Shown: positions 1-64,000 of the stretch, one piece after another
Layout: each line of letters begins with the position of its first letter
Position numbering within the stretch: position 1 is the stretch's first letter
From: Streptomyces celluloflavus
Lineage (GTDB): Bacteria > Actinomycetota > Actinomycetes > Streptomycetales > Streptomycetaceae
Assembly: GCA_000720995.1 (NCBI GenBank)
Contig: JOEL01000016.1
Coordinates: 62,001 to 126,000 of the forward strand
Direction of reading: 5' to 3'
Length of the DNA: 64,000 nt
Notes under the pieces: generated by a model
What the model saw: only the letters and a program-made list of their open reading frames with translations
Database searches by the model: none
Told to the model about the DNA's origin: nothing
Made by a program: the position numbers and the translations under genes

Positions 1-316
1 GGTGAGGGCTCCTTCGCCGAGGCGTCCCGGCCGGCGTCACGGGCGGTGCCGGAGGCGGCGGAAGGCGCACCCGTGGACCGCTCCGCCCGTCTCCCGCACC
101 GCGGGGACAGCGGCGCGCCGGACCCGTGTGCGCCCCCCTGCAGGGACTCCGGAAACGTTCACACGGCCTCAGAAATACCTCCTCGGATTCCGCACGTGGA
201 ACTGACCCGTGTGGGGCGGATGCTTACGCCATTCGGGCGATCTTGCGGCGCGCCGGGCATGCGACCCCTGCCATGGGGTCTACATCTCCATGTCCCCATG
301 AGCTTGGAGTATTCCC
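1..316. other. Upstream region, no supportable gene
   Basis: No reading frame here has convincing protein character, although it could hold the very end of a gene outside the window. Just before the Shine-Dalgarno of the first P450 there is a short inverted repeat, CATGGGG at 272-278 and CCCCATG at 294-300. It could be an operator or a weak hairpin; its role is unknown. Confidence 0.3.
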
Positions 317-1522
317 GTGAGTCCCGACACCAAGGTCTGGCACTGCCCCTTCGCCCACACCAACGGCCTGGAATTCGACCCGCTGCTGGCGCAGCTGCTG
401 AACGAGGCGCCGATCGCCCGTATCCGCATGCCGCACGGTGAGGGCGAGGCATGGCTGGTGACCAGATACGAAGACGTCCGCTTCGTCACCACCGACCGCC
501 GGTTCAGCCGAGCCGCGGGCATCGGGCGTGATCTGCCCCGTATGACACCCGCCCCGATCGCCCAGGTGGAGGCGATCAACCTCATGGATCCGCCGGAACA
601 CAACCGACTGCGGCGCCTGGTGGCCATGGGCTTCACCAATCGCCAGGTCGAACGGCAGCGATCCACCACGCGGCGCGTCGTGGACGGGTTCCTCGACGAG
701 ATGACGGAGCACGGCGCCCCCGCCGACCTCGTCCAGTTCCTCTCCTCGCGGCTGCCCCTCAGGACCATCAGCGAACTGCTGGACATCCCCGCGGACGACC
801 GCGCCCAACTGCGCAGCTGGGCCATCGCCATGATGGCCGTCGGCGTCCCCGACCGGGACGCGGCCAACGCGGCCAAGAAGGGGCTGCGCGAATATTTCAG
901 CGAGCTCACCGCCCAGCGGCGGCGCGATCCAGGCGACGACCTGCTCAGCGGTCTGGCCACCGCGCGAGACGGCGATGAACTCCTCGACGAGAAGGAACTG
1001 GCCGTCCTCGGCATGGTGCTCCTCGTCACCGGACACGACACCACCACCTACCAGCTCAGCAACATCACCCACACGCTGCTGACCCACCCGGAACAGCTCG
1101 CGAAGCTCCGCAACGAGCCCGACCTGCTCCCGCGCGCCCTCGAAGAGCTGCTGCGCTTCATCCCCTTCCGCCAGGGAGTGGGCATCGCCCGCGTGGCCAC
1201 CGAGGACGTCGACATCGACGGGGTGCCCATCCGGGCCGGCGACGTGGTCCATGTGTCCTACCTCGCCGCCAACCGCGACCCCCAGATGTACGAGCGGCCC
1301 AACGAACTGGACCTCGAACGCGGCACCCCCAACCACATGGCATTCGGCTACGGCACGCACCACTGCCTCGGCTCGCACCTGGCGCGGATGGAACTCCAGG
1401 TCGCCATCGGAACGCTCCTCAACCGCTTCCCGGATCTGCGGCTGGCGGTTCCCGAGGACGAGATCGACTGGAACACCGGGTCGATCTGGCGTTATCCGAC
1501 GGCCCTGCCGGTCGCATGGTGA
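317..1522 (+). CDS. Cytochrome P450, CYP158-like (flaviolin coupling)
   Basis: This 401-residue class I bacterial P450 starts at a GTG preceded by GGAG at 306-309. It has the I-helix motif GHDTTT, the K-helix ExxR in EELLRF, and the heme-ligand loop FGYGTHHCLG. The N-terminal text (FDPLLAQLLNEAP, then a GEG-containing turn and WLVTRYEDVR) and the phrase SYLAANRDP match what I remember of CYP158A2. CYP158A2 oxidatively dimerises flaviolin to biflaviolin and is encoded beside rppA in S. coelicolor. Here the P450 precedes rppA by about 50 bp on the same strand, so the two are probably one transcript and act in the same pigment pathway. Subfamily assignment is from memory; a CYP107-type flaviolin oxidase is the alternative. 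Confidence 0.85.
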   Translation: MSPDTKVWHCPFAHTNGLEFDPLLAQLLNEAPIARIRMPHGEGEAWLVTRYEDVRFVTTDRRFSRAAGIGRDLPRMTPAPIAQVEAINLMDPPEHNRLRRLVAMGFTNRQVERQRSTTRRVVDGFLDEMTEHGAPADLVQFLSSRLPLRTISELLDIPADDRAQLRSWAIAMMAVGVPDRDAANAAKKGLREYFSELTAQRRRDPGDDLLSGLATARDGDELLDEKELAVLGMVLLVTGHDTTTYQLSNITHTLLTHPEQLAKLRNEPDLLPRALEELLRFIPFRQGVGIARVATEDVDIDGVPIRAGDVVHVSYLAANRDPQMYERPNELDLERGTPNHMAFGYGTHHCLGSHLARMELQVAIGTLLNRFPDLRLAVPEDEIDWNTGSIWRYPTALPVAW

Positions 1523-1574
1523 CCCCGGCCCATCCGACGACGTACACCGACTGGATCCTTGGAGGGAGCCAGCC

Positions 1575-2741
1575 ATGACCACGTTGTGCAGACCGGCCAT
1601 CGCCGTGCCCGAACACATCATCACGCTCGACGAGACCCTGGAGCTCGCCCGTACGCTGCACGCCGACCACGAGCAGCTCGGCCTGGTGCTGCGGCTGATC
1701 GAGAACACCGGGGTGAAGACCCGCCATCTCGTCCAGCCCATCGACGAGACACTGCGCCACCCGGGCTTCGAAAAGCGCAATGACCTGTACACCCTGGAGG
1801 CCAAGGAGCGGGTACCCGAAGTGGTCCGACGGGCCCTGGAGCACGCCGAGGTCACGGCCCAGGAGATCGATCTGCTGATCTACGTCTCCTGTACGGGTTT
1901 CATGATGCCGTCGATGACGGCATGGATGATCAACTCGCTGGGATTCCGCACCGACACCCGGCAGCTGCCGATCGCGCAGCTCGGTTGCGCCGCCGGCGGT
2001 GCGGCGATCAACCGGGCGCACGACTTCTGCCGGGCCTACCCGGAGGCCAACGCCCTCATCGTGGCGTGCGAGTTCTGCTCCCTGCTGTACCAGCCGACCG
2101 ACCTGGGAGTGGGGTCACTGCTCTCCAACGGCCTGTTCGGCGACGCCATCGCCGCCGCCGTCGTACGCGGCAAGGGCGGTACGGGCATGGAGCTGGAGCG
2201 CAACGGCTCGCACCTGGTGCCGGACACGGAGGACTGGATCTCCTACAGCGTGCGGGACACCGGCTTCCACTTCCTGCTGGACAAGCGGGTGCCCGGCACG
2301 ATGGCCATGCTGGCACCCGCGCTCCGCACGCTGGCCGAAGAACACCGCTGGGACGTCACCGACCTGGACTTCTACATCGTGCACGCCGGCGGTCCACGGA
2401 TCCTGGACGACCTCTCCCGGTACCTGTCCCTCCCACCGGAGACCTTCAGGTTCAGCCGGGCGACCCTGACCGAACGCGGCAATATCGCCAGTGCCGTGGT
2501 GTTCGACGCACTGGCCCGGCTCTTCGAGGAGGGCCAGGTGCCCGCTCCCGGTACCGGTCTGATCGCGGGATTCGGTCCGGGGATCACCGCGGAGATGGTG
2601 CTGGGCCGCTGGACGGGGGCGCCGCCGTCGCACGACAGGGCGCGCGAGTCCGTCGGGTTCGCCCCCGCCGGCCTGTCGTCCTCCGGTGCCCCGGACGCCG
2701 GCCGGCCCACCGCCGAACCGGCGGCCGCACCGGCCGGGTGA
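1575..2741 (+). CDS. rppA: 1,3,6,8-tetrahydroxynaphthalene synthase (type III PKS)
   Basis: This 388-residue chalcone-synthase-fold enzyme condenses five malonyl-CoA units to tetrahydroxynaphthalene, which oxidises spontaneously to flaviolin. The catalytic triad is at the positions expected for RppA: Cys138 in QLGCAAGG, His270 in IVHAGGP and Asn303 in ERGNIAS. A C-terminal Pro/Ala-rich tail beyond the GFGPGIT motif is typical of streptomycete RppA. The ATG at 1575 lies behind GGAGGGAG at 1561-1568 and is preferred over earlier in-frame codons that overlap the P450. With the upstream P450 it forms a two-gene flaviolin/biflaviolin (melanin-like pigment) locus. Confidence 0.95.
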   Translation: MTTLCRPAIAVPEHIITLDETLELARTLHADHEQLGLVLRLIENTGVKTRHLVQPIDETLRHPGFEKRNDLYTLEAKERVPEVVRRALEHAEVTAQEIDLLIYVSCTGFMMPSMTAWMINSLGFRTDTRQLPIAQLGCAAGGAAINRAHDFCRAYPEANALIVACEFCSLLYQPTDLGVGSLLSNGLFGDAIAAAVVRGKGGTGMELERNGSHLVPDTEDWISYSVRDTGFHFLLDKRVPGTMAMLAPALRTLAEEHRWDVTDLDFYIVHAGGPRILDDLSRYLSLPPETFRFSRATLTERGNIASAVVFDALARLFEEGQVPAPGTGLIAGFGPGITAEMVLGRWTGAPPSHDRARESVGFAPAGLSSSGAPDAGRPTAEPAAAPAG

Positions 2742-2788
2742 GGCCCGGCCGCGGCGCCGCCCTCGGATGACGGCGCCGGGTGCAGCTC

Positions 2789-2827
2789 CGGCCGGTGGCG
2801 TGTGGCTCTGCTACACGCCACCGGCCG
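2789..2827. terminator. Bidirectional hairpin between rppA and DyP gene
   Basis: A perfect 15-bp inverted repeat (2789-2803 and 2813-2827) with a 9-nt loop lies between two convergent genes. There is no T tract, as is common in Streptomyces terminators. It probably ends transcription from both sides. Confidence 0.75.
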
Positions 2828-2854
2828 CCGCCGTGGTGCGGCGGGCGAGAGGGA

Positions 2855-4117
2855 TCAGTACCGGCGGTACAGCAGCCCGGAACCCAGCCAGTCGGAGCTG
2901 TCCCGCACCCCGGGCAGCACGAAGAAGTAGCCCCCGCCGACCGGCGTGACGTAATCGGACAGCGGCTCGTCCACCAGTCTCCACTGCACGGCGGCGAACT
3001 GCCGATGCACGTCCTGCTGGTAGGCGCAGAAGAGCAGCCCGACGTCCAGCGTGCCGTCCGGGTTGAACCCGCCGTCGTAGTTGTAACTCCGGCGCAGGAA
3101 ATGGGAGTCCGCCGTCTCCGGGGTCTGCGGGTTGGCGAGCCGGATGTGGGCGCCGAGCGGGATCTTCTTGCCGTCCGGGTCGGCGTCGTAGTCCGGCTTG
3201 TCCAGTTCGTTCTTGCCGTCCAGGGGCGCTCCGGTGCCCTTGCGGCGGCCGAAGATCTTTTCCTGGTCGGCGGTGTCCACCTGGTCCCAGGAGTCGAGGT
3301 CGAAGAGGATGAGGCGCACCACCTGATAGCAGCCGCCCACCGCCCAGTCGGGCTCATCGCACTCCGGTGTGACCCACATCAGCCGGTTCATCACGTCGGC
3401 GGACTTGATGTTGGGATTGCTGATGCCGTCCTTGAAACCGACGAAGGTGCGCGGCGCACCCGTGGGCCGCGACGGGTTGAGGAACCCGTCCATGCGCCAG
3501 CGCGGTCGCAGCATGCCGTCGGTGTGCTGGGCCAGGTCGTGCAGGACGTGCACGATGACGTCGTGGTGCTGCGAGCCGATCTGGAGTGACAGATCGCCGT
3601 GACAGCGCTCCGGATCCAGGTCGTCGTTGGGGAACGACGGCATCTCGCGCAGGTGTCTGGGCAGCCGCGGGGCGAGGCCGTACCGGTCGTCGAAGAGCGA
3701 TGCCCCGACGCCCAGTGTGAGGGTGAGCGAGTTGGCCGTGGCCGGCAGCGCGGCGACCGTCTTGTCCTTCGGCGTCAGCCCGTGGACGAGCACGCGGGCC
3801 CGCTCGGTGATTGTTCTGAACAGATCGATGAGTTCTCTGCGGTCATCCGCCAGTACGTCGAAGGAGACGATCCCGGCGCGGACCTGCTGCTCGGTCACGA
3901 TGCCGGACTGATGGCGGCCGTGGAACGGGATGTGGTCCGGCGGGATCGCTCTGCCCCCGGGGTTCGAGCCGCCGGTCAGCGCCGGCCCTGCCGCGTACGC
4001 CGGTGTCTGTCCGGCGACGCCTCCGGCGGCCGCGACCCCGGCCAGCCCCGCCGCGCACTTGAGAAACCCGCGGCGTCCGCCCTCCGACCGGCCGTCGCCG
4101 GTTCGATCACTTGTCAT
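2855..4117 (-). CDS. Dyp-type heme peroxidase, Tat-exported (EfeB-like)
   Basis: This encodes about 420 residues of a dye-decolorising peroxidase of the EfeB/deferrochelatase branch. The N-terminus carries a twin-arginine signal, GRRGFLK followed by an Ala/Gly-rich hydrophobic stretch, so the folded heme protein should be exported by Tat. The DyP signature GFKDG (catalytic Asp about residue 230) and the proximal heme ligand in GAHIR (His about 324) are both present, as is the C-terminal NYDGG motif. I chose the ATG at 4117, which has AGGA just upstream; an ATG at 4129 is in frame but its AAGG abuts it. No EfeU or EfeO gene is adjacent, so iron import is not indicated. It faces rppA and may oxidise phenolics or extracellular substrates. 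Confidence 0.88.
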   Translation of the reverse strand: MTSDRTGDGRSEGGRRGFLKCAAGLAGVAAAGGVAGQTPAYAAGPALTGGSNPGGRAIPPDHIPFHGRHQSGIVTEQQVRAGIVSFDVLADDRRELIDLFRTITERARVLVHGLTPKDKTVAALPATANSLTLTLGVGASLFDDRYGLAPRLPRHLREMPSFPNDDLDPERCHGDLSLQIGSQHHDVIVHVLHDLAQHTDGMLRPRWRMDGFLNPSRPTGAPRTFVGFKDGISNPNIKSADVMNRLMWVTPECDEPDWAVGGCYQVVRLILFDLDSWDQVDTADQEKIFGRRKGTGAPLDGKNELDKPDYDADPDGKKIPLGAHIRLANPQTPETADSHFLRRSYNYDGGFNPDGTLDVGLLFCAYQQDVHRQFAAVQWRLVDEPLSDYVTPVGGGYFFVLPGVRDSSDWLGSGLLYRRY

Positions 4118-4129
4118 TCGTCCTGCCAT

Positions 4130-4469
4130 CCTTAGCGTTCGTGTCGTCCGGCACCCGTCTGCCTGTGCATGGCTGTGCGATGGTCTCCGGCGGGGGCGCG
4201 ATGGCCGGGATCAACACGGTCCGGCGCCCGACTATCACGCGTGGGCGCGTCAACCGCTCGCCCGATCGGCCCCTTGACGTGATGCGCCGGGCGCACGACG
4301 GGGCGCACACCGGGCCTGGTCACGGATGGCCCAATGGGACGGGCTTCCGGCGCGACACCGCCGTACCGCGCGACTAGCTTGATGTGGTGAACGGCCCGAG
4401 CGCGCCGCAGTGCGGTGCTCGGGCGCCCGCCACACACGGTGGCGGGCCGTCAAGCACCTGGAATCCCAA
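4130..4469. other. Intergenic region upstream of the DyP and AccE-like genes
   Basis: This divergent spacer of about 340 bases should hold promoters for the leftward peroxidase gene and the rightward AccE-like gene. I see no coding frame with streptomycete protein character and no clear operator. Confidence 0.3.
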
Positions 4470-4667
4470 ATGAGCACCCCCGGTGACGTCCAACTGCGCG
4501 TCGAAAAGGGCCATGCCGAGCCCGAGGAACTCGCCGCGATCACGGTCATCCTCTGCGCCCACTTCGCCCCCGCCCCTGAGGTGGCCCCTCACCACACCGC
4601 CAACCGGGGCCGGATCCGCCACGTCGCCCGCTGCGCCTGCTGGTCGGGCTGCTGGTCCTGCCGCTGA
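4470..4667 (+). CDS. Orphan AccE-like small protein with Cys-rich tail
   Basis: A 65-residue product starts at the ATG at 4470, with GGA about 8 nt upstream. Its first half, with VEKGHAEPEELAAITVIL, is the typical pattern of the epsilon subunits of actinobacterial acyl-CoA carboxylases, which stabilise the alpha-beta complex. The C-terminus is odd: it ends CACWSGCWSC plus Arg, four cysteines in ten residues, instead of the usual Trp/Arg-rich segment. No carboxylase beta subunit gene lies in the window. It may be a detached epsilon subunit, a relic, or a small protein reusing that fold. Confidence 0.5.
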   Translation: MSTPGDVQLRVEKGHAEPEELAAITVILCAHFAPAPEVAPHHTANRGRIRHVARCACWSGCWSCR

Positions 4668-5090
4668 CGCCGCCACCGGACCGGCCGGTGCGACGCCGCC
4701 TTGTGCGTCCGGGGCGCGGCCGTCTACGGGGGCATTGGCAGGGACACCTGACGGCTGCCGGGTACGGTCGCGTCGCCGGTCTCTGGTATCCGGCCCCGGC
4801 CGATAAGTGGCAGGCGGCTCCGGTGCGGCGCGCGGGGACGGATCGTGGCGCGCGTACGGCTTGCACGGCGATGCACGGGCCTGCCGTGGGACGCCGGCGG
4901 CCGCGTGTCACCCCGGGAAGCGGCCGGGCGACATCAGTTGCCCGCCGCTGACGCCGCCGCCGGCCTGGTCGACACCGCCGGCCTCGTCAGCGCCTCCGGC
5001 AGGGATGTCCTTCGGGGGTGTTCCCCGTCCGACAGGCCCTTCGTCGACGGCGTGCCCCGGTCCCGCTCTCCTGCGTCCCGCCGTCGCCGC
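4668..5090. other. Non-coding stretch, possible decayed sequence
   Basis: No intact gene is visible. A stretch around 4880-5000 translates with some protein-like text (GGRVSPREAAGRH, then Ala/Leu-rich), but it has no start, shifts frame relative to its upstream neighbour and matches no family I recognise. Confidence 0.3.
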
Positions 5091-6101
5091 TCACTCCGTA
5101 TCCGGGGCGTTGCCGCCTCCCGCGCGGAGCCGGGGGAGCAGCCGGCCGGCGTTGCGCGTGGTCAGGGCGCGCCAGGTGTCGCCGATGGGCTGTTCGGCGG
5201 CGTCCACGGAGGCGACCTGCGCGGTGGCCGCGGCGGCCGGGGTCCAGCAGTAGTCGCTGCCGTACAGCAGCCTCCCGGTGTCGAACGCCCGGTCCAGAGC
5301 CGGGATTTGACGGGGGAACGGAGTCCCGGCCATGTCGAACCAGAGCCGGCTCAGCTGCTCGGGGACCGTCGGGCTCGCGGGATCTTCGCCGAAGAGGGGA
5401 TCGCGGAACAGTTCCATGCGATCGGCGAGCAGGGGGAGGGCGCCGCCGCCGTGGGTGAAGATCCATTCGATTCCGGGGAAGCGCGTCAGCATCCCGGAGA
5501 AGACCAGGTCGCCGGCGGCGCGGGCGGAATCGAAGATGAACTCCAGCATGGGCCGCGGCCGGCCGAGCGAGACGGCTTCGTAGCACGGTGGTGAGGTGGG
5601 GTGGACGAAGACGACGGTGCGGCGGCGGTCGAGTTCGGCGTAGAGCGGTGCGAAGCGCTCGTCGCCGAGGTAGACGCCGCCGGCGTTGGTCTCGATCGCC
5701 GCGCCGTCGCTGCCGAGATCGTCCAGCGCGTACGCGAGCTCCTGGAGCGAACCGTCGACGTCGGGCAGCGGTAGGGCGGCGAAATGACCGAACCTGCCGG
5801 GGTGCGCCCGTACCACCTCCGCGGCCGCCTCGTTGACGCGTCTGCTCAGGTGCCGCGCGGCCGCGTCGTCGCCGAAGTGCGTACCGGGGGAGGAGACCGA
5901 GAGGAAGGAGGTGGCCACACCCCAGCGGTCCATCAGCTCCAAGTGGGCGGCGGCGCTCCAGGTGGGCCAAGCGGCCATACCGTCCGGCTGTCGGTGCCCG
6001 GCGGCCCGTGCCGTGTCGACGTAGTCGGGCGTCACGAAATGCGCGTGCACATCGACCAGTGGTGCCGATGGGGCAGCGGTGGTGGTGCTGTTGCTGGTCA
6101 T
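5091..6101 (-). CDS. Amidohydrolase 2 family protein, ACMSD-like decarboxylase
   Basis: This 336-residue TIM-barrel metal enzyme belongs to the amidohydrolase-related family that includes aminocarboxymuconate-semialdehyde decarboxylase and other aromatic acid decarboxylases. The metal-binding DVHAHF motif is near the N-terminus, followed by FVHPTSP around the middle, the HGGGALP motif, and YGSDY near the C-terminus with the catalytic Asp. The start ATG at 6101 has AGGGA upstream; longer in-frame versions would run through the operator region. It is divergent from a GntR-family gene, and the two share an intergenic region with two identical palindromes, so the GntR protein probably controls it. 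The substrate cannot be read from sequence. Confidence 0.85.
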   Translation of the reverse strand: MTSNSTTTAAPSAPLVDVHAHFVTPDYVDTARAAGHRQPDGMAAWPTWSAAAHLELMDRWGVATSFLSVSSPGTHFGDDAAARHLSRRVNEAAAEVVRAHPGRFGHFAALPLPDVDGSLQELAYALDDLGSDGAAIETNAGGVYLGDERFAPLYAELDRRRTVVFVHPTSPPCYEAVSLGRPRPMLEFIFDSARAAGDLVFSGMLTRFPGIEWIFTHGGGALPLLADRMELFRDPLFGEDPASPTVPEQLSRLWFDMAGTPFPRQIPALDRAFDTGRLLYGSDYCWTPAAAATAQVASVDAAEQPIGDTWRALTTRNAGRLLPRLRAGGGNAPDTE

Positions 6102-6206
6102 CTGCGGTTCCCTAGGTGGTTCTCGGATTCCCGGGCGATCGCGCGGCGGTACGGCTCGTCCGGTGCGGGCGGCAGCGGAGTGCCGGGATCGGCCGCGCTC
6201 TCGAAC

Positions 6207-6216
6207 CATCATGATG
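6207..6216. promoter_or_regulatory. Putative GntR operator, copy 1
   Basis: This is a perfect 10-bp palindrome, CATCATGATG, in an A/T-rich island in otherwise very GC-rich DNA. It lies between the divergent amidohydrolase and GntR genes. An identical copy starts 66 bp away at 6273, and a third is at 19450. Confidence 0.6.
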
Positions 6217-6272
6217 ATTATGGTGATGTCGCTTCCTCGTCCGCCGCGCCGTCAAGAAGCTCTCGCTGATAT

Positions 6273-6282
6273 CATCATGATG
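6273..6282. promoter_or_regulatory. Putative GntR operator, copy 2
   Basis: This is an identical CATCATGATG palindrome, lying 25 bp upstream of the GntR start codon and about 170 bp upstream of the amidohydrolase start. Its position fits autoregulation and looping with copy 1. Confidence 0.6.
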
Positions 6283-6306
6283 AATTCACGGAGATCGGAG
6301 CGCGCA

Positions 6307-7116
6307 TTGGCCACCGCACAGGGCGACGGAACCGCACCGCGGCAGGCGGGGATCCGTGAGGGCCGTGCCGCGTCCGCGATCCGGCGCGCGCGAGTCCCGG
6401 CCGATGCCGAGCGGTCCACCGCTCCCCGCCGCGCAGAAGCGGCGGCCGACCGGATCGCCGCCCTGGCCGGCGCGGCCGAGGCCGGCGCCCGCCTCGGCAC
6501 CAAGGACGAGCTGCGGACCATGTGCCAGGTCTCGGTCGGTACGTTCAACGAGGCGCTGCGCCTGCTCCAGTCCCGCGGCGTGGTGACCGTCCGGCCCGGA
6601 CCGGGCGGCGGCCTCTTCGCCGCCGAGCAGTCCCCGATGGTCCGGCTCGGCAACTCCGTCCTCGCACTCGACGCCCGGCAGACCGACGTCGCCGACGCGG
6701 TCCGTATCCGCGACGCCATCGACCCCCTGCTGATCGAGGACGCCCTGTGGCACGCCTCGCCCGCGGACATCGCCGACCTCCGCCGGCAACTGGGCGTCAT
6801 GCGGGCGGCGGCCGATGCGGCGGATCCCGACGCCTTCGTGCGCGCCAACTGGGGACTGCACGCCCGCATAGCCGCGATCAGCCCCAACCCCCTGCTGCGC
6901 TCGCTCTATGACAGCCTGCTGGAGATCATCGAGTCCCACACCCTGTCGGTCCTGCCCATCAGCGGACTGTCCCTGCCGGACTACATCCATGAGCGCCACG
7001 CACTGCACGTCTCCCTCGTGGACGCGCTCGACGCCCGGGACCGCGGCCGAGCGATCGAGCTCACCCGCGCGCACAACACCAGCGTGAACCGGCAGAGCGA
7101 GCACCCGACTTCGTGA
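6307..7116 (+). CDS. GntR-family transcriptional regulator (FadR/FCD type)
   Basis: This encodes 269 residues. A winged HTH around residues 60-110 contains GTKDELRTMCQVSVGTFNEA, the second half of the GntR helix-turn-helix, and leads into LQSRGVVTVRPGPGGG. The C-terminal half is helical with the FCD-type text GLHARIAAIS and HERHALHVSLVDAL, which in this family forms the ligand and metal pocket. I place the start at the TTG at 6307 because GGAG at 6297-6300 sits 6 nt upstream. An ATG at 6280 is in frame but overlaps palindrome copy 2. The unusual Arg/Ala-rich N-terminal extension before the HTH has no obvious function. It probably controls the divergent amidohydrolase and itself. Confidence 0.88.
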   Translation: MATAQGDGTAPRQAGIREGRAASAIRRARVPADAERSTAPRRAEAAADRIAALAGAAEAGARLGTKDELRTMCQVSVGTFNEALRLLQSRGVVTVRPGPGGGLFAAEQSPMVRLGNSVLALDARQTDVADAVRIRDAIDPLLIEDALWHASPADIADLRRQLGVMRAAADAADPDAFVRANWGLHARIAAISPNPLLRSLYDSLLEIIESHTLSVLPISGLSLPDYIHERHALHVSLVDALDARDRGRAIELTRAHNTSVNRQSEHPTS

Positions 7117-7591
7117 ACTGACGGGGTGCCGGGCGGCGCCGGGCGCCCGCCGTACCGCCGATTGTCAGTGGTGCCCCGTAGCCTGCTGCGTATGAGTGGG
7201 GGATGCGGGATCAGCCATCGTCGCCGGAGCGGGCGGCCGGGTGCGGAGAGTTCGCGCGGCGGAGTGCCGCGACCGGCCTCGCGCGTGCCGCCCTGCGGAC
7301 CGGCCCGCGGAACGGCGCCATGACCACCGGGCCGGGCGCCGGGGACACGAGGCCGCTGCGTGGCCTCCCCGCCCCGGTGCGCCGGGAGTCGGGGACCGGG
7401 GAGCGAAGTGCCGGTCCGCGGGTCTCCGCGGCCCGCTGTCCGGGCCGGTTCCGCCCTCCGGGGTGTGCGCGCCGTCCGCGGCCGCGCGGTGGCGTGCCGA
7501 TTCCCGGTGGCGGAACGGCAGAATCCGGAGCAGGGCTCGCGGCGGCGGTGGCTGCGCCGGGCCGGCGCAATGAACCGAGGAGGCCGTGCTC
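7117..7591. other. Intergenic region before APC permease
   Basis: Several open frames exist in this stretch of about 475 bases, but all read as Arg/Pro/Gly-rich translations typical of non-coding high-GC DNA. I see nothing else except the strong GAGGAGG Shine-Dalgarno at 7577-7583 for the next gene. Confidence 0.3.
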
Positions 7592-9232
7592 GTGACGGAG
7601 CATCAGAGGGCAGCTGAGGCGGACGGGGCCGGTGCATCCGGAGTGCGGGTGCAGGAGAGCCGGTTGCGCCGGGACCTGGGGTTCTGGGGGCTGACGGCGA
7701 TCGGCTTCTCCAACATCGTCGGTTCCGGCTGGCTGTTCGCCGCCATATACGCCGCGCAGACTGCGGGCCCCGCCGCGCTGCTGTCCTGGGTCGGCGCCGG
7801 GCTGCTGTGCGGACTCGTCGCGCTGGTCATGATCGAGCTCGGCGCATCGCGCCCGGAGGGCGGCGGCACGGTCCGCTGGCCGCTCTTCGCCAGCGGACGC
7901 CTCGTCGGCACCCTCATCGGCTGGTCGGTGCTGCTGTCGGTCGGCGGCACCGCGGCCGAGATCAGCGCGATCATGCAGTACGCCGCCCACTACCTCCCCG
8001 GCATCTACAACGGCCACACCCTCACCGCTGCCGGGCTGGCCGTCGCGGTGGGGCTCAGCGTCCTGCTGACGGCGCTGAACTGGTTCGCGGTGCGGATGTT
8101 CGCCCAACTGAACAACCTGGTCTCGGTGTTCAAGATCGCCGTACCGGTGATCACCGTGATCGCGCTCATCGCCTCCGGCTGGCACTCCGGGCGGCTGACG
8201 GACCACGGGGGATTCGCGCCGTACGGTTACGCCGCCTGCCTGACCGCGCTCGCCGGCGGCGGGGTCGTCTACTCGGTCAACGGCTTCCAGGCCCCGCTGG
8301 ACTTCTCGGGCGAGACCCGCAACCCCCGCCGGACCATCCCGGCGGCGGTCCTCACCGGCATCGCCCTGGCTGTCGCCATGTACCTGGCCCTGCAACTGGC
8401 CTTCCTCTTCACCGTCCCCGAAAACCTCCTCGGCGGCGGCTGGCGCGGTGTCTCCTTCGACTCGCCGTTCGGGCAGCTCGCGCTGATCCTCAACCTCCAC
8501 TGGCTCGCCAGCCTGCTCTACGCGGACGCGGCGATCTCACCGGGCGGTTCGGCGTACGTGGGCGTGGCGATCGACGCGCGGCACACCTACGCGCTGGCCA
8601 AGAACGGCACGATCCCCCGGTACTTCATGAAGGTCGACGAGCGGTCCGGCGTGCCGCGCCGGGCACTGGCCGTCAACCTCGCAGTGATCGTGATCTTTCT
8701 GCTGCCCTTCGGCGGCTGGCAGGACATCGTCAGCGTCATGGGCGATATGTACCTGCTGATCTACGCGGCCTCGGCGGTCGCCGTCGCCGTGTTCCGCGCC
8801 GCACCGGGCGGCGGCACGGCCGGATGGGTGCCCGGACTGCGCTGGATCGCACCGCTCAGCTTCGCCGTCGCGAGCGAATTCGTGTACTGGTCGGGCTGGC
8901 ACAATCTGCGCCTCGCCCTGCCGCTCGTGCTCGCCGGACTCCTGATCTTCCTGGTCATGCGCCGCCCGGGAGCGGGCGGCGGGCGGGCGGCCGAGGAGCA
9001 CGACGGCACCGAAAGCCGCCCGCTCGTCGCCGAACTGCGCACCGGCGCCTGGCTGGTGGTTTACCTCGCCACGCTGACCGTGCTGTCCTGGCTCGGCACC
9101 TTCAAGGGCTCCGGCCGGCTGCCCGCCCCGTACGACTCGGTCGCCGTGGCCGTCGCCGCTCTGGCGATCTTCTGCTGGGCGGTGCGGTCGGGCGTCGGCC
9201 AGCTGACGGCATCCCGTACCGCCGCCGTGTGA
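7592..9232 (+). CDS. APC-superfamily amino acid permease
   Basis: This 546-residue polytopic membrane protein should have 12 or more helices. The first helix has the GSGW break (FSNIVGSGWLF) typical of the unwound substrate-binding helix in APC transporters. The middle contains GFQAPLDFSGETRNPRRTIP, the conserved loop after helix 6. The GTG at 7592 is preferred because GAGGAGG ends 8 nt before it; a GTG at 7586 would leave only 2 nt. It probably imports an amino acid or amine using a cation gradient. It stands alone, and the substrate is unknown. Confidence 0.85.
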   Translation: MTEHQRAAEADGAGASGVRVQESRLRRDLGFWGLTAIGFSNIVGSGWLFAAIYAAQTAGPAALLSWVGAGLLCGLVALVMIELGASRPEGGGTVRWPLFASGRLVGTLIGWSVLLSVGGTAAEISAIMQYAAHYLPGIYNGHTLTAAGLAVAVGLSVLLTALNWFAVRMFAQLNNLVSVFKIAVPVITVIALIASGWHSGRLTDHGGFAPYGYAACLTALAGGGVVYSVNGFQAPLDFSGETRNPRRTIPAAVLTGIALAVAMYLALQLAFLFTVPENLLGGGWRGVSFDSPFGQLALILNLHWLASLLYADAAISPGGSAYVGVAIDARHTYALAKNGTIPRYFMKVDERSGVPRRALAVNLAVIVIFLLPFGGWQDIVSVMGDMYLLIYAASAVAVAVFRAAPGGGTAGWVPGLRWIAPLSFAVASEFVYWSGWHNLRLALPLVLAGLLIFLVMRRPGAGGGRAAEEHDGTESRPLVAELRTGAWLVVYLATLTVLSWLGTFKGSGRLPAPYDSVAVAVAALAIFCWAVRSGVGQLTASRTAAV

Positions 9233-9708
9233 CGGCTCGGCCATGACGTGCCGCTCGCACCGAGCCGGGCCCGCGCGGCGACGTGCGGATGCGCGCATCG
9301 GTGCGAGGGCGCGTACCACCGCGGACGGTGTCGACCGCGGCGGAGCGGTCGCCCCGAGCGGCCCGCCCCGGTGGGCGCGGGCCCCGTCCGGACGTCCGGC
9401 TACGGAAGGCGGGAGGCCGGCGGGGTCCCGACACGAGGGGGCCGGGGGACGCGACGGGCAGACGTCCGCCCCGTCCGGCGCCGCCCGCCGCCGTCAAGCG
9501 GAAGTCAAACCGCAGAAATATGATGAATGCGGGGCTCTTGCCGGAGCCCCGCTCGGAGCAGTCCCGTCAGCTTCGGCCAACCGGCCGGTGCGGGCCGGTC
9601 CGGCCCGCAGCCGGGCCAGGACCCGGCCAGGTCAGGAGGGCGGAACGGACCTGCCGCGCGGCGCACGGCCCGCAGTGGCCCATGACCCGACGCACCCTGG
9701 AGCGGTCC
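9233..9708. other. Intergenic region with a hairpin
   Basis: No gene is convincing in these 476 bases. A perfect 9-bp stem (GCGGGGCTC at 9529-9537, GAGCCCCGC at 9544-9552) with a 6-nt loop follows a small A/T-rich patch and could terminate transcription ahead of the phosphatase gene. Confidence 0.4.
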
Positions 9709-10542
9709 ATGTCCCGGCGTCGTCCCTGGAGATCGGCGAGCGCCGATGACCTGCTGACCACGCTCGGGCGGCTCACCGCCCAGGCGCGGCGAGGGGCCGA
9801 GCTCCAGCAGGCCCGGGTGGAGCTGGCCGAAGTGCTCCAGCGCGAGATGCTGCCCGCCGCGCTGCCGGAAGTGCCGGGGCTGCGGACCGCGGCCACGTAC
9901 GCGCCCGCCCGCCACGGCCTGGACATCGGCGGCGACTGGTTCGACGGCTTCCCCCTGGCCGACGGCGCACTGGCCTTCTCCGTCGGCGACGTACAGGGCC
10001 ACGACGTCGAGGCGGCCGCCTTCATGGGGCAGATCCGCATCGGCCTGCGCGCGGTGGCCACCGGTGCCGGCGACCCGGGGGAGGTGCTGAGCCGGGCCAA
10101 CGACCTGCTGCTCTCCGTCGACTCCGGACTCTTCGCGACCTGCACCTTCCTCCGCTTCGACCCGGACACCTGGGAACTCGCCAGCGCCCGCGCCGGTCAC
10201 ATACCCGGGATCTGGGCCACGACCGACGGCCGGTGCGGCCTCGCCGAGGACGAGGGCGGGCTGCCGCTCGGCGTCCTGCCGGGGGAGGTGTACCCGGTCA
10301 CCCGGCGCCGGCTCACCACCGCGGGAGCGTTCGTCCTGCTCACCGACGGTGTGGTCGAGGGGCCGTCCTTCCCGATCGAGGCGGGGCTGGCCCAGGTGAC
10401 CCGGCTGGTGAGCGCCCGAGCGGGCGACGATCCGGCCGAGGTGGCCGCCGAGGTGATGACCGTGGCCGAACGCACCGGACACGCGGACGACGCCGCGGTC
10501 ATGGTCCTGCGCTTCGACGCGGCGCGGGACGGCGGCGGGTGA
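9709..10542 (+). CDS. SpoIIE-type PP2C serine phosphatase
   Basis: This encodes 277 residues of a PPM/PP2C phosphatase of the SpoIIE/RsbU group, which dephosphorylates anti-sigma-factor antagonists. Metal-binding motifs appear in order: DIGGDWFDGF, then VGDVQGHDVEAA, then LLTDGVVE and GHADDAAVMVL. The short N-terminus is helical and lacks PAS, GAF or HTH domains, so sensing is probably done by a partner. The ATG at 9709 has GGAG 6 nt upstream; an earlier ATG at 9682 is in frame with poorer spacing. The next gene encodes a MASE1 membrane protein, so the two may form a split sensor-phosphatase pair. Confidence 0.88.
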   Translation: MSRRRPWRSASADDLLTTLGRLTAQARRGAELQQARVELAEVLQREMLPAALPEVPGLRTAATYAPARHGLDIGGDWFDGFPLADGALAFSVGDVQGHDVEAAAFMGQIRIGLRAVATGAGDPGEVLSRANDLLLSVDSGLFATCTFLRFDPDTWELASARAGHIPGIWATTDGRCGLAEDEGGLPLGVLPGEVYPVTRRRLTTAGAFVLLTDGVVEGPSFPIEAGLAQVTRLVSARAGDDPAEVAAEVMTVAERTGHADDAAVMVLRFDAARDGGG

Positions 10543-10596
10543 AGCACGGACCGGGCACGCGTGTCGCGGCGGGTGCGCGGCCGGGGGCGTTGTCTG

Positions 10597-11595
10597 ATGA
10601 CTGCTGTGGTGCGCACCGAGCAGTTCCGGCGATCGGCCACCCCAGTCCTGGAGATCCTCGCCCTGGGCGGCGTCTACTACGCGTCCGCGTGGTGCGGTCT
10701 GCTGGAGGAAGTGCGGATCGCGGGCGCGGTGGTGACTCCGCTCTGGCCGCCCACCGGTGTCGCGCTGAGCTGCCTGCTCTTCTTCGGTATCCGTATCTGG
10801 CCGGGTATCGCACTCGGCACGTTCCTCGTCGTCGTGACGCTCAGCCCGCTGCACGCCGCCGACTTCGGCATCATCGTGGGGAACACCCTCGCCCCGGTGT
10901 GCGCCTATCTGATGCTCCGCCGGGTGGGCTTCCGCGTCGAACTGGACCGGCTGCGCGACGGGGTGCTGCTGGTGGCCCTCGGTGCCCTGGGCGGGATGCT
11001 GGTCAGCGCGACCCTGGGCAGCGGCAGCCTGTGGGCGACCGGTTCCCTGCCGTCGAGCGGATTCTGGCCGACCTGGGCCGCGTGGTGGGCGGGTGACGCG
11101 ATGGGCGTACTCGTGGTGGCCCCGGTCCTGCTGGCCTTCCGCTCGCCCCGGGTGCTCCGGGACATCCGGCACTACCGGTGGGCCGAGGCGGCGGCGCTGC
11201 TGGCCGCCTCCGTCGCCGTCTCGGTCCTGGCGACCAGGAGCTCCCTGGCGCTGCTGTTCCTCGTCTTCCCGCTGATCGTGTGGGCGGCGCTGCGCTTCCA
11301 GCTGGCGGGGGCGGCGCCCTGCGTACTGCTCGTGTCCGTACAGGCGATCATCGCGGCGACCGGCGGCCTCGGACCGTTCGCCCACCAGAGCCTGTTGCAG
11401 TCCATGGTCAATCTCCAGGCCCTGAACGGGTCCGCGGCGCTCACCGCGCTGCTGCTGGCGGCGGTCGTCACCGAGCAGAACGGCATCCGGCGCAGGATCG
11501 AGCAGGCGTGCCGGGAACTGGCCGAAGTGGTGGACCGCCTGGCACCGGGCGAGAGCGGCCGCCAGTGGCCGCCACCGGACGGCGAGGACGGATGA
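10597..11595 (+). CDS. MASE1-domain integral membrane sensor
   Basis: About 332 residues form eight or so membrane helices. The TPLWPPTGVAL motif near residue 40 marks the MASE1 sensory domain, normally found at the N-terminus of histidine kinases and diguanylate cyclases. Here no catalytic domain follows: after the last helix only a short helical tail (RRRIEQACRELAEV) remains. It lies 54 bp after the phosphatase gene on the same strand, so it probably passes a signal to that protein. The ATG at 10597 is preferred; a GTG at 10561 is the in-frame alternative. Confidence 0.8.
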   Translation: MTAVVRTEQFRRSATPVLEILALGGVYYASAWCGLLEEVRIAGAVVTPLWPPTGVALSCLLFFGIRIWPGIALGTFLVVVTLSPLHAADFGIIVGNTLAPVCAYLMLRRVGFRVELDRLRDGVLLVALGALGGMLVSATLGSGSLWATGSLPSSGFWPTWAAWWAGDAMGVLVVAPVLLAFRSPRVLRDIRHYRWAEAAALLAASVAVSVLATRSSLALLFLVFPLIVWAALRFQLAGAAPCVLLVSVQAIIAATGGLGPFAHQSLLQSMVNLQALNGSAALTALLLAAVVTEQNGIRRRIEQACRELAEVVDRLAPGESGRQWPPPDGEDG

Positions 11596-11679
11596 GATGA
11601 CGGTGTCCGGGGCGCCTGGGCCGGGACCGCACCCCTGGACCACGGGCAGTCGGCCCGGCCGCCCGGCCGTCTTCGCGGC

Positions 11680-12741
11680 TCAGCCGCCCAGCAGCGTCCG
11701 CAGGTCGTAGCCGACCGGCTCCTCCAGTTGGGCGTAGGTGCAGCTCTCCGGTGTGCGGTCGGGGCGCCAGCGGCGGAACTGGGCCGTATGCCGGAATCTG
11801 CTGCCCTCCATATGGTCGTACGCGACCTCGCATACCCGCTCCGGGCTGAGCGGCACCCAGGACAGGTCCTTGCCGCCGCTCCACCGGCTGGGCCCGCCGG
11901 GCATCCGTGCGGAGGCGTGCGCCGCTTCGTCGGCCCAGTCCGCCCAGGGATGTCCTGTGGCATCGGCCATCCGCAGCGGCGCCAGCTCCTCGATCAGTTC
12001 GCGCCGCCTGGCCATGGGGAACGAGGCGCACACCCCGATGTGCTGCAGCCGCCCGGCGCCGTCGTACAGGCCCAGCAGCAGGGAGCCGACCACCGGCCCG
12101 CTCTTGTGCAGCCGGTAGCCCGCGACGACACAGTCGGCGGTGCGCGCGTGCTTCACCTTGAACATCACGCGTTCGCCCGGCCGGTACGGCAGCCCCGGCG
12201 GTTTGGCGATCACCCCGTCCAGGCCCGCCCCTTCGAACTGCGTGAACCAGGTACGCGCCAGCTCCCGGTCCGTGGTGGCGGGCGCGGTGTGCACCGGTGG
12301 CCGGGCCGGCCGCAGGGCCTCCACCAGCGCCTCCCGCCGGGCCGTCTGCGGGGCGTCCAGCAGGGATGCGGTCCCGAGGGCCAGCAGATCGAAGGCGATG
12401 AGCGAAGCGGGCGTCCGGCCGGCGAGCGTACGGACCCGCGAGTCCGCCGGGTGGATGCGTTCCAGCAACTCCTCGAAGTGCAGCTGCCCGTCGTGCGCGA
12501 TGACGATCTCGCCATCGACGACACAGCGTGGCGGCAGCTCGGCCCGTACGGCGGCGCTCACCTCGGGGAAGTACCGGGTCAGCGACTTCGTCGTACGGCT
12601 GGCGATCTCGATGTCGTCGCCGTCGCGGAAGACGATGACGCGGAATCCGTCCCATTTGGCCTCGTACTGCATGCCGTCCGGGATGTCGGCCACCGGCTTG
12701 GCGAGCATGGGGGAGACCGGGGGCATGACGGGCAGGTCCAT
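11680..12741 (-). CDS. ligC: ATP-dependent DNA ligase (LigC-type)
   Basis: This encodes 353 residues. The nucleotidyltransferase domain carries the active-site Lys in YEAKWDGFR about residue 34, with the other ligase motifs VVDGEIV, IAFDLLAL, GLDGVIAK and MFKVKH following in order. The C-terminal third is the OB-fold domain (SLLLGLYDGAGRLQHIG). The ATG at 12741 starts a protein beginning at the conserved PPVSPMLAKP. This size and domain set fit the stand-alone LigC ligases of actinomycetes, used in end joining and excision repair. It is divergent from a LigD-type polymerase gene with 121 bp between, so they are probably co-regulated. Confidence 0.9.
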   Translation of the reverse strand: MDLPVMPPVSPMLAKPVADIPDGMQYEAKWDGFRVIVFRDGDDIEIASRTTKSLTRYFPEVSAAVRAELPPRCVVDGEIVIAHDGQLHFEELLERIHPADSRVRTLAGRTPASLIAFDLLALGTASLLDAPQTARREALVEALRPARPPVHTAPATTDRELARTWFTQFEGAGLDGVIAKPPGLPYRPGERVMFKVKHARTADCVVAGYRLHKSGPVVGSLLLGLYDGAGRLQHIGVCASFPMARRRELIEELAPLRMADATGHPWADWADEAAHASARMPGGPSRWSGGKDLSWVPLSPERVCEVAYDHMEGSRFRHTAQFRRWRPDRTPESCTYAQLEEPVGYDLRTLLGG

Positions 12742-12862
12742 GTCCCGATCCTGCGGGCCGCACGGCCTTCCCGCGCGCCGGGGAGCGGGCACCCGACCCG
12801 ACCGGCACCGCGCCCGCCGCCTCCGGCGCGCGGTCCGGCCGTCCGGAATCTAGCGTGGAGGC

Positions 12863-13909
12863 ATGGCCGGAGCTGTTGAGCTGGAGGTCGCCGGGCGCAC
12901 GGTGCGGGTGTCGCATCCCGACAAGACGTACTACCCGGAGCGCGGCTTCACCAAGCTGGACGTCGCGCAGTACTACCTGGCGGTCGTGGACGGTGTGCTG
13001 CGCGGACTGCGCGACCGGCCCACCACCATGCAGCGCTTTCCCGACGGGGTGGCGGGCGAGTTCTTCTACCAGAAGCGGGCCCCCAAGGGGCTGCCGGAGT
13101 GGCTGCCCACCGCCCGCATCACCTTCCCCAGCGGGCGGTTCGCCGACGAGATGTGCCCCACCGAGCCCGCCGCCGTGCTCTGGGCGGCCAACCTCGGCTG
13201 CCTGACGTTCCACCCCTGGCCGGTCCGCCGCGGTGACACCGAGCACCCCGACGAACTGCGGATCGACCTCGATCCGCAGCCCGGCACGGACTTCGCGGAC
13301 GCCGTTCGGGTCGCCCACGAACTGCGCGCGCTGCTGGCGGAGCACGGGCTGCGCGGCTGGCCGAAGACCTCCGGTGGCCGCGGGGCGCACGTCTACGTCC
13401 CGATCCGCCCCCACTGGACGTTCACCGAGGTCAGACGGGCCGCGATCGCGCTGGCACGGGCACTGGAGCGCCGGATGCCCGGCCTGGTGACCTCGGCGTG
13501 GTGGAAGGAGGAACGCGGCGCGAAGGTCTTCGTGGACTACAACCAGATGGCCCGGGACCGGACCATCGCCTCCGCGTACTCCCTGCGCTCCCGACCCCGG
13601 GCGACGGTCTCCACCCCGCTGCGCTGGTCGGAACTCTCCGAGGCCGATCCCGAGGACTTCGATCTGCGCACCGTTCCGCCGCGCTTCGCGGAACTCGGCG
13701 ACCTCCACGCGGACATGGACGGGCACGCATTCGGTCTGGAATCCGTCCTGGAACTCGCCGACCGGCAGGAGAAGGACGGAGGGCTGGGTGATATGCCCTA
13801 TCCGCCCGACCATCCGAAGATGCCGGGGGAGCCGTCCCGGGTCCAGCCGAGCCGGGCCCGGAAGAGCGGTACGACCGGATCCGGCGGCCCGCCCGAGGGG
13901 GCCGGCTGA
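12863..13909 (+). CDS. LigD-type NHEJ polymerase domain protein
   Basis: This 348-residue stand-alone primase-polymerase of the archaeo-eukaryotic type corresponds to the polymerase domain of LigD. It shows the family text HPDKTYYPE near the start, FFYQKRAPKG, the metal-binding RIDLDPQPGTDF, the KTSGGRGAHVYVP loop and the conserved VFVDYNQMARDRTIASAYS. Such proteins fill gaps and add ribonucleotides at breaks during non-homologous end joining. No Ku gene is in the window. The C-terminal 40 residues are Pro/Ser/Gly-rich and probably disordered. The start is the ATG at 12863, 20 nt after a TAG-containing A/T-rich patch. Confidence 0.9.
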   Translation: MAGAVELEVAGRTVRVSHPDKTYYPERGFTKLDVAQYYLAVVDGVLRGLRDRPTTMQRFPDGVAGEFFYQKRAPKGLPEWLPTARITFPSGRFADEMCPTEPAAVLWAANLGCLTFHPWPVRRGDTEHPDELRIDLDPQPGTDFADAVRVAHELRALLAEHGLRGWPKTSGGRGAHVYVPIRPHWTFTEVRRAAIALARALERRMPGLVTSAWWKEERGAKVFVDYNQMARDRTIASAYSLRSRPRATVSTPLRWSELSEADPEDFDLRTVPPRFAELGDLHADMDGHAFGLESVLELADRQEKDGGLGDMPYPPDHPKMPGEPSRVQPSRARKSGTTGSGGPPEGAG

Positions 13910-13941
13910 GAGAGCGGCTAAGTGTCCCCCCACCTGAGGCG

Positions 13942-13961
13942 CCGCCCTGATGGCAGGGCGG
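13942..13961. terminator. Hairpin after LigD-type polymerase gene
   Basis: A perfect 8-bp stem (CCGCCCTG and CAGGGCGG) with a 4-nt loop lies 33 bp downstream of the polymerase stop codon. It has no T tract. Confidence 0.55.
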
Positions 13962-14109
13962 GCAGTGGTTCTCGTGGCCGCCCTGCCATATGCCTCCGAC
14001 GCGTTCAATGAGATGGTGTAGTTATTCTAATTTCGCTATCTGATGCGCGCTTTGGGGGAATTCATGGCGTCGGGGCGATTCGTCTGTGACGTCGGCGCGT
14101 TGACCGTGC

Positions 14110-14970
14110 ATGGAGCCTAGAGAGCTGTGGGACCGGAACGCGGTACTGGCCGAAGCGTTCTGCCGGGGAGACGAGCGGGTCAAGGAGGCGCAGGCCAGAC
14201 TCGACGAGGCGCAGGCCGACCGGTCCCGGGTACTGGCCGCGTTCGCGGTGACCGTGGGCAGTGCGGGGGCGGTGGCCGGTCTCTTCGGGCTGAACGAGCG
14301 GGAAGTGCGCATCGCCCGGCGCACGGTGGGCAAGGCCGACGCCCGCGCCGTCGCCGACGAACTGCTCGCCGCCGCCCCCGCGACCCCGCCCCAGGAACCG
14401 GACCTCACCAACACGGCTTCCGACACCCCTCCCGGCGCGGCCTCCGCCGCCTACCCCGCCGCGGCCGGAACCGGCCCCGCCGGACCGCCTCGCGACACAT
14501 CGGGCACACCACAGGAGCCGGGCTGGTCGGCGGCGGTGGACGCCGTGCTCATCGGCAGCTGGCAGACCGGCGTGGACCTGCGGGAACTCGCCGCCGAGCT
14601 GGGGCTCGACCTCACCCGCCTGGTCGCCCGCGCACAACAGCTGTCGGCCCAGGGCCGGTTCCACGGCACCCCCGCACCGGGCGGGGAGAGCTACGGCGGA
14701 CGCCACCGCCGGGGCCACGGCGAGGCACCCGAATCCGAGTACACGATCCCCGTGCAGCAGACGGTGGCGTGGAACGCCCAGCCGCCCGCGTACGCGGTGC
14801 CGTCCACCTGGCATGTCGCCACCGGGCCGGTGGGGGAGGCCGTCCCGGACGTGACCCACTTCGTCCCCGAGTGGGACGCCACGCTCGCCCCCTGGGGCAA
14901 CTTCGGCCCCCCGCACGAGGAGCCCCTCCCGTCCCAGCAGCCCTGGGCCCAATACCACCTCAGCTCCTGA
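14110..14970 (+). CDS. Hypothetical protein with two HTH-like segments
   Basis: I do not recognise this 286-residue protein. Residues 1-80 are helical: a coiled-coil-like stretch (ERVKEAQARLDEAQADR) leads into an HTH-like segment (AGLFGLNEREVRIARR). A Pro/Ala-rich linker follows. A second HTH-like segment at about 145-180 (DLRELAAELGLDLTRLVARAQQL) precedes a disordered, Pro/Trp/Tyr-rich tail. No signal peptide or membrane segment is seen. The pattern of two small DNA-binding-like units with long linkers resembles streptomycete hypothetical regulators. No strong ribosome-binding site precedes the ATG. It stands alone between a polymerase gene and a methyltransferase gene. Confidence 0.7.
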   Translation: MEPRELWDRNAVLAEAFCRGDERVKEAQARLDEAQADRSRVLAAFAVTVGSAGAVAGLFGLNEREVRIARRTVGKADARAVADELLAAAPATPPQEPDLTNTASDTPPGAASAAYPAAAGTGPAGPPRDTSGTPQEPGWSAAVDAVLIGSWQTGVDLRELAAELGLDLTRLVARAQQLSAQGRFHGTPAPGGESYGGRHRRGHGEAPESEYTIPVQQTVAWNAQPPAYAVPSTWHVATGPVGEAVPDVTHFVPEWDATLAPWGNFGPPHEEPLPSQQPWAQYHLSS

Positions 14971-15082
14971 TCGTTACCGCCTCGGCGGCGTTCCGCTCCG
15001 GAGTGCCTGTCGTGGCCGATCGGCCACGTTACGTTCGCGGCCGGTCGGTGCCGCGACGACGACACGGGCGGAGGTACGCCGT

Positions 15083-15973
15083 ATGCCCGCCTACCGCGCG
15101 GTGGAGGAACTGGTGCGAGGCCAAGACCAACCGAGGCCGGATCTCACGGGAATTCCGGAGACGGCCCTGTGGACCGTGTACCACCGGGCGGCGGAGGCCG
15201 CCCGCCCGGACACGGTGCTGCCCGATCCCCGGGCGGTGCGGCTGGTGCAGGAGCTGGACTTTCCCTTCCGCGCCCGGCTCGGCGCCGCCCGGCCGTGGGT
15301 CGCGCAGGCCATCGCGCTCCGGGCGCTCGGATTCGACGGCGTGGTACGGGAGTTCCTCGCCGCGCACCCGGACGGCACCGTGATCGCTCTCGGGGAAGGC
15401 ATGGAGACGCAGTTCTGGCGGGTGGACAACGGTCGGGTGCGATGGGTCACGGTCGACCTGGCCGATCCGCTGGAACTGCGCCTGCGCGTACTGCCGCACG
15501 GTGCGCGGCAGCGTACGGTCGCCTGCGACATCCGCGACCGCCGGTGGCTGGACGGGATCGACGCCTCGCGCGGTGTCCTGGTGACCGCCCAGGGGCTGCT
15601 GATGTATCTGCAACCGGCGCAGGTCCACCAGCTGATCGCCGACTGCGCGGAGAACTTCCCCGGCGGCACGATGGTGTTCGACACGGTGTCGCGCAGGTTC
15701 AGCGCCCGCACCCGGGCCGGCGGGCAGGGGCCGGGTGGCCACCGCCTTCCCCCGATGCCCTGGGGAGTGGACCCGGCCGAACGGGAGGCCCTGCGAACCG
15801 TCCACCCGGCCGTCACCGAACTGCGCGACATTCCGCTGCCGGCCGGCCGCGGCCTCCTCGGCTACGCCGCTTCGCACGCCGCGGCGCTGCCCTTCCTGCG
15901 GAAGAACCGCCCCCTGATCACCCGGCTGCGGTTCGCCGCGGCACCGGCCGGCCACCGCGCCGGCGGCGCGTGA
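15083..15973 (+). CDS. LCM-family class I SAM methyltransferase
   Basis: This 296-residue protein is of the leucine carboxyl methyltransferase-like family (PF04072), common in Streptomyces secondary metabolism. Typical features are IPETALWTVYHRA near the N-terminus, the SAM loop VIALGEGMETQFWRVD at about 110-125 and the mid-domain LVTAQGLLMYL. Family members methylate carboxylates or hydroxyls of small molecules. The ATG at 15083 sits 8 nt behind GGAGG. There is no linked biosynthetic gene, so the substrate is unknown. Confidence 0.85.
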   Translation: MPAYRAVEELVRGQDQPRPDLTGIPETALWTVYHRAAEAARPDTVLPDPRAVRLVQELDFPFRARLGAARPWVAQAIALRALGFDGVVREFLAAHPDGTVIALGEGMETQFWRVDNGRVRWVTVDLADPLELRLRVLPHGARQRTVACDIRDRRWLDGIDASRGVLVTAQGLLMYLQPAQVHQLIADCAENFPGGTMVFDTVSRRFSARTRAGGQGPGGHRLPPMPWGVDPAEREALRTVHPAVTELRDIPLPAGRGLLGYAASHAAALPFLRKNRPLITRLRFAAAPAGHRAGGA

Positions 15974-16242
15974 GCGCACCCGCACCGGTCCGGTCGCCGT
16001 CGCGGCCGGGCCCGCTCGCGACACGGTGAGCGCCTCAACACGCCTGCCGGAAGCGGCTCGTGGGAGACCACCGCTCCGCACTCCCCACCGTGATCGAAAA
16101 CCTCTTCGTTTTCGGCGCCCCAGTTGTACACTCCTTTCCCTCGGGCACTATTCGCCCTCCATGTGCGCCCTTTGGGCCCATGTGTGAGTCGTGCGCATCC
16201 GTAATTCGCCCAGCCCTGTTCACTCTTCCCCTGGGGGGGACC

Positions 16243-18018
16243 ATGTCTTCCAAGGCACCCGGCCGTCTCGGCGGGGCACGCTCCCGTCGTGCCCGGCGCA
16301 TAGCGACCTGCACCGCGCTCGTGCTCTCCGTCGGCGCGCTGATATCCGTACCGGCAGCGGCCGAAGGACGGCCGCCCGCGCCGAACGGGCAGCTCAAGCG
16401 CATCACCCCCGACATCCGGCAGCCCACCCTGACGCTCCCGCCGCGGGCCGCCAAGCGGTCGACGGCGGCCGGGAAGGGGCTCGCCGCGGCGGCCCGCACC
16501 AAGGCCAAGCCACGCTTCGACCTCAACGGGGACGGGCTCGGCGACCTCCTCTACCGAGGTCAGAACGGCGCGTACTACCTCGCGCCGTCCGACGGGTCGG
16601 CGGTCCGGGGGTACGACATACCCGGCGACGGCGATGAGATGTTCAAGGACGTCGTGCCCCTCGGCGACCAGGACGGCAGCGGCAAGACGGCGATCCTGAC
16701 CCTGTCGTCGACGGGTACGCTCGGCATCCGCCAGAGCGGTATGAGCGGCGCGGGTTCCCCGATCTGGTCGGGCAAGGGATGGCAGGAGTACAACAAGCTC
16801 ATCGCGACCGGTGACCTGACCGGCAACGGCAGGAACGATCTGCTGGCCCGTACGCCCTCCGGCGAGCTCTACCTCTACGCCTCCAACGGCCGGCTGGTGT
16901 CCCCGTTCGCCTCGCGCGTCAAGATCGGCGGCGGCTGGCAGGTCTACGACCAGATCGTCGGCGTCAACGACGCCAACGGCGACGGCTACGGGGACCTCTA
17001 CGCCCGTACCCCGGCCGGTGACCTCTACTTCTACGCGGGTACCGGCAACGCCGCCGCCCCGTTCAAGCCCCGGGTGAAGGTCGGTTACGGCTACGGGATC
17101 TACAACCAGCTGCTGAGCATCGACGACGCCGACGGCGACGGATTCGGCGATCTTCTCGCCCGTACCCCGGACGGTCAGCTGTTCTATTACAGCTCCGACG
17201 GTACCGGGCAGCTGCGCGGCCGGGTCCCGGGCGGCTCGGGGTGGAACGTGGCCTCGCTCTTCGCCGGGGCGGGCGGCAACCCCTACCTGGGCAAGTCCGA
17301 AGTGCTGGGCCTGGACACCCACGGCACGCTCTATTACTACTACGCGGAGAACAACGGGAAGCTGAGCGCCCGCCAGCAGGCGAGCGACGACGGCGGGTGG
17401 CTGGGGTCGAAGCCCGTCTTCGCGTCCTCGCTGGACCACGACGGCCGCGGCGATCTGCTGGACATCTTCCAGGGCACCCTCTACAACTACAGCCGCGCCA
17501 CCGACTCCGGCCCGTACTCCCTCGGCTCCGGCTGGGGCATCTACACCATGGTGATCGGCCCCGGTGACCTCGACAACGACGGCAAGGGCGACCTGCTGGC
17601 CCGCGACGGCGCCGGCAACCTGTACCTCTACCGCGGCGACGGCGCCGGCTACGGGGTCGCGAGCCGGATCAAGGTCGGTGCCGGCTGGAACGCCTACGAC
17701 AAGATCGTCGGCGCCGGAGACCTCACCGGCGACGGCCTGACGGACATCGTCGCCCGCACCCCCGACGGCACGCTCTATCTGTACGAGGGCACCGGCGTGG
17801 CCACCGCCCCCTTCAAGCCGCGGGTGAGCCTCGGCGGCGGCTGGAACCAGTACAAGCAGCTGGCCGCCCCGGGCGACCTCGACGGAGACGGCCGCGCGGA
17901 CCTGCTGGCCACCGACTCGCACGGCGATCTGTACAGCTACCTCGCCGACGGCACCGGCAAGTTCAAGCCCCGGCAGAAGATCGGCAACGGCTGGAACACC
18001 TACACCAGCCTGCACTGA
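16243..18018 (+). CDS. Secreted FG-GAP/VCBS-repeat beta-propeller protein
   Basis: This encodes 591 residues. The N-terminus has Arg-rich residues, a hydrophobic core (CTALVLSVGALISV) and an AAA-type cleavage site, a Sec signal peptide. After a linker, repeats of about 45-50 residues of the type D-x-N/D-G-D-G-x-x-D-L-L-A-R, each followed by a G-x-G-W-x-x-Y motif, run from about 85 to the end. This is a seven- or eight-bladed propeller binding calcium in the DxDxDG loops. Such proteins are abundant extracellular or wall-associated proteins of unknown partner. The ATG at 16243 follows a run of G at 16233-16239. A strong terminator hairpin follows the stop. Confidence 0.88.
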   Translation: MSSKAPGRLGGARSRRARRIATCTALVLSVGALISVPAAAEGRPPAPNGQLKRITPDIRQPTLTLPPRAAKRSTAAGKGLAAAARTKAKPRFDLNGDGLGDLLYRGQNGAYYLAPSDGSAVRGYDIPGDGDEMFKDVVPLGDQDGSGKTAILTLSSTGTLGIRQSGMSGAGSPIWSGKGWQEYNKLIATGDLTGNGRNDLLARTPSGELYLYASNGRLVSPFASRVKIGGGWQVYDQIVGVNDANGDGYGDLYARTPAGDLYFYAGTGNAAAPFKPRVKVGYGYGIYNQLLSIDDADGDGFGDLLARTPDGQLFYYSSDGTGQLRGRVPGGSGWNVASLFAGAGGNPYLGKSEVLGLDTHGTLYYYYAENNGKLSARQQASDDGGWLGSKPVFASSLDHDGRGDLLDIFQGTLYNYSRATDSGPYSLGSGWGIYTMVIGPGDLDNDGKGDLLARDGAGNLYLYRGDGAGYGVASRIKVGAGWNAYDKIVGAGDLTGDGLTDIVARTPDGTLYLYEGTGVATAPFKPRVSLGGGWNQYKQLAAPGDLDGDGRADLLATDSHGDLYSYLADGTGKFKPRQKIGNGWNTYTSLH

Positions 18019-18025
18019 TCACCCC

Positions 18026-18064
18026 CGCGCCGGCGGCCACCGTCTCCGGGTGGCCGCCGGCGCG
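18026..18064 (+). terminator. Strong hairpin after propeller gene
   Basis: A perfect 16-bp GC-only-loop stem (18026-18041 and 18049-18064) with a 7-nt loop begins 8 bp after the stop codon. It is a clear Streptomyces-type terminator. Confidence 0.8.
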
Positions 18065-18308
18065 GTGCTCTCTTGGCAGCCGGTTTTTCCGGCAGGGCCG
18101 GAATCGGCCCGGCCGCAGCGCGGGGTACGGCCCGGTGACGTGCAGGATGGTGCAGGTCCCGCCGGAGCGGACGCCGGTGCCCTGTGGCCTCGGCACCGTG
18201 CGATGTGCGCAGACGGCTGCTGCCGGGCGGGACGGACGTGACCGCCGCACCGGCACGCATCCCTGGAATTCCCCCAGCGATGCGGCTGCCGGAAAACAGG
18301 AGAGTTCC

Positions 18309-18638
18309 ATGATCTTCATTGTCGTCAAATTCACCGTGCGCCCCGACCGCAGCGCGGACTGGCTCTCGCTGGTCGACGAATTCACCCGGGCCACCCGACG
18401 GGAGCCGGGCAATGTCTTCTTCGAATGGTCCACCAGCGTGGACAACCCCGACCAGTTCGTCCTGGTCGAGGCATTCGCCTCGGCCGAGGCCGGTGAGCTG
18501 CATGTGAACTCCGACCATTTCCGGACCGCCATGGCGTGGATGCCCGAGGTGATCGCCGGTACGCCGGAGATCATCAACACCGAGGTGCCGGGCACCGGCT
18601 GGGGAGAGATGGCGGAGCTCGCACCGCGCGACGCGTGA
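18309..18638 (+). CDS. Antibiotic biosynthesis monooxygenase (ABM) domain protein
   Basis: This 109-residue ferredoxin-fold dimer protein is of the YgiN/ABM family, cofactor-independent oxygenases acting on quinols and polyketide-type phenols. Family features are the start IFIVVKFTVRPDR, the middle EPGNVFFEWSTSVDNPDQFVLVE and the HVNSDHFRTAM histidine segment. AGGAG lies 6 nt before the ATG at 18309. It is convergent with the MarR gene. Whether it belongs to the nearby bisindole cluster is unclear. Confidence 0.85.
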   Translation: MIFIVVKFTVRPDRSADWLSLVDEFTRATRREPGNVFFEWSTSVDNPDQFVLVEAFASAEAGELHVNSDHFRTAMAWMPEVIAGTPEIINTEVPGTGWGEMAELAPRDA

Positions 18639-18734
18639 GCCCCGGCGGCGCCTGGCGGAAACCGGCCGTCGACGGGCATCGGCCGCCCGTCGGCGGCCGC
18701 GGCGTGCCCGCGCCGGACCTGCCCCGAAACGCGG

Positions 18735-19232
18735 TCAGGGTTCCTTCTTGTCCCGCGAATTGAGCGTCGACACAAAGGAGTTGAGGTCGTCGAGCACGCG
18801 GGTCAGGCCCTCCCGGCCGAGCGGCCGGGTGAGCTCCCGCTCCACCTCGTGGGCTATGGCGTCGCCCTCTCCCATGCGATGGCGCCCGTGTTCGGTGAGG
18901 AACGCGCCCACGATGCGGCCTCGCGGCTGCGACTGCCGTTCCACCAGCCCCGCCGACTGGAGCCGGTCGAGCATCGTCGTGACGGCCGCCGGGCTCACAT
19001 CGGACCTGCGGGCGATCTCGGCGCCCGCGATCCCCGGCTGCTCGTCGATCAGGCGCAGGACGGCCCACTGGGAGGCGCTGAGACCGATCGGCGCGAACGC
19101 CGCGTTGACCGCGGCGTCCACCGCGCGGCCCGTTTGGTAGAGGGCGGTCATCAGCGGGGGCTTGACCGCCGAGGGGTGCGCCCCGCCCGCGGAAGCCCCG
19201 GACTTCGGAGGGAGTGTGGGGTCCTGCGCCAT
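18735..19232 (-). CDS. MarR-family transcriptional regulator
   Basis: This 165-residue winged-helix regulator has a recognition region ISAPEIARR-like in this protein (AGAEIARRSDVSPAAVTTMLDRLQSAGLV) followed by the wing QPRGRIVGAFLTEHGR, with dimerisation helices at both ends. I place the start at 19232; an upstream ATG at 19298 would translate through the promoter region. It is divergent from the amidohydrolase-MFS operon, the usual layout for a MarR repressor controlling an efflux gene. Candidate sites are the GTTAA-CACA-TTAAC palindrome at 19437 and the repeat at 19299-19321. Confidence 0.85.
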   Translation of the reverse strand: MAQDPTLPPKSGASAGGAHPSAVKPPLMTALYQTGRAVDAAVNAAFAPIGLSASQWAVLRLIDEQPGIAGAEIARRSDVSPAAVTTMLDRLQSAGLVERQSQPRGRIVGAFLTEHGRHRMGEGDAIAHEVERELTRPLGREGLTRVLDDLNSFVSTLNSRDKKEP

Positions 19233-19298
19233 GGCCTGTCGCCACCTTCCCTGCTGCCGGTCCGCCCCGCCGCATCGGGCGGGCCTGTCCGACTCCAT

Positions 19299-19321
19299 AT
19301 CGACTAGCACAATCACTCGAT
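19299..19321. promoter_or_regulatory. Inverted repeat upstream of marR-like gene
   Basis: Arms ATCGA (19299-19303) and TCGAT (19317-19321) flank a 13-bp spacer, 67 bp upstream of the MarR start. The size suits an autoregulatory MarR operator, but the arms are short. Confidence 0.35.
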
Positions 19322-19422
19322 CGAAGTCTGTACCAACGGCCCCCGCGATGCCAGTGGCCCGGCAGCGGCGGTCCGGTGGTGAGCGGGTGCCGCGGGGTGC
19401 GAAAAATCCCCACAATTTCACC

Positions 19423-19452
19423 TTGACGACCCCTATGTTAACACATTAACAT
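19423..19452 (+). promoter_or_regulatory. Promoter of amidohydrolase-MFS(-LAL) operon
   Basis: A TTGACG -35 element (19423-19428) is separated by 18 bp from TAACAT (19447-19452). It points toward the amidohydrolase gene 184 bp downstream. Both adjacent palindromes overlap the -10, suggesting repression. Confidence 0.55.
19437..19450. promoter_or_regulatory. Palindrome GTTAA-CACA-TTAAC, candidate MarR operator
   Basis: This perfect 5-4-5 inverted repeat covers the -10 region of the rightward promoter and shares its last base with the CATCATGATG palindrome. The position suits a repressor encoded by the divergent MarR gene. Confidence 0.5.
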
Positions 19453-19459
19453 CATGATG
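19450..19459. promoter_or_regulatory. CATCATGATG palindrome, copy 3
   Basis: This is identical to the two palindromes at 6207 and 6273 between the first amidohydrolase gene and the GntR gene. Here it overlaps the promoter of the second amidohydrolase gene. Confidence 0.55.
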
Positions 19460-19635
19460 AGCGATCTTGGATCTGTGTTCTTTCCGCATGCTCCGCGTGC
19501 GGAGATCGGTATTTCTCGAAATTCCCTCCGCAGCACACCACTGACACCGCCATGAGGCGCGCGAATGCCGCCCGGTACCGCGTGCTCGGTGTATGTATCC
19601 GACGGTGCAGGTATCCGATCGACGGGAGAGCTTCG

Positions 19636-20982
19636 ATGAGTCACACAGCGGACGCGTCCGCGGACGATTTCGTGAATCCGGTGAGCCCGATCGGCCCGGA
19701 CTCACCACCAGCAGGCGGCCCCGGTGCGCTCGCCCTCGTCGGCTGCACCGTCGTCGACGGCGCGGGCTCGCCGCCGCTGCGCCAGGGCGTCATCGTCGTC
19801 GAAGCGGGCCGCATCACGGCTCTCGGGCCGGCCGGGAGCGTACGCATCCCGGACGCCGCCCGGATCCTGCGGTGTGACGGGCAGACCGCCCTGCCGGGCC
19901 TCATCGACTCGCACACGCACATCGACCGGGACGTCCCGGCGGTCCTGGGGGTACTCCTCAAGGACGGGGTGACCAGCGTGGGCAACACCGGCTGCGGGCC
20001 GGACATGGTGCCGCAGCTCCACCGGGCCGGAGCGCACCCCGCCGCCGCCCGCGTGTTCACCTCCGGGCCCGCGCTCACCGCCCCGGGCGGCTATCCGGGC
20101 ACCCGCGGCGACGGCACCGTCGCCCGCGGCGTCACCTCCGCCACCGAGGCCGAGGCGGCCGTCGACGAACTGGTCGCGCTCGGTGCGGACTTCATCAAGC
20201 TGGCCCAGGAGCCGTTCGATTTCAACTTCCGCTCCCCGGGCCACCTCCCGGTCCTCGGCCCCGGACCGGTCGCCGCCGCCGCCCGCCGTGCGAAGGCACA
20301 CGGCCTGCCCGTCCGCTCCCACGTCCACAACGTCACCCAGCTGGACATCGCCCTCGACGCCGGTGTCACCAGCGTCGAGCACATGCTCTTTCCGCTGCCG
20401 CCCGAGGCGGACTACCACGAGCTCTACCGCGACGGCGCCCTCGGCACGGCCGCGCTCCCCGACCTGTGCCGGCGACTGCACCGCATGGTGGAGAGCGGCG
20501 TCTACCTCGTCCCCACCATCGGCAACGAGCTCATCAACATCCGCGACGGCCTGCCGGACTTCCCCGAGGACGGCCTCCGGGCCATCGAGGAGCTCATGGT
20601 CACCGTCCTGTCGCAGTATCTCGAAGCGGGCGGACGGGTCGCCCTGGGCAGCGACTGGGTGGGCCGGCCCGGCGTCCCGGCGGGAATGCCGCGCCAGGAG
20701 CTGCGGTACCTCCTCGCCGCCGGTATGACCCCGCTCCAGGTCGTCGAGGCGAGCACCCGCAACGCGGCCCTGCTCTGCGGTCAGGGACGGACGCTGGGCG
20801 TACTGGAACCCGGCCGGTGCGCCGACCTGATCGTGGTCGACGGAGACCCGCTGCGGCCCGACGCCGCACTGGACGGCATCCGCGCCCGCACCGTCGTCAA
20901 GGACGGACAGCTCGTCTCCCTCACCGATGCCGGCAGCCCCGCCCCGCTGCGGCATCCCGTCCCCGCGGACCCTCCGCGATGA
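19636..20982 (+). CDS. Imidazolonepropionase-like amidohydrolase
   Basis: This encodes a 448-residue metal-dependent hydrolase of the HutI/prolidase-like branch of the amidohydrolase superfamily. An N-terminal beta-sandwich segment (LALVGCTVVDG, then VIVVEAGRITALG) precedes the barrel. The metal motif LIDSHTHID is at about residue 90, with a Lys-type text DFIKLAQE, the RSHVHN histidine motif, SVEHM, and LGSDW with the catalytic Asp. The C-terminus returns to the sandwich with the ILEPGRCADLIVVDG-like motif (here VLEPGRCADLIVVDG). GGGAG precedes the ATG at 19636. Its stop overlaps the start of the MFS gene, so they are translationally coupled. It could hydrolyse a cyclic amide or lactam related to the exported compound. 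Confidence 0.85.
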   Translation: MSHTADASADDFVNPVSPIGPDSPPAGGPGALALVGCTVVDGAGSPPLRQGVIVVEAGRITALGPAGSVRIPDAARILRCDGQTALPGLIDSHTHIDRDVPAVLGVLLKDGVTSVGNTGCGPDMVPQLHRAGAHPAAARVFTSGPALTAPGGYPGTRGDGTVARGVTSATEAEAAVDELVALGADFIKLAQEPFDFNFRSPGHLPVLGPGPVAAAARRAKAHGLPVRSHVHNVTQLDIALDAGVTSVEHMLFPLPPEADYHELYRDGALGTAALPDLCRRLHRMVESGVYLVPTIGNELINIRDGLPDFPEDGLRAIEELMVTVLSQYLEAGGRVALGSDWVGRPGVPAGMPRQELRYLLAAGMTPLQVVEASTRNAALLCGQGRTLGVLEPGRCADLIVVDGDPLRPDAALDGIRARTVVKDGQLVSLTDAGSPAPLRHPVPADPPR

Positions 20983-22496
20983 AACGCGACGCCCCTCCGG
21001 TGGCCGGGGGCGCACCGCCCGCCACGCGCGGCGGGCCGTCACCCTGGAAGACGCTGCTCGCGGTATCCGTCGGCTCCTTCATGACGATCCTGGACGTCAC
21101 GGTCGTCAACGTCGCCATCCACTCCCTCCAGCAGGAGTACGCGGCATCCACCGCCGCTGTGCAGTGGGTGGTCAGCGCGTACGCGCTGGCGCTGGGCATC
21201 GCCACCCCGCTGGCCGGTGCGCTCGGCGAGCGGTTCGGTACGAAACGGGTCTATCTGATCTCCCTGGGCTGCTTCGCCGCCGCCTCGCTGCTGTGCGGCC
21301 TCGCGCCGACCCTCCCGCTGCTCATCGTGGCGCGCGCCCTCCAGGGCATCGCCGGCGGCTTCGCGCTGCCGCTGGGCTCCGCCCGGCTGTTCACCACCTT
21401 CCCTGCGGAGAAACGCGGCCTCGCCTTCGGCGTCTTCGGCGTCGTCCTGGTCTTCGCGCCGACCGTCGGGCCGCTGGTGGGCGGCGCCTTCGTGGACGCC
21501 GGACTGCTGCGCTGGATCTTCTTCATCAATGTGCCGATCGGTGCGCTCGGCGTCCTCCTGGGGAGCCGGTTCATCCTGCCCGACGGACCCCGGCAGGCGG
21601 CCGCCCGCCGGATCGGCCTGCCCAGCGTCGGCCTGGTCTGCGTGGGCTTCGGCGGACTGCTCCTGGGCGCGTCCCTGCTCGGCTCCCGTACCGCCTCGTC
21701 CGGCGGCGCCGCGGTGCCCGCCGCGTTCGCCGTCGGCGCCCTCGCGCTCGCCGTACTCGTCGCCGTCCAGCTCCGTTCGGCCGCGCCCCTGCTCCATCTG
21801 CGGCTCTACCGCATCCGCACCTACGCCATCGGCAGCGTCATCAACGCCCTCGGCCAGATCCCCTTCTTCGGGACGCAGTTCCTGCTGCCGCTGTCCATGC
21901 AGGTGGTCCGGGGCGTCTCCGCGCTGGACGCGGGGCTGGCCCTGCTGCCGCTGGCCCTCGCCTCCGGCGTCGCCGGCGTCCTCGCGGGCCGGGTGCGGGA
22001 CCGTTGGGGGCCCCGGCTGCCGCTCACCGCGGGCTTCCTGCTGCTCGCCGGAGGCATCGCGCTGCTGCGCGCACGGGCCTCGGACCCCGACCCGCTCGGC
22101 CTGGTGGGGCCCTTGCTGCTGGCCGGCGCGGGCGCGGGCGCGATCCCGCCGACCACCCAGGTCACCGCCCTCAGCGACGTGCCCCGGGAAGCGGTCGGCA
22201 ACGGGACCGCGCTGCTCCAGGCGACCCAGCGCGTCTGCCAGGCGCTCGGCGTCGCGGTCCTGGCCACGCTCGTCGCGCGCGATGTGACGGCACCGGCCGG
22301 CAGCCCGGTGTTCCGCACGGAGTACGTCGCCGGGCTCTCCACCGCCTACACCGTCGCCATGTACGCGGCGCTCGTCTGCGCCGCGCTCGCCGTGCTGCTG
22401 CCCGGCTGGCCGGCGCCCCACCCCAAACCCCTCCCCACGACGGCCCCCGGCAAGGACCTGGCGTCCGGACCGGAGACCCCGTCGGAAGCCCCCTAG
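20979..22496 (+). CDS. MFS drug exporter, DHA2/EmrB family
   Basis: This encodes 505 residues with 14 predicted helices. Helix 1 carries the family phrase SFMTILDVTVVNVA, with WVVSAYAL in helix 2 and the loop motif GERFGTKRVYL between helices 2 and 3. Motif C is in the fifth helix (VFGVVLVFAPTVGPLVGG). Such proton-driven exporters give self-resistance and secretion in many antibiotic clusters, including RebT in the rebeccamycin cluster. The start overlaps the amidohydrolase stop (ATGA), and the LAL regulator gene begins 15 bp after its stop. It is the best candidate exporter for the bisindole product. Confidence 0.88.
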   Translation: MKRDAPPVAGGAPPATRGGPSPWKTLLAVSVGSFMTILDVTVVNVAIHSLQQEYAASTAAVQWVVSAYALALGIATPLAGALGERFGTKRVYLISLGCFAAASLLCGLAPTLPLLIVARALQGIAGGFALPLGSARLFTTFPAEKRGLAFGVFGVVLVFAPTVGPLVGGAFVDAGLLRWIFFINVPIGALGVLLGSRFILPDGPRQAAARRIGLPSVGLVCVGFGGLLLGASLLGSRTASSGGAAVPAAFAVGALALAVLVAVQLRSAAPLLHLRLYRIRTYAIGSVINALGQIPFFGTQFLLPLSMQVVRGVSALDAGLALLPLALASGVAGVLAGRVRDRWGPRLPLTAGFLLLAGGIALLRARASDPDPLGLVGPLLLAGAGAGAIPPTTQVTALSDVPREAVGNGTALLQATQRVCQALGVAVLATLVARDVTAPAGSPVFRTEYVAGLSTAYTVAMYAALVCAALAVLLPGWPAPHPKPLPTTAPGKDLASGPETPSEAP

Positions 22497-22511
22497 GAAC
22501 AGCGCGACCCC

Positions 22512-25508
22512 ATGCGGCAGGACCTGCCGCGACCCGCGCGCGGTGCGGACGAGCCCGCCGCCTCCCGTCCGCGAAAGGTGCAAGTCCCCGCCATGGGAAA
22601 GGTGACCACCCGGTACGACGGCGAGCGCGAGCCGGGATCCGAGGCCCGCGCCGACCGGTCCCGTCCGGCCGTACGGCCCCTGCGCGGGCGTGAGGAGGAA
22701 CTGCGCCTGCTCTGCCGGGCCCTCGACCGGGCACAGAACTCACGGCGTGGCACGGAAGGATGGCTCAACGGCCCGGCCGGCATCGGCCGGACCCGCCTGC
22801 TGCGCGAGGCCGAACGCGCGGCGTCCGCACGGGGCTTCACGGTGATCCGGCTCAAGGGCGAGGAGTTCTCGCCGTCCGTGGCGCTGGGCTCGCTGGTCCA
22901 CGCCCTCACCGGGCCGCCGGACGCCGAGCGCACCCCGAGCGCGCCCGGCGTGACCCGCGAGACGCCCGACGACCGGCATCTCCCGGCCGCCTCGCTGACG
23001 CTGCTGGACGCCCGCCTCAAGCGGTCCCCGCTGCTGATCACCTGCGACGAGGGCCCCGCCCCGTCCCTGACCCCGGCGCTGCGCCCCCTCATGGCCCGGC
23101 TCCGGAACTCCCCGCTGGTGTGGCTGACGGCCCGGCGCACCGAGCGGGAACCGGCGGAGACGGCCGCGCGCACCCTGGCCCGGCCGCCGCGGGATCCGCC
23201 GGGAACCCTGCGGATCACCCTCGGACCGCTCTCCGACGACGCCGTCTCGCAACTGTTCGCCGACCGGCTGGGCGGTCCGCCCGACGCCGAACTGCGCACC
23301 CTGCTCGGCCTCGCCCAGGGCAACCCCCGGCTGCTCGCCGCGGTCTGCCGGCAGCTCCTGGAACACGGCGGTGTCCGGGTGGAGAGCGGCACGGCCCGGC
23401 TGGCCACCGAGGACGGCGACGCCACGGCGGAGGTACGGACCCCGGCCACACCCCGCCCGGTACCCCGCTGGTTCGACGCGCTGATGGACGAGCGGCTGGC
23501 GACGGTGTCCCCGCAGACCCGTCTGCTCATGGAGGTCGCGACCGTACTGGGCCCAGCCTGCCTCCCGGAGGACATCGCGGAGATGCTCGGCGAACCGGTG
23601 GGGGCACTGGTACCGCGGTTCCGGGAAGCGGTCGCGGCGGGCATGCTGCAACGCGGCAGCGACACCGTGACGTTCCGCCACGACCTGATGCGGCAGGCGC
23701 TCGTGGCGGACCTGCCCGCGGTGGTCCGCGGCGCCATGCACCGGCAGGCGCTGGGCATCCTCATGGCGCGCGGGAGTTCCGCGGCGGCGGTGGCCACCCA
23801 CCTCATCCACGGCGCGCACCGCGGGGACCCGGCCATGGCGGGACTGCTCCGCCGGGCCGCCGAGGAGTCGGTGACCACCACCCCCCGGACCGCCGCGGAC
23901 CTGGCGCTGCGCGGCCTCGAACTGGTCGGGCCCGTCGTCGACGAGGCACACGAACCGCTCACGGTGATCGCCGTGGAGGCATGCGTACGCGCCGGTTCGC
24001 TCCCGACCGCCGTCACCCTGGCCCGCGACGCCCTCATCCGCCCCCTCGATCCGGAGACCGCGGCGCGGCTGCGCTACTGGCTGTCGACGGCACTGCTGCT
24101 GCTCGGCCGGACCGCCGACTGCCTGGATGTCGCCGAGGAACTCCTCGCGCATCCCGGCGCCCCCGCCCACCTGCGGCAACGGGCCGTACTCAACCAGCTC
24201 GCCGCCTGGTCGGCGCAGGACGAGGCGCGGGGTGTGCAGCACGCCGAACGGGTGCTGCGGGAGGCCGGCGACCTCGACATCCAGGCGGGCGTCACCACCA
24301 CGCTCGCCGTGATGCGGTGGCGCGCGGGACGGCTCAACGAGGCGCTGTCGCTCTGCCAGGAGGCCGCCGAACTCGCCGACGGCGGGGCCGCCATCGAGTG
24401 GCACACCCATCCGCGGCTGATGTCCGCCATGATGCTTGCCCACACCGGCCGGTTCGCCGAGGCCGAAGCCGCGCTCGGGAAGGCACCGCGCACCGTCGAA
24501 TTCGTCTCGGCGGGGGTGCCCAGGCTGGTGCGCGCGCGGCTGCGGCTCGCCCGGGGCGAGCTCGACGAGGCCGCGCGCGAGGCGGCCGCCGGACTCGCCG
24601 TCGTTGAGCAGGCCGGGGCCGGTGTGCTGATGCCGCTGGCCTGGCTGGTCCTCGCGACGGTGGCCTCGTACCGGGGTGAGCTGGCCGAGGCGGGCGAGTA
24701 CGCGCGCCGCCTGAGGGACGCGCTGCCGGACGACCGCGGGCGGGTGTGCGCGGCGGCCGCCGCCTGGATCGAGGCGCAGATCGCCCTGGCGAGCGGCGGT
24801 GACCAGGCGCTGGAGACCGCTGTCGAGGAGCTCTGGACGAACGAGTGCGGCCGCCGGGCGTTGCTGATCGAGGAGCCCGCGTTCGCACCGTGGCTGGTCC
24901 GCCTCCTGCTGGCCGGCGGCCGGCGGACCCGGGCGGCCGCCGTCAGCGCGGCGGCGGACCGGCTGGCGCGGACCAATCCCGGTATCACCGCGGTGCGCGC
25001 GGCCGCCGACCACGCCCGCGGCCTGGTCGAACGGGACGCCGCCGCCCTGGAGTCGGCCGCCGCGCACCACCGCGACGCCTGGGTACGCGCCTCGGCGGCC
25101 GAGGACCTGGGCGCCCTGCTGACCGACACCTCCCGGGCACTTGCCGCGCAGCACCTGGAGAGCGCCCTCGCCCGGTACGGACAGCTGGGGGCGGCGGGTG
25201 ACACCGCCCGGGTGCGCCGCCGGCTGCGGGCGATCGGTGTCCGCCGCCGCCACTGGACCCGCTCCGACCAGCCGAAGACCGGCTGGCAGAGCCTGACGCG
25301 CACCGAACACACCGTGGCCGAGCACGTACTCCAGGGGATGACCAACCGTCAGGTCGCCGTCCGCATGTTCCTCTCGCAGCACACGGTCGCCTTCCATCTG
25401 CGCCAGATCTTCCGCAAACTCGGTGTCCACTCCCGGCTGGAACTGGCGCGCTACCGGCAGAGCACCGGGCACGACGGCACGCCCCGCGCCGGGTGCGCCG
25501 ACCGGTGA
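22512..25508 (+). CDS. LAL-type LuxR-family regulator (StaR/RebR-like)
   Basis: This 998-residue regulator has an N-terminal AAA-type ATPase domain, a long helical TPR-like middle and a C-terminal LuxR HTH (LTRTEHTVAEHV, then NRQVAVRMFLSQHTVAFHL). The Walker A site at 87-94 reads GPAGIGRT, with Arg where Lys is expected; a Walker B-like LLITCDE follows. The Lys-to-Arg change may weaken ATP hydrolysis. LAL proteins StaR, RebR and InkR activate indolocarbazole clusters, so this is the probable pathway activator for the adjacent bisindole genes. The ATG at 22512 is 15 nt after the MFS stop; an ATG at 22593 is an alternative start. Confidence 0.87.
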   Translation: MRQDLPRPARGADEPAASRPRKVQVPAMGKVTTRYDGEREPGSEARADRSRPAVRPLRGREEELRLLCRALDRAQNSRRGTEGWLNGPAGIGRTRLLREAERAASARGFTVIRLKGEEFSPSVALGSLVHALTGPPDAERTPSAPGVTRETPDDRHLPAASLTLLDARLKRSPLLITCDEGPAPSLTPALRPLMARLRNSPLVWLTARRTEREPAETAARTLARPPRDPPGTLRITLGPLSDDAVSQLFADRLGGPPDAELRTLLGLAQGNPRLLAAVCRQLLEHGGVRVESGTARLATEDGDATAEVRTPATPRPVPRWFDALMDERLATVSPQTRLLMEVATVLGPACLPEDIAEMLGEPVGALVPRFREAVAAGMLQRGSDTVTFRHDLMRQALVADLPAVVRGAMHRQALGILMARGSSAAAVATHLIHGAHRGDPAMAGLLRRAAEESVTTTPRTAADLALRGLELVGPVVDEAHEPLTVIAVEACVRAGSLPTAVTLARDALIRPLDPETAARLRYWLSTALLLLGRTADCLDVAEELLAHPGAPAHLRQRAVLNQLAAWSAQDEARGVQHAERVLREAGDLDIQAGVTTTLAVMRWRAGRLNEALSLCQEAAELADGGAAIEWHTHPRLMSAMMLAHTGRFAEAEAALGKAPRTVEFVSAGVPRLVRARLRLARGELDEAAREAAAGLAVVEQAGAGVLMPLAWLVLATVASYRGELAEAGEYARRLRDALPDDRGRVCAAAAAWIEAQIALASGGDQALETAVEELWTNECGRRALLIEEPAFAPWLVRLLLAGGRRTRAAAVSAAADRLARTNPGITAVRAAADHARGLVERDAAALESAAAHHRDAWVRASAAEDLGALLTDTSRALAAQHLESALARYGQLGAAGDTARVRRRLRAIGVRRRHWTRSDQPKTGWQSLTRTEHTVAEHVLQGMTNRQVAVRMFLSQHTVAFHLRQIFRKLGVHSRLELARYRQSTGHDGTPRAGCADR

Positions 25509-25534
25509 GCGCGACCGGCGTCCCGCCGGCCGGT

Positions 25535-26851
25535 TCAGCCGGGCGGCCGGTCCGGTCCGGTCCGGAGCGGCCCCGCGCGGCCGCTCCGCCCACCGGTGCG
25601 CAACCACAGCTGCGCCGGGCCGTGGAACACCAGATCGTCCGCGTACGGCACCGGCCGGCCGGCCAGCCGGGCGTCGGGCAGGAACTCCAGCATCGCCGCG
25701 AGGCCGATCTCGACCTCGGCCCGCGCCAGCGCGGCCCCCAGGCAGTAGTGGATGCCCAGGCCGAAACCGAGATGCCGGTCGGGGGGCCGGTGGATGTCGA
25801 GGACATCGGGCCGGGCGAAGTGCCGGGGGTCCCGGTTGGCTGACCCCAGCAGCAGCATCACCTTCGAGCCGCGGCGGATGCAGTGCCTGCCGAGGGTCAC
25901 GTCCTGGTAGGCCCACCGGCTCACGGCCTGCACCGGTGAGTCGAACCGGACGAGTTCGTGGACGGCCCCCGGCAGCAGCGACGGCGACGCGCACAGCTCG
26001 GCGAGCGTGCCGGGCCGGTCGAGCAGGGCCAGTACCGACTTGGCGAGGGTGTGCGTCGTGGTCTCGTGGCCGGCGGTGAGCAGATGGACGCAGGTCGCGG
26101 CGATCTCGTCGTCCGACAGCGGCCCACCGGGTCCGGACGCGCGGTCCGGGAGCGGGCCGGGCTCCCGTACCAGCAGCGATATGAGGCCCGCCGTCGGCCC
26201 GTCGCGCCGCTGCCGGATCTGGTCCCCGAAGAAGTCACGGAGTTCCCGGGCGGCGGTGCCGGCGCGGGCGTACCCGTCCGGACCGGCACCGGCCCGCGAG
26301 GTGCTCGCCTCTTGGAGGCGCACGGAGCGTTCCCGCAGCCAGCCGCGGTGCTCCCCGGGTATGCCGAGCAGTTCGCAGATGACCAGGACGGGAAAGGGCG
26401 CGGCGAACTCCGCCACCAGATCGGCGACGTCCTTGCGCCGCAGATTCGCGAGGAGTTCCCCGGCGATGTCCCGGATCCGGGCCCGCAGGCCGAGGACCAC
26501 CTTGGGGGTGAACTCCGCGCTGAGCCGGGACCGCAGGGCGGTGTGCCGGGGCGGATCCAGGAACACCAGCCAGTTCGCGATCATGGTGTGCAGGGCCTGG
26601 TGACGGCCGGCCGGCCGGGGCGCCGCGACGCCCGCGGCGGCGGCCGCGCTGCGCCCGAACCGCTGACTGGAGAGCGCCTCGGCGACCTGGTCGTAGCCGA
26701 AGACGTAGTGGGTACCCGGTTCGTCCGGCGGCCCCGGCACGTAGTGCACGGGGGACTTCTCCCGGTAGCGCAGATAGACGGGGTAGGGATCGGCGAGGGC
26801 CGCGGCGGGCCAGCCCCGCAGGCCGAACGGTGGCAGATCGTCGGTCGGCAT
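25535..26851 (-). CDS. Cytochrome P450 of the bisindole cluster
   Basis: This 438-residue class I P450 has the I-helix AGHETTT, the K-helix ExxR in HELVRF and the heme loop FGLGIHYCLGAALAR. The start ATG at 26851 follows AGGAGG by 5 nt. It is the last gene of the leftward operon after the RebC-like gene, the position where StaP/RebP, which fuses chromopyrrolic acid into the six-ring core, would be expected. However, it does not carry the GHVST I-helix text I remember for StaP; it keeps the common acid-alcohol pair, and its N-terminal half reads unlike StaP. It may do the aryl coupling or a different oxidation. Confidence 0.85.
   Translation of the reverse strand: MPTDDLPPFGLRGWPAAALADPYPVYLRYREKSPVHYVPGPPDEPGTHYVFGYDQVAEALSSQRFGRSAAAAAGVAAPRPAGRHQALHTMIANWLVFLDPPRHTALRSRLSAEFTPKVVLGLRARIRDIAGELLANLRRKDVADLVAEFAAPFPVLVICELLGIPGEHRGWLRERSVRLQEASTSRAGAGPDGYARAGTAARELRDFFGDQIRQRRDGPTAGLISLLVREPGPLPDRASGPGGPLSDDEIAATCVHLLTAGHETTTHTLAKSVLALLDRPGTLAELCASPSLLPGAVHELVRFDSPVQAVSRWAYQDVTLGRHCIRRGSKVMLLLGSANRDPRHFARPDVLDIHRPPDRHLGFGLGIHYCLGAALARAEVEIGLAAMLEFLPDARLAGRPVPYADDLVFHGPAQLWLRTGGRSGRAGPLRTGPDRPPG
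25563..25588. terminator. Hairpin at the LAL/P450 convergent junction
   Basis: A perfect 10-bp stem (25563-25572 and 25579-25588) with a 6-nt loop lies inside the 3' end of the P450 coding sequence, 55 bp past the LAL stop. It may terminate the rightward LAL transcript. Confidence 0.45.
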
Positions 26852-26895
26852 GGTGCCTCCTCCTCGCGGGAGTGGTGGACGCGCGCTCGCGCGGT

Positions 26896-28518
26896 TCAGC
26901 GGGCGCCGCGCACGGTGTCCGCGAGCCGGCCGGGGTCGGCGGGCAGCTCCTGCCCCCGCCAGGCCACATGGCCGTCGGGCCGGACCAGGACGAACGGGCG
27001 CCGGTAGACGGCGGCGATCTCGGCGTCGTGGCACACGGTGATACCGAAGGGCATGTGCCGGTCGGCGAAGGCCCGTTCGTATCCGTCGTGCCGCAGCTGT
27101 CCGGGCGCCCCGTCCGGCCCGGCGAAGCACAGCAGCCGGAAGCCGTCACCGAACAGGTCGAGGGTGGAGAGCCCCGGCTTGAGCCAGGCGTGCGGGGCGC
27201 GGGATCCGGGTTTGCTGTTGGGGTGCTCCGCGCTCTCGTCGGCGGGGGGCGGGCAGTGGTCGGGGACGATGACCGGTGAGGTGTAGCGGTAGCCCATGTG
27301 AATCATGGGGGCGTTGAACTCGCGGCTGATGCCGCTGCGCGCCAGCTGTCCGGCCATCGCGGCCCGCGCGCGCTCGCCCGCCGGGCTGTCCTCGTGCAGG
27401 CCGTCGGGGAGGGTACGGCTCATCGTGCGGACGAGGTTGCGGTTCGCCTCCTCCACGGCCTCCTCCGCGACGGGCCGCCGCTCGGTGCGGTAGGTGTCCA
27501 GGAGCAGCGGCCCCGCCCAGCCGGCCAGTTCGGCGGCGAGCTTCCAGCCCAGGTCGGCGGCGCCGGCGATCCCGGTGTTCATCCCGAACCCGCCGGAGGG
27601 GGACAGGGTGTGGGCGGCGTCGCCGGCGAGGAAGACCCGGCCGCAGCGGAAATCCTCCGCCACCCGGTGCGTCAGATGCCACGGATGGTCGGAGAGGACC
27701 TCGACCGGGGTGTCGACGGCCAGTGCCCGGCGCAGCAGCGCCGGCGCGGGCTGGGCCGCCTCCCGGCCGCCGTCCACGCGGACCGACAGCCGGAACAGGT
27801 CGCGGCCGTCCATCGCCCGCATCGGGAAGCGCAGGGAGTCCGAGAGCAGCAGGAAGTAGAAGAGCGCCTTGTTCGCCCCGAGGCGGTCGCCGAGTTCCGG
27901 GGCGCGGAAGAGGATATTGCGGAAGACCTGGGTGGGGTGACGGGCCGGTGCGTCGATACCGCAGGCTTTGCGGATCGGCGAGGAGGCGCCGTCGCAGGCC
28001 ACCAGATAGCGGGCCTCGATGGCGCCGACCGCTCCGGTCGTCCGGTCGATGACGGTGGCGGTGACCCCGTCGTCGTCCTGGCGGAAGGTGTCCAGCCGGC
28101 AGTTCAGCCGCAGCGGGCCCGCGGGGTGGCGGCCCACCTCGTCGGCGAGCAGCGGGGCCAGCCAGTGCTGCGGGCAGATCTCGTCGGGCTCCGGGGTGTG
28201 GGCGAAGGGCCGCCGGGTCAGACTGGTGCCGACGGAGAGCCGGTACACCTCATGTGCCCCGACGCGGGTGACCCAGACGCTGTCCAGGGTGTGGTCCCGC
28301 GGCCACCCCGCCGCGCGGATCCGGTCCGCGACGCCCCAGCGGCGGAAGAACTCCATGGACCGCGGGCCGATGTTGCTGACTTTGGGGTGGGACACCGTAC
28401 CGTCGCTCGCTTCGATGACGGTGTGGCTCACCCCGCGCGATCTGAGATCCAGGGCCAACGCCATACCGACCGGGCCGCCGCCGACGATGAGTACGTCGGT
28501 CTGGTGCACAGAGACCAT
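26896..28518 (-). CDS. FAD-dependent monooxygenase, RebC/StaC type
   Basis: This encodes 540 residues of the p-hydroxybenzoate hydroxylase fold. The FAD-binding GGGPVGMALALDL is at about residue 12, the LVACDGASSPIRK (DG motif) about 165, and GDAAHTLSPSGGFGMNTG about 300. Long stretches agree with my memory of RebC, for example IGPRSMEFFRRWGVA, the HTPEPDEICPQHWLAPLL segment and FRNILFRAPEL. RebC and StaC act with the P450 to set the oxidation state of the pyrrole-derived ring in indolocarbazole aglycones. The ATG at 28518 follows AGGAAGG. It sits 43 bp after the chromopyrrolate synthase gene in the same operon. Confidence 0.92.
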   Translation of the reverse strand: MVSVHQTDVLIVGGGPVGMALALDLRSRGVSHTVIEASDGTVSHPKVSNIGPRSMEFFRRWGVADRIRAAGWPRDHTLDSVWVTRVGAHEVYRLSVGTSLTRRPFAHTPEPDEICPQHWLAPLLADEVGRHPAGPLRLNCRLDTFRQDDDGVTATVIDRTTGAVGAIEARYLVACDGASSPIRKACGIDAPARHPTQVFRNILFRAPELGDRLGANKALFYFLLLSDSLRFPMRAMDGRDLFRLSVRVDGGREAAQPAPALLRRALAVDTPVEVLSDHPWHLTHRVAEDFRCGRVFLAGDAAHTLSPSGGFGMNTGIAGAADLGWKLAAELAGWAGPLLLDTYRTERRPVAEEAVEEANRNLVRTMSRTLPDGLHEDSPAGERARAAMAGQLARSGISREFNAPMIHMGYRYTSPVIVPDHCPPPADESAEHPNSKPGSRAPHAWLKPGLSTLDLFGDGFRLLCFAGPDGAPGQLRHDGYERAFADRHMPFGITVCHDAEIAAVYRRPFVLVRPDGHVAWRGQELPADPGRLADTVRGAR

Positions 28519-28561
28519 CTGTCTCGCCTTCCTGACGTGGAGGGGAACGGGGCCGGACAGG

Positions 28562-31500
28562 TCACGACGCACGGAAACGGGCGGCCAGGAAGGCCAGCGT
28601 CTCCGGCACCCGGTCCGGGATGACGGGGTACTTCCGCGCGGTCTGCGCGAGGTCGCCGAAGCGCTGTGCGAAGGCGCGCCGGGCGACGTCCGGGCGGGCG
28701 AGGGGCTCCGGCGCCCTGCCGAGCGCGAACGGTGCGCCGGTCGTCCGGCCCGGCACCCCCGACGGCAGCACCGCCAGCAGCTCGGCCAGGGGCTGCAGCA
28801 CACCGTTCATGACCTCGATGGAGCAGTTCATGAGGTCCGACCGCCGCAGGCTCGCGTCCGGGCACTCGCCGAAGTGCTGGACCATGAGCTGGGCCATCAT
28901 GAAGTAGGAGCCGTTGCAGAGCCCGGCGACCTGACGGGCCGTCGGCTCGGTGATGACCTGCCGGGCGGTGCCGCCCGCGGTCAGGGTCGGGTTGCGCAGC
29001 ACCGGATAGGCGAAGTCCGGTGCCGGGTGGTGGCCCGGCGGCCGGTTCAGGCGCATGGCCATCAGCAGATCGGAGATCCGCAGAAAGGCGTCGAAATGCG
29101 ATTCCTCGTCCGGCGGTGCCGCCCCCGGGGAGAGGACCTGGCCCTCGCCCTGTTCGGTGATGAAGTCGACCGCGAAGAGCGCGCTGGCCAGGTCGTCGAC
29201 CTCCAGCTGGTAGTCGGGGTGCACGGAGTTGACCGACTTCCGCAGGAACACATGGTGCTCCCCGCCGCCCCGTCCCCGGTCCACCAGGAACAGGCCGGGG
29301 ACGCGCCGGAGCCCCTCCCGTACGTCGGCGTACAGCTCGCTCAGTGAGGTGTACACGGCCCGGCCGGGGGCCTCACCGCAGGACGGAGTGCCCAGCCCGC
29401 CGTAGCCGACGTCACCGACGATGCGGTGCGGCTGCTCGATGGCGATGAACCGCTGCATACTGCCGACGTCCAGGGCTTCCAGCGAGAAGTCGAGCGGGAC
29501 GAGCAGTTCGTTGTTGACGGTGCCGAAATCGATCGCGGGAAAGTGGAACGGCTCACCGAGCGCCATGAGGATGTTGTTGGCGACGAGGAAGTGGACCATC
29601 TCCTCCCGGGCCACCCGCAGCAGGGTGCTGCGGACCCCGTCGTCGAGGGTCTCCCCGCCGTCGCCGCAGACCGCCCGCAGTTGTTCGGCCGTCCACTTCC
29701 GCCGGCGCACATACTCCAGCCCGGCGCCGTGCAGCGGCAGCGAATAGGCCGCGTAGAGGTACTGGAGGGTGACCGCGAGCTCGATCATGACGGCGTGCCG
29801 CACCGTCGCCACCAGGTGGTCGCGGGTGCGGATGCCCGGGGCCGGGCGCGGGGCGGCCCGGCGGGTGGTGAGGACCGTGCCGGGGGTGTCGCGCAGCCGC
29901 AGATAGGCCAGCAGCAGCCGGGCCTTGGGCTCCGACAGATCGCGGCTGGGCGGCATGTAGTACGTCTTCGCCTTGTTCTTCGGGTCGGACATCTGCCAGA
30001 TCAGCCGGGCGTAGGTCTCCACCCGGAACCGGTCCGCCAGGCTGAAGACCTTCTCCTTCATGAAGGAGAACAGCAGTTCGTAGAAGGCGAAGACCTCGGT
30101 GTGGACCAGGCCGAAGGTCACCTCGTCCGGCGGTACGGCGGCCAGCCGCCAGTCGTCGGGCAGCACCCGCACCGACAGGTGGCCGGCGCCCGACCAGTAG
30201 CCGAGCCGGTCGTCGTTGTCGTATGCCACGGCGGCGGAGCCGGGCCGGGACGGCGCGGCGGGCAGGTCCTCGTCCGCCGCCGACAGCAGGATTCTGGCGC
30301 AGCCGGGCCGCGCGCCCCGCAGCACGAAGGACCCGCGCCCCTCGTCGTCGGTGCTGATGGTGCACCCGTCCGCCCAGCCGGAGTCGCCCTCGGCGTGGCC
30401 GGGGCGCAGCCGCACGATGCCGATATCGGTGGCGCGCGCCCGGGGCGAGCGGGCCGCCGGGTCCCGGGGGAGGGCGCGGGGGTTGAAGAACTGCCGGACG
30501 TGGACGGCGCCGAGCGGGCCGGGCCGCCCCCGGACCAGGGACCGGACCGCGACCCGGACGTCGTAGGAGTCGTCGTGCTCGCCGTCCGGGTGGTCCACGA
30601 TGAGGCACGCGTCGTCCGCCTGGAGGTTGACCTCCCGCTCGGCCAGTACCGGGATCCGGTCACCGGCGCCGCCGCGCACGACCAGGCGCAGCGCCTCGTG
30701 CCCGGCCGCGGCCGCCCCCGGCCGGCGGGGTACGGTCACCACGCCGCTGGTCAGGTCCCGGTCCAACGGCCAGGCACCGGCGGGCAGTTCGGCCACCAGG
30801 CGGTCGCTGCGCGCCGTCCGCAGTTCCCAGCCGCCGCCGTCGGCGTCCCGGCGGGCCGCCGACGACGGCGGGCCGGCGATCAGGTTGAAGGTGACCTGCT
30901 CCGGTCCCACCTCGACGGTGAGCTGGCGCGGTACCGGGTACGGGTGGCCGCCCGGCGGTCCCTGCGCGGTGAGCAGCCGTCCCGCGGGGTACGAGCGCAG
31001 CTCGTCGGCCCGCCATGGCGCGATCGTGCCGTGGATCCGCCAGGGGGTGGGGTGCCCGGGGACGGTCGGTGCCGCGCCGCCGCGGAGGGCGAACTGCACG
31101 ACGAGACCGTCGCTGCCGCCGGACTCCACCTCGGCGCGCAGGTCCGCCACGACGGGGGACTGCGCCGACCGGGTTGACTGCTCGGGCCAGTGCAGCGCGC
31201 CGGCACCGGCGACCACGAACTGGTACACCGCCGACAGCGGCAGCCGGGAGGCCGCCGGTCCTTCGGTGCCGACGGGCGGGGCGAAGACCTGCCAGCGCGG
31301 CGGCTGGAACCCCTCGACATCACCGGTGCAGAGATAGCCGACGTCCAGCGACCGCCCCTGCCGGCCGAAGCCGAGCTGGCCGATCATGAGGGTGGTGGTC
31401 CAGTTGGAGGACGGATCGACGTCGAACACCCGGGCCCGGTTGGCCGTGGTGGCGAAGTACTCGTTGTAGTGGCCCCACAGATCGACGCTGCGGCCGACCA

Positions 31501-31789
31501 CCGGATCGTCGGTGCGCACCGCTCCGGCGGCGCGTTCCGTGCCGACGATCCGGGCCTCGACGGCGAAGTGGCCGCTGCCGCCGAACTGCGGACCCGCACC
31601 GGAATCCGGCCCCATGCCGTACAGCACGTCGTGGTACTCACCGGCCGGCCGGTCCACCGGGAACGGCCGGCCGTCGGGGGTCAGCGCGGTGTTCGTCGCG
31701 AGGTCCACCAGTCCGCTGCGCGGCCCGGTGGGCAGCTGTGTGGTGGCGGTGCCGGCGAAGTGCAGCCGCGGGAGGTCGAAGACGCTCAT
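28562..31789 (-). CDS. Chromopyrrolate synthase (RebD/StaD/VioB family)
   Basis: This 1075-residue protein has the start SVFDLPRLHFAG and the size typical of RebD, StaD and VioB. These heme-containing enzymes couple two molecules of indole-3-pyruvate imine into chromopyrrolic acid or its precursor dimer. The N-terminal half is beta-rich and variable. The C-terminal half is the ferritin-like helical region (HAVMIELAVTLQYLYAAYSLP, then REEMVHFLVANNILMALGE) with the metal-ligand-like ExxxH pattern. The ATG at 31789 overlaps the stop of the oxidase gene by 4 nt, so the two enzymes are made together, as expected for hand-off of an unstable imine. It is the diagnostic gene of the cluster. Confidence 0.93.
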   Translation of the reverse strand: MSVFDLPRLHFAGTATTQLPTGPRSGLVDLATNTALTPDGRPFPVDRPAGEYHDVLYGMGPDSGAGPQFGGSGHFAVEARIVGTERAAGAVRTDDPVVGRSVDLWGHYNEYFATTANRARVFDVDPSSNWTTTLMIGQLGFGRQGRSLDVGYLCTGDVEGFQPPRWQVFAPPVGTEGPAASRLPLSAVYQFVVAGAGALHWPEQSTRSAQSPVVADLRAEVESGGSDGLVVQFALRGGAAPTVPGHPTPWRIHGTIAPWRADELRSYPAGRLLTAQGPPGGHPYPVPRQLTVEVGPEQVTFNLIAGPPSSAARRDADGGGWELRTARSDRLVAELPAGAWPLDRDLTSGVVTVPRRPGAAAAGHEALRLVVRGGAGDRIPVLAEREVNLQADDACLIVDHPDGEHDDSYDVRVAVRSLVRGRPGPLGAVHVRQFFNPRALPRDPAARSPRARATDIGIVRLRPGHAEGDSGWADGCTISTDDEGRGSFVLRGARPGCARILLSAADEDLPAAPSRPGSAAVAYDNDDRLGYWSGAGHLSVRVLPDDWRLAAVPPDEVTFGLVHTEVFAFYELLFSFMKEKVFSLADRFRVETYARLIWQMSDPKNKAKTYYMPPSRDLSEPKARLLLAYLRLRDTPGTVLTTRRAAPRPAPGIRTRDHLVATVRHAVMIELAVTLQYLYAAYSLPLHGAGLEYVRRRKWTAEQLRAVCGDGGETLDDGVRSTLLRVAREEMVHFLVANNILMALGEPFHFPAIDFGTVNNELLVPLDFSLEALDVGSMQRFIAIEQPHRIVGDVGYGGLGTPSCGEAPGRAVYTSLSELYADVREGLRRVPGLFLVDRGRGGGEHHVFLRKSVNSVHPDYQLEVDDLASALFAVDFITEQGEGQVLSPGAAPPDEESHFDAFLRISDLLMAMRLNRPPGHHPAPDFAYPVLRNPTLTAGGTARQVITEPTARQVAGLCNGSYFMMAQLMVQHFGECPDASLRRSDLMNCSIEVMNGVLQPLAELLAVLPSGVPGRTTGAPFALGRAPEPLARPDVARRAFAQRFGDLAQTARKYPVIPDRVPETLAFLAARFRAS

Positions 31790-33309
31790 GCCGGTTCCTC
31801 CGACACCGCGCAGCCGCCGGTGACGACCGCCGTGCTCCCGCCGGTCTCGTGGAACTCGATCTCCCGTACGGCGTTGTCCGCCGATTCGATGGCGCCCTCG
31901 ATCCAGGCCGGATACGTGGAGCAGTGCTCGCCGGCGAAGAACAGCCGCCCCTGCGGGCGGGCCGCCGAGCGCCGTTCCGCCTCGCAGGTCGCGATGTCCT
32001 TGCCCCAGCGGACGGCCGCCGCCCCTCTGCTCGACGGAGCCGTGCCCCACACCTGGTCCGCCACCCCGAGGATCATGCCGGGTATCTTCAACTGCGGGTG
32101 TATGGCGGTCAGTTCGTCCAGTATCAGGGCGATGCGGTCGGGCCGGCGGAGGCGGCCGAGCACATCCGCGTCGTCCCCGATCGTGTAACTGGCGAGCAGG
32201 GCCGCGCCGAGCGCCGGGTCGTCCGCGGCCGGCGGGTAGTAGGTCTGCCGGATCAGCCCGCCGGTGAAGGAACCGCCGCCGGTGATGCCCTCCGCCTCCC
32301 AGAACGCCTCGCGGCAGTGAAAGGCGACCTTGGTGGCGGACCAGTACTTCATATCGTGCACGATCGCCCGCTTCTCGTCGTCGAACCCGACCAGATCCAT
32401 GGTCCGCAGTACGGAGAAGGGGACGGTGCACAGCACGTAGTCGCAGTTCCTGGTGACCGTGCCGAAGCCGCGCCGCATACGGAGCACGACGTCGCGGTCG
32501 CGCACCTCTATCCCCACCACTTCCTGGCCCCGGCCGATCGGCCCGCGGACCCGGTCCCGCAGCCGGTGCGCGATCTGGTCCATACCGCCGTGCAACCGTA
32601 TGAGGCGGGAACTGGTCTCGTTGACGATGTCCTCGACGAACCGGTACAGCCGCCCGGTGCAGCCCGCCTGGATCTGCGGATGGCCGGCGAACAGGGCGTG
32701 CAGATCGATCCGGTCCCTGCCGCGGCCGTACACATACGGCCTGAGGTCGATTCCCTCGACCAGCCCGAGGATCTCGCGGTCCAGCCCGTCGTGGATGCTC
32801 TCGCGGAACCTGCGGGGTGCGATGGCGTTCACCCGCACGGCCAGCCAGGCGCCGAAGAGCACCGTCGCATCGTCGTAGTCGTGGCTGCCCAGGCGCCGCC
32901 GCAGTTCCGCCACGAGCGTCTGCGAGGCGTCCTGTATGCGCTGATGTCCGGAAGGCGTTTCCAGATAGGCGGCGTCGTCCTGGAAGAGGGTCCGGAACTC
33001 CCTGACCCGGTCCGCGAGGCCGAGTTCCCGGATGTAGTGCATGGTGCGGCGGTGGGTGGCCGGGACGCGCATGGCCCCGAGTTCGACCGAGGGACCCGGC
33101 CGGCCGGGCAGAAAGCGGTGGGTGCGCACCCGGCCGCCGACGTCCAGGCGCCCCTCCAGTATTTCGACACGGTGGCCGCGCCGTTCGAGTTCGTACGCCG
33201 CCACGAGGCCGGATATCCCGGCACCGATGATGGTGATCTTTTTCTTCGGTCTGCCGGGGGAGGGGAGGGGCTGCTCGGTGGTCTGCGGAGAAACGGTCGG
33301 CATGCGCAT
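31786..33309 (-). CDS. L-tryptophan oxidase-like flavoenzyme (RebO/StaO/VioA)
   Basis: This encodes a 507-residue FAD amine oxidase. The dinucleotide-binding motif IIGAGISGLVAAYELERRGH is near residue 27, followed by GGRVRTHRF, and the C-terminal FAD contact is FFAGEHCSTYPAWIEGAIESA. Beside a chromopyrrolate synthase gene, it should oxidise L-tryptophan to indole-3-pyruvate imine. I start it at the ATG at 33309, 6 nt after GAGG; an ATG at 33303 is a less well spaced choice. It is the first gene of the leftward operon, and no halogenase gene is linked, so the substrate is probably unmodified tryptophan. Confidence 0.92.
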   Translation of the reverse strand: MRMPTVSPQTTEQPLPSPGRPKKKITIIGAGISGLVAAYELERRGHRVEILEGRLDVGGRVRTHRFLPGRPGPSVELGAMRVPATHRRTMHYIRELGLADRVREFRTLFQDDAAYLETPSGHQRIQDASQTLVAELRRRLGSHDYDDATVLFGAWLAVRVNAIAPRRFRESIHDGLDREILGLVEGIDLRPYVYGRGRDRIDLHALFAGHPQIQAGCTGRLYRFVEDIVNETSSRLIRLHGGMDQIAHRLRDRVRGPIGRGQEVVGIEVRDRDVVLRMRRGFGTVTRNCDYVLCTVPFSVLRTMDLVGFDDEKRAIVHDMKYWSATKVAFHCREAFWEAEGITGGGSFTGGLIRQTYYPPAADDPALGAALLASYTIGDDADVLGRLRRPDRIALILDELTAIHPQLKIPGMILGVADQVWGTAPSSRGAAAVRWGKDIATCEAERRSAARPQGRLFFAGEHCSTYPAWIEGAIESADNAVREIEFHETGGSTAVVTGGCAVSEEPA

Positions 33310-33625
33310 CAACTTCCTCGCTCAATTTCGTCGCCATTGTTGGGTCCGGCGGACGCCCGCCACATCCCCGGTCCGGGCGGGAACGCGGGTGGTTGACGCG
33401 CGGTCCGCCACGAGCGGCACGGCGGTGGTACGACCGGCACCCCGCACGAACGGACGGTCTGCCGGCCGCCGCACCGGCCGGGCCCCGGATCAGGGCGATC
33501 CTGGGCTCCCCGGTTCTCCGCCGGCGACGCGCACCCCGACCGGGTGTCCGGCCACGGGGTGAGCGGCCGTCACCACGGGCTCACCGGGGTTCCAGCGGTC
33601 CGGCGCGAGCCGGCGGGAGGGGGCA
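33310..33625. promoter_or_regulatory. Divergent control region of the bisindole cluster
   Basis: This 316-bp spacer separates the leftward core operon from the rightward tailoring genes and must hold both promoters. It should also hold the LAL activator site. I could not pick a convincing -35/-10 pair or repeat by eye. Confidence 0.5.
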
Positions 33626-34741
33626 GTGGTGGAGCAGCGCACACTCGACGACCGGAGCGGTGGGGACGCACCCCGCACGGCACCGTCCGACCCCGGCGAC
33701 GCGACCGGGCCACCACCGGGCGACGGGGCCATGCCCGAACCGCTGGAGCGGGCGGTGTTCGGTATCCACGCCACGCACGCCGTCCAGCTGGCGGACCGGC
33801 ACGGGGTGTTCGCCTTCCTGATCGCGCACGGCGCGAGCCGTACCGGGAACATCGCCGCCGCCACCGGGACCGACGAGGAGACGCTGCGCCGGCTGCTCAT
33901 CGCGCTCCAGGCGTTCGGCGTGCTGACCGGGGACGACCGCGACGGATACCGGGTGCCCCCGGAATCCGCCCCCTATCTGGACCCGGACAGCCCCCGCTAC
34001 ACCGGCGCGTTCCTCCAGCACCTCGTCACCAGCACCTCCGGGCGGCTGCCCCAGCTGGCCGACTATGTCGCGCGGGGCAAGGCGCGGGTGGACGCGGACC
34101 TGCCCGCCCCCTTCGACGCGATGTACGCCGACGAGGGATCGACGGCGACCTTCCTGCGCGCCATGTGGCAGCTGAGCTTCGAGGTCTCCGACGAACTGGT
34201 GGCGCTCGCCGGACTGGGCGCGGCCCGGCACCTGGTGGACGTCGGCGGGGCCAACGGCCCCTTCTCGGTCTCCGCGCTGCTCCGTACGCCGGCGCTCCGC
34301 GCGACCGTCTTCGACCTGCCGCACGTGGCACCCCACCTCGCCCGCTCCCGGGACGCGTACGGCCTCGGTGAGCGGCTCCGCTTCGCCCCCGGCGACTTCT
34401 TCCGCGACGAACTGCCCGAGGGTGACCAGCTCGCCTTCGGCTACGTCCTGTCGGACTGGGACGACGACACCTGCGCGACGCTGCTGCGCAAGGCGCGGCG
34501 GGCCTGCGCCCCCGGCGGGCGGGTGCTGGTCATGGACCGGCTCTTCGACGACGACGGCCACCGTCCGCTGGCCACCGCGGTGATGAACCTCTCCATGCAT
34601 GTCGAGACCCGGGGCCGGCACCGGACCGCGGGCGAATACCTGGGCCTGCTGCGTGACGCGGGGTTCACCGACTGCGAAGTGCGCCGCTCCAGCCGCGAGA
34701 AGCACCTCGTCATCGGCCACTCGGCACCCGACGGAGGCTGA
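33626..34741 (+). CDS. O-methyltransferase, PF00891 type
   Basis: This 371-residue SAM methyltransferase has the plant-OMT architecture. A winged-helix dimerisation domain (about 40-120, DEETLRRLLIALQAFGVL) precedes the Rossmann domain with LVDVGGANGPFSVSALL. GDFFRDELPEGDQLAFGYVLSDWDD holds the catalytic region; the usual catalytic His of HDW is replaced by Ser (LSDWDD). The C-terminus is RSSREKHLVIG. Tandem GTG codons at 33626 and 33629 follow GGGAGGGGG. It begins the rightward tailoring operon, 3 bp before the TDO-like gene, and probably methylates an oxygen or nitrogen of the bisindole. Loss of the His means the reaction may differ from classic O-methylation. Confidence 0.88.
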   Translation: MVEQRTLDDRSGGDAPRTAPSDPGDATGPPPGDGAMPEPLERAVFGIHATHAVQLADRHGVFAFLIAHGASRTGNIAAATGTDEETLRRLLIALQAFGVLTGDDRDGYRVPPESAPYLDPDSPRYTGAFLQHLVTSTSGRLPQLADYVARGKARVDADLPAPFDAMYADEGSTATFLRAMWQLSFEVSDELVALAGLGAARHLVDVGGANGPFSVSALLRTPALRATVFDLPHVAPHLARSRDAYGLGERLRFAPGDFFRDELPEGDQLAFGYVLSDWDDDTCATLLRKARRACAPGGRVLVMDRLFDDDGHRPLATAVMNLSMHVETRGRHRTAGEYLGLLRDAGFTDCEVRRSSREKHLVIGHSAPDGG

Positions 34742-34744
34742 CGG

Positions 34745-35908
34745 ATGCGAGGCATACCGCCCGAGGTGAGCCTGCCGGGCGCGGCGGAGGACATCGTCCG
34801 GATGCAGGGCGCCCATGGCAGGGCCGGACTGACCGGGGCGGACCGCGCACGGCTGGCCGGCTGGCACGAGAGCGCCGCGGCCGGCGGCGGCGCGGAGCAG
34901 GAGATCGTACGGCTGCTGACCCGGCCGTTCAGCCGCCGCGAACAGATCCCCGAGTACTACCGCTACACCAGCCTGCACGTCTACGACTGGTTCCTGGCCC
35001 CGTACGCGGACGAACCGGTCGCCGCGGGAATCAGCGGGCTGCGGGCGACTCTCGCCGATCTCGCCGCCCGGGAAGGGGCCCGCGCGGATCTGGTCTCCGG
35101 CGCGGCCCCCTATCTGCCGGAGCGACTGGCCCGATTGCGGGAATTGATCGAACAGGTGGACGCGGTGGCCATCGCCCCCGAAGGGCCGGTGCGGGGCGCC
35201 GGCGGCATGGGGCGGGTGGACCACGACGACGTGCTGAGCTGGCGGCTTTCCGTACTCACCCGGTGCACGGCGTTTCCCCAGTCCGATGACGACAATGAGC
35301 ATCTGTTTCTGCGGGCCGTGCATTCCTGCGAACTCGCGTTCTATCTGGCACGGTGGACCGCCTGCCGGGCGATCACCGCGATAGCCGCGGACGACCCGAC
35401 GGCGGCGGCTTTCCGTATCGGCCAGGTAGCGGAATTCGCCCAACTGCTCAACGGAATCTTCCATGTCCTCAAAACGCTCTCACCGCAGCAGTTCATGAAC
35501 TTCCGCGAGGCCACCGGGGCGGCCAGCGCCGTACAGTCGCTCAACTTCCACCTCATGGAGCTTGCGCTGTTCGGCTACGATCCCCGGAAATCCGAGGTGT
35601 TCTGCGGGATCCGCCACCTCAGAATGCTGAACGATCCGCCGTATCGTGACCACTGGCCGCTGCGTGACGCCGTTATCGCCTCCGGGAAGCCGGAGTTGAG
35701 GACGGCATTCGACGCGGTGGAACGGTCGATGCTGACCTGGCGGGGACGGCATTACGGATTCGGCCGGCTCTATCTGCCCCGTCAGCTCAAGGGGTCCGGT
35801 GGCACCGAAGGAGCCGGATACCTCAAGAGATTCGTGAACAAAGACAGTTGCCTTCCCGGAACCCCGGGACCGGTCGACGAGGCGATGTTCAAGTTCGCCC
35901 TGCAGTGA
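34745..35908 (+). CDS. Tryptophan 2,3-dioxygenase-like heme protein
   Basis: This 387-residue protein of the TDO/heme-dependent aromatic oxygenase fold is divergent. EHLFLRAVHSCELAFYLARW (His193) matches the distal-His helix of TDO. GQVAEFAQLLNGIFHVLKTL and FREATGAASAVQSLNF (Arg254) match its substrate-site helices. RHYGFGRLYLP (His336) with GSGGTEGAGYLKRF matches the proximal-His region. It is longer than bacterial TDO and has an N-terminal extension of about 60 residues. GGAGG lies 7 nt before the ATG, 3 bp after the OMT gene, so it belongs to the cluster. Some members of this superfamily, such as MarE, oxidise indoles to oxindoles rather than cleaving them. Its substrate could be tryptophan or the bisindole. 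Confidence 0.75.
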   Translation: MRGIPPEVSLPGAAEDIVRMQGAHGRAGLTGADRARLAGWHESAAAGGGAEQEIVRLLTRPFSRREQIPEYYRYTSLHVYDWFLAPYADEPVAAGISGLRATLADLAAREGARADLVSGAAPYLPERLARLRELIEQVDAVAIAPEGPVRGAGGMGRVDHDDVLSWRLSVLTRCTAFPQSDDDNEHLFLRAVHSCELAFYLARWTACRAITAIAADDPTAAAFRIGQVAEFAQLLNGIFHVLKTLSPQQFMNFREATGAASAVQSLNFHLMELALFGYDPRKSEVFCGIRHLRMLNDPPYRDHWPLRDAVIASGKPELRTAFDAVERSMLTWRGRHYGFGRLYLPRQLKGSGGTEGAGYLKRFVNKDSCLPGTPGPVDEAMFKFALQ

Positions 35909-35967
35909 CCGACCGGCTCTCCCGCTCGTTTTCCGGGGCGCCACCAGACCACAACAGGAGCCCCTCA

Positions 35968-36381
35968 GTGACCATCATTCCGATTCTGTCCGCCGACGCC
36001 GCCCGTCGCGTTCTGGACGCCGCCCTGGCCAAGGCGGCACAGCTGAACGTCGCCGTCGCGGTCGCCGTCGTGGACAGCGGCGGCAACCTCCAGACCCTCG
36101 CCCGGATGGACACCGCCACGTTCTGGTCCACCACCATCGCCACGCACAAGGCGGTCACCGCGGCCGGACTCGGCGTACCCACCGTGGCGTTCGGCAAATT
36201 CGCCGCACAGGACCCGATCCTGCTGGCCACCATGGCCACCCAGCCGGGTTCCGCGCTGCTGCCCGGCGGCATCCCGATCGTCGTCGACGGCGCGATCGCC
36301 GGGGCCATCGGGGTGGCCGGCGGGACCAAGGGCGAGGACGAGCCCATCGCCGAGACGGGCGTGACCGCCGCGGCGGGCTGA
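35968..36381 (+). CDS. HbpS/GlcG-like heme-binding protein (DUF336)
   Basis: This 137-residue protein of the PF03928 fold includes VAVAVVDSGGNLQTLARMD, then THKAVTAAG and LLPGGIPIVVDGAIAGAIGVAGG. HbpS of S. reticuli, in this family, binds heme extracellularly, but this copy has no signal peptide. The GTG at 35968 has AGGAG 7 nt upstream. It directly follows the TDO-like gene and may deliver or store heme for it, or may be a small cofactor-binding accessory as seen beside other oxygenases. Confidence 0.85.
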   Translation: MTIIPILSADAARRVLDAALAKAAQLNVAVAVAVVDSGGNLQTLARMDTATFWSTTIATHKAVTAAGLGVPTVAFGKFAAQDPILLATMATQPGSALLPGGIPIVVDGAIAGAIGVAGGTKGEDEPIAETGVTAAAG

Positions 36382-36469
36382 CCCGCGGCCGTCTTGTGGC
36401 CGGACCGGTGCGCCGGCCACGAGACGGCATCCGGCGGAGCACGGCCGCGTCACCGGAGCCGGGCGGGGG

Positions 36470-37057
36470 AGCCGCGACGCCGGCGACGGGAACCACACCT
36501 TCTCCTGCGTACCGGGCTACCGGAACGGCGCGAAGCCACACGGCGGATTCAGCGTCATCCAACTCCTGGTCCTCTCGAAGTGGGTCGCCGGCGCGGCCCC
36601 CTCCACCGTCGCCGCGGCCGGATACGACGCCGCCATGGCGGTCGCCCACCCCGCATCCGACGGGCGGACCGTGACGAACGTGGTGGGCAGTCGGCGGGCC
36701 GCGTTCACCCAGCCCCGGAAGGGGCAGTTCACCGACGCGTTCGGCTATCCGCACGCCAACTTCGGAACGCCCTTCAAGGGGGCCCGCACGGTGCACTGCG
36801 CCGGGCCCGTCCGGTCCGGGCCGGAGACCCCGCTGCTGCGGGGCACGCGGTGCGATAGGGCACACGGCGCGAGTGGCGGCCGGCACTTCGCCGGATGCGA
36901 CCCGGCGACCGGATCCGACCCGGCGACCGGAACCGGCACGCTGACCGGCGTCACCACGGCCGGCAAGGACCTGCCCGGCGGCGAGAGCGCGTACGCGTAC
37001 GCCACCTGGCCGGGCACCGGCGCCGAGCGGCTGTACCGGCGGGCGCAGGCCGACTGA
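36470..37057 (+). pseudogene. Remnant of a secreted trypsin-like serine protease
   Basis: One frame reads as the C-terminal two thirds of a streptomycete trypsin-like protease: NHTFSCVPGYRNGA, then YDAAMAVAHPASDGRTV, QPRKGQFTDAFGYPHA, a Ser-loop relic HGASGGRHFAGCD (Ser codon at 36872) and TGTGTLTGVTTAGKD. Intact homologues begin with a signal peptide and a catalytic His segment and have GGSSGGPW at the Ser loop. Here there is no start codon, no signal peptide and no His segment, and the Ser loop is altered. An 18-bp tandem duplication (36899-36934) adds a repeated DPATG. It appears truncated and decaying. Confidence 0.7.
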
Positions 37058-37545
37058 CGGAGCGGCAGCCGGACCGGCGGCATCGGCGGCCCGGCGTCCC
37101 GGCACCGCCGAACCGTCTCCCCCGAGGGCCGCACTGCCATGGAGGCCGTCGTGCCCGGTCGGCGACGGCCGGCAACCGCGGCCGGTGGCCGTCGCCCGCC
37201 CGGTTGGTCCGGCGCCGTCCGGAACCGCGGATCGAACGTTTGTCAGGCGGAAACGGACCAGAGCTATGCTGTGCGCGGCTCATGATCTTGTAGGTGTCCA
37301 TGCGGCGGGATCTGGGCTGTTGTCGTGACATCCTTGCGCGGGCGGCCACCGGGCAGGGCTGTGGCTCGGCAACCGGTAATCCCCCTGCGTATGGCTCGAT
37401 GGCCCGGCCGCCGCACATCCCGGACCGGGGCAGCGGCAGCCGGCCCCCGGTCCGGCGCCGACGCGATGTCCGTGCGCGGGGAGTCGGCCGCGGCCCGTCG
37501 TGATCGCGTGCGCAGCCGACCGTCCTCACCACCTTCGGAGGCCCC
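37058..37545. other. Non-coding region before the CYP157-like gene
   Basis: A patch around 37210-37300 is less GC-rich than its surroundings and might hold the promoter of the P450 gene. A leftward frame here begins MDTYKIMSRAQ but turns into Arg-rich text and lacks a ribosome-binding site. I see no gene. Confidence 0.3.
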
Positions 37546-38949
37546 GTGACCACCCCGCGCCCAGCTCACCACAGCGACGGCTCCGGACCCGTGCCGCCCC
37601 CGGGCTGCCCTGCGCACGGTGCGGGCACCGAGGGGCTGCAACGGCTGTACGGGCCCGAGGCGGAGGGGGACGCGCAGGCGCTGTACGAGGTGCTCCGCCA
37701 GAAGTACGGCTCCGTGGCACCGGTGCTGCTGCACGGCGACCTGCCCGCCTGGCTGGTGCTGGGACACCGGGAAAACCTTGAGGTGATGCGCAACCCCTCC
37801 CGGTTCTCCCGCGATTCCCGCAACTGGCGGATGTTCCGGGAGGGCCGGGTCACCGCGGACTCCCCGCTGCGCCCGATGATCGAGTGGCAGCCGATCTGCG
37901 TGTTCGCCGACGGCGCGGACCACGTACGGCTGCGCGGAGCCGTCACCGACAGCCTGGCCCGGTTCGACCGCCGGGGGATCCGCCGCTACGTGGTCCGGTA
38001 CACCAACCAGCTGATCGACGCGTTCGCCGCGACCGGCGAGGCCGACCTGATCTCGCAGTACGCCGAGAAACTCCCGATGCTGGTGATGACCCAGCTCCTC
38101 GGGATGCCCGAGGGATACGGGCCGCGCCTGGTGGACGCCGCGCAGGACCTGATGCGGGGCAGCGAGACCGCCATGACCAGCAATGAGTTCGTGGTCGAGA
38201 CGCTGCGGACGCTGGCCGAGCGCAAACGGTCCGAACCGGGACATGACTTCGCCTCCTGGCTGATAGGCCACGAGTCGAACCTCACCGAGAACGAGGTGAT
38301 GGAGCATCTGCGGCTCGTGCTCGTCGCCGCGAACGAGACCACGGTCAACCTGATCGGCAACACCCTGCGCATGGTGCTGACCGACCGCCGCTTCCGCCTC
38401 AACCTGACCGGCGGTCAGATGACGCTGCCCGACGCCCTGGAGCAGGTCCTGTGGGACGCGCCGCCGCTGTCGGCGATCCCGGGCCGCTGGGCCATCGGCG
38501 ACACCGAACTGGGCGGCCGCCGCATCGCGGCCGGCGACATGCTGCTCCTCGGACTGGCGGCCGGCAACGCCGATCCGGAGATCCGGCCCGATCTGTCCGC
38601 CCCGGTCCACGGCAACCGCTCCCACCTCGCCTTCAGCAGCGGCCCGCACGAGTGCCCCGGCCGGGAGATCGGCCGGGCCATCGCGGACACCGGCATCGAC
38701 ACGCTGCTCGCGCGGCTGCGTGATCTGCGGCTCGCGGTGCACGAGGGCGAGCTCCAGACGCACCCCGCGTGGCTGTCGGAGCGCCTGGACAGCCTGCCCG
38801 TGCAATTCAAGCCGGAGCAGGGGCGGGCAGCCGCACCCCCGCGCCTCGGGGCGGCGCCGCCCGCCGCCGCGGGCCGGACACCGGCGCCGCAGGAGACCCG
38901 CCCCGCCCGCACGCCTTGGTGGCGGTCGCTCTTCCGGGCACGCTCCTAG
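37546..38949 (+). CDS. CYP157-like cytochrome P450 lacking ExxR
   Basis: This encodes 467 residues. The N-terminal text (RLYGPEAEGDAQALYE, then VLLHGDLPAWLVLGHRENLEV) matches CYP157 proteins. The K-helix reads EQVLWD, so the nearly universal ExxR arginine is Trp, the hallmark reported for CYP157. The heme loop is FSSGPHECPG and the I-helix has AANETTVN. The tail after residue 420 is Pro/Ala-rich. GGAG lies 5 nt before the GTG. CYP157 genes usually sit in conservons (cvnA-D), but none is here; a terpene synthase gene follows after a MITE. Its TAG stop codon coincides with the left end of that element. Confidence 0.85.
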   Translation: MTTPRPAHHSDGSGPVPPPGCPAHGAGTEGLQRLYGPEAEGDAQALYEVLRQKYGSVAPVLLHGDLPAWLVLGHRENLEVMRNPSRFSRDSRNWRMFREGRVTADSPLRPMIEWQPICVFADGADHVRLRGAVTDSLARFDRRGIRRYVVRYTNQLIDAFAATGEADLISQYAEKLPMLVMTQLLGMPEGYGPRLVDAAQDLMRGSETAMTSNEFVVETLRTLAERKRSEPGHDFASWLIGHESNLTENEVMEHLRLVLVAANETTVNLIGNTLRMVLTDRRFRLNLTGGQMTLPDALEQVLWDAPPLSAIPGRWAIGDTELGGRRIAAGDMLLLGLAAGNADPEIRPDLSAPVHGNRSHLAFSSGPHECPGREIGRAIADTGIDTLLARLRDLRLAVHEGELQTHPAWLSERLDSLPVQFKPEQGRAAAPPRLGAAPPAAAGRTPAPQETRPARTPWWRSLFRARS

Positions 38950-39125
38950 GGCGTGTCGTCACAGTGGCGCCTGCCCCGCGGCGCCTGGCACGGCATCTCG
39001 CGGCGTTGTCGGGATCACCCCGATACACCCAGTATCGGGGCGACCCTCCGCCTTGCGATGCACCGCACCAGACACCGCGGGACCCGCCCTCCGGGCGAAC
39101 GACGCCACTGTGACGACACGCCCTA
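38947..39125. mobile_element. MITE-like element with 23-bp terminal inverted repeats
   Basis: The 23 bp at 38947-38969 (starting TAGGGCGTGTCG) are a perfect inverted copy of 39103-39125 (ending CGACACGCCCTA). The element is about 179 bp, carries no gene and contains an internal 9-bp perfect stem (39018-39026 and 39032-39040, loop ACCCA). Both outer ends sit in CTAG, consistent with insertion at TA or CTAG as for IS630- or IS5/IS427-type elements. It would fold almost end to end in RNA and may act as a terminator for the upstream P450 gene. Confidence 0.75.
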
Positions 39126-39348
39126 GCCCGCACCCGGCCGGCCCGCCACAGGGCCGGCCGGGCACCGGCGGCCCGCCCCGCGTCCACGAAGACCTGGTGA
39201 CGCCGCTATTGGATCAGACGTACGTGATGCGTACGATGCGCCGTAGTTGATCATTCACGGAGTGCCGGTGGCACATCCGGTAGGCCGGTCGCGCGGCATT
39301 CGCGTACCCGGCCGAGAGTGCCGCACGACAGCTGAGAGGTGGTCAGAA

Positions 39349-40473
39349 GTGGGACCCGAGCTGATAGTTCCGCCGACCTACTCGCCCATTCCGCCGGCCA
39401 TCCACCCCCGCCACGAGGCGATCGAGATCCGGACGACGGCTTGGGCGGAACGTTTCGCCATAGGGTCCGACGAACTGCGGGAGCGGCTCGTCACCCACGG
39501 CATCGGGGCGTTCTCCGCCCGGATACTGCCCGAGGGCCAGGAGGAGGTGGTGTCCCTTCTGGCGGACTTCGTGCTGTGGCTCTTCGGCGTCGACGACGGG
39601 TACTGCGAGGAGGGCGACCTGGGCTGCAGTCCGGGCGGCCTGACGGCGGTGCTGCACCGGCTGCTGCGGGTGGCGCAGAACCCGGAGGCCCAGCTCCTGC
39701 GGGCGGACCCGCTCGCGGAGGGGCTGCGCGACCTGCGGTCGAGGGTCTCCCGGTACGGCACCGAGGGGCAGACGGCCCGCTGGCTGGACGCCCTGCGGGA
39801 GTACTTCTTCTCCGTGGTCTGGGAGGCGTCCCACCGCAGCGAGGGCACCGTCCCGAGCCTGTCCGACTACACCCTGATGCGCCTGTACGACGGCGCGACC
39901 TCGGTCGTGCTGCCGATCCTGGAGATGGGGCACGGCTACGAACTCCAGCCGTACGAACGGGACCGGACCGCCGTGCGCGCCGCGGCCGAGATGGCCTCGT
40001 TCGTCATCACCTGGGACAACGACATCTTCTCGCACCACAAGGAGAGCCGGAGCGAGGGCTACTACCTCAACGTCCTGCGGGTGCTGCAGCACGAGCACGG
40101 CATCGGCCCGGACCAGGCCCTGACCACGGCCATCGCCCAGCGGGACCGGGTGATGACGCTGTTCATGCGGCTGTCCGCGCAGCTGCGTCACGAGGCCAGC
40201 CCGCAGCTGCGGCAGTACCTGAGCGGCCTGGCCTCCTTCATCCGCGGATCACAGGACTGGGGCATCACCTCCCTCCGCTACACCACCCCCGACGACCCGG
40301 CCGGGCTCCCCACGACGCTGCGCGAGACGCCCACCGACGACAGTCGCGAGCCCCTGGACATCCCCGTCATCTCCTGGTGGTGGGACCTGCTGCCCGCCGG
40401 CGGCGGCACCCCGCCGCGGTACGGGAACGGGGACGCGTCCGCAGCTGAGTGGGCGGCGCGGAAGCCGGCCTAG
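39349..40473 (+). CDS. Class I terpene synthase (probably sesquiterpene)
   Basis: This encodes 374 residues. The aspartate-rich metal site is DDGYCEE at 82-88, the NSE triad is NDIFSHHKE at 224-232 and an RY pair near the C-terminus is in SLRYTT. Size and motifs fit bacterial sesquiterpene cyclases acting on farnesyl diphosphate. I place the start at the GTG at 39349 with GAGAGG 9 nt upstream; the frame is open further 5' but that part has no cyclase character. The product cannot be told from sequence. A P450 gene follows after 15 bp and probably oxidises the hydrocarbon. Confidence 0.9.
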   Translation: MGPELIVPPTYSPIPPAIHPRHEAIEIRTTAWAERFAIGSDELRERLVTHGIGAFSARILPEGQEEVVSLLADFVLWLFGVDDGYCEEGDLGCSPGGLTAVLHRLLRVAQNPEAQLLRADPLAEGLRDLRSRVSRYGTEGQTARWLDALREYFFSVVWEASHRSEGTVPSLSDYTLMRLYDGATSVVLPILEMGHGYELQPYERDRTAVRAAAEMASFVITWDNDIFSHHKESRSEGYYLNVLRVLQHEHGIGPDQALTTAIAQRDRVMTLFMRLSAQLRHEASPQLRQYLSGLASFIRGSQDWGITSLRYTTPDDPAGLPTTLRETPTDDSREPLDIPVISWWWDLLPAGGGTPPRYGNGDASAAEWAARKPA

Positions 40474-40488
40474 AGGAAGGACTCTTCG

Positions 40489-41832
40489 GTGACAGTTGGG
40501 ATAACGGAGGTGCCCCGCGCACCGGGCGCCCTGCCCCTGATCGGGCACGCCGTGAAACTGGGGCGCGAGCCACTCGGGTTCCTGCGGTCGCTGCGGCAGA
40601 CCGGTGATCTGGTCCGCGTCGATCTGGGCACGCTGCCGGTGTACTTCGCCACCAGCGCCGAACTGGTCCACGCCGTGACCGTCACCCACGCGCGGAGCTT
40701 CGAGAAGGGCCGGCTGTACGACCGGGTGCGGCCGCTGGTCGGCAACGGCCTCGCCAACGCCACCGGCCCGGTCCACCGCCGCAACCGCCGTCTGGTGCAG
40801 CCCGTGTTCCACCACGAGCGCATCGCGGGTTACGCGCGGACGATGAGCGACCGGGCCCGTGCTCTGACCGGATCGTGGACTTCGGGGCAGCGCATCGACG
40901 TCGAGCAGGTCATGGGGGAGTACGCCATCGAGACGCTGGCGGAGACAATGTTCTCCGCCGATATCGGGCGTCCCGCCGTGGAGTCGGTCCGCCGGAACCT
41001 TCCGGTGATCCTGAAGAACATGCTGCTGCGCGCCGCCTCTCCCAAGCTGCTGGACCGGCTGCCGATCCGCCCCAACCGCGAGTTCGACGCCGCGGCCCGG
41101 AGCATGCGGCAGGTCATCGACGAGGTGATCGCGAGCACCCGCCGGTCCGGGCGGAGCGGCCAGGCCGATCTGCTGTCCCTGCTGCTGGACGCGCGCGACG
41201 GCGACACCGGCGAGGCACTGACCGACGAGGAGGTCCGGGACGAACTCGTCACCATCCTCTTCGCCGGCTCGGAGACCACGGCCTCCACCCTCAGCTGGGC
41301 CTTCCACGAGATCGCCCGTGCCCCCGAGGTCGAGCGGCAACTGCTGGCCGAGGTCGACGAAGTCGTCGGCACCCGCCCCGTGACCGTCGAGGACATTCCC
41401 CGTCTCGTCACCATCCGGCGGGTGCTCGACGAGGTGATCCGGCTGCACGGGGTGACGCTGCTGATGCGCCGCACCACCGAGCCGGTGGAGCTCGGCGGCT
41501 TCCGCCTCCCCGCCGGGGTGGAGGTCGGCTTCAGCCTCTACGCCCTGCACCGGGATCCGCGGCTCTACACCGAACCGGACCGTTTCGACCCCGACCGGTG
41601 GCTGCCGGAGCGGCGCGCCGATATTCCGCGCGAGGGCTTCGTCCCCTTCGGCGCGGGCAACCGCAAATGCATCGGGGACGCCTTCAGCTGGACCGAGGCC
41701 ACGATCGTCCTGGCGACGGTCCTCTCCCGGTTCACGCTCCGCGCCATTCCCGGGCACACCACCCGCGAAGCGGCCTCGGCGATGGCCCATCCCGACCACG
41801 TCCCCATGGAAATCATCGCCCGGGACGCCTGA
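40489..41832 (+). CDS. Terpene-oxidising cytochrome P450
   Basis: This 447-residue P450 resembles the CYP170/CYP183 group that hydroxylates sesquiterpenes. It opens with PGALPLIGHAVKL, has the phrase VGNGLANATGPVHRRNRRLVQPVFH, the I-helix FAGSETTAST, ExxR in DEVIRL and the heme loop FGAGNRKCIGDAF. AGGAAGG after the terpene synthase stop gives 8-nt spacing to the GTG. It is translationally close to the cyclase gene, so the two form a cyclase-oxygenase operon. No dedicated redox partner is linked. Confidence 0.9.
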   Translation: MTVGITEVPRAPGALPLIGHAVKLGREPLGFLRSLRQTGDLVRVDLGTLPVYFATSAELVHAVTVTHARSFEKGRLYDRVRPLVGNGLANATGPVHRRNRRLVQPVFHHERIAGYARTMSDRARALTGSWTSGQRIDVEQVMGEYAIETLAETMFSADIGRPAVESVRRNLPVILKNMLLRAASPKLLDRLPIRPNREFDAAARSMRQVIDEVIASTRRSGRSGQADLLSLLLDARDGDTGEALTDEEVRDELVTILFAGSETTASTLSWAFHEIARAPEVERQLLAEVDEVVGTRPVTVEDIPRLVTIRRVLDEVIRLHGVTLLMRRTTEPVELGGFRLPAGVEVGFSLYALHRDPRLYTEPDRFDPDRWLPERRADIPREGFVPFGAGNRKCIGDAFSWTEATIVLATVLSRFTLRAIPGHTTREAASAMAHPDHVPMEIIARDA

Positions 41833-41857
41833 CGCACTCCTCGGGCCACCGGGCGGG

Positions 41858-41878
41858 CGGTGCGCAACGGCCGCACCG
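41858..41878. terminator. Hairpin between convergent P450 and LysR genes
   Basis: A 7-bp stem (CGGTGCG and CGCACCG) with a 7-nt loop lies between the two convergent stops. It could serve both directions. Confidence 0.45.
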
Positions 41879-41923
41879 GCGGCGCGAGCCCGAGGCGGCG
41901 GCGCGCTCCGGTACCCGCCGCTG

Positions 41924-42868
41924 CTACGGCGCGACGGCCGGCGAATCCTCCGCGGCGTGGCCGGGCGGCGTACACGCCTGGCGGAGGGCCTGCCGACAGG
42001 CGTCCACGGCGGGGTGCGCGCCGCGGCCGCGGCGGACCGCCGTGAAGATGCGGCGCGCCCGGTGGCCGCGCGGCAGCGGATGCAGGGGAACGGTCGGCGG
42101 CCGGCCGTACCACACGAAGTCGGGCAGCAGCGCGGCGGCGTGACCCTGCTCCACGAGCCGCAGATGCAGCAGCAGATCACTGCTCTCGAACCGTACGTCG
42201 GGTTCGAAACCCGCGTCGCGGCACACCGTCAGCGCCCACTGCCGGGCCGCCGTGCCCTCGGGTTCCATGACCCACGGATGATCGGCCAGTGCCCGCAGCG
42301 CCGCCCGCGGCCCGGACGGGCGCGGGCCCTGCCCGTCGCGCGGCCGGGCCAGCCGCAAGGGATCGGCGCACAGGTCCGCCCGCTCGATCCCGGCCGGCCG
42401 GGGGTGCGGACCGCCCGGGTACTCCTCGGCGATCACCAGGTCGAAGTCGCGGGCGAGCAGCGCCGGCAGCGCCACCTCGGGCTCCGCCTGCGTGACGTGC
42501 ACCCGCAGACCGGGGTGGTCCGCGCGCAGCAGCGTCAGCGCGGCCGGCACCAGGGCGAGGGCCGCGGTCTGGAAGGCGGCGATGCGAAGGGTGCCGGTGA
42601 GGCGGGTGAGGGAAGCGGCGATTTCCGCCTCGGCGCACTCCAGGCGTGCCAGCACCGCTTCGGCGTGGACGACGAGGATCTCCGCCTGCGGGGTGAGCCG
42701 GACCCGCCGCCCCACCGGCTCCAGCAGCGGGACACCCACCTCCGACTCCAGCAGCGTCAGCTGCTGGGAGACGGACGAGGGGCTGTACGAGAGGGCGGCG
42801 GCGACCGCCGCGAGCGTGCCGCGGTGCTTGAGCTCGCGCAGCAGCCGGAGCCGGTGCAGATCGAACAT
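41924..42868 (-). CDS. LysR-family transcriptional regulator
   Basis: This encodes 314 residues. The N-terminal HTH starts MFDLHRLRLLRELKHRGTLAAVAAALSYSPSSVSQQ-type (I give only the pattern: residues 1-36), followed by the dimerisation helix LLESEVGVPLLEPVGRRVRLT and a periplasmic-binding-like effector domain (LRIAAFQTAALALVP). GGAGGG lies 6 nt upstream of the ATG at 42868. It is divergent, with 100 bp between, from a diaminopropionate ammonia-lyase gene and probably activates that gene and the downstream permease and amidase genes in response to the amino acid substrate. Confidence 0.9.
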   Translation of the reverse strand: MFDLHRLRLLRELKHRGTLAAVAAALSYSPSSVSQQLTLLESEVGVPLLEPVGRRVRLTPQAEILVVHAEAVLARLECAEAEIAASLTRLTGTLRIAAFQTAALALVPAALTLLRADHPGLRVHVTQAEPEVALPALLARDFDLVIAEEYPGGPHPRPAGIERADLCADPLRLARPRDGQGPRPSGPRAALRALADHPWVMEPEGTAARQWALTVCRDAGFEPDVRFESSDLLLHLRLVEQGHAAALLPDFVWYGRPPTVPLHPLPRGHRARRIFTAVRRGRGAHPAVDACRQALRQACTPPGHAAEDSPAVAP

Positions 42869-42968
42869 CGGCAACCCTCCGCCACTACGGGAACCATCGG
42901 CATTACCGATGAATATACGTGGGAAACATTCGCTGGACCGATGGATGGGCGCGCCGCACGATGGAGGC

Positions 42969-44084
42969 ATGCCTGAGAACTCGCCCCACCCGCTGCCGTG
43001 GTTCGCCCGTCCCGCCGCCCGGAACTGGACCTGCGCACCGGCCCCCGCCGAGGCCCGCCACTACCACGCCGCGCTGCCCGGCTACGCCCCCACCCCGCTG
43101 ACCGGACTCCCCGCCCTCGCCGCCGAGCTGGGGGTCGGCCAGGTCTTCGTCAAGGACGAATCGTCCCGCCTGGGACTGCCCGCGTTCAAGGTGCTCGGCG
43201 CCTCCTGGGCCATCCACCGGACCCTCGCCGAGCGGGCGCGAGGCGGGTCGCCGGCCGGCCCCGTCACGTTCGTCACCGCCACGGACGGCAACCACGGCCG
43301 CGCGGTGGCCCGTACCGCCCGTCTGCTCGGGCAGCGCGCCCACGTCTTCGTATCGGAGGGCGTGCACTCCGGCGCCGCGGCCGCCATCGCCGCCGAGGAG
43401 GCGCGCGTCACCCGCGTGGCCGGGTCCTACGACGACGCCGTACGCCGGGCGGCCGACGCGGCGACCGCGCCGGACGCGGTCCTCCTCCAGGACACCGCCT
43501 GGCCCGGCTATGAGCAGATCCCCGGCTGGATCGCCGAGGGCTACGGCACGCTGTTCGCCGAGATCGACGCCCAACTGACCGCCATGGGAGCGGAGTTGCC
43601 CGATCTCGTCGCCGTCCCGGTCGGGGTGGGCTCGCTCGCCCAGGCGGCCGTCACCCACTACCGCAGCCGCCCCACGGGTCACGCGCCCGCCCTGCTGTCC
43701 GTCGAACCCGACACCGCGGCCTGCGCCCTGGCCTGCCTCACCGAGCGGCGGCTGCACAGCGTGGCCACCGGCACCACGACCATGGCGGGGCTGAACTGCG
43801 GTACGCCCTCCAGCACCGCCTGGCCCTATCTGCGCGACGGCCTGGATGCCGCCGTCGCCGTCACCGACGCGGACAGCGCCGAGGCCGCCCGCGACCTCGC
43901 CGCCCTCGGGATCTCCGCCGGCCCGTGCGGCGCAGCCTCCCTCGCGGGCGTCCGCGCCGCCCTCACCGGCGCCGGTGCGGCCGGCCGCCGCACCGCCCTG
44001 GACCTCGGACCGGACGCCACCGTCGTGCTGCTGAGCACCGAGGGCGCCGCCGCCAACCCGCACGGCCTGGCGGACCGGCCGTGA
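42969..44084 (+). CDS. dpaL: Diaminopropionate ammonia-lyase-like PLP enzyme
   Basis: This 371-residue fold-type II PLP enzyme resembles DpaL, which converts 2,3-diaminopropionate to pyruvate and two ammonia. The PLP lysine lies in PAFKVLGASWAI at about 73, the phosphate/substrate loop is ATDGNHGRAVA, and the C-terminus has STEGAA. The family phrase DESSRLGLPAFK is present. The ATG at 42969 has GGAGG only 1 nt before it, so initiation is unusual and possibly leaderless. The divergent LysR and downstream permease suggest uptake and catabolism of an amino acid. Confidence 0.85.
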   Translation: MPENSPHPLPWFARPAARNWTCAPAPAEARHYHAALPGYAPTPLTGLPALAAELGVGQVFVKDESSRLGLPAFKVLGASWAIHRTLAERARGGSPAGPVTFVTATDGNHGRAVARTARLLGQRAHVFVSEGVHSGAAAAIAAEEARVTRVAGSYDDAVRRAADAATAPDAVLLQDTAWPGYEQIPGWIAEGYGTLFAEIDAQLTAMGAELPDLVAVPVGVGSLAQAAVTHYRSRPTGHAPALLSVEPDTAACALACLTERRLHSVATGTTTMAGLNCGTPSSTAWPYLRDGLDAAVAVTDADSAEAARDLAALGISAGPCGAASLAGVRAALTGAGAAGRRTALDLGPDATVVLLSTEGAAANPHGLADRP

Positions 44085-44244
44085 GGAGCCCCGCCGACGC
44101 CCCGGTGCAGGTGTGCACGTGCCCGGGGCCGAGCGGGGCACCTGACGGCTGCTGACGGCGGGTCAACCAGGATCGCCCTTCCGCACCCCGCCCCGCCCGT
44201 ACACCGTCTTCCGCCCCGGCCTCCCCGTCCCTACCCTCGGGACC

Positions 44245-45756
44245 ATGGGGGACGGGAATGCCCGGCAGCGAAAGCGGCGAGGACGGCCGAGGGGCCGGCA
44301 CGCCCGGCAGGGCCTGCCCGAGGTGAGTCTGCGGCGCGATGCCGTGGGGCTGCGGGACGTGCTCTTCCAGAGCGTGACGTCCATGGCGCCCGGCGCCGCC
44401 ATCGCCGTCTCCATCCCGGCCGGTGCCGCCTTCGCGGGCGGCGCCCTGCCGCTGTCCGTCCTGATCGCCCTGGTGGCCTGCCTGTTCACGGCCTCGTCCG
44501 TGGCCGAGCTCGCCCGGCACCTGCCGTCCGCGGGGTCGGTGGCCGCCTACAGCTCCCGGGGCCTGCACCCCGTCGTCGGGTACGTGGTGGCCTGGGTCTA
44601 CCTCCTCGTCGAAGCGCTCGTCCCGGCGCTGCTGCTGGTGCAGTTGGGCTTCACGGTCGCGGGCACCGCACACCAGGAGTGGCCCGGCTATCCGCAGAAC
44701 CTGTGGTGGCCCTGGGTGCTCGCGGGCGCGGCGGTGATAGCCGTGACCGGCTACTACGGCATACGGGCCGCCGCCCGGCTGGGCACCGTCCTGGGCGCCT
44801 TCGAGGTCCTGGTCTTCGTCGTCTTCGCGGGCCTGCTGATCGCCCACGCGGGCCGCCACAACACCCTGACCGTCTTCGGCACCGCGCACACCCCGGCGGC
44901 CCACGAAGGCGTCGGCGGCGTCATCGCGGGATCGGTCTACACGGTGCTGGCCTTCGCGGGATTCGAGGCGGCGGCGCCGCTGGCGGAGGAGACCCGCGAT
45001 CCGCGCCGCACCCTGCGCCGCGCGGTGCTGGGCTCGGCCCTGGCCATCGGCCTGCTCTTCATCCTGACCACCTACGCCATGACGGTCTTCTACGGCCCGG
45101 ACGCCTTCGCCACCTTCGGCGCGTCCGGTGCCGCCTCCTGGGACGGGGTGGCCCGCGCCTCCTTCGGCGCGTTCTGGGTCCTGGTCTTCCTGGCGGTGGT
45201 CAACTCCACCATCGCCAACGCCAACGCCGCCGCGAACGCCTCGACCCGCACGGCCTTCGCGCTGGGCCGCGTCGGCGTCTTCCCCCGCTCCTTCGCCCGG
45301 CTCCACCCCGTGCACCGCTCGCCCGTCGTCGGCCTGCTCGTCCAGTGCCTGGCCGCGCCGGCCGTGGCGCTGGGCCTGGGCTTCGCGTACGGCCCCGACA
45401 CCGCGTTCCTGCTGCTGGCCACCGTCGTGGTGACCGCGATCATCTCCGTCTACCTGCTCACCAACCTCGCCTGCGCCGGCTACTTCCTGCGGCGGCGCCG
45501 CGCGGAGTTCCGCCCGGTGCGCCACCTCCTCTTCCCGGTCCTGGGCATCGCGGCCTTCACCCCCGCGCTGCTCACCGCCGCGGGGCTGCCGGTGTTCTCC
45601 TTCGTCACCGAACTGACGGCTCCGGTCTCCTTTGCCGGTGCCGTGGTGGCGCTGTGGAGCGCGGCCGGACTCGTCATCGCCGTCGTACTGTGGCGGCGGC
45701 ATCCGGACCGGCTGGCGGCCACCGGCCTCGTCCACCTCGATCAGGAGTCGCCATGA
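44245..45756 (+). CDS. APC-superfamily amino acid permease
   Basis: This encodes 503 residues with about 12 helices. Helix 1 reads LFQSVTSMAPGAAIAVSIPAG, the family pattern, and FAGFEAAAPLAEETRDPRRTL marks helix 6 and the following loop. A basic N-terminal stretch is cytoplasmic. Its stop overlaps the amidase start (ATGA), so import and hydrolysis are coupled. It is unlike the permease at 7592 in sequence, so the two are not recent duplicates. Confidence 0.85.
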   Translation: MGDGNARQRKRRGRPRGRHARQGLPEVSLRRDAVGLRDVLFQSVTSMAPGAAIAVSIPAGAAFAGGALPLSVLIALVACLFTASSVAELARHLPSAGSVAAYSSRGLHPVVGYVVAWVYLLVEALVPALLLVQLGFTVAGTAHQEWPGYPQNLWWPWVLAGAAVIAVTGYYGIRAAARLGTVLGAFEVLVFVVFAGLLIAHAGRHNTLTVFGTAHTPAAHEGVGGVIAGSVYTVLAFAGFEAAAPLAEETRDPRRTLRRAVLGSALAIGLLFILTTYAMTVFYGPDAFATFGASGAASWDGVARASFGAFWVLVFLAVVNSTIANANAAANASTRTAFALGRVGVFPRSFARLHPVHRSPVVGLLVQCLAAPAVALGLGFAYGPDTAFLLLATVVVTAIISVYLLTNLACAGYFLRRRRAEFRPVRHLLFPVLGIAAFTPALLTAAGLPVFSFVTELTAPVSFAGAVVALWSAAGLVIAVVLWRRHPDRLAATGLVHLDQESP

Positions 45757-46775
45757 CCGATCCCGCTGCGGACCCGCACATCCTCACCATCCGGCCCGGC
45801 GAGGGGGACTACGCCTGGACGTTCGGCGGGGCCCCGCCTGTGGCCCGCATCGCCCCGGGCACGGTTCTGGACGTCTTCACCGAGGACTGCTTCGGTGGCC
45901 GGGTGCGGACCACGGAGGATCTGGTGTCGCAGGTCTGCGAGTTCCCGTTCGTCAATCCGCAGACCGGGCCGTTCTACGTCGAGGGCGCGGAGCCCGGCGA
46001 CACGCTCGCCGTGCACTTCGTGTCCATCGAACCCCGCCGGGACTGGGCGGCCTCCACGACCGTGCCGCTCTTCGGGGCGCTGACCGCCACCCATGCCACC
46101 GCCGCGCTGCACCCACCGCTCCCCGAGGCCGTCTGGATCTGGCAGCTGGACCGCGCGCGGCGCCTGTGCCACTTCAGCGCCCGGGACAGCGAGTGGGAGC
46201 TGACGCTGCCGATGGACCCGATGCACGGCACGGTCGGGGTGGCGCCCGCCAACCTGGAGGTGCGCTCCGCGCTCGTCCCGGACGCGCACGGCGGCAACAT
46301 GGACACGCCCGAGATGCGGGCGGGCGTCACCTGCTATCTCGGGGTCAACGTCGACGGCGCGCTGTTCAGCCTCGGCGACGGGCACGCCCGCCAGGGCGAG
46401 GGGGAGACCTGCGGGGTCGCGGTCGAGACGGCGATGCACACCGTCGTGATCGTGGAGCTGCTCAAACACGTCGCCACTCCCTGGCCGCGCCTGGAGTCGG
46501 ACACCCACCTCGTCTCGACGGGCTCGGCCCGCCCGCTGGAGGACGCCTTCCGCATCTCCCAGCTGGACCTGATCCAGTGGCTCGCGCGTGACTACGGGGT
46601 GAGCGAACTGGACGCCTACCAGGTCGTGACGCAGGCGGTCGAATCCCCGCTCGCCAACGTCTGCGACAGCAACTACACCTGCGTGGCCAAGCTCCGCAAG
46701 GAGTGGCTGCCGCCCGGCCGGACGCACGGCGGACTGCACGACGAGCTGCGCGCGCGGGCGGCCGCCCTGCGCTGA
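45753..46775 (+). CDS. Acetamidase/formamidase family protein
   Basis: This 340-residue protein is of the FmdA_AmdA family. Conserved parts are TEDCFGG near residue 48, GPFYVEGAEPGDTLAV, MDPMHGTVGVAP, GGNMDT and SLGDGHARQGEGE, the metal- and substrate-site segments. AGGAG lies 5 nt before the ATG. It probably hydrolyses a short-chain or amino acid-derived amide to release ammonia. Together with the permease, DpaL and LysR it forms a nitrogen-scavenging block. Confidence 0.9.
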   Translation: MTDPAADPHILTIRPGEGDYAWTFGGAPPVARIAPGTVLDVFTEDCFGGRVRTTEDLVSQVCEFPFVNPQTGPFYVEGAEPGDTLAVHFVSIEPRRDWAASTTVPLFGALTATHATAALHPPLPEAVWIWQLDRARRLCHFSARDSEWELTLPMDPMHGTVGVAPANLEVRSALVPDAHGGNMDTPEMRAGVTCYLGVNVDGALFSLGDGHARQGEGETCGVAVETAMHTVVIVELLKHVATPWPRLESDTHLVSTGSARPLEDAFRISQLDLIQWLARDYGVSELDAYQVVTQAVESPLANVCDSNYTCVAKLRKEWLPPGRTHGGLHDELRARAAALR

Positions 46776-46837
46776 TCCGCACCGGCCGGGCGGCGTGGCC
46801 GTCCGGCCGGTCCGCGGCGCCCCGCGGTGACGGGGGA

Positions 46838-47410
46838 TCAGGTCAGCAGGAACGCCGCCGAGGTGGCCGCGCCGAGGGACGCGCCGGCGACGGTCTGCGC
46901 GACCGTGTGGAAGCGCAGCGCGACCCGGGACCAGCACACGGCGACGGTCATCGCGTAGCCGAGCAGCCACCAGGGGGAGTGCACCACGGCGAGCTGCGCC
47001 ACCACGGCCGAGGCGACCGCGGAGTCCACCGAGATCTTCCAGACGGTGTTGACGGCCAGGAGGAGGACGGTCATCGCCCAGAGGGCGAGCATCGTGACCA
47101 GGATGCCGACGGGGGCGCGGCCGAGCACCATGATGAGGGAACCGGCGCCGATGGAGCCGAGGATGACGAAGAAGATCGGCGCCCGCTTGGTCCGGTCGAC
47201 GACATGCCGGTCGCCCCAGGTGCCCCGCTTGCGTTCCCATTCGATGTAGCCGGCGGGCACGATCCCGGCGCACAGGGCGCCGAGCAGGCCCCACAGGAGA
47301 CCGGTCCACTCGCCCGCGGCGGCCAGGCCGATACCGAGCATGCCGGTCAGCAGGACGTTGCGGGGCTGGAAGACGTCGGTGACGGTGCGGGCCGTCGTAC
47401 GGGTACTCAT
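46838..47410 (-). CDS. Membrane protein, PAP2-like, of the Xre-ImmA module
   Basis: This 190-residue protein has about five or six helices. RTKRAPIF and the last helices (WKISVDSAVASAVVAQL, then CWSRVALRFHTVAQTVAGASLG) resemble the core of PAP2-superfamily membrane phosphatases, with Ser/His and Arg/His pairs in the right order. Motif 1 is weak, so catalysis is uncertain. Its start overlaps the stop of the preceding membrane-protein gene (ATGA). It is the last gene of a four-gene leftward module. Confidence 0.7.
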   Translation of the reverse strand: MSTRTTARTVTDVFQPRNVLLTGMLGIGLAAAGEWTGLLWGLLGALCAGIVPAGYIEWERKRGTWGDRHVVDRTKRAPIFFVILGSIGAGSLIMVLGRAPVGILVTMLALWAMTVLLLAVNTVWKISVDSAVASAVVAQLAVVHSPWWLLGYAMTVAVCWSRVALRFHTVAQTVAGASLGAATSAAFLLT

Positions 47411-48654
47411 GCGGTGCTCTCCACGGACTCCAGGACGTCCCGGGTCCGGTCGTCGGTGACCGTCCGGTAGGCGGCCGCCACGCGCACCAGCCAGGCCACC
47501 TCGTCGTCCTGGTCGGTGGCGTGCTGGGACTCGACGGCCGCGGCCGGGCCGGCGGGCGCACCGCCGGCCTTGGCGGCGAGGGCCGCCTTGATCCAGTAGG
47601 CGTCGGCCAGCGCGGCGGCCTCGCCGGGCTCCGGGGCGTCGTGTGCGGCGGCCCGCTTGGCGGCCGGGAGCAGACCGTCCGGCACGTAGTGGCGCAGCTT
47701 CTCCACCGCGTCCGCGATATCGGCGGCCCACCGGTCGACCCGCAGGTCCGCGGGGGTGTCGAACCGGGTCAGTTCGCGGGGCAGCGAGGTCGGGGGTGCG
47801 AAGGGCTGGTCGGGGAAGGCCGTCATCAACTCGCGCCACAGGGGGTGCAGCCGGGTCTGGGCCCGCCACAGTTTCGCGCGGTGCCAGCCTTTGCCGAAGG
47901 CGGGGATGGAGGCACCCACCGCGAAGAAGGCGAACAGGACGAGCTGCGCGGACTCGGTGATCTCGTCGAAGCGCAGCGCGAACGCCTTACCGGGCCGGTC
48001 GATGACGCTGACCCACAGGAACAGCGTCCGGCTGAGCGTGTAGCCGACGCCGATGAACATGGCGAAGGTCATCATGCCGAGGCCCACCCGGAGATGGCGG
48101 AGCGTGCTGTGGGCGGTGGCCAGCGCCCACTGGTAGGCGCAGACGGCGGACGCGGCACCCAGATAGACGTAGAAGACGCTCATGTAGAGCGTGGCGCCCC
48201 ACTGGCCGGCGTGGTCGGAGACGAAACGGTCCGAGGGGACGGAACGGTCGACCACGGTGAAGAAGAGGGCGGTCAGCAGGACGAGGGTGGCGACCGACGC
48301 CTTGGCCGCCACCTGCTGGATCATCCGGGCGAACCGGACATGCCGGGGGATGTCCCCGCCGTCGGGGTAGCGCCCGTAGATGGCGACGATGTAGCTGAGG
48401 ATGGCGAGGATCGCGATGGTCGCCGTGTAGTGCTTGATGAGGACCGCGAGATCGGTGACGGAGCTGTTGTTGAGCCCTATTCGAATGATCTTGGTCTTGG
48501 TCCACAGGGCGATGGCGAACCCCGCGTAGCAGCCCCACAGGGCCCGGCGGCGCTTGTCTTCTTCATCGCCCCACAGCGCGGCGGGCATGCGCCACAGCGC
48601 GACAGCGGTCATCAGGCCGGCTATGAGATACCCGGCAAGGTCGAGCGAGGTCAC
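47407..48654 (-). CDS. MAB_1171c-like integral membrane protein
   Basis: This encodes 415 residues. Seven or so helices occupy about residues 5-255 and a cytoplasmic helical domain the rest (LHPLWRELMTAFP, then RELTRFDTPADLRVDRW, a conserved pattern of the MAB_1171c/DUF6545 group). Function is unknown; such proteins are often annotated as putative transporters. The GTG at 48654 has GAGG about 8 nt upstream, 29 bp after the peptidase stop. The C-terminal domain could touch the peptidase or a nucleotide. Confidence 0.78.
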   Translation of the reverse strand: MTSLDLAGYLIAGLMTAVALWRMPAALWGDEEDKRRRALWGCYAGFAIALWTKTKIIRIGLNNSSVTDLAVLIKHYTATIAILAILSYIVAIYGRYPDGGDIPRHVRFARMIQQVAAKASVATLVLLTALFFTVVDRSVPSDRFVSDHAGQWGATLYMSVFYVYLGAASAVCAYQWALATAHSTLRHLRVGLGMMTFAMFIGVGYTLSRTLFLWVSVIDRPGKAFALRFDEITESAQLVLFAFFAVGASIPAFGKGWHRAKLWRAQTRLHPLWRELMTAFPDQPFAPPTSLPRELTRFDTPADLRVDRWAADIADAVEKLRHYVPDGLLPAAKRAAAHDAPEPGEAAALADAYWIKAALAAKAGGAPAGPAAAVESQHATDQDDEVAWLVRVAAAYRTVTDDRTRDVLESVESTA

Positions 48655-48683
48655 GACGGTTTTCCTCGGGGGGTGGTGGGGGG

Positions 48684-49310
48684 TTACGGACGGCGGAAGA
48701 AGCCGCGGCGCCGGTGCGCGACGGGGCGGGAGAGGGAGTTGGTCAGGCGGCCGACCATGTCGTCGCTCGTCACGTCCCTGGCCATGCGGGGGATCAGCGA
48801 GGCACCGAATTCGGCCACCCGCTCGTCGTGGGTGTCGTACTGCGCGCGGGCCTGCATCGGGCCGCCGGCCCGGATCGCGTCGGTGACCGCCGGGGGGAAG
48901 CACGGCGTCTCGTCCGGGGCGGCGGGCCCGGCGGCCGGGTCCTCGTCGGCGGTGAGCACCCGGGTGATCAGCGAGGTGTCGAAGACGGGCAGCAGCTGCC
49001 GGAGCTGGTCCGCGTCGAGCGTGGTGCCGTGGTCGAACCATTCGTGGCACAGCTCGTGCAAGATGACGTGCTGGGTCTGGTACGCGGTGGGGCGCCGCCG
49101 GTAGAGCACGAAGCTGGTGTCGCCGCACTTGAGACGCAGACCGCAGGCGGCGTTGACCCGGGCCAGCTGATCGGGGAGTTCGTGCAGCGCGATGGTGCGG
49201 CCGCGGGCCGCCTCCATGTTCGCCACCAGTCCGGGGATGCTGAACGGCACGGGGAGAGGCAGATCGGCCAGACCGTCTTCGCACTCTCTGCGCAGCTCGC
49301 GCATGGACAT
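48684..49310 (-). CDS. ImmA/IrrE-like zinc metallopeptidase
   Basis: This 208-residue protein has the zinc motif HELCHEWFDH (HExxH) at about residue 85, preceded by YRRRPTAYQTQHVIL, the layout of ImmA/IrrE-family peptidases that cleave Xre repressors. AGAGG precedes the ATG by 5 nt. The gene directly upstream in the module encodes an Xre-type HTH protein, a likely substrate. The C-terminus is basic and may bind DNA or membrane. It is a candidate stress-switch protease. Confidence 0.82.
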   Translation of the reverse strand: MSMRELRRECEDGLADLPLPVPFSIPGLVANMEAARGRTIALHELPDQLARVNAACGLRLKCGDTSFVLYRRRPTAYQTQHVILHELCHEWFDHGTTLDADQLRQLLPVFDTSLITRVLTADEDPAAGPAAPDETPCFPPAVTDAIRAGGPMQARAQYDTHDERVAEFGASLIPRMARDVTSDDMVGRLTNSLSRPVAHRRRGFFRRP

Positions 49311-49387
49311 GGGGACCTCTTGATCGTCGTCACGCGTGCTGTGACATGCGCTCGACAGAGTTTAACAACGCTTTCCGGCCACCACGG

Positions 49388-49834
49388 TCACGGCTCCGGC
49401 TCCGCGTCGTCCGCGCCCTTCTTGGCCTTGGCGTCCTCCAGAAGGGAGAGCGCGAACTTCAGCAGTTCCGGGGGGAGGCCGTTGTCGTCGAGGCCGCGGC
49501 CGGCCAGGCCGCTGATCTCTCCCGTGCGCCGCTTGGCGAGGAACTGGAGCCCGGCCACGACCTCGTCGACGACCTCGGACTCCTCCTTGAAGAAGCGCCA
49601 GTCCACCCCGAAACCCGTACCGAGGGCCCGGAGGATGTCCTCCGACGGGTGGGTGACCTTCCCGGCGAGAATGTTGGAGAAGTAGCTGTGCGAGAGGGCG
49701 CCGCCCCGCTCCCTGACTCGTTCCGCGAAGACCCGGCCCGAGATCTTCTGGCCCGGGAAGGTCTTCTCCACCATGTACGCGACCTTCTGCTGCAACGTCT
49801 TCAGCTCTGGCGTGCGCTGTTCGTCACTGTCCAT
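49388..49834 (-). CDS. Xre-family HTH regulator
   Basis: This encodes 148 residues. The HTH is spread over about residues 28-75 (FAERVRERGG, then SHSYFSNILAGKVTHPSEDILRAL), in the style of bacterial Xre regulators that pair with IrrE peptidases. A C-terminal helical part follows (LPPELLKFALSLLEDAKAKKG). It is first in the leftward module, 77 bp before the peptidase gene. Its own promoter region contains the inverted repeat at 49996-50020, a candidate operator. Confidence 0.82.
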   Translation of the reverse strand: MDSDEQRTPELKTLQQKVAYMVEKTFPGQKISGRVFAERVRERGGALSHSYFSNILAGKVTHPSEDILRALGTGFGVDWRFFKEESEVVDEVVAGLQFLAKRRTGEISGLAGRGLDDNGLPPELLKFALSLLEDAKAKKGADDAEPEP

Positions 49835-49995
49835 CAGGCCCCCACGATCACGCCCGCCGCGCGTGCGCCCATCCGACGCTGTGCGGTGTTCGAATTCGGT
49901 CAACGGGCTCGTACTGTAACCGACCCTGACAGGTCGCCCGCAGTGCGACGGCGAAGCGGAGCGTCTTGCTCCGTGGCCGGGGCGACCGGGCTTGC

Positions 49996-50020
49996 GTAAA
50001 CAGTCTACGCCGCTGTTAAC
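49996..50020. promoter_or_regulatory. Inverted repeat, candidate Xre operator
   Basis: Arms GTAAACAG (49996-50003) and CTGTTAAC (50013-50020) match in 7 of 8 positions with a 9-bp spacer, in an A/T-rich patch upstream of the Xre gene. Confidence 0.4.
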
Positions 50021-50023
50021 TCG

Positions 50024-50067
50024 AAAAAACACGGGCAGGGGGCCACGAGGGGAGTCCCCTGCCCGTG
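50024..50067 (-). terminator. Rho-independent terminator, leftward
   Basis: A perfect 12-bp stem (50030-50041 and 50056-50067) with a 14-nt loop is followed, reading leftward, by six T. This is a textbook intrinsic terminator, rare in such GC-rich DNA, yet no annotated leftward gene ends here. Confidence 0.8.
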
Positions 50068-50572
50068 CCTCGCCCTGCCGTGCCCGGCCACCGGTACGCC
50101 CATGGCCGAGAGTGGCCCGCGCCGCCACGACGGGCGGCTCGGGCGGCACGGGCGGACGGGAAATTCACTGATTCCGGTGAACGCCTCCGCTCCGCGGACG
50201 AGGTCGCCACCGCGCGACGAGGGCCGGCCGCACGCCGCCTCCAGGAAGTCCGGGAGGGGCCACAGCCCGGGAAACGCGCAACTTCCCCTGGTGACAGGCC
50301 CGGTGGTGCCGCACCGGAACACCTCCACCGCATATCGGCGGCAACCGCAGTCCAGATGATGAGGCCCATCTCGCCTGCCCGGTACGGGGCTTGAATTTGT
50401 GCAGTTCCTTTGACATTGCCGTGATCGTCGTACTTCTCTGTGTCCGTCTGCGATGCAGACGGACAGGGAGGGGCCGTTCGTCCTGCGTGTCCCCGCGCTG
50501 TCCGCGCTGCCTGACCGTGGACGGGGCCTGAGCTCGTACTGGGCAGCCCAAGTGACGAGGGGACAGAGGTAC

Positions 50573-52054
50573 ATGCGAATTGCTCGGATGAAGAGACTTT
50601 CAGCCATCGGCGCGACGGCCGTGGTCGTGGGGGTCGTCGGCGCGACCGTGCTGCCGGCCACGGCGGCCTCCGCGGAGGACCGGGAGGGGCACAAGGGCAG
50701 GGCCGTCGGCTGGCACCTCCGTACCGGCAAGCACACCGCGATGTGGACCGGCACGCACGTCCTGGACAACGGAAGCCCCGCGCTCTGCCTGGACCTTGCG
50801 TGGTACGGGCCGGACGGCACCGACAACGGATACAAGAAGACCGGTGCGCCGTCGGAGCTCACCAAGGACACCCAGGCCAGGCTGGCGGCGCTGGCCGCGA
50901 AGTACGGCAAGCTGCCGGACGATGTGAAGGGCCGCAACACCACGGCCGCCGCGTCCCTGCTGACCTGGGCGCTGGCCGCCCACGACGGCATCGACGAGAA
51001 CGGGTACAACGGCGAGAAGATCCCGTGGCAGACCTGGCTGACCAAGGGAATGCCGAAGGGCGCCATCGCCGGCTACGGCGCCGACGCGAAGGTCGACACG
51101 GCGCCCATCGTGGCCGAGTTCAACCAGTTGCGCACCGAGATCCAGAAGGTCGACGACGCTCCGTACACGCTGAGCGTCGAGGGCTCGGGGAAGACCTTCC
51201 CCTATGAGCGGACCCCGGAGGAGAAGGCGCTCACCCTCAAGGTCGCGCAGGGCGACAAACCGGCCGCCGACGTCCATGTCAAGACCACGGGCCTCACCAA
51301 CGTCGCCGAACCGAAGACCCCGGGCGAGGTGGGCACCACCGACGCCAAGGGCGAGGCCACGTTCCGCTTCACCCCCGACAAGCCGGGTACGAAGACGGGC
51401 GCGAAGTTCGGGGCCGAAGTCTCGGTGAACACGCCAACTTTCTGGCACACCGACCGGACGGTGCACGGTAAGCCCATGCAGCGGCTGATCTACTTCGTGG
51501 CCGAGCAGAAGCCGCTCACCGCCGCCGGCGAGATCGCGTTCCAGCCGCCCGCCATCGTGATCACGGAGAAGAAGGACCGCGCCACCGGCAAGGCCGTCTC
51601 CACACCCGCCACCTACGAGATCCACGCGGACGACAAGGGAGCGCCGGGCAAGGTGATCACCACGGTCACCACCGGGAAGGACGGCAAGTCCCAGCCCGTC
51701 GACCTGCCCGCCGGAACCTACTGGCTCGTCGAAACCAAGGCCCCGGAGGGCTATCAGATCGACAAGGAACCCAAGCGCATCGAGGCCAAGTCCGGTGAGC
51801 AGCAGGTGATCACGGTATGGGACAACGTCGTGCCCACACCGACGCCGACACCGCCCAGCACACCGCCGGCCACCCCCGAACAACCGCAGCCCAAGCCGCC
51901 CGCCCCCGCCGGGGTCGTGCCCAGCGGCGGCCAGCTGGCGCGTACCGGTACCAACTCCACCCCCTATCTCGCCGCGGGCGCCGCCGCACTGGTCCTGACC
52001 GGTGGGGGCGCCCTGGCACTGGCCCGACGCCGTAAGGCCGCGGACCGCCCGTAA
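50573..52054 (+). CDS. LAXTG-anchored surface protein with SpaA-like domain
   Basis: This 493-residue wall protein has a Sec signal peptide (residues 1-32, ending ATAASA). An N-terminal domain holds PALCLDLAWYGP, resembling thioester-type adhesin domains. Ig-like repeats follow, then a SpaA/Cna-B domain (PATYEIHADDKG, GTYWLVETKAPEGYQ). A Pro/Thr-rich wall-spanning segment precedes LARTG, then a hydrophobic helix and RRRK. The LAXTG type is the signal used by streptomycete class E sortases. AGAGG precedes the ATG. No sortase gene is adjacent. It may be an adhesin or pilin-like protein of aerial hyphae. Confidence 0.88.
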   Translation: MRIARMKRLSAIGATAVVVGVVGATVLPATAASAEDREGHKGRAVGWHLRTGKHTAMWTGTHVLDNGSPALCLDLAWYGPDGTDNGYKKTGAPSELTKDTQARLAALAAKYGKLPDDVKGRNTTAAASLLTWALAAHDGIDENGYNGEKIPWQTWLTKGMPKGAIAGYGADAKVDTAPIVAEFNQLRTEIQKVDDAPYTLSVEGSGKTFPYERTPEEKALTLKVAQGDKPAADVHVKTTGLTNVAEPKTPGEVGTTDAKGEATFRFTPDKPGTKTGAKFGAEVSVNTPTFWHTDRTVHGKPMQRLIYFVAEQKPLTAAGEIAFQPPAIVITEKKDRATGKAVSTPATYEIHADDKGAPGKVITTVTTGKDGKSQPVDLPAGTYWLVETKAPEGYQIDKEPKRIEAKSGEQQVITVWDNVVPTPTPTPPSTPPATPEQPQPKPPAPAGVVPSGGQLARTGTNSTPYLAAGAAALVLTGGGALALARRRKAADRP

Positions 52055-52470
52055 GCCGGCCGGCCACGCGCCACGGCCTGCCCCGCCCCACCTTTTCCAC
52101 CTTTTCTGCCCGTTCCATCCCTTCCACCCTGATCCGCTGACGGCGCGGGCCTCCACCGCACGCCGCGGACGTCACGGCAGTGGCGGTGCCCCTGGTCCCG
52201 TACCGGGGGCACTGTCATGTCCCGGACGGGCGGTGCGCGACGGCGCCGCCGGGACGGCCACCGAGCCGCCGCCTGCCCGGCACCGCCGTACGGCGCGCCG
52301 CCCCCGTCGGAACGACCGATCAGCCCCGAACGCCCTCTACCATCCCCTCAGCCGATATGCCCGCGATATGCCCTGGGCACGGATGGAGAGGCCGCGGCGC
52401 TCCGGCGGGCGGGTGGCAGATCGGGCACGCATCCGCGCGGTGGACGCGGCGGACACAGGAGGACGACGCC
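52055..52470. other. Intergenic region after surface-protein gene
   Basis: A pyrimidine-rich tract (about 52085-52135) follows the gene. An inverted repeat (GTGCCCC at 52186-52192, GGGGCAC at 52206-52212) may be a terminator. No coding frame is convincing. Confidence 0.4.
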
Positions 52471-53064
52471 ATGGAAGACTCCGGCCCTCTGGTTCCACGG
52501 ACCGCGCGGCGACGGCTGGTCGGGGGATTCTTCGCGGCCGCCCTGGGCGCGGGCACCCTGCCGGTGGCGTCGTATGCCGCGGCCGCATCCGGCCGTGACC
52601 GGGATGCCGGGCCGCGGGCGCTGGCAGAGGCCGAGCGGCAGATCGGCGTCCCCTACGCATGGGGCGGCGGCGACCGGCTCGGGCCGGGCCCCGGATTCTG
52701 CGCCGGGCCCAACGGCTACCTGGACGGCGCGTGCGCGGCCGAGCGGACCATCGGCTTCGATTGCAGCGGCCTCGCGCTGTATGCCTGGTACCGCGCGAGC
52801 GGCGGGACCATCGATCTGCCGCACCACACCACCGCCCAGTACGACGCGGGCCGTCCGGTCGACCGGACCGAACTGCGCCCGGGAGATCTGCTGTTCTTCT
52901 CCCGCCCCGAAGAGCCGCTGCACCACGTGGGGATCTACGCCGGCGACGCCGCCATGATCCACGCCGAACGGACCGGTACGCCCGTCGCCCGCCTGGACGA
53001 TGTCTTCCGGCACCCCCGATGGGGCCGGGAATACGCCGGCGCGGTACGGCCCGTCGCTCCCTGA
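52471..53064 (+). CDS. Secreted NlpC/P60-family hydrolase
   Basis: This 197-residue peptidoglycan endopeptidase-like protein starts with a signal peptide (RTARRRLVGGFFAAALG, possibly Tat because of the RRR). The catalytic Cys lies in FDCSGLALYAW about residue 95, the His in HHVGIYAG, and the third polar residue near IHAERTG. An insert of about 20 residues (GPGPGFCAGPNGYLDGACA) sits before the Cys and contains two extra cysteines, perhaps a disulfide loop. AGGAGG is 7 nt before the ATG. It probably remodels the wall. Confidence 0.9.
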   Translation: MEDSGPLVPRTARRRLVGGFFAAALGAGTLPVASYAAAASGRDRDAGPRALAEAERQIGVPYAWGGGDRLGPGPGFCAGPNGYLDGACAAERTIGFDCSGLALYAWYRASGGTIDLPHHTTAQYDAGRPVDRTELRPGDLLFFSRPEEPLHHVGIYAGDAAMIHAERTGTPVARLDDVFRHPRWGREYAGAVRPVAP

Positions 53065-53438
53065 ACCGACCGACGACCGACGACCGACGACCGACGACTG
53101 ACGACGGACGAGCGGCGTCCCGCGGAACCGCCGGTGCGGCTGCCGTTCCTCCGGTGAACGGCCACTCGACCACCGCGGCACCGGAGCGGCGGCACTCGGG
53201 CCGAGACCCGCGACGCACGCCCGCACCACCCCGTCGCCGCGCTGAACGCGGCCTGATCCGGGAGCGATTGGCGGCTCCCGCGACCGGCCGCCGGTGCGCC
53301 TCGGCGGTGTCCCCGGCTGCCGCCGGGACCGGCGACCGCCCCGGCGGCACGGCGAGTTGACCGTCAGTAGGATCACGGCATCGTCCGCCGTATCCACGCC
53401 CCGTCGACGGTGGCGGGGGCCGCGCCAGGGAGAACGTC
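53065..53438. repeat. Intergenic region with heptamer tandem repeat
   Basis: Six 7-bp units of CCGACGA (four perfect, then CTGACGA and CGGACGA) run from 53070 to 53111, directly after the NlpC/P60 stop. The rest of the gap shows no gene. A short slippage-prone repeat, not obviously functional. Confidence 0.6.
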
Positions 53439-54131
53439 ATGCTGAAGGCTTTCGCCGATCTGTCCACGCCGCTGGTGGCCGACGCCTGCGTCCGGATCGG
53501 CGTGCCGCTGCGCGCCGCACCGCCCGGCATCGGCGCGGTCGTGCCCGGACACCGGATCGCGGGACGCGCGCTGCCGGCGCGGCACTACGGCAGTGTGGAC
53601 GTCTTCCTGGAGGCGTGCGGCCAGGCCGGAGAGAGCGAGGTACTGGTCATCGACAACGGCGGGCGCTCGGACGAGTCCTGCGTCGGCGACCTGACGGTAC
53701 TGGAGGCCGAATCGGCGGGCGTGGCGGGCCTGGTGATCTGGGGGCTGCACCGCGACACGCCGGAGCTGGCGGAGATCGGCCTTCCGGTGTTCAGCTACGG
53801 CAGCTACCCGCTGGGCCCGGTGCGGGTGGACGAGCGGGAGCCCGAGGCGCTGACGACCGCGCGGTTCGGGCCGCATCTGGTGAGCGGCGACGACATCGTC
53901 CTCGGTGACGACGACGGTGTGCTGTTCGTCGCGGCCCACCGTGCCGAGGAGGTGCTGGCGACGGCGTGCCAGATCTGGCAGACCGAGCGCGACCAGGCCC
54001 GCCTGATCCGGACGGGCGAAACGCTGCGCCGGCAGACGTCCTTCGACGACTATCTGGCGCGTCGCTCCGCCGACCCCACCTACACCTTCCGGCAGCACCT
54101 CCGGCGGGTCGGCGGGGCCATCGAGGAGTAG
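53439..54131 (+). CDS. RraA-like / HMG-aldolase family protein
   Basis: This 230-residue protein resembles the RraA superfamily, which includes 4-hydroxy-4-methyl-2-oxoglutarate aldolases and the RNase E inhibitor RraA. Seen are TPLVADACVRIG at the start, VLVIDNGGRSDESCVGDL (metal-site loop) and GLVIWGLHRDTPEL-type later text, then VSGDDIVLGDDDGVLFV. AGGGAGA precedes the ATG. In actinomycetes these are most often aldolases or oxaloacetate decarboxylases. No linked pathway genes reveal the substrate. Confidence 0.85.
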   Translation: MLKAFADLSTPLVADACVRIGVPLRAAPPGIGAVVPGHRIAGRALPARHYGSVDVFLEACGQAGESEVLVIDNGGRSDESCVGDLTVLEAESAGVAGLVIWGLHRDTPELAEIGLPVFSYGSYPLGPVRVDEREPEALTTARFGPHLVSGDDIVLGDDDGVLFVAAHRAEEVLATACQIWQTERDQARLIRTGETLRRQTSFDDYLARRSADPTYTFRQHLRRVGGAIEE

Positions 54132-54489
54132 CCGGGCCCCGACCCGACGCGCGTCCGGCCAGGACCGGCGGTGCGACGAGGGATGCGACCGCCGAGCGGA
54201 CGCATCCCGCCCCACCACCGCGTGACCGGGACCCGGCCCCTCCCGACGGGACACCGCGGCTGCCGCGCGGTGCGCGAAACGCTCACCGGACCATTGTCAC
54301 GCCGGCCCACCGCCAGCGCAGTGCGCCGCCACAACGACCGCCTGACCTGCCGAAAGACGGTGGAGCGGCCGCTGCTTCCGGCCAGCCGGGGGTGCGGGAC
54401 ACGCCGTACGGAGCCGTACGGAACCGCAGAAGGGTGGTTCGAACGGCAGGTGCGTCGCCCGCCTTCCCGTGCGGGGGTATGCCTGCGGG
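54132..54489. other. Intergenic region before PiT gene
   Basis: I see no gene, repeat or clear promoter in these 358 bases. Confidence 0.3.
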
Positions 54490-55644
54490 GTGGACCACGC
54501 AACGTTCCTCGTCGTAGCGGTGATCGTGACCTCCCTGGCGTTCGACTTCACGAACGGCTTTCACGACACCGCCAATGCGATGGCCACCTCGATCGCCACC
54601 GAAGCGCTCCGTCCGCGGACCGCGGTCCTGATCAGCGCGGTGCTCAACGTGGTCGGGGCGTTGCTGTCCACCGAGGTCGCCAGAACGATTTCCGGCGGCA
54701 TCGTGAACGACGGCCTGGTCACCCCCGGCATGATCTTCGCGGGACTGATCGGCGCCATCCTGTGGAACCTCGTCACCTGGCTCCTCGGCCTCCCCTCCAG
54801 TTCCTCGCACGCACTGCTCGGCGGGCTGATCGGCGCCGCCTGGACGGGGGCGGGCCGGCACGCCGTGCACTTCGACCAGGTGGTGGCGAAGATCCTCGTC
54901 CCCGCCGTCGCCTCGCCGCTGGTCGCCGGGGTGGCCGTCCTGCTGGCCACCCGCCTCGCGCTCCGCCTCACCGCCCACACGCCCGAAGGGGCGGTCACCC
55001 GGGGCTTCCGGCTGGGGCAGATCGCCTCCGCCTCGCTCGTCGCCCTCGCCCACGGCACGAACGACGCGCAGAAGACCATGGGCGTCATCACGCTCACCCT
55101 TATCTCCGTCGGCGTACTGGGCCACGGCGCCGGACCTCCGCTGTGGGTCGTCGTCACCGCGGGCCTGACCATCGGACTGGGCACCTATGTGGGCGGCTGG
55201 CGGATCATCAGAACCATGGGCAGGGGGGTCACCGCGCTCCGGTCCCTCCAGGGCTTCGCTGCCGAAACGGGCTCCGCCACGGTCATCCTGACCTCCGCCC
55301 ATCTGGGCTTCCCCCTGTCGACCACACAGGTCTGCGCCGCCGGAATCCTGGGCACGGGGCTGGCCGGGCGGCCGGTCCGGGTGCGCTGGCGCACGGTCGG
55401 CCGCATGGTCATCGCCTGGAGCGTCACCCTCCCGGCCGCGGCCGCCGTGGGTGGGGGCGCGGCGAGCGCCGTGGTGCACGGCGGGACCCTCGGCACCGTG
55501 GCCGTCGTACTCGCCGCCGCCGCGCTCGCCGCGGTCATCGTCATCGCCTCCCGGCGCAATCCGGTCACCGCCGACAACGTCAATGTCGTCCCGGTCACCG
55601 CGGTACCCGCCGACTGCCCTGCCCGACGCTCACAAGCGCCGTAG
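54490..55644 (+). CDS. Low-affinity inorganic phosphate transporter (PiT)
   Basis: This 384-residue transporter has the duplicated PiT signature: FDFTNGFHDTANAMA near residue 18 and ALAHGTNDAQKTMG about residue 190, in two inverted halves of 5-6 helices. The GTG at 54490 gives the usual MDHATF-type start; an earlier GTG at 54469 is possible. It imports metal phosphate with protons. It is monocistronic here, with no PhoU-like partner gene. Confidence 0.9.
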   Translation: MDHATFLVVAVIVTSLAFDFTNGFHDTANAMATSIATEALRPRTAVLISAVLNVVGALLSTEVARTISGGIVNDGLVTPGMIFAGLIGAILWNLVTWLLGLPSSSSHALLGGLIGAAWTGAGRHAVHFDQVVAKILVPAVASPLVAGVAVLLATRLALRLTAHTPEGAVTRGFRLGQIASASLVALAHGTNDAQKTMGVITLTLISVGVLGHGAGPPLWVVVTAGLTIGLGTYVGGWRIIRTMGRGVTALRSLQGFAAETGSATVILTSAHLGFPLSTTQVCAAGILGTGLAGRPVRVRWRTVGRMVIAWSVTLPAAAAVGGGAASAVVHGGTLGTVAVVLAAAALAAVIVIASRRNPVTADNVNVVPVTAVPADCPARRSQAP

Positions 55645-55856
55645 CCCCCGGCGGGACGGACGGCGCGGCGCGCCCGGTCCGCCACCGCATCCGGCCGCGG
55701 CCGGACGAGCGGTGCGTGCGGCGGGCGCGGCGGGTACATCTCTCCTGGCGGCCACCGGACCCGGTCCCGGCGGTCGCCAGGTCCGAGGGAACACACCGTG
55801 GCCGTCACGACGCGCCCGGGTGGCGCCGGACGAGACGAGAGGACGGGCCGACGGCG

Positions 55857-56876
55857 ATGGGCGAGGACAGCGGCAGCGGGACCAGCGGGACCAGCGGGAC
55901 CAGCGGGACCAGCGGGGGCACGGGGATCGAGGTGCGGGGTTTCCGGCCGGGGGACGGTCCGGGGCTGGTGGCGGCCTGGTGTCGCGGCCTCCCGTACGAC
56001 CCCATCACCCCCCGGCGGTTCCGCGACAAGGTGCTGCTCGACGCCAACTTCGATCCGCCGGGCCTCCGGGTCGCGGTACGCGGCGGCGAGATCGTCGGCG
56101 CCGCCTACGGAGTGCGCCGCCTCGTGGCGATGACCGGTACCGACCGGGAACCCGACCGGGGCTGGATCCCCTTCTTCTTCGTCGTCCCCGACGCCCGGCG
56201 CACCGGCCTCGGGCGCCGGCTGCTCACCGACGTACTCGACTGGCTGCGCGGCCTCGGCCGCACCCGCGTGGACTTCGCCTCGTACACCCCGCACTACCTG
56301 CTGCCCGGCCTGGACCCGGACGCGTACCCCCAAGCCGCCCGCCTGCTCGGCGAGTTGGGATTCCGGACCCGCCACGAGGCCGCCGCGATGGACCGGAGCC
56401 TGGTCGGCTACCGGATGCCGGCGGCGGTGCTGCGGCGGGCCACGGACCTCACCGGTCTGGGCTACCGCTTCGCCACCCCCGCCGACGACGATCTGGTGGA
56501 GCTGCTGCGGCTCGCCGGGGAGGAGTTCTCCCCCGACTGGGCGTGGGCCATCCGCAGTTGCCTGGCCGCGGGTACGCCGCTCGACCGGATCGTCACCGCA
56601 CGGGCCCCGTCCGGCGCACTCGTCGGCTGGGCCATGCACGGCGCGTACGAGGGCAGGAACGAAAGGTTCGGGCCCTTCGGGGTGCTGGCGGAACAGCGCG
56701 GCACCGGGCTGGGGCAGGTCCTCCTGCATCTGACGCTGGAACGCATGCGGGCACTGGGCGCGCACGGCGCCTGGTTCCTGTGGACGGACGAGCAGAGCCC
56801 GGCAGGACACCTGTACCGCCGGGCCGGCTTCCGGACGACCCGGACCTTCCGGGTACTGCGATGGGAGGACACATGA
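55857..56876 (+). CDS. Tandem GNAT-domain acetyltransferase
   Basis: This 339-residue protein has two GNAT domains. The first has the acetyl-CoA site VVPDARRTGLGRRLL about residue 105, the second VLAEQRGTGLGQVLL about 275. The N-terminus contains four in-frame GTS repeats (9-bp units at 55878-55913), a flexible tether that could vary in length. Its stop overlaps a 22-codon mini-ORF that leads into the ABC solute-binding gene, so it belongs to that operon. Substrate unknown; a sugar amine is possible. Confidence 0.85.
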   Translation: MGEDSGSGTSGTSGTSGTSGGTGIEVRGFRPGDGPGLVAAWCRGLPYDPITPRRFRDKVLLDANFDPPGLRVAVRGGEIVGAAYGVRRLVAMTGTDREPDRGWIPFFFVVPDARRTGLGRRLLTDVLDWLRGLGRTRVDFASYTPHYLLPGLDPDAYPQAARLLGELGFRTRHEAAAMDRSLVGYRMPAAVLRRATDLTGLGYRFATPADDDLVELLRLAGEEFSPDWAWAIRSCLAAGTPLDRIVTARAPSGALVGWAMHGAYEGRNERFGPFGVLAEQRGTGLGQVLLHLTLERMRALGAHGAWFLWTDEQSPAGHLYRRAGFRTTRTFRVLRWEDT

Positions 56877-56941
56877 GACAGGGCGAACGGCCGGGGCGGT
56901 ACGCGGGGCGCAGCGGCCGGCCCCGGCGGCGGCGCGCATGA
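56873..56941 (+). CDS. 22-residue coupling mini-ORF
   Basis: An ATG at 56873 overlaps the GNAT stop (ATGA) and has GGGAGG 4 nt upstream. The frame encodes 22 Arg/Gly-rich residues and ends with TGA at 56939-56941, overlapping the ATG of the solute-binding gene. The layout would pass terminating ribosomes to the next gene, which has no ribosome-binding site of its own. The peptide itself probably has no function. Confidence 0.45.
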   Translation: MRQGERPGRYAGRSGRPRRRRA

Positions 56942-58302
56942 GGCGGCGCCGGTTCCTCGCCGGACTCGCCGGTGCCGCCGCCGGCTGCGCCGCGCCCGAC
57001 GGCGGCACGGGCCGTCCCGGCGACCCCGTCGTCCTGACCGTGCTGTCGCACTACGGAAGCGAACCGCTCAAGTCCGCCTTCCAGAAGGTCCTCGACGAAT
57101 GGAACGCCGGCCACGACCGGGTGCGGGTGCGGTCCACCCCCGTCCGGTACGCGGATCTGCTGACCACCGCGATGGTCCGGCAGGCCGCGGGACAAGGCGC
57201 CGACATCCTCCACCCGTACACCCTCTGGGCCGGGCAGCTGACCCGCGCGGGCGTGCTGCAACCGGCGCCGCCCGGGGCGGCCGCGCTCATCCGGCACGGC
57301 TTCACCCGGGCCGCCGTCACCGCCGCCTCCGTACAGAACACGCTCTACGGCTATCCCACCGAGGTGCAGACCTACGCCCTCTACTGCAATATGCGGCTGC
57401 TGCGGGCGGCCGGTGTGACCCGCCCGCCGCGCACCTGGCGGGAGCTGGAGGACGCCGCGTACGCCAGCGCCCGGCACGACGGCCACGGCAACACGCTGGT
57501 GCAGGGCTTCGGACTGTCCCGCACCGAGGACGCCACCGTCGTGGGACAGACCCTGGCCCTGCTCGCCTCGTGCGGCGGCTCGTACCTCACGGCCGACGGG
57601 GGCCGCGCCGCCATCGACTCACCGGCGGGGCGGGCGGTGGTCGCTCTGGAGCGGCGGCTGATCGAACGGGGTGCCAGCAGTCCGGGCACCGACCTCTACC
57701 GGGCCTTCCCGTCCGGCCGGGTGGCGATGGCGATCAGCGCGGGCTGGTGGACCGGCAGTCTGAAGAACGCGATGGGGTCCGGCTACCGCGATGTCAGGGT
57801 GGTGCCGGTGCCGGGACCGGCCACGGGGGATCGGGGGACGCTCACCACCGGGTTCCTGCTCGGCGTCAACGCCAAGAGCCGGCACCCGCGGGCGGCCTGG
57901 GACTTCCTGCGCTGGCTCAACAGCGACGAGACGCGCGGAGGAGACGGTCCGCACACGGGGGACGGGACACCCGCGCCGCGCCCCACCGGAACCGCACCGG
58001 GCCGGGACACCCGGCTCCCCGGCGTCACCAGGATGAGCGCCCTCCAGTTCTCCGTCGGTTCGATGACCGGCCGCAGCCGCGATATGCGGGCCCTGCTGGG
58101 CACCACCGGGGACGCCAACCTCGTCCCGTTCCTCGACGCACTGGGCTACGCGACCCCGGAACCGAACGGCCCGCACGCCCAGAAGGCCAAATCGCTGCTG
58201 CGCAAGAACATCGAGGAGGTCTGGACCGGGCGGCGGTCCGTGGACGACGCCCTGCGCACCGCCCGCCGGCAGATCGACCACGCACTGTCCGGCGACCCGT
58301 AG
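56938..58302 (+). CDS. ABC sugar importer solute-binding lipoprotein
   Basis: This 454-residue family 1 solute-binding protein starts MRRRRFLAG with a twin-arginine-like signal and a lipobox-like AAAGC (Cys about residue 18). The body has the usual pattern of sugar-binding proteins (FQKVLDEWNAGH, then DILHPYTLW, YGYPTEVQTYALYCN, and WDFLRWLNSDE). It delivers a sugar to the two permeases that follow. A Gly/Pro/Thr-rich loop sits at about 335-360. No ATPase gene is present; streptomycetes commonly share the multi-purpose ATPase MsiK. Confidence 0.88.
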   Translation: MRRRRFLAGLAGAAAGCAAPDGGTGRPGDPVVLTVLSHYGSEPLKSAFQKVLDEWNAGHDRVRVRSTPVRYADLLTTAMVRQAAGQGADILHPYTLWAGQLTRAGVLQPAPPGAAALIRHGFTRAAVTAASVQNTLYGYPTEVQTYALYCNMRLLRAAGVTRPPRTWRELEDAAYASARHDGHGNTLVQGFGLSRTEDATVVGQTLALLASCGGSYLTADGGRAAIDSPAGRAVVALERRLIERGASSPGTDLYRAFPSGRVAMAISAGWWTGSLKNAMGSGYRDVRVVPVPGPATGDRGTLTTGFLLGVNAKSRHPRAAWDFLRWLNSDETRGGDGPHTGDGTPAPRPTGTAPGRDTRLPGVTRMSALQFSVGSMTGRSRDMRALLGTTGDANLVPFLDALGYATPEPNGPHAQKAKSLLRKNIEEVWTGRRSVDDALRTARRQIDHALSGDP

Positions 58303-58373
58303 CCCGCCGCCTCCCCCGAGGCTCCTCTCCTTTCTCTCCTACCGCTTCCGCAGAGAGGTGGTGTCCCCGCCCC

Positions 58374-59285
58374 ATGGCCGCACCCGGCGGGCCGGCCCGG
58401 ACCCGGCCCCGCAGCCGCCAGACCGCCGTCGCCTACCTGTTCCTGACCCCGGCCCTGCTCTTCTTCGCGCTCTTCCTCCTCCTGCCGCTGCTGTTCGCGC
58501 TGCTGCTGGCGCAGTCGCGCTGGGCGGGCTTCGACCTCGCCGACATCGAACCCGTCGGCCTGGCCAACTTCACCGGCCTCTTCGCCCATGGCGCCACCTT
58601 CCTGACCCCCGTCCTGACCAACACGTTCCTGTACGCGTTGGGCACCGTCGTCCTGGCGACGGCCGGCGCGGTGGTGGTCGCCACCTGCATCGACAACCTG
58701 CGCTGCCAGGGACTGTGGCGCACGCTCTACTTCCTGCCGGTCGTCACGACGGTGGTCGCCGTCGGCAACGTATGGAAGTACATGTACGAGCCCGGCGGCC
58801 TGGTCAACGGTGTGCTCAACGCCCTCGGACTCGGGTCCGTGGCGCTGCTCCAGAACCCCGGTACCGCCCTGCCGTCGGTCGTCGTGGTGCAGGCGTGGGC
58901 GTCCCTGGGGACCGCGATCCTCATCCTCACGGCGGGGCTCAAGGCGATCCCCGAGTCGTACTACGAGGCGGCGGAGCTGGACGGCGCCCGGCCGTTCACC
59001 GTGTTCCGGCGGATCACTCTGCCGCTGCTGCGGCCGTCCCTGGTCTTCGTGAGCATCACCCAGTTCATCGCCGGGTTGCAGTCGTTCGCGCTGATCATCG
59101 TCATGACCGGCGACGGCGGCCCCGGCGACGCGACCGACGTCGCCGCTCTGGAGATGTACCGGCAGGCGTTCACGTACGGCGACTGGGGCGGCGCGAGCGC
59201 TGCCGCCTTCGCGCTCTTCGTTCTCATTCTGGCGATCACCCTGGTGCAGTTGTGGCTCTTCCGGCGGAAGGGGAGTGAGGTGTGA
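58374..59285 (+). CDS. ABC sugar permease, MalF/UgpA-like
   Basis: This 303-residue permease has six helices. The first (AYLFLTPALLFFALFLLLPLL) follows a basic tail, and the ATPase-docking EAA loop is EAAELDGARPFTVFRRITLPLL. The ATG at 58374 is 71 bp after the binding-protein stop, with GAGAGG somewhat far upstream. It is the first of two subunits in the transport channel. Confidence 0.9.
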   Translation: MAAPGGPARTRPRSRQTAVAYLFLTPALLFFALFLLLPLLFALLLAQSRWAGFDLADIEPVGLANFTGLFAHGATFLTPVLTNTFLYALGTVVLATAGAVVVATCIDNLRCQGLWRTLYFLPVVTTVVAVGNVWKYMYEPGGLVNGVLNALGLGSVALLQNPGTALPSVVVVQAWASLGTAILILTAGLKAIPESYYEAAELDGARPFTVFRRITLPLLRPSLVFVSITQFIAGLQSFALIIVMTGDGGPGDATDVAALEMYRQAFTYGDWGGASAAAFALFVLILAITLVQLWLFRRKGSEV

Positions 59286-59286
59286 G

Positions 59287-60231
59287 ATGAGGCGGAACCG
59301 TGGCACGCGAGCGGACCGGGGCGCTAAGAGGTGCCGAGGCGGTGCAGGAGGGGAGCGAGGCCCGGTACGTCGGCGTTTCCCCTGGCTGTCGTATGCGGTG
59401 GTGGCCGTCGGCGCGGCCGTGATGGTCGTGCCGTTCCTGGACCTGCTGATGTCATCCCTCAAGGGGTCCGGCGAGTACGGCAGACTGCCGTACCGCTTCC
59501 TGCCCGAGGCGTTCGACCTGTCCAACTACCGCGCCGCGTTCCAACGGCTGGACCTGCCCCTGCTGTTCCGCAACAGCACGGTCGCCACCGCGGTGATCAC
59601 CGGCTCCACGCTGCTGACCTCGTCCCTCGCGGGTTACGCGCTGGCCAAACTCCGCTTCCCGGGGCGGGAGCTGATCTTCCGGCTGGTGCTGGCGACGATG
59701 ATGTTCCCGCCGTTCCTCTTCTTCATCCCGCACTTCCTGATCCTGGTGCACTGGCCGCTGGCGGGCGGCAACGACCTCCTCGGCAGCGGCGGCGCGGGTC
59801 TCACGGTCAGCCTCGCCGCGCTCGTCATGCCGTTCCTGGTCTCCGGCTTCGGGATCTTCCTGATGCGGCAGTTCATCGTCGCGATCCCCGACGACATCCT
59901 GGAGGCGGCCAGGATCGACGGAGCAGGGGAGTTCACGCTCTGGTGGCGGATCGTGGTGCCGCAGACGAAGCCGGTCGCCCTCACGCTCGCCCTGCTCACC
60001 GTCGTCAACGCCTGGAACGAGTACATCTGGGCGCTCCTGGTCTCCACCGCCAACCCCCGGCTGATGACGCTCCCCGTCGGCATCCAGTTGCTCCAGAGTT
60101 TCCTCGACCCCGACCGGATGGTGCCCGTCATGATGGCCGGACTGGTGCTCAGCTCCGTCCCGGTCCTGCTCTTCTTCCTGCTGCTCCAGAAGCACTACCT
60201 CCGCGGGGTCATGCTCAGCGGACTCAGATGA
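59287..60231 (+). CDS. ABC sugar permease, MalG/UgpE-like
   Basis: This 314-residue permease is the partner of the previous one. An Arg-rich N-terminus precedes helix 1, SSLKGSGEYG begins the periplasmic loop, SLAGYALAKLRFPG is in the core, and the EAA loop is EAARIDGAGEFTLWWRIVVP. The C-terminus LQKHYLRGVMLSGLR is typical. It starts 1 bp after the previous stop. The sugar is not identifiable. Confidence 0.9.
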   Translation: MRRNRGTRADRGAKRCRGGAGGERGPVRRRFPWLSYAVVAVGAAVMVVPFLDLLMSSLKGSGEYGRLPYRFLPEAFDLSNYRAAFQRLDLPLLFRNSTVATAVITGSTLLTSSLAGYALAKLRFPGRELIFRLVLATMMFPPFLFFIPHFLILVHWPLAGGNDLLGSGGAGLTVSLAALVMPFLVSGFGIFLMRQFIVAIPDDILEAARIDGAGEFTLWWRIVVPQTKPVALTLALLTVVNAWNEYIWALLVSTANPRLMTLPVGIQLLQSFLDPDRMVPVMMAGLVLSSVPVLLFFLLLQKHYLRGVMLSGLR

Positions 60232-60432
60232 GGCCGAGCCGGCGCGCGCGGGACGGTGCCGGGTACGCGTAGTACGCCCCCTGTTCACCCTTTTGAGTTA
60301 TCCCCACGGGCCGCGCCGGCTGCCAGCATTGCCGACGGCATGCAGTGCGTCCGGCCCTTCCCGGTGCCGTTCCTGCCGTCCCGCCGCAGGTCAGACGCAT
60401 TCCGGCGGGCCCGTCGTCGAAAGGAATCCGGC

Positions 60433-60804
60433 ATGCGAGCACGCGAACTCTCTCCCGCCGACCGCGAGCGGACCACACCGCCGCGGCATCGGCTGCTCGG
60501 CCTGGCCGCCGTCGCGCTGGCCGGTGCGCTGGCCTTCAGCGCGGCCGCACCGGCCGGCGCGGCCACCGGGCAGCGGATCAACGGCTGCGGCTGGAACGGG
60601 AGGAGCTCCGGCAAGCACCCCTTCTACGAGCACTGCGCGACCAATACCAATGTGTGGATCCAGGTCAAACGATTCCCGCGAGGCAATTACCACCGCTGCG
60701 TCGGGCCGGGCAAGACCGTCCTGGACATCGACGCGACGGGTGCCTGGTACGACAGCGGCTACCGGGGCGGACTCTGCAAGCACCCCGGAGACACCGGTTC
60801 CTGA
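60433..60804 (+). CDS. Small secreted protein, DUF6355-like
   Basis: This 123-residue protein has a signal peptide (basic N-terminus, hydrophobic core LLGLAAVALAGALAF, cleavage after APAGAA). The mature part of about 75 residues has four cysteines (in NGCGWN, EHCATN, HRCVGPG and GLCKHP), and GYRGGLC and RCVGPG match small exported proteins of the DUF6355 group linked to natural-product loci. AAGGA precedes the ATG. Two disulfides are likely. Function unknown. Confidence 0.75.
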   Translation: MRARELSPADRERTTPPRHRLLGLAAVALAGALAFSAAAPAGAATGQRINGCGWNGRSSGKHPFYEHCATNTNVWIQVKRFPRGNYHRCVGPGKTVLDIDATGAWYDSGYRGGLCKHPGDTGS

Positions 60805-60839
60805 CGCCGCGTCGGTGCACCTTCGCACCTCGCGTGATC

Positions 60840-60857
60840 GGCCGCGCCGGCGCGGCC
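60840..60857. terminator. Palindrome between convergent genes
   Basis: A perfect 18-bp GC palindrome lies 36 bp after the small secreted protein gene and before the convergent kinase gene. It may act as a bidirectional terminator, though it has no loop. Confidence 0.4.
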
Positions 60858-60930
60858 AGGGCTGATCCGCCGGACGAAGGCCGGTGCCGGGTGAGTGAAG
60901 GCTCCGGCCCGGCCGGTCAGGCGGAGCGCG

Positions 60931-61863
60931 TCATACCGTGCGCCGGTGATCGGTGACGAGTTCGTCGAGCCGGCGCCGGGCACGGGCGGCGCGTACCGGA
61001 TCGGCCGCCGAGAGGTCGGCCGGTGTGGGCAGCAGCGCGGCCAGGCCCCAGGCCCGGCCGCGCGCCCAGGTCGCGTCGTCGACCGACAGCGTGGTGCGGA
61101 AGACGTCCCGGGCCTCGCTGGACAGGACCGTCCACGCGGCGATCAGATCGCAGGCGGGATCGCCCACGGCCAGTGTGCCGAAGTCGATGACGGCGCTCAG
61201 CCGGCCGTCGACGGTCAGCAGGTTCCCCGGAGCGGGGTCCCCGTGGATCCAGACGGGCGGGTCGTCCCACGCCGGTGCCGCCAGGGCCGCCTCCCACACG
61301 GCGGTCAGCGCGTCGGTGTCGACCAGGCCCTTCAGGGCCGCGATGCCGGGACGCAGACGCGTCTCCACCACCGCGGAGTCCCGCTCGTCGCCCACGGGCA
61401 CACCGCGAAAAGCGTTGCTCCACTCGGGCGGCGGGCCGTCGGTGGCGTCGATCCGCTGGAGAGCCGCCAGGAAACCCGCCAGCTCGGTCGCCGTCCGGCA
61501 CGGATCGGCGAGGTGCTCGGGAGTCGCGTTCTCGCCTTCGAGCCACTGGTAGACGGACCAGGGAAGGGGGTAGCCCGCGGCGGGGCGCCCCTTCGCGAGC
61601 GGGCGGGGGACGGTGAGCGGCAGCTGCGGGGCCAGCCGCGGCAGCCACCGCTGCTCCCGCTCCACCTGCCCGGCCCATCGGGAATAGCGGGGGAGCCGCA
61701 CGGACATTTCCTCGCCGAGGCGATAGGTCACGTTGTCCACCCCCGGCGAGGGGACCGGCGCGAGCGGCAGCTCCGCCCACCGGGGGAACTGTTCCGCGAG
61801 CAACCGGCGCACGAGCGCCTCATCGATATGCATCTCGACGGAAGACATGTCATCGGCGGACAA
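60931..61863 (-). CDS. Aminoglycoside phosphotransferase-like kinase
   Basis: This 310-residue APH-fold kinase has the text VDNVTYRLGEEMSVRLPRYSRWAGQ (glycine loop and nucleotide Lys/Arg region), the catalytic loop VWIHGDPAPGNLL (Brenner motif HGDxxxxN) and the metal motif VIDFGTLAVGDPACDL. I place the start at the TTG at 61863 with GAGGAG about 7 nt upstream; an ATG at 61848 is the alternative. Such proteins phosphorylate amino sugars or other small molecules; true resistance cannot be inferred. It is convergent with the DUF6355-like gene. Confidence 0.82.
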   Translation of the reverse strand: MSADDMSSVEMHIDEALVRRLLAEQFPRWAELPLAPVPSPGVDNVTYRLGEEMSVRLPRYSRWAGQVEREQRWLPRLAPQLPLTVPRPLAKGRPAAGYPLPWSVYQWLEGENATPEHLADPCRTATELAGFLAALQRIDATDGPPPEWSNAFRGVPVGDERDSAVVETRLRPGIAALKGLVDTDALTAVWEAALAAPAWDDPPVWIHGDPAPGNLLTVDGRLSAVIDFGTLAVGDPACDLIAAWTVLSSEARDVFRTTLSVDDATWARGRAWGLAALLPTPADLSAADPVRAARARRRLDELVTDHRRTV

Positions 61864-62113
61864 TGCGTGACTCCTCGGAATTTCCCTCGCACGAGCCGCA
61901 CCCCGTGGGGCGTCGGCGGGCCGCTTGATTCCACCGGCCGGGCGTCTGTCTGTCCACTCAATTTCCGGCGACCGGAGCGGACGGCGCCCGGCCGGTGGGC
62001 TGACGGAACGCGGCAACGCGTCGCTCCACATCGCGCGATGCGGAGCGACACGATGCGCACCGCGGGAGGCCGCGAGCGGCACACGGTGAGCGGGGCCGCC
62101 GCGGTGCCGGGCG

Positions 62114-63460
62114 TCAGATGGCGTACTGCCAGACGGTGAGCATGTAGGCGCCGTACCAGCAGCCGAAGAGGGTGGCGGCGGTCAGGACGGTGACCGTGGT
62201 GCGCCGGTGGGCGCGGGCCAGGGCGCGGGCGGCCGGGACGAGGAAGATCACCGCGGGGACCAGCAGCCGGAGCTTGGAGTGGTAGTAGTTGCTCTGGCCC
62301 AGCGTCATGACGACGATCCCGGTCCCGTACACCACCAGCGGCGGCCAGGCGTCGCGCCGCCAGGCGAGGACGGTGGCGCAGAGCAGCGCGAGCAGCAGCA
62401 CGGCGGTGCTGACGGGGATCCAGCCGTCGCTGTGGGCCAGGGTCCGCCCGAGGAAGGCGAAGAAGGCGGCGCCGCCGTCCCAGTGGGTGCCCCACCCCGC
62501 CTTCTGGACGGTGAACCACGCGTCCAGGTGCCCGGTCCGCAGCCCTACCCACCACAGATAGGCGGGCGTGCCGACGCAGCCCAAGGCGACCCCGGCCACC
62601 GGCCGCCAGCTGATCCGGCGCTCGCGCAGCAGATGCAGCACCGCGGCGACCACCAGCGCCAGCACCACCGCTGCGGCCGCCGGCCGGGTGAGGCCGGTGA
62701 GCAGGGCCAGCACACCGGCGGTGAGCCAGGCGCGGTGGTGGGCGGCGAGCAGTGTGCCCGCGGCCAGGGCCAGGAACAACGACTCGCTGTAGCCCATGAA
62801 GAAGGACACGGCCATCGGCTGCGCCCCGGCGAGCAGCACGATGCCGATGGTCGCCGTGCGCCGCCCGTAGAGCCGTTCCAGCAGCCGGTGGACGACGATC
62901 AGCGTGGCGACCAGTGCCAGGTGGGCGCCGACGATGGCCGCGAGGCCGTGATCGAGGCCGGTCAGGCCGTGCAGGGCGCGGATCAGCAGCGGGTAGAGCG
63001 GGAAGAACGCCAGGTTGCTGCCGGTGAGCTCGCCCTGCGGGGTGTAGGTGAGCGCGTCGGCGTAGCCGTCGGCGGCGATGCCGACGTAGAGCCCGCCGTC
63101 CCAGGCGAGCAGCCGGTTACGCAGTCCGGGGCCGCCGGGCGCGGTCATCGCGGACAGCAGCACCAGGTGCACGATCGCGGTCAGGGCGTAGACCGCCAGT
63201 GCGGGCCGCACGGCGCGGTCGAGGCGCCGCAGCCGTCCGGAGAGCCGCGAGGCCGAGGGTGCCCCGGCGGCCGGGACCGAGGAGGCGGCCGCGGGCGCGG
63301 GTACCCGCGTGGCGGACCCGGCGGACCCGGCGGAGGCGCCCGTGGATATGCCGTCGGGTATCGGGTCCGTATCGCCCGGGTCCGGGTCGGAGGCGCCGGG
63401 TACGGACCGGTGCGCGCCGGGCTGTCCGGGGAGGCGCGGGGCAGAGGAGGAAGAGGGCAT
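62114..63460 (-). CDS. PIG-V-like mannosyltransferase membrane protein
   Basis: This 448-residue protein has a disordered Ser/Ala/Pro-rich N-terminus of about 80 residues, then 9-11 helices. NRLLAWDGGLYVGIA after the first helix carries the WD motif used by GT-C glycosyltransferases for the lipid-phosphate sugar, and NLAFFPLYPLLIRAL and FFMGYSESLFLALAAG match the PIG-V family. GAGG precedes the ATG. It probably transfers mannose from a polyprenyl donor to an exported substrate. It is close downstream of the sigma factor gene. Confidence 0.82.
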   Translation of the reverse strand: MPSSSSAPRLPGQPGAHRSVPGASDPDPGDTDPIPDGISTGASAGSAGSATRVPAPAAASSVPAAGAPSASRLSGRLRRLDRAVRPALAVYALTAIVHLVLLSAMTAPGGPGLRNRLLAWDGGLYVGIAADGYADALTYTPQGELTGSNLAFFPLYPLLIRALHGLTGLDHGLAAIVGAHLALVATLIVVHRLLERLYGRRTATIGIVLLAGAQPMAVSFFMGYSESLFLALAAGTLLAAHHRAWLTAGVLALLTGLTRPAAAAVVLALVVAAVLHLLRERRISWRPVAGVALGCVGTPAYLWWVGLRTGHLDAWFTVQKAGWGTHWDGGAAFFAFLGRTLAHSDGWIPVSTAVLLLALLCATVLAWRRDAWPPLVVYGTGIVVMTLGQSNYYHSKLRLLVPAVIFLVPAARALARAHRRTTVTVLTAATLFGCWYGAYMLTVWQYAI

Positions 63461-63548
63461 GGTTTCCGGGGTGGGTGGGGGAGTGGGCGGGACGGGGTGC
63501 CGGGCGGCGACGGGCTACGGGGCCCGTGGGCCGCGCGGTGCGGGTGCG

Positions 63549-64000
63549 TCAGCGTGGAGGCGGACCGCTCCCGGACCGGACGCCGTGCCCCGGCCCCGGC
63601 GGGGGGCTGGGACTTCCGGGCGGTGCGGGCCGGCCGAGGTGGCCGGCGAGCGCGGCCCTGGCTCTGGCGAGATGGGTCTTGACGGTGCCGACGGCCAGAC
63701 CGGTCTCGGCGGCGATCCGCTCCACCGGCAGGTCGCACACGTAGAACAGGGCGGCGCAGTGCCGTTGCCGCGGAGGCAGCCGCCGCAGTGCCGCCGCGAG
63801 GTCGACCGCGTCCGGTCCGGGCTCCGCCGCGGTCGCGGGGTCGGCACGTCCGATCCAGGCCCGCAGCCCGCCGCGTACCGTGCGCCGGCGGCGGACCGCG
63901 AGCCGCCAGGCGACGGTGCGCACCCACGCTTCGGGCGCGCGCCGACCGTCCAGCCGGCGGCGTTTGCTCCAGGCCCGGACGAAGGCCTCCTGGACCGCGT
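63549..64000 (-). CDS. SigE-like ECF sigma factor, 3' part
   Basis: The gene is cut by the window end; about 150 C-terminal residues are visible. Reading in from the edge, the text VQEAFVRAWSKRRRL is the region 2.4 end, EAWVRTVAWRLAVRRRR is the linker, and PPRQRHCAALFYVCDLPVERIAAETGLAVGTVKTHLARARAAL is region 4 with its HTH (given here only by its pattern, about residues 75-120 of the visible part). The C-terminal tail is Pro/Gly-rich. It is an ECF sigma factor of the SigE-50-like streptomycete group, and may direct the next gene. No anti-sigma gene is visible inside the window. Confidence 0.85.
   Translation of the reverse strand, partial: AVQEAFVRAWSKRRRLDGRRAPEAWVRTVAWRLAVRRRRTVRGGLRAWIGRADPATAAEPGPDAVDLAAALRRLPPRQRHCAALFYVCDLPVERIAAETGLAVGTVKTHLARARAALAGHLGRPAPPGSPSPPPGPGHGVRSGSGPPPR

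Follow-up and report, generated by a model that had tools for sequence, protein, structure and literature searches.

The indolocarbazole scaffold is used for kinase and topoisomerase drugs, and the ring substitution of its rebeccamycin-type members derives from a tryptophan halogenase. The rebeccamycin (reb) and staurosporine (sta) clusters share a core of O, D, P and C genes, accompanied by a LAL-type regulator (RebR) and an exporter. An indolocarbazole cluster is defined, in the available part of one account, by three genes encoding a Trp oxidase (O), a chromopyrrolate synthase (D) and an indolocarbazole-forming P450 (P) (PMC10851217). As far as the available parts of the reports describe them, the same O-D-C-P core is found in the BE-13793C cluster (bec) of Streptomyces sp. 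MA37, whose product is an unglycosylated, ring-oxygenated indolocarbazole (PMC7024260), and the cladoniamide and BE-54017 clusters combine O, D, C and P with a large regulator and an O-methyltransferase (PMC3158105).

In S. cinnamoneus, indolocarbazole production rose in co-culture with mycolic-acid bacteria (PMC12159101).

A gene pair comprising an O-methyltransferase (OMT) and a TDO homologue is known from NRPS clusters. In the ohmyungsamycin cluster, ohmK and ohmJ were deleted and complemented, from which the authors infer, in the accessible portions of the two papers, an L-Trp 4-hydroxylase and a 4-O-methyltransferase acting on free Trp; the same pairing is carried by the argyrin (Arg4/Arg5), zelkovamycin (ZelD/ZelE) and ecumicin clusters, and modules of the OhmJ/OhmK type feed the amino acid to an NRPS (PMC6920865, PMC8631618).

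The locus described here lies in a 64-kb window (the whole stretch of DNA analysed) and spans 18735/19552-36381. Genes were called by a codon-position scan and six-frame reading, and named by Pfam and PDB matches. The minus strand carries the StaO/RebO-type L-tryptophan oxidase-like flavoenzyme (LAAO; 31786-33309; Pfam Amino_oxidase 6.5e-53), the StaD/RebD-type chromopyrrolate synthase (28562-31789; 1075 aa; Pfam Ferritin-like 5.8e-32), the RebC/StaC-type FAD monooxygenase (FMO; 26896-28518) and the StaP-type cytochrome P450, a putative indolocarbazole synthase (25535-26851). These genes appear operon-like, since they share one strand, the first two overlap at an ATGA, and gaps of 43 and 44 bases lead to the FMO and the P450. 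Converging on them from the plus strand are the genes for an EmrB/DHA2-type MFS exporter (20979-22496; Pfam MFS_1 3.1e-50; TIGR00711 284.2 bits against a cut-off of 230.2) and a LAL (large LuxR-type) activator (22512-25508; 998 aa), with AAA_16 near its N-terminus and GerE at its C-terminus. The exporter start overlaps, again at an ATGA, the stop of a plus-strand amidohydrolase gene (19552-20982; Xaa-Pro dipeptidase/imidazolonepropionase-like; Pfam Amidohydro_1 1.4e-20), from which a MarR-family regulator gene diverges (18735-19421, minus strand; Pfam MarR 1.6e-14); the start of the latter may be internal, because homology begins at residue 47. Across a divergent region (33310-33730) from the core, the plus strand carries a COMT-type OMT (33731-34741, alternative start 33626; Pfam Methyltransf_2 4.9e-40), followed after 3 bases by a TDO-fold heme enzyme, the proposed tryptophan ring hydroxylase (34745-35908; TIGR03036 3.8e-17, PF03301 7.3e-13), and by a protein with an HbpS-like heme-binding/degrading domain (35968-36381, frame open from 35848; PF03928 1e-29).

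The initial annotation had described the core array, the adjoining activator and exporter, the absence of a glycosyltransferase and a halogenase, and a divergent arm with an O-methyltransferase, a TDO-fold protein and a heme-binding protein, all of which was borne out by the Pfam, TIGR00711, PDB (RebC and StaP) and Foldseek matches; the genes that it reported are real, but it had missed the amidohydrolase and the MarR gene. Neither a glycosyltransferase nor a halogenase was detected among the cluster genes with Pfam, and the Trp-halogenase family has a single marginal match in the whole genome (62 positions, 22.5 bits). Thus, in contrast to reb and sta, the present cluster is without sugar or halogenase genes and adds the OMT-TDO-HbpS arm, the amidohydrolase and MarR. 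The published bec table lists no OMT, TDO or HbpS gene and has a 221-aa LuxR regulator in place of a LAL (PMC7024260, as available), whereas cladoniamide and BE-54017 differ in two extra flavin oxygenases, a halogenase and an OMT that acts on a late hydroxyl, with no TDO or HbpS in the accessible gene table (PMC3158105).

All three defining genes, O, D and P, are present here, together with a RebC/StaC-type enzyme. The P450 matches StaP (2z3t) at about 1.3e-131 to 2.3e-131, the sole PDB match at E<=1e-100, the second-best chain standing at 1.8e-64 in the longer-frame search. The assignment of the Trp oxidase rests on its amine/L-amino acid oxidase family, its adjacency and its relatives rather than on a RebO structure match; LAAO adjoins chromopyrrolate synthase in the relatives' loci read, and 21 further loci of the genus have a homologue of the synthase, at 47-59% identity, beside a LAAO gene. 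The FMO has RebC (2r0c) as its top PDB match (about 1.2e-215 to 1.3e-215), but at ten sites separating 2r0c from 4eip it is RebC-like at five, 4eip-like at three and neither at two; this mixed RebC/StaC character counts against the reading preferred below.

For the TDO-like protein, the structural model (pLDDT 79.3) has TDO as its best Foldseek match, and all 50 matches shown are TDO or IDO (14-21% identity), the best E-value being weak (2.4e-3) at a probability of 1.00. It shares the fold, the proximal heme His and the carboxylate-binding Arg with MarE (maremycin), TDO/IDO and the heme-dependent aromatic oxygenase superfamily; it differs from MarE and TDO/IDO in its OMT partner and in a Val for the distal His. 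Residues F51, R117, H240 and T254 of XcTDO align with F188, R254, H336 and S351, the block aligning the heme His being weak alone (4.3 bits), while H55 is replaced by V192 and Y113 by F250. The six predicted active-site residues show no variation across 30/30 family rows (8 indolocarbazole-linked, 22 others); the site adjoining V192 is His in all eight indolocarbazole-linked proteins and Gln in 18 of the 22 others. Loss of the distal His fits a turned ring, because TDO and MarE hold the indole N with that residue, according to the available part of one study (PMC11904535). It is not diagnostic, because the other TDO-family protein of this genome (304-aa frame, gene on contig C21) seems by eye to have Thr there. 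A catabolic, true tryptophan 2,3-dioxygenase was considered and rejected on the TIGR03036 score (62.5 bits against the equivalog cut-off of 390.7), V192 at the H55 position, the OMT neighbour of TDO homologues elsewhere and the second TDO-family gene.

An OMT lies directly upstream of the TDO homologue here and, in one scan, in 22 of 23 named loci (the exception being L050), and the pair was found in 6/9 genus loci read, the exceptions being G227 and two distant TDOs (30-31%). NRPS domains occur within 10 kb of the pair in 11 of the 15 loci tested out of 20 non-indolocarbazole loci. The present OMT is 59-62% identical to five TDO-paired OMTs of such loci, and the TDO-like protein 44-51% identical to NRPS-linked members. 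By its sequences and adjacency, the divergent arm looks like the 4-methoxy-L-tryptophan module known from NRPS clusters. Ohmyungsamycin, ecumicin and zelkovamycin were not identifiable among the pair-linked NRPS genes of L055, L043, L047, L051 and G287; the first four have few modules by motif count, and G287 has three NRPS frames totalling 12,672 aa. What is unusual is that this module is joined to an indolocarbazole cluster, and to that extent the combination was rightly flagged as unfamiliar at the outset; the pair itself is a known one, likely acting on tryptophan before dimerisation. No paper combining indolocarbazole and methoxytryptophan was found in a search that left out most subscription journals.

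The comparison of gene neighbourhoods proposed in the initial annotation showed that the nearest relative, G358, keeps all ten genes from the amidohydrolase to HbpS in an identical arrangement, and the gene set is thus not a chance one. The amidohydrolase is kept in all four relatives in which that side was read (G358; G881, partial at the end of the stretch; G886; G910), at 64% (residues 18-203) and 75% (205-474) identity in G358. A 75% identical MarR copy adjoins it in G358, and none was found adjoining the cluster in the stretches read of G886 and G910; the membership of MarR is less sure. Across the Streptomyces/Kitasatospora family, the OMT-TDO pair adjoins a chromopyrrolate synthase in eight or more distinct genomes. 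Of the 23 chromopyrrolate loci among 392 sampled genomes of the genus, two have the pair. A class-wide scan at E<=1e-40 gave 3/394 genomes, one of them outside the genus. Within the fetched stretches, HbpS is present in 8/8 distinct indolocarbazole loci with OMT-TDO, and absent from 20 other named TDO-like loci (E<=1e-15) and 21 other chromopyrrolate loci (E<=1e-10). The eight indolocarbazole-linked TDO-like proteins form one clade (support 100/100), where a first tree with four members had given weak support (87/11); the corresponding clades have support of 88/90 for the OMT and SH-aLRT 100 for the chromopyrrolate synthase (7 distinct). The pair and the chromopyrrolate synthase are thus co-inherited. 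The trees do not include the tested enzymes OhmK, Arg5, Ecu2 and ZelE, to which the link is one of gene pairing and family.

From the gene identities, the conservation of the pair and of its active site and the co-inheritance observed here, we infer, with a probability of roughly 0.6, the reactions, the ring position and the product alike: the enzymes of the cluster would turn modified tryptophan into an indolocarbazole with methoxylated rings; a methylated, extra-oxygenated bisindole had already been anticipated from the genes. The oxygen and the methyl group are most likely added before dimerisation, because the pair matches the NRPS 4-methoxy-L-tryptophan module; it would here supply the Trp oxidase and the chromopyrrolate synthase. 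The TDO-fold enzyme would add a single oxygen atom to free L-Trp, with C4 as the most likely site, and the OMT would yield 4-methoxy-L-Trp, which LAAO would oxidise to the indolepyruvate imine. Chromopyrrolate synthase would couple two of these to dimethoxy-chromopyrrolate, mixed Trp/methoxy-Trp dimers being possible, the P450 would join the indole C2 carbons, and the FMO would steer the oxidation, with the imide as the likelier outcome. The expected aglycone is of the 4,8-dimethoxy-arcyriaflavin A type (C22H15N3O4), with a calculated [M+H]+ of 386.1135; the values for the monomethoxy form, arcyriaflavin A and dimethoxy-K252c are 356.1030, 326.0924 and 372.1343. The MFS protein would export the product, with LAL and perhaps MarR controlling expression, and HbpS probably guards the heme supply or removes LAAO-made peroxide.

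By our own reasoning, methoxy groups at C4 would crowd the imide carbonyls, which counts against that position, and substitution at C7 would be less crowded. Hydroxylation at C7, leading to relatives of BE-13793C in the form of 1,11-dimethoxy (or dihydroxy) arcyriaflavins, is the strongest of the alternatives and still unlikely. BE-13793C is proposed to arise from 7-hydroxytryptophan, with no Trp hydroxylase gene found in or near bec in the available text (PMC7024260), and the His adjoining V192 sets the indolocarbazole-linked proteins apart; against this stand the six active-site residues shared by both groups, the relative tested in ohmyungsamycin, a 4-hydroxylase in the accessible account, and the composition of bec itself, given above. 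The first idea had in fact been that the strain produces BE-13793C/arcyriaflavin E by way of a 7-hydroxylase; it was later demoted to a rival.

Tailoring of the bisindole by the pair after assembly would follow the late methyltransferases of cladoniamide/BE-54017 and reductasporine, as far as described (PMC3158105, PMC10784701). It is improbable, since the ohmyungsamycin pair works on free Trp, by the available account, the pair adjoins NRPS genes at loci without a chromopyrrolate synthase, and the 20-kb neighbourhoods of 21 further chromopyrrolate synthases lack homologues of the present OMT (E<=1e-10). R117 and T254, which anchor the amino acid, also have equivalents in R254 and S351. The family and fold, and the 2-oxindoles formed by MarE, would allow a true dioxygenase or a 2-oxindole former and a product other than an indolocarbazole; this is very improbable, as StaP/RebC coupling requires a free indole C2, the OMT pairing fits a hydroxyl product and the H55 used by TDO and MarE is absent.

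If the preferred reading, of methoxylation on tryptophan before dimerisation, is true, a heme hydroxylase and an OMT feeding dimerisation enzymes would place methoxylated rings on a drug scaffold, the methoxytryptophan pair would prove to be a module that can move into clusters other than NRPS ones, and TDO-like hydroxylases would become candidates for the enzyme that eluded the authors of the BE-13793C study. With about even odds, Streptomyces and Kitasatospora relatives may hold a separate indolocarbazole lineage whose scaffold starts from methoxytryptophan produced by enzymes, rather than from tryptophan or chlorotryptophan, and which uses the HbpS-like protein as a dedicated heme/peroxide partner needed only where both systems join. 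A StaP-type P450 adjoining the FMO was not found in three Kitasatospora-group relatives, a point against the preferred reading; P450-less members of this lineage with UDP-sugar genes nearby may make methoxylated, glycosylated or uncyclised bisindoles.

A six-frame reading combined with a codon-position scan placed ten genes across 19552-36381, with a MarR gene immediately ahead, and the proteins were named from Pfam, NCBIfam and PDB sequence matches. An amidohydrolase, an MFS exporter and a large LuxR-type (LAL) regulator lie tightly spaced on the forward strand; a P450, a RebC-type FAD monooxygenase (FMO), a chromopyrrolate synthase and a tryptophan oxidase have an operon-like layout on the reverse strand, the genes for the last two sharing an ATGA overlap; and an O-methyltransferase (OMT), a tryptophan 2,3-dioxygenase (TDO)-fold protein and an HbpS-like protein are encoded on the forward strand, divergently from the core genes. 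In PDB sequence searches the nearest solved structure to the FMO is RebC and that to the P450 is StaP, the next chain being far behind. Ten positions distinguish 2r0c (RebC) from 4eip, presumably the StaC-like RebC-10x; at these the FMO carries five RebC residues, three 4eip residues and two others. Since its RebC-like sites include F216 and R239 (numbered after a 20-residue tag offset), which we take to be important, an imide seems somewhat more likely than a lactam as the product. RebC-10x is described in PMC10851217.

The TDO homologue ohmK and the OMT gene ohmJ of ohmyungsamycin were studied by in-frame deletion and complementation, the authors concluding that OhmK and OhmJ make 4-methoxy-L-Trp from free Trp; deletion of ohmJ, too, gave demethoxy and not hydroxy products, and homologues of both occur in ecumicin and argyrin (PMC6920865). 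ZelD/ZelE and Arg4/Arg5 are described likewise in the zelkovamycin paper (PMC8631618). As such pairs are known, the pair in the window was examined for the same kind.

The predicted model of the TDO-like protein, based on eight sequences (pLDDT 79.3, pTM 0.85), finds TDO and IDO structures in the PDB, the strongest match having E 2.4e-3 and probability 1.00. Residues were mapped by HMM alignment to Xanthomonas campestris TDO, residue 55 being located from the H55A and H55S mutants named in the titles of entries 3bk9 and 3e08. The aligned pairs (window = X. campestris) are V192=H55, R254=R117, F250=Y113, F188=F51, H336=H240 and S351=T254, and all six residues are identical in 30/30 family rows. 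In MarE, as in TDO, His55 holds the indole nitrogen and Arg118 the carboxylate (PMC11904535), whereas the window protein has Val (V192) at the former position. With the amino-acid anchors kept and the indole-NH anchor lost, these residues fit an enzyme that would hydroxylate free Trp elsewhere on the ring. A second TDO-family gene is present in the same genome (G000:C21:35007-35792), and its product, as judged by eye, also appears to lack the distal His, with Thr in that place. COMT-type methyltransferases usually carry an LHDW motif with a catalytic His. The window OMT has LSDW (34448-34465), its Ser invariant in seven aligned OMTs, and RedM is described with Ser where its homologues have His (PMC10784701).

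TDO matches at E<=1e-8 were found in 24 of 392 Streptomyces genomes, with at least 44% identity in eight of them, the window included. Among nine genus relatives read, an OMT homologue is directly upstream of the TDO in six and absent from that position in G227 and the distant G382 and G242 (about 30%); a chromopyrrolate synthase accompanies the TDO in one, the nearest relative G358. Using the TDO alignment, 84,980 named species were scanned, one genome per species, through two short peptide patterns, so that relatives lacking them are missed; this yielded 23 loci. The OMT lies immediately upstream in 22 of these, and three (L041, L042, L060) are indolocarbazole-type. Long frames of 15 of the 20 other loci were searched in pieces of about 1000 residues (L044, L048, L050, L054 and L057 left out); NRPS domains were present in 11 of the 15, making an NRPS a common neighbour of the pair, a PKS was found in one (L062), and neither in L058, L061 and L063. 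The NRPS loci (L043, L045-L047, L049, L051-L053, L055, L056, L059), some with FtsX-type transporter genes, are candidate methoxytryptophan peptide loci.

The chromopyrrolate synthase was found in 25 of 392 genus genomes (E<=1e-20, 400-residue query), in 23 at 58% identity or more over that query, and only the window and G358 among these 23 carry the OMT-TDO pair. A second FMO, 27-31% identical to the RebC-type one, occurs in 12 of the 21 other loci (L090, L092, L097-L105, L107); our guess is that it is reminiscent of ClaX1-type oxygenases.

At the family level, the TDO-like protein was detected at E<=1e-40 in 17 of 297 genomes, and the neighbourhoods of five (G886, G910, G881, G927, G935; 59-63% identity) were read, G881 being K. 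humi with the same locus as L060. The synthase and the OMT-TDO pair thus occur together in at least eight distinct genomes: the window, G358 (near-identical to L042), SID3343 (L041, cut by a contig end), K. humi, G886, G910, G927 and G935. HbpS is present in all eight joined loci and was found neither in the remaining 20 TDO-like loci from the named-species scan (E<=1e-15) nor within 20-kb stretches around 21 other genus chromopyrrolate synthases (E<=1e-10). The amidohydrolase-MFS-LAL block recurs in all four relatives read on that side (G358, G881, G886, G910). No StaP-type P450 adjoins the FMO in the Kitasatospora-group G881, G927 and G935 (L060, L151, L152, L153-L154), read over the whole gap to the LAL gene in G881 and over less than 2 kb in the other two. 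K. humi and G927 carry UDP-glucose dehydrogenase and epimerase-type genes downstream, and in K. humi this dehydrogenase and a DegT-like aminotransferase were recognised by eye. Given the missing P450 and the UDP-sugar genes, the bisindole made by members of this group may differ and perhaps be glycosylated.

All ten genes from the amidohydrolase (its start in L159) to HbpS are kept in identical arrangement in G358. Of eleven flanking frames in the window that were set against eight stretches from G358, G886 and G910, the MarR gene has a neighbour match in G358 only (75% identity), two P450 frames match only other P450s (25-30%), and the remaining eight have no match at E<=1e-5. As the other flanking frames lack neighbour matches, the unit is bounded by HbpS and the amidohydrolase, or MarR in the nearest relative. 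The terpene synthase (PF19086), strong P450 and weak P450-like frame at 37546-41832, soon after HbpS, are by this flank comparison assigned to a putative separate terpene cluster. Upstream, at 16060-18635, a 652-aa FG-GAP repeat protein and an ABM monooxygenase are encoded, neither with a match in these stretches.

In the tree of TDO-like proteins (30 rows), the eight from indolocarbazole loci fall together at 100/100 (87/11 in an earlier tree with four such members), the OMTs of these loci group at 88/90 (29 rows), and the chromopyrrolate synthases of the joined loci form one group with SH-aLRT 100 in a quick tree of 29 rows, the group having eight rows including the near-duplicates L042 and L110, with L041 omitted as partial. 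The simplest account would be a single joining of the OMT-TDO module to an indolocarbazole cluster.

No paper joining 'indolocarbazole' with 'methoxytryptophan' was found in the literature searched, most subscription journals being outside its scope. The core is ordinary and the combination unusual, an indolocarbazole cluster with a recruited, putative methoxytryptophan module, and clusters of this combined type constitute a small coherent family.
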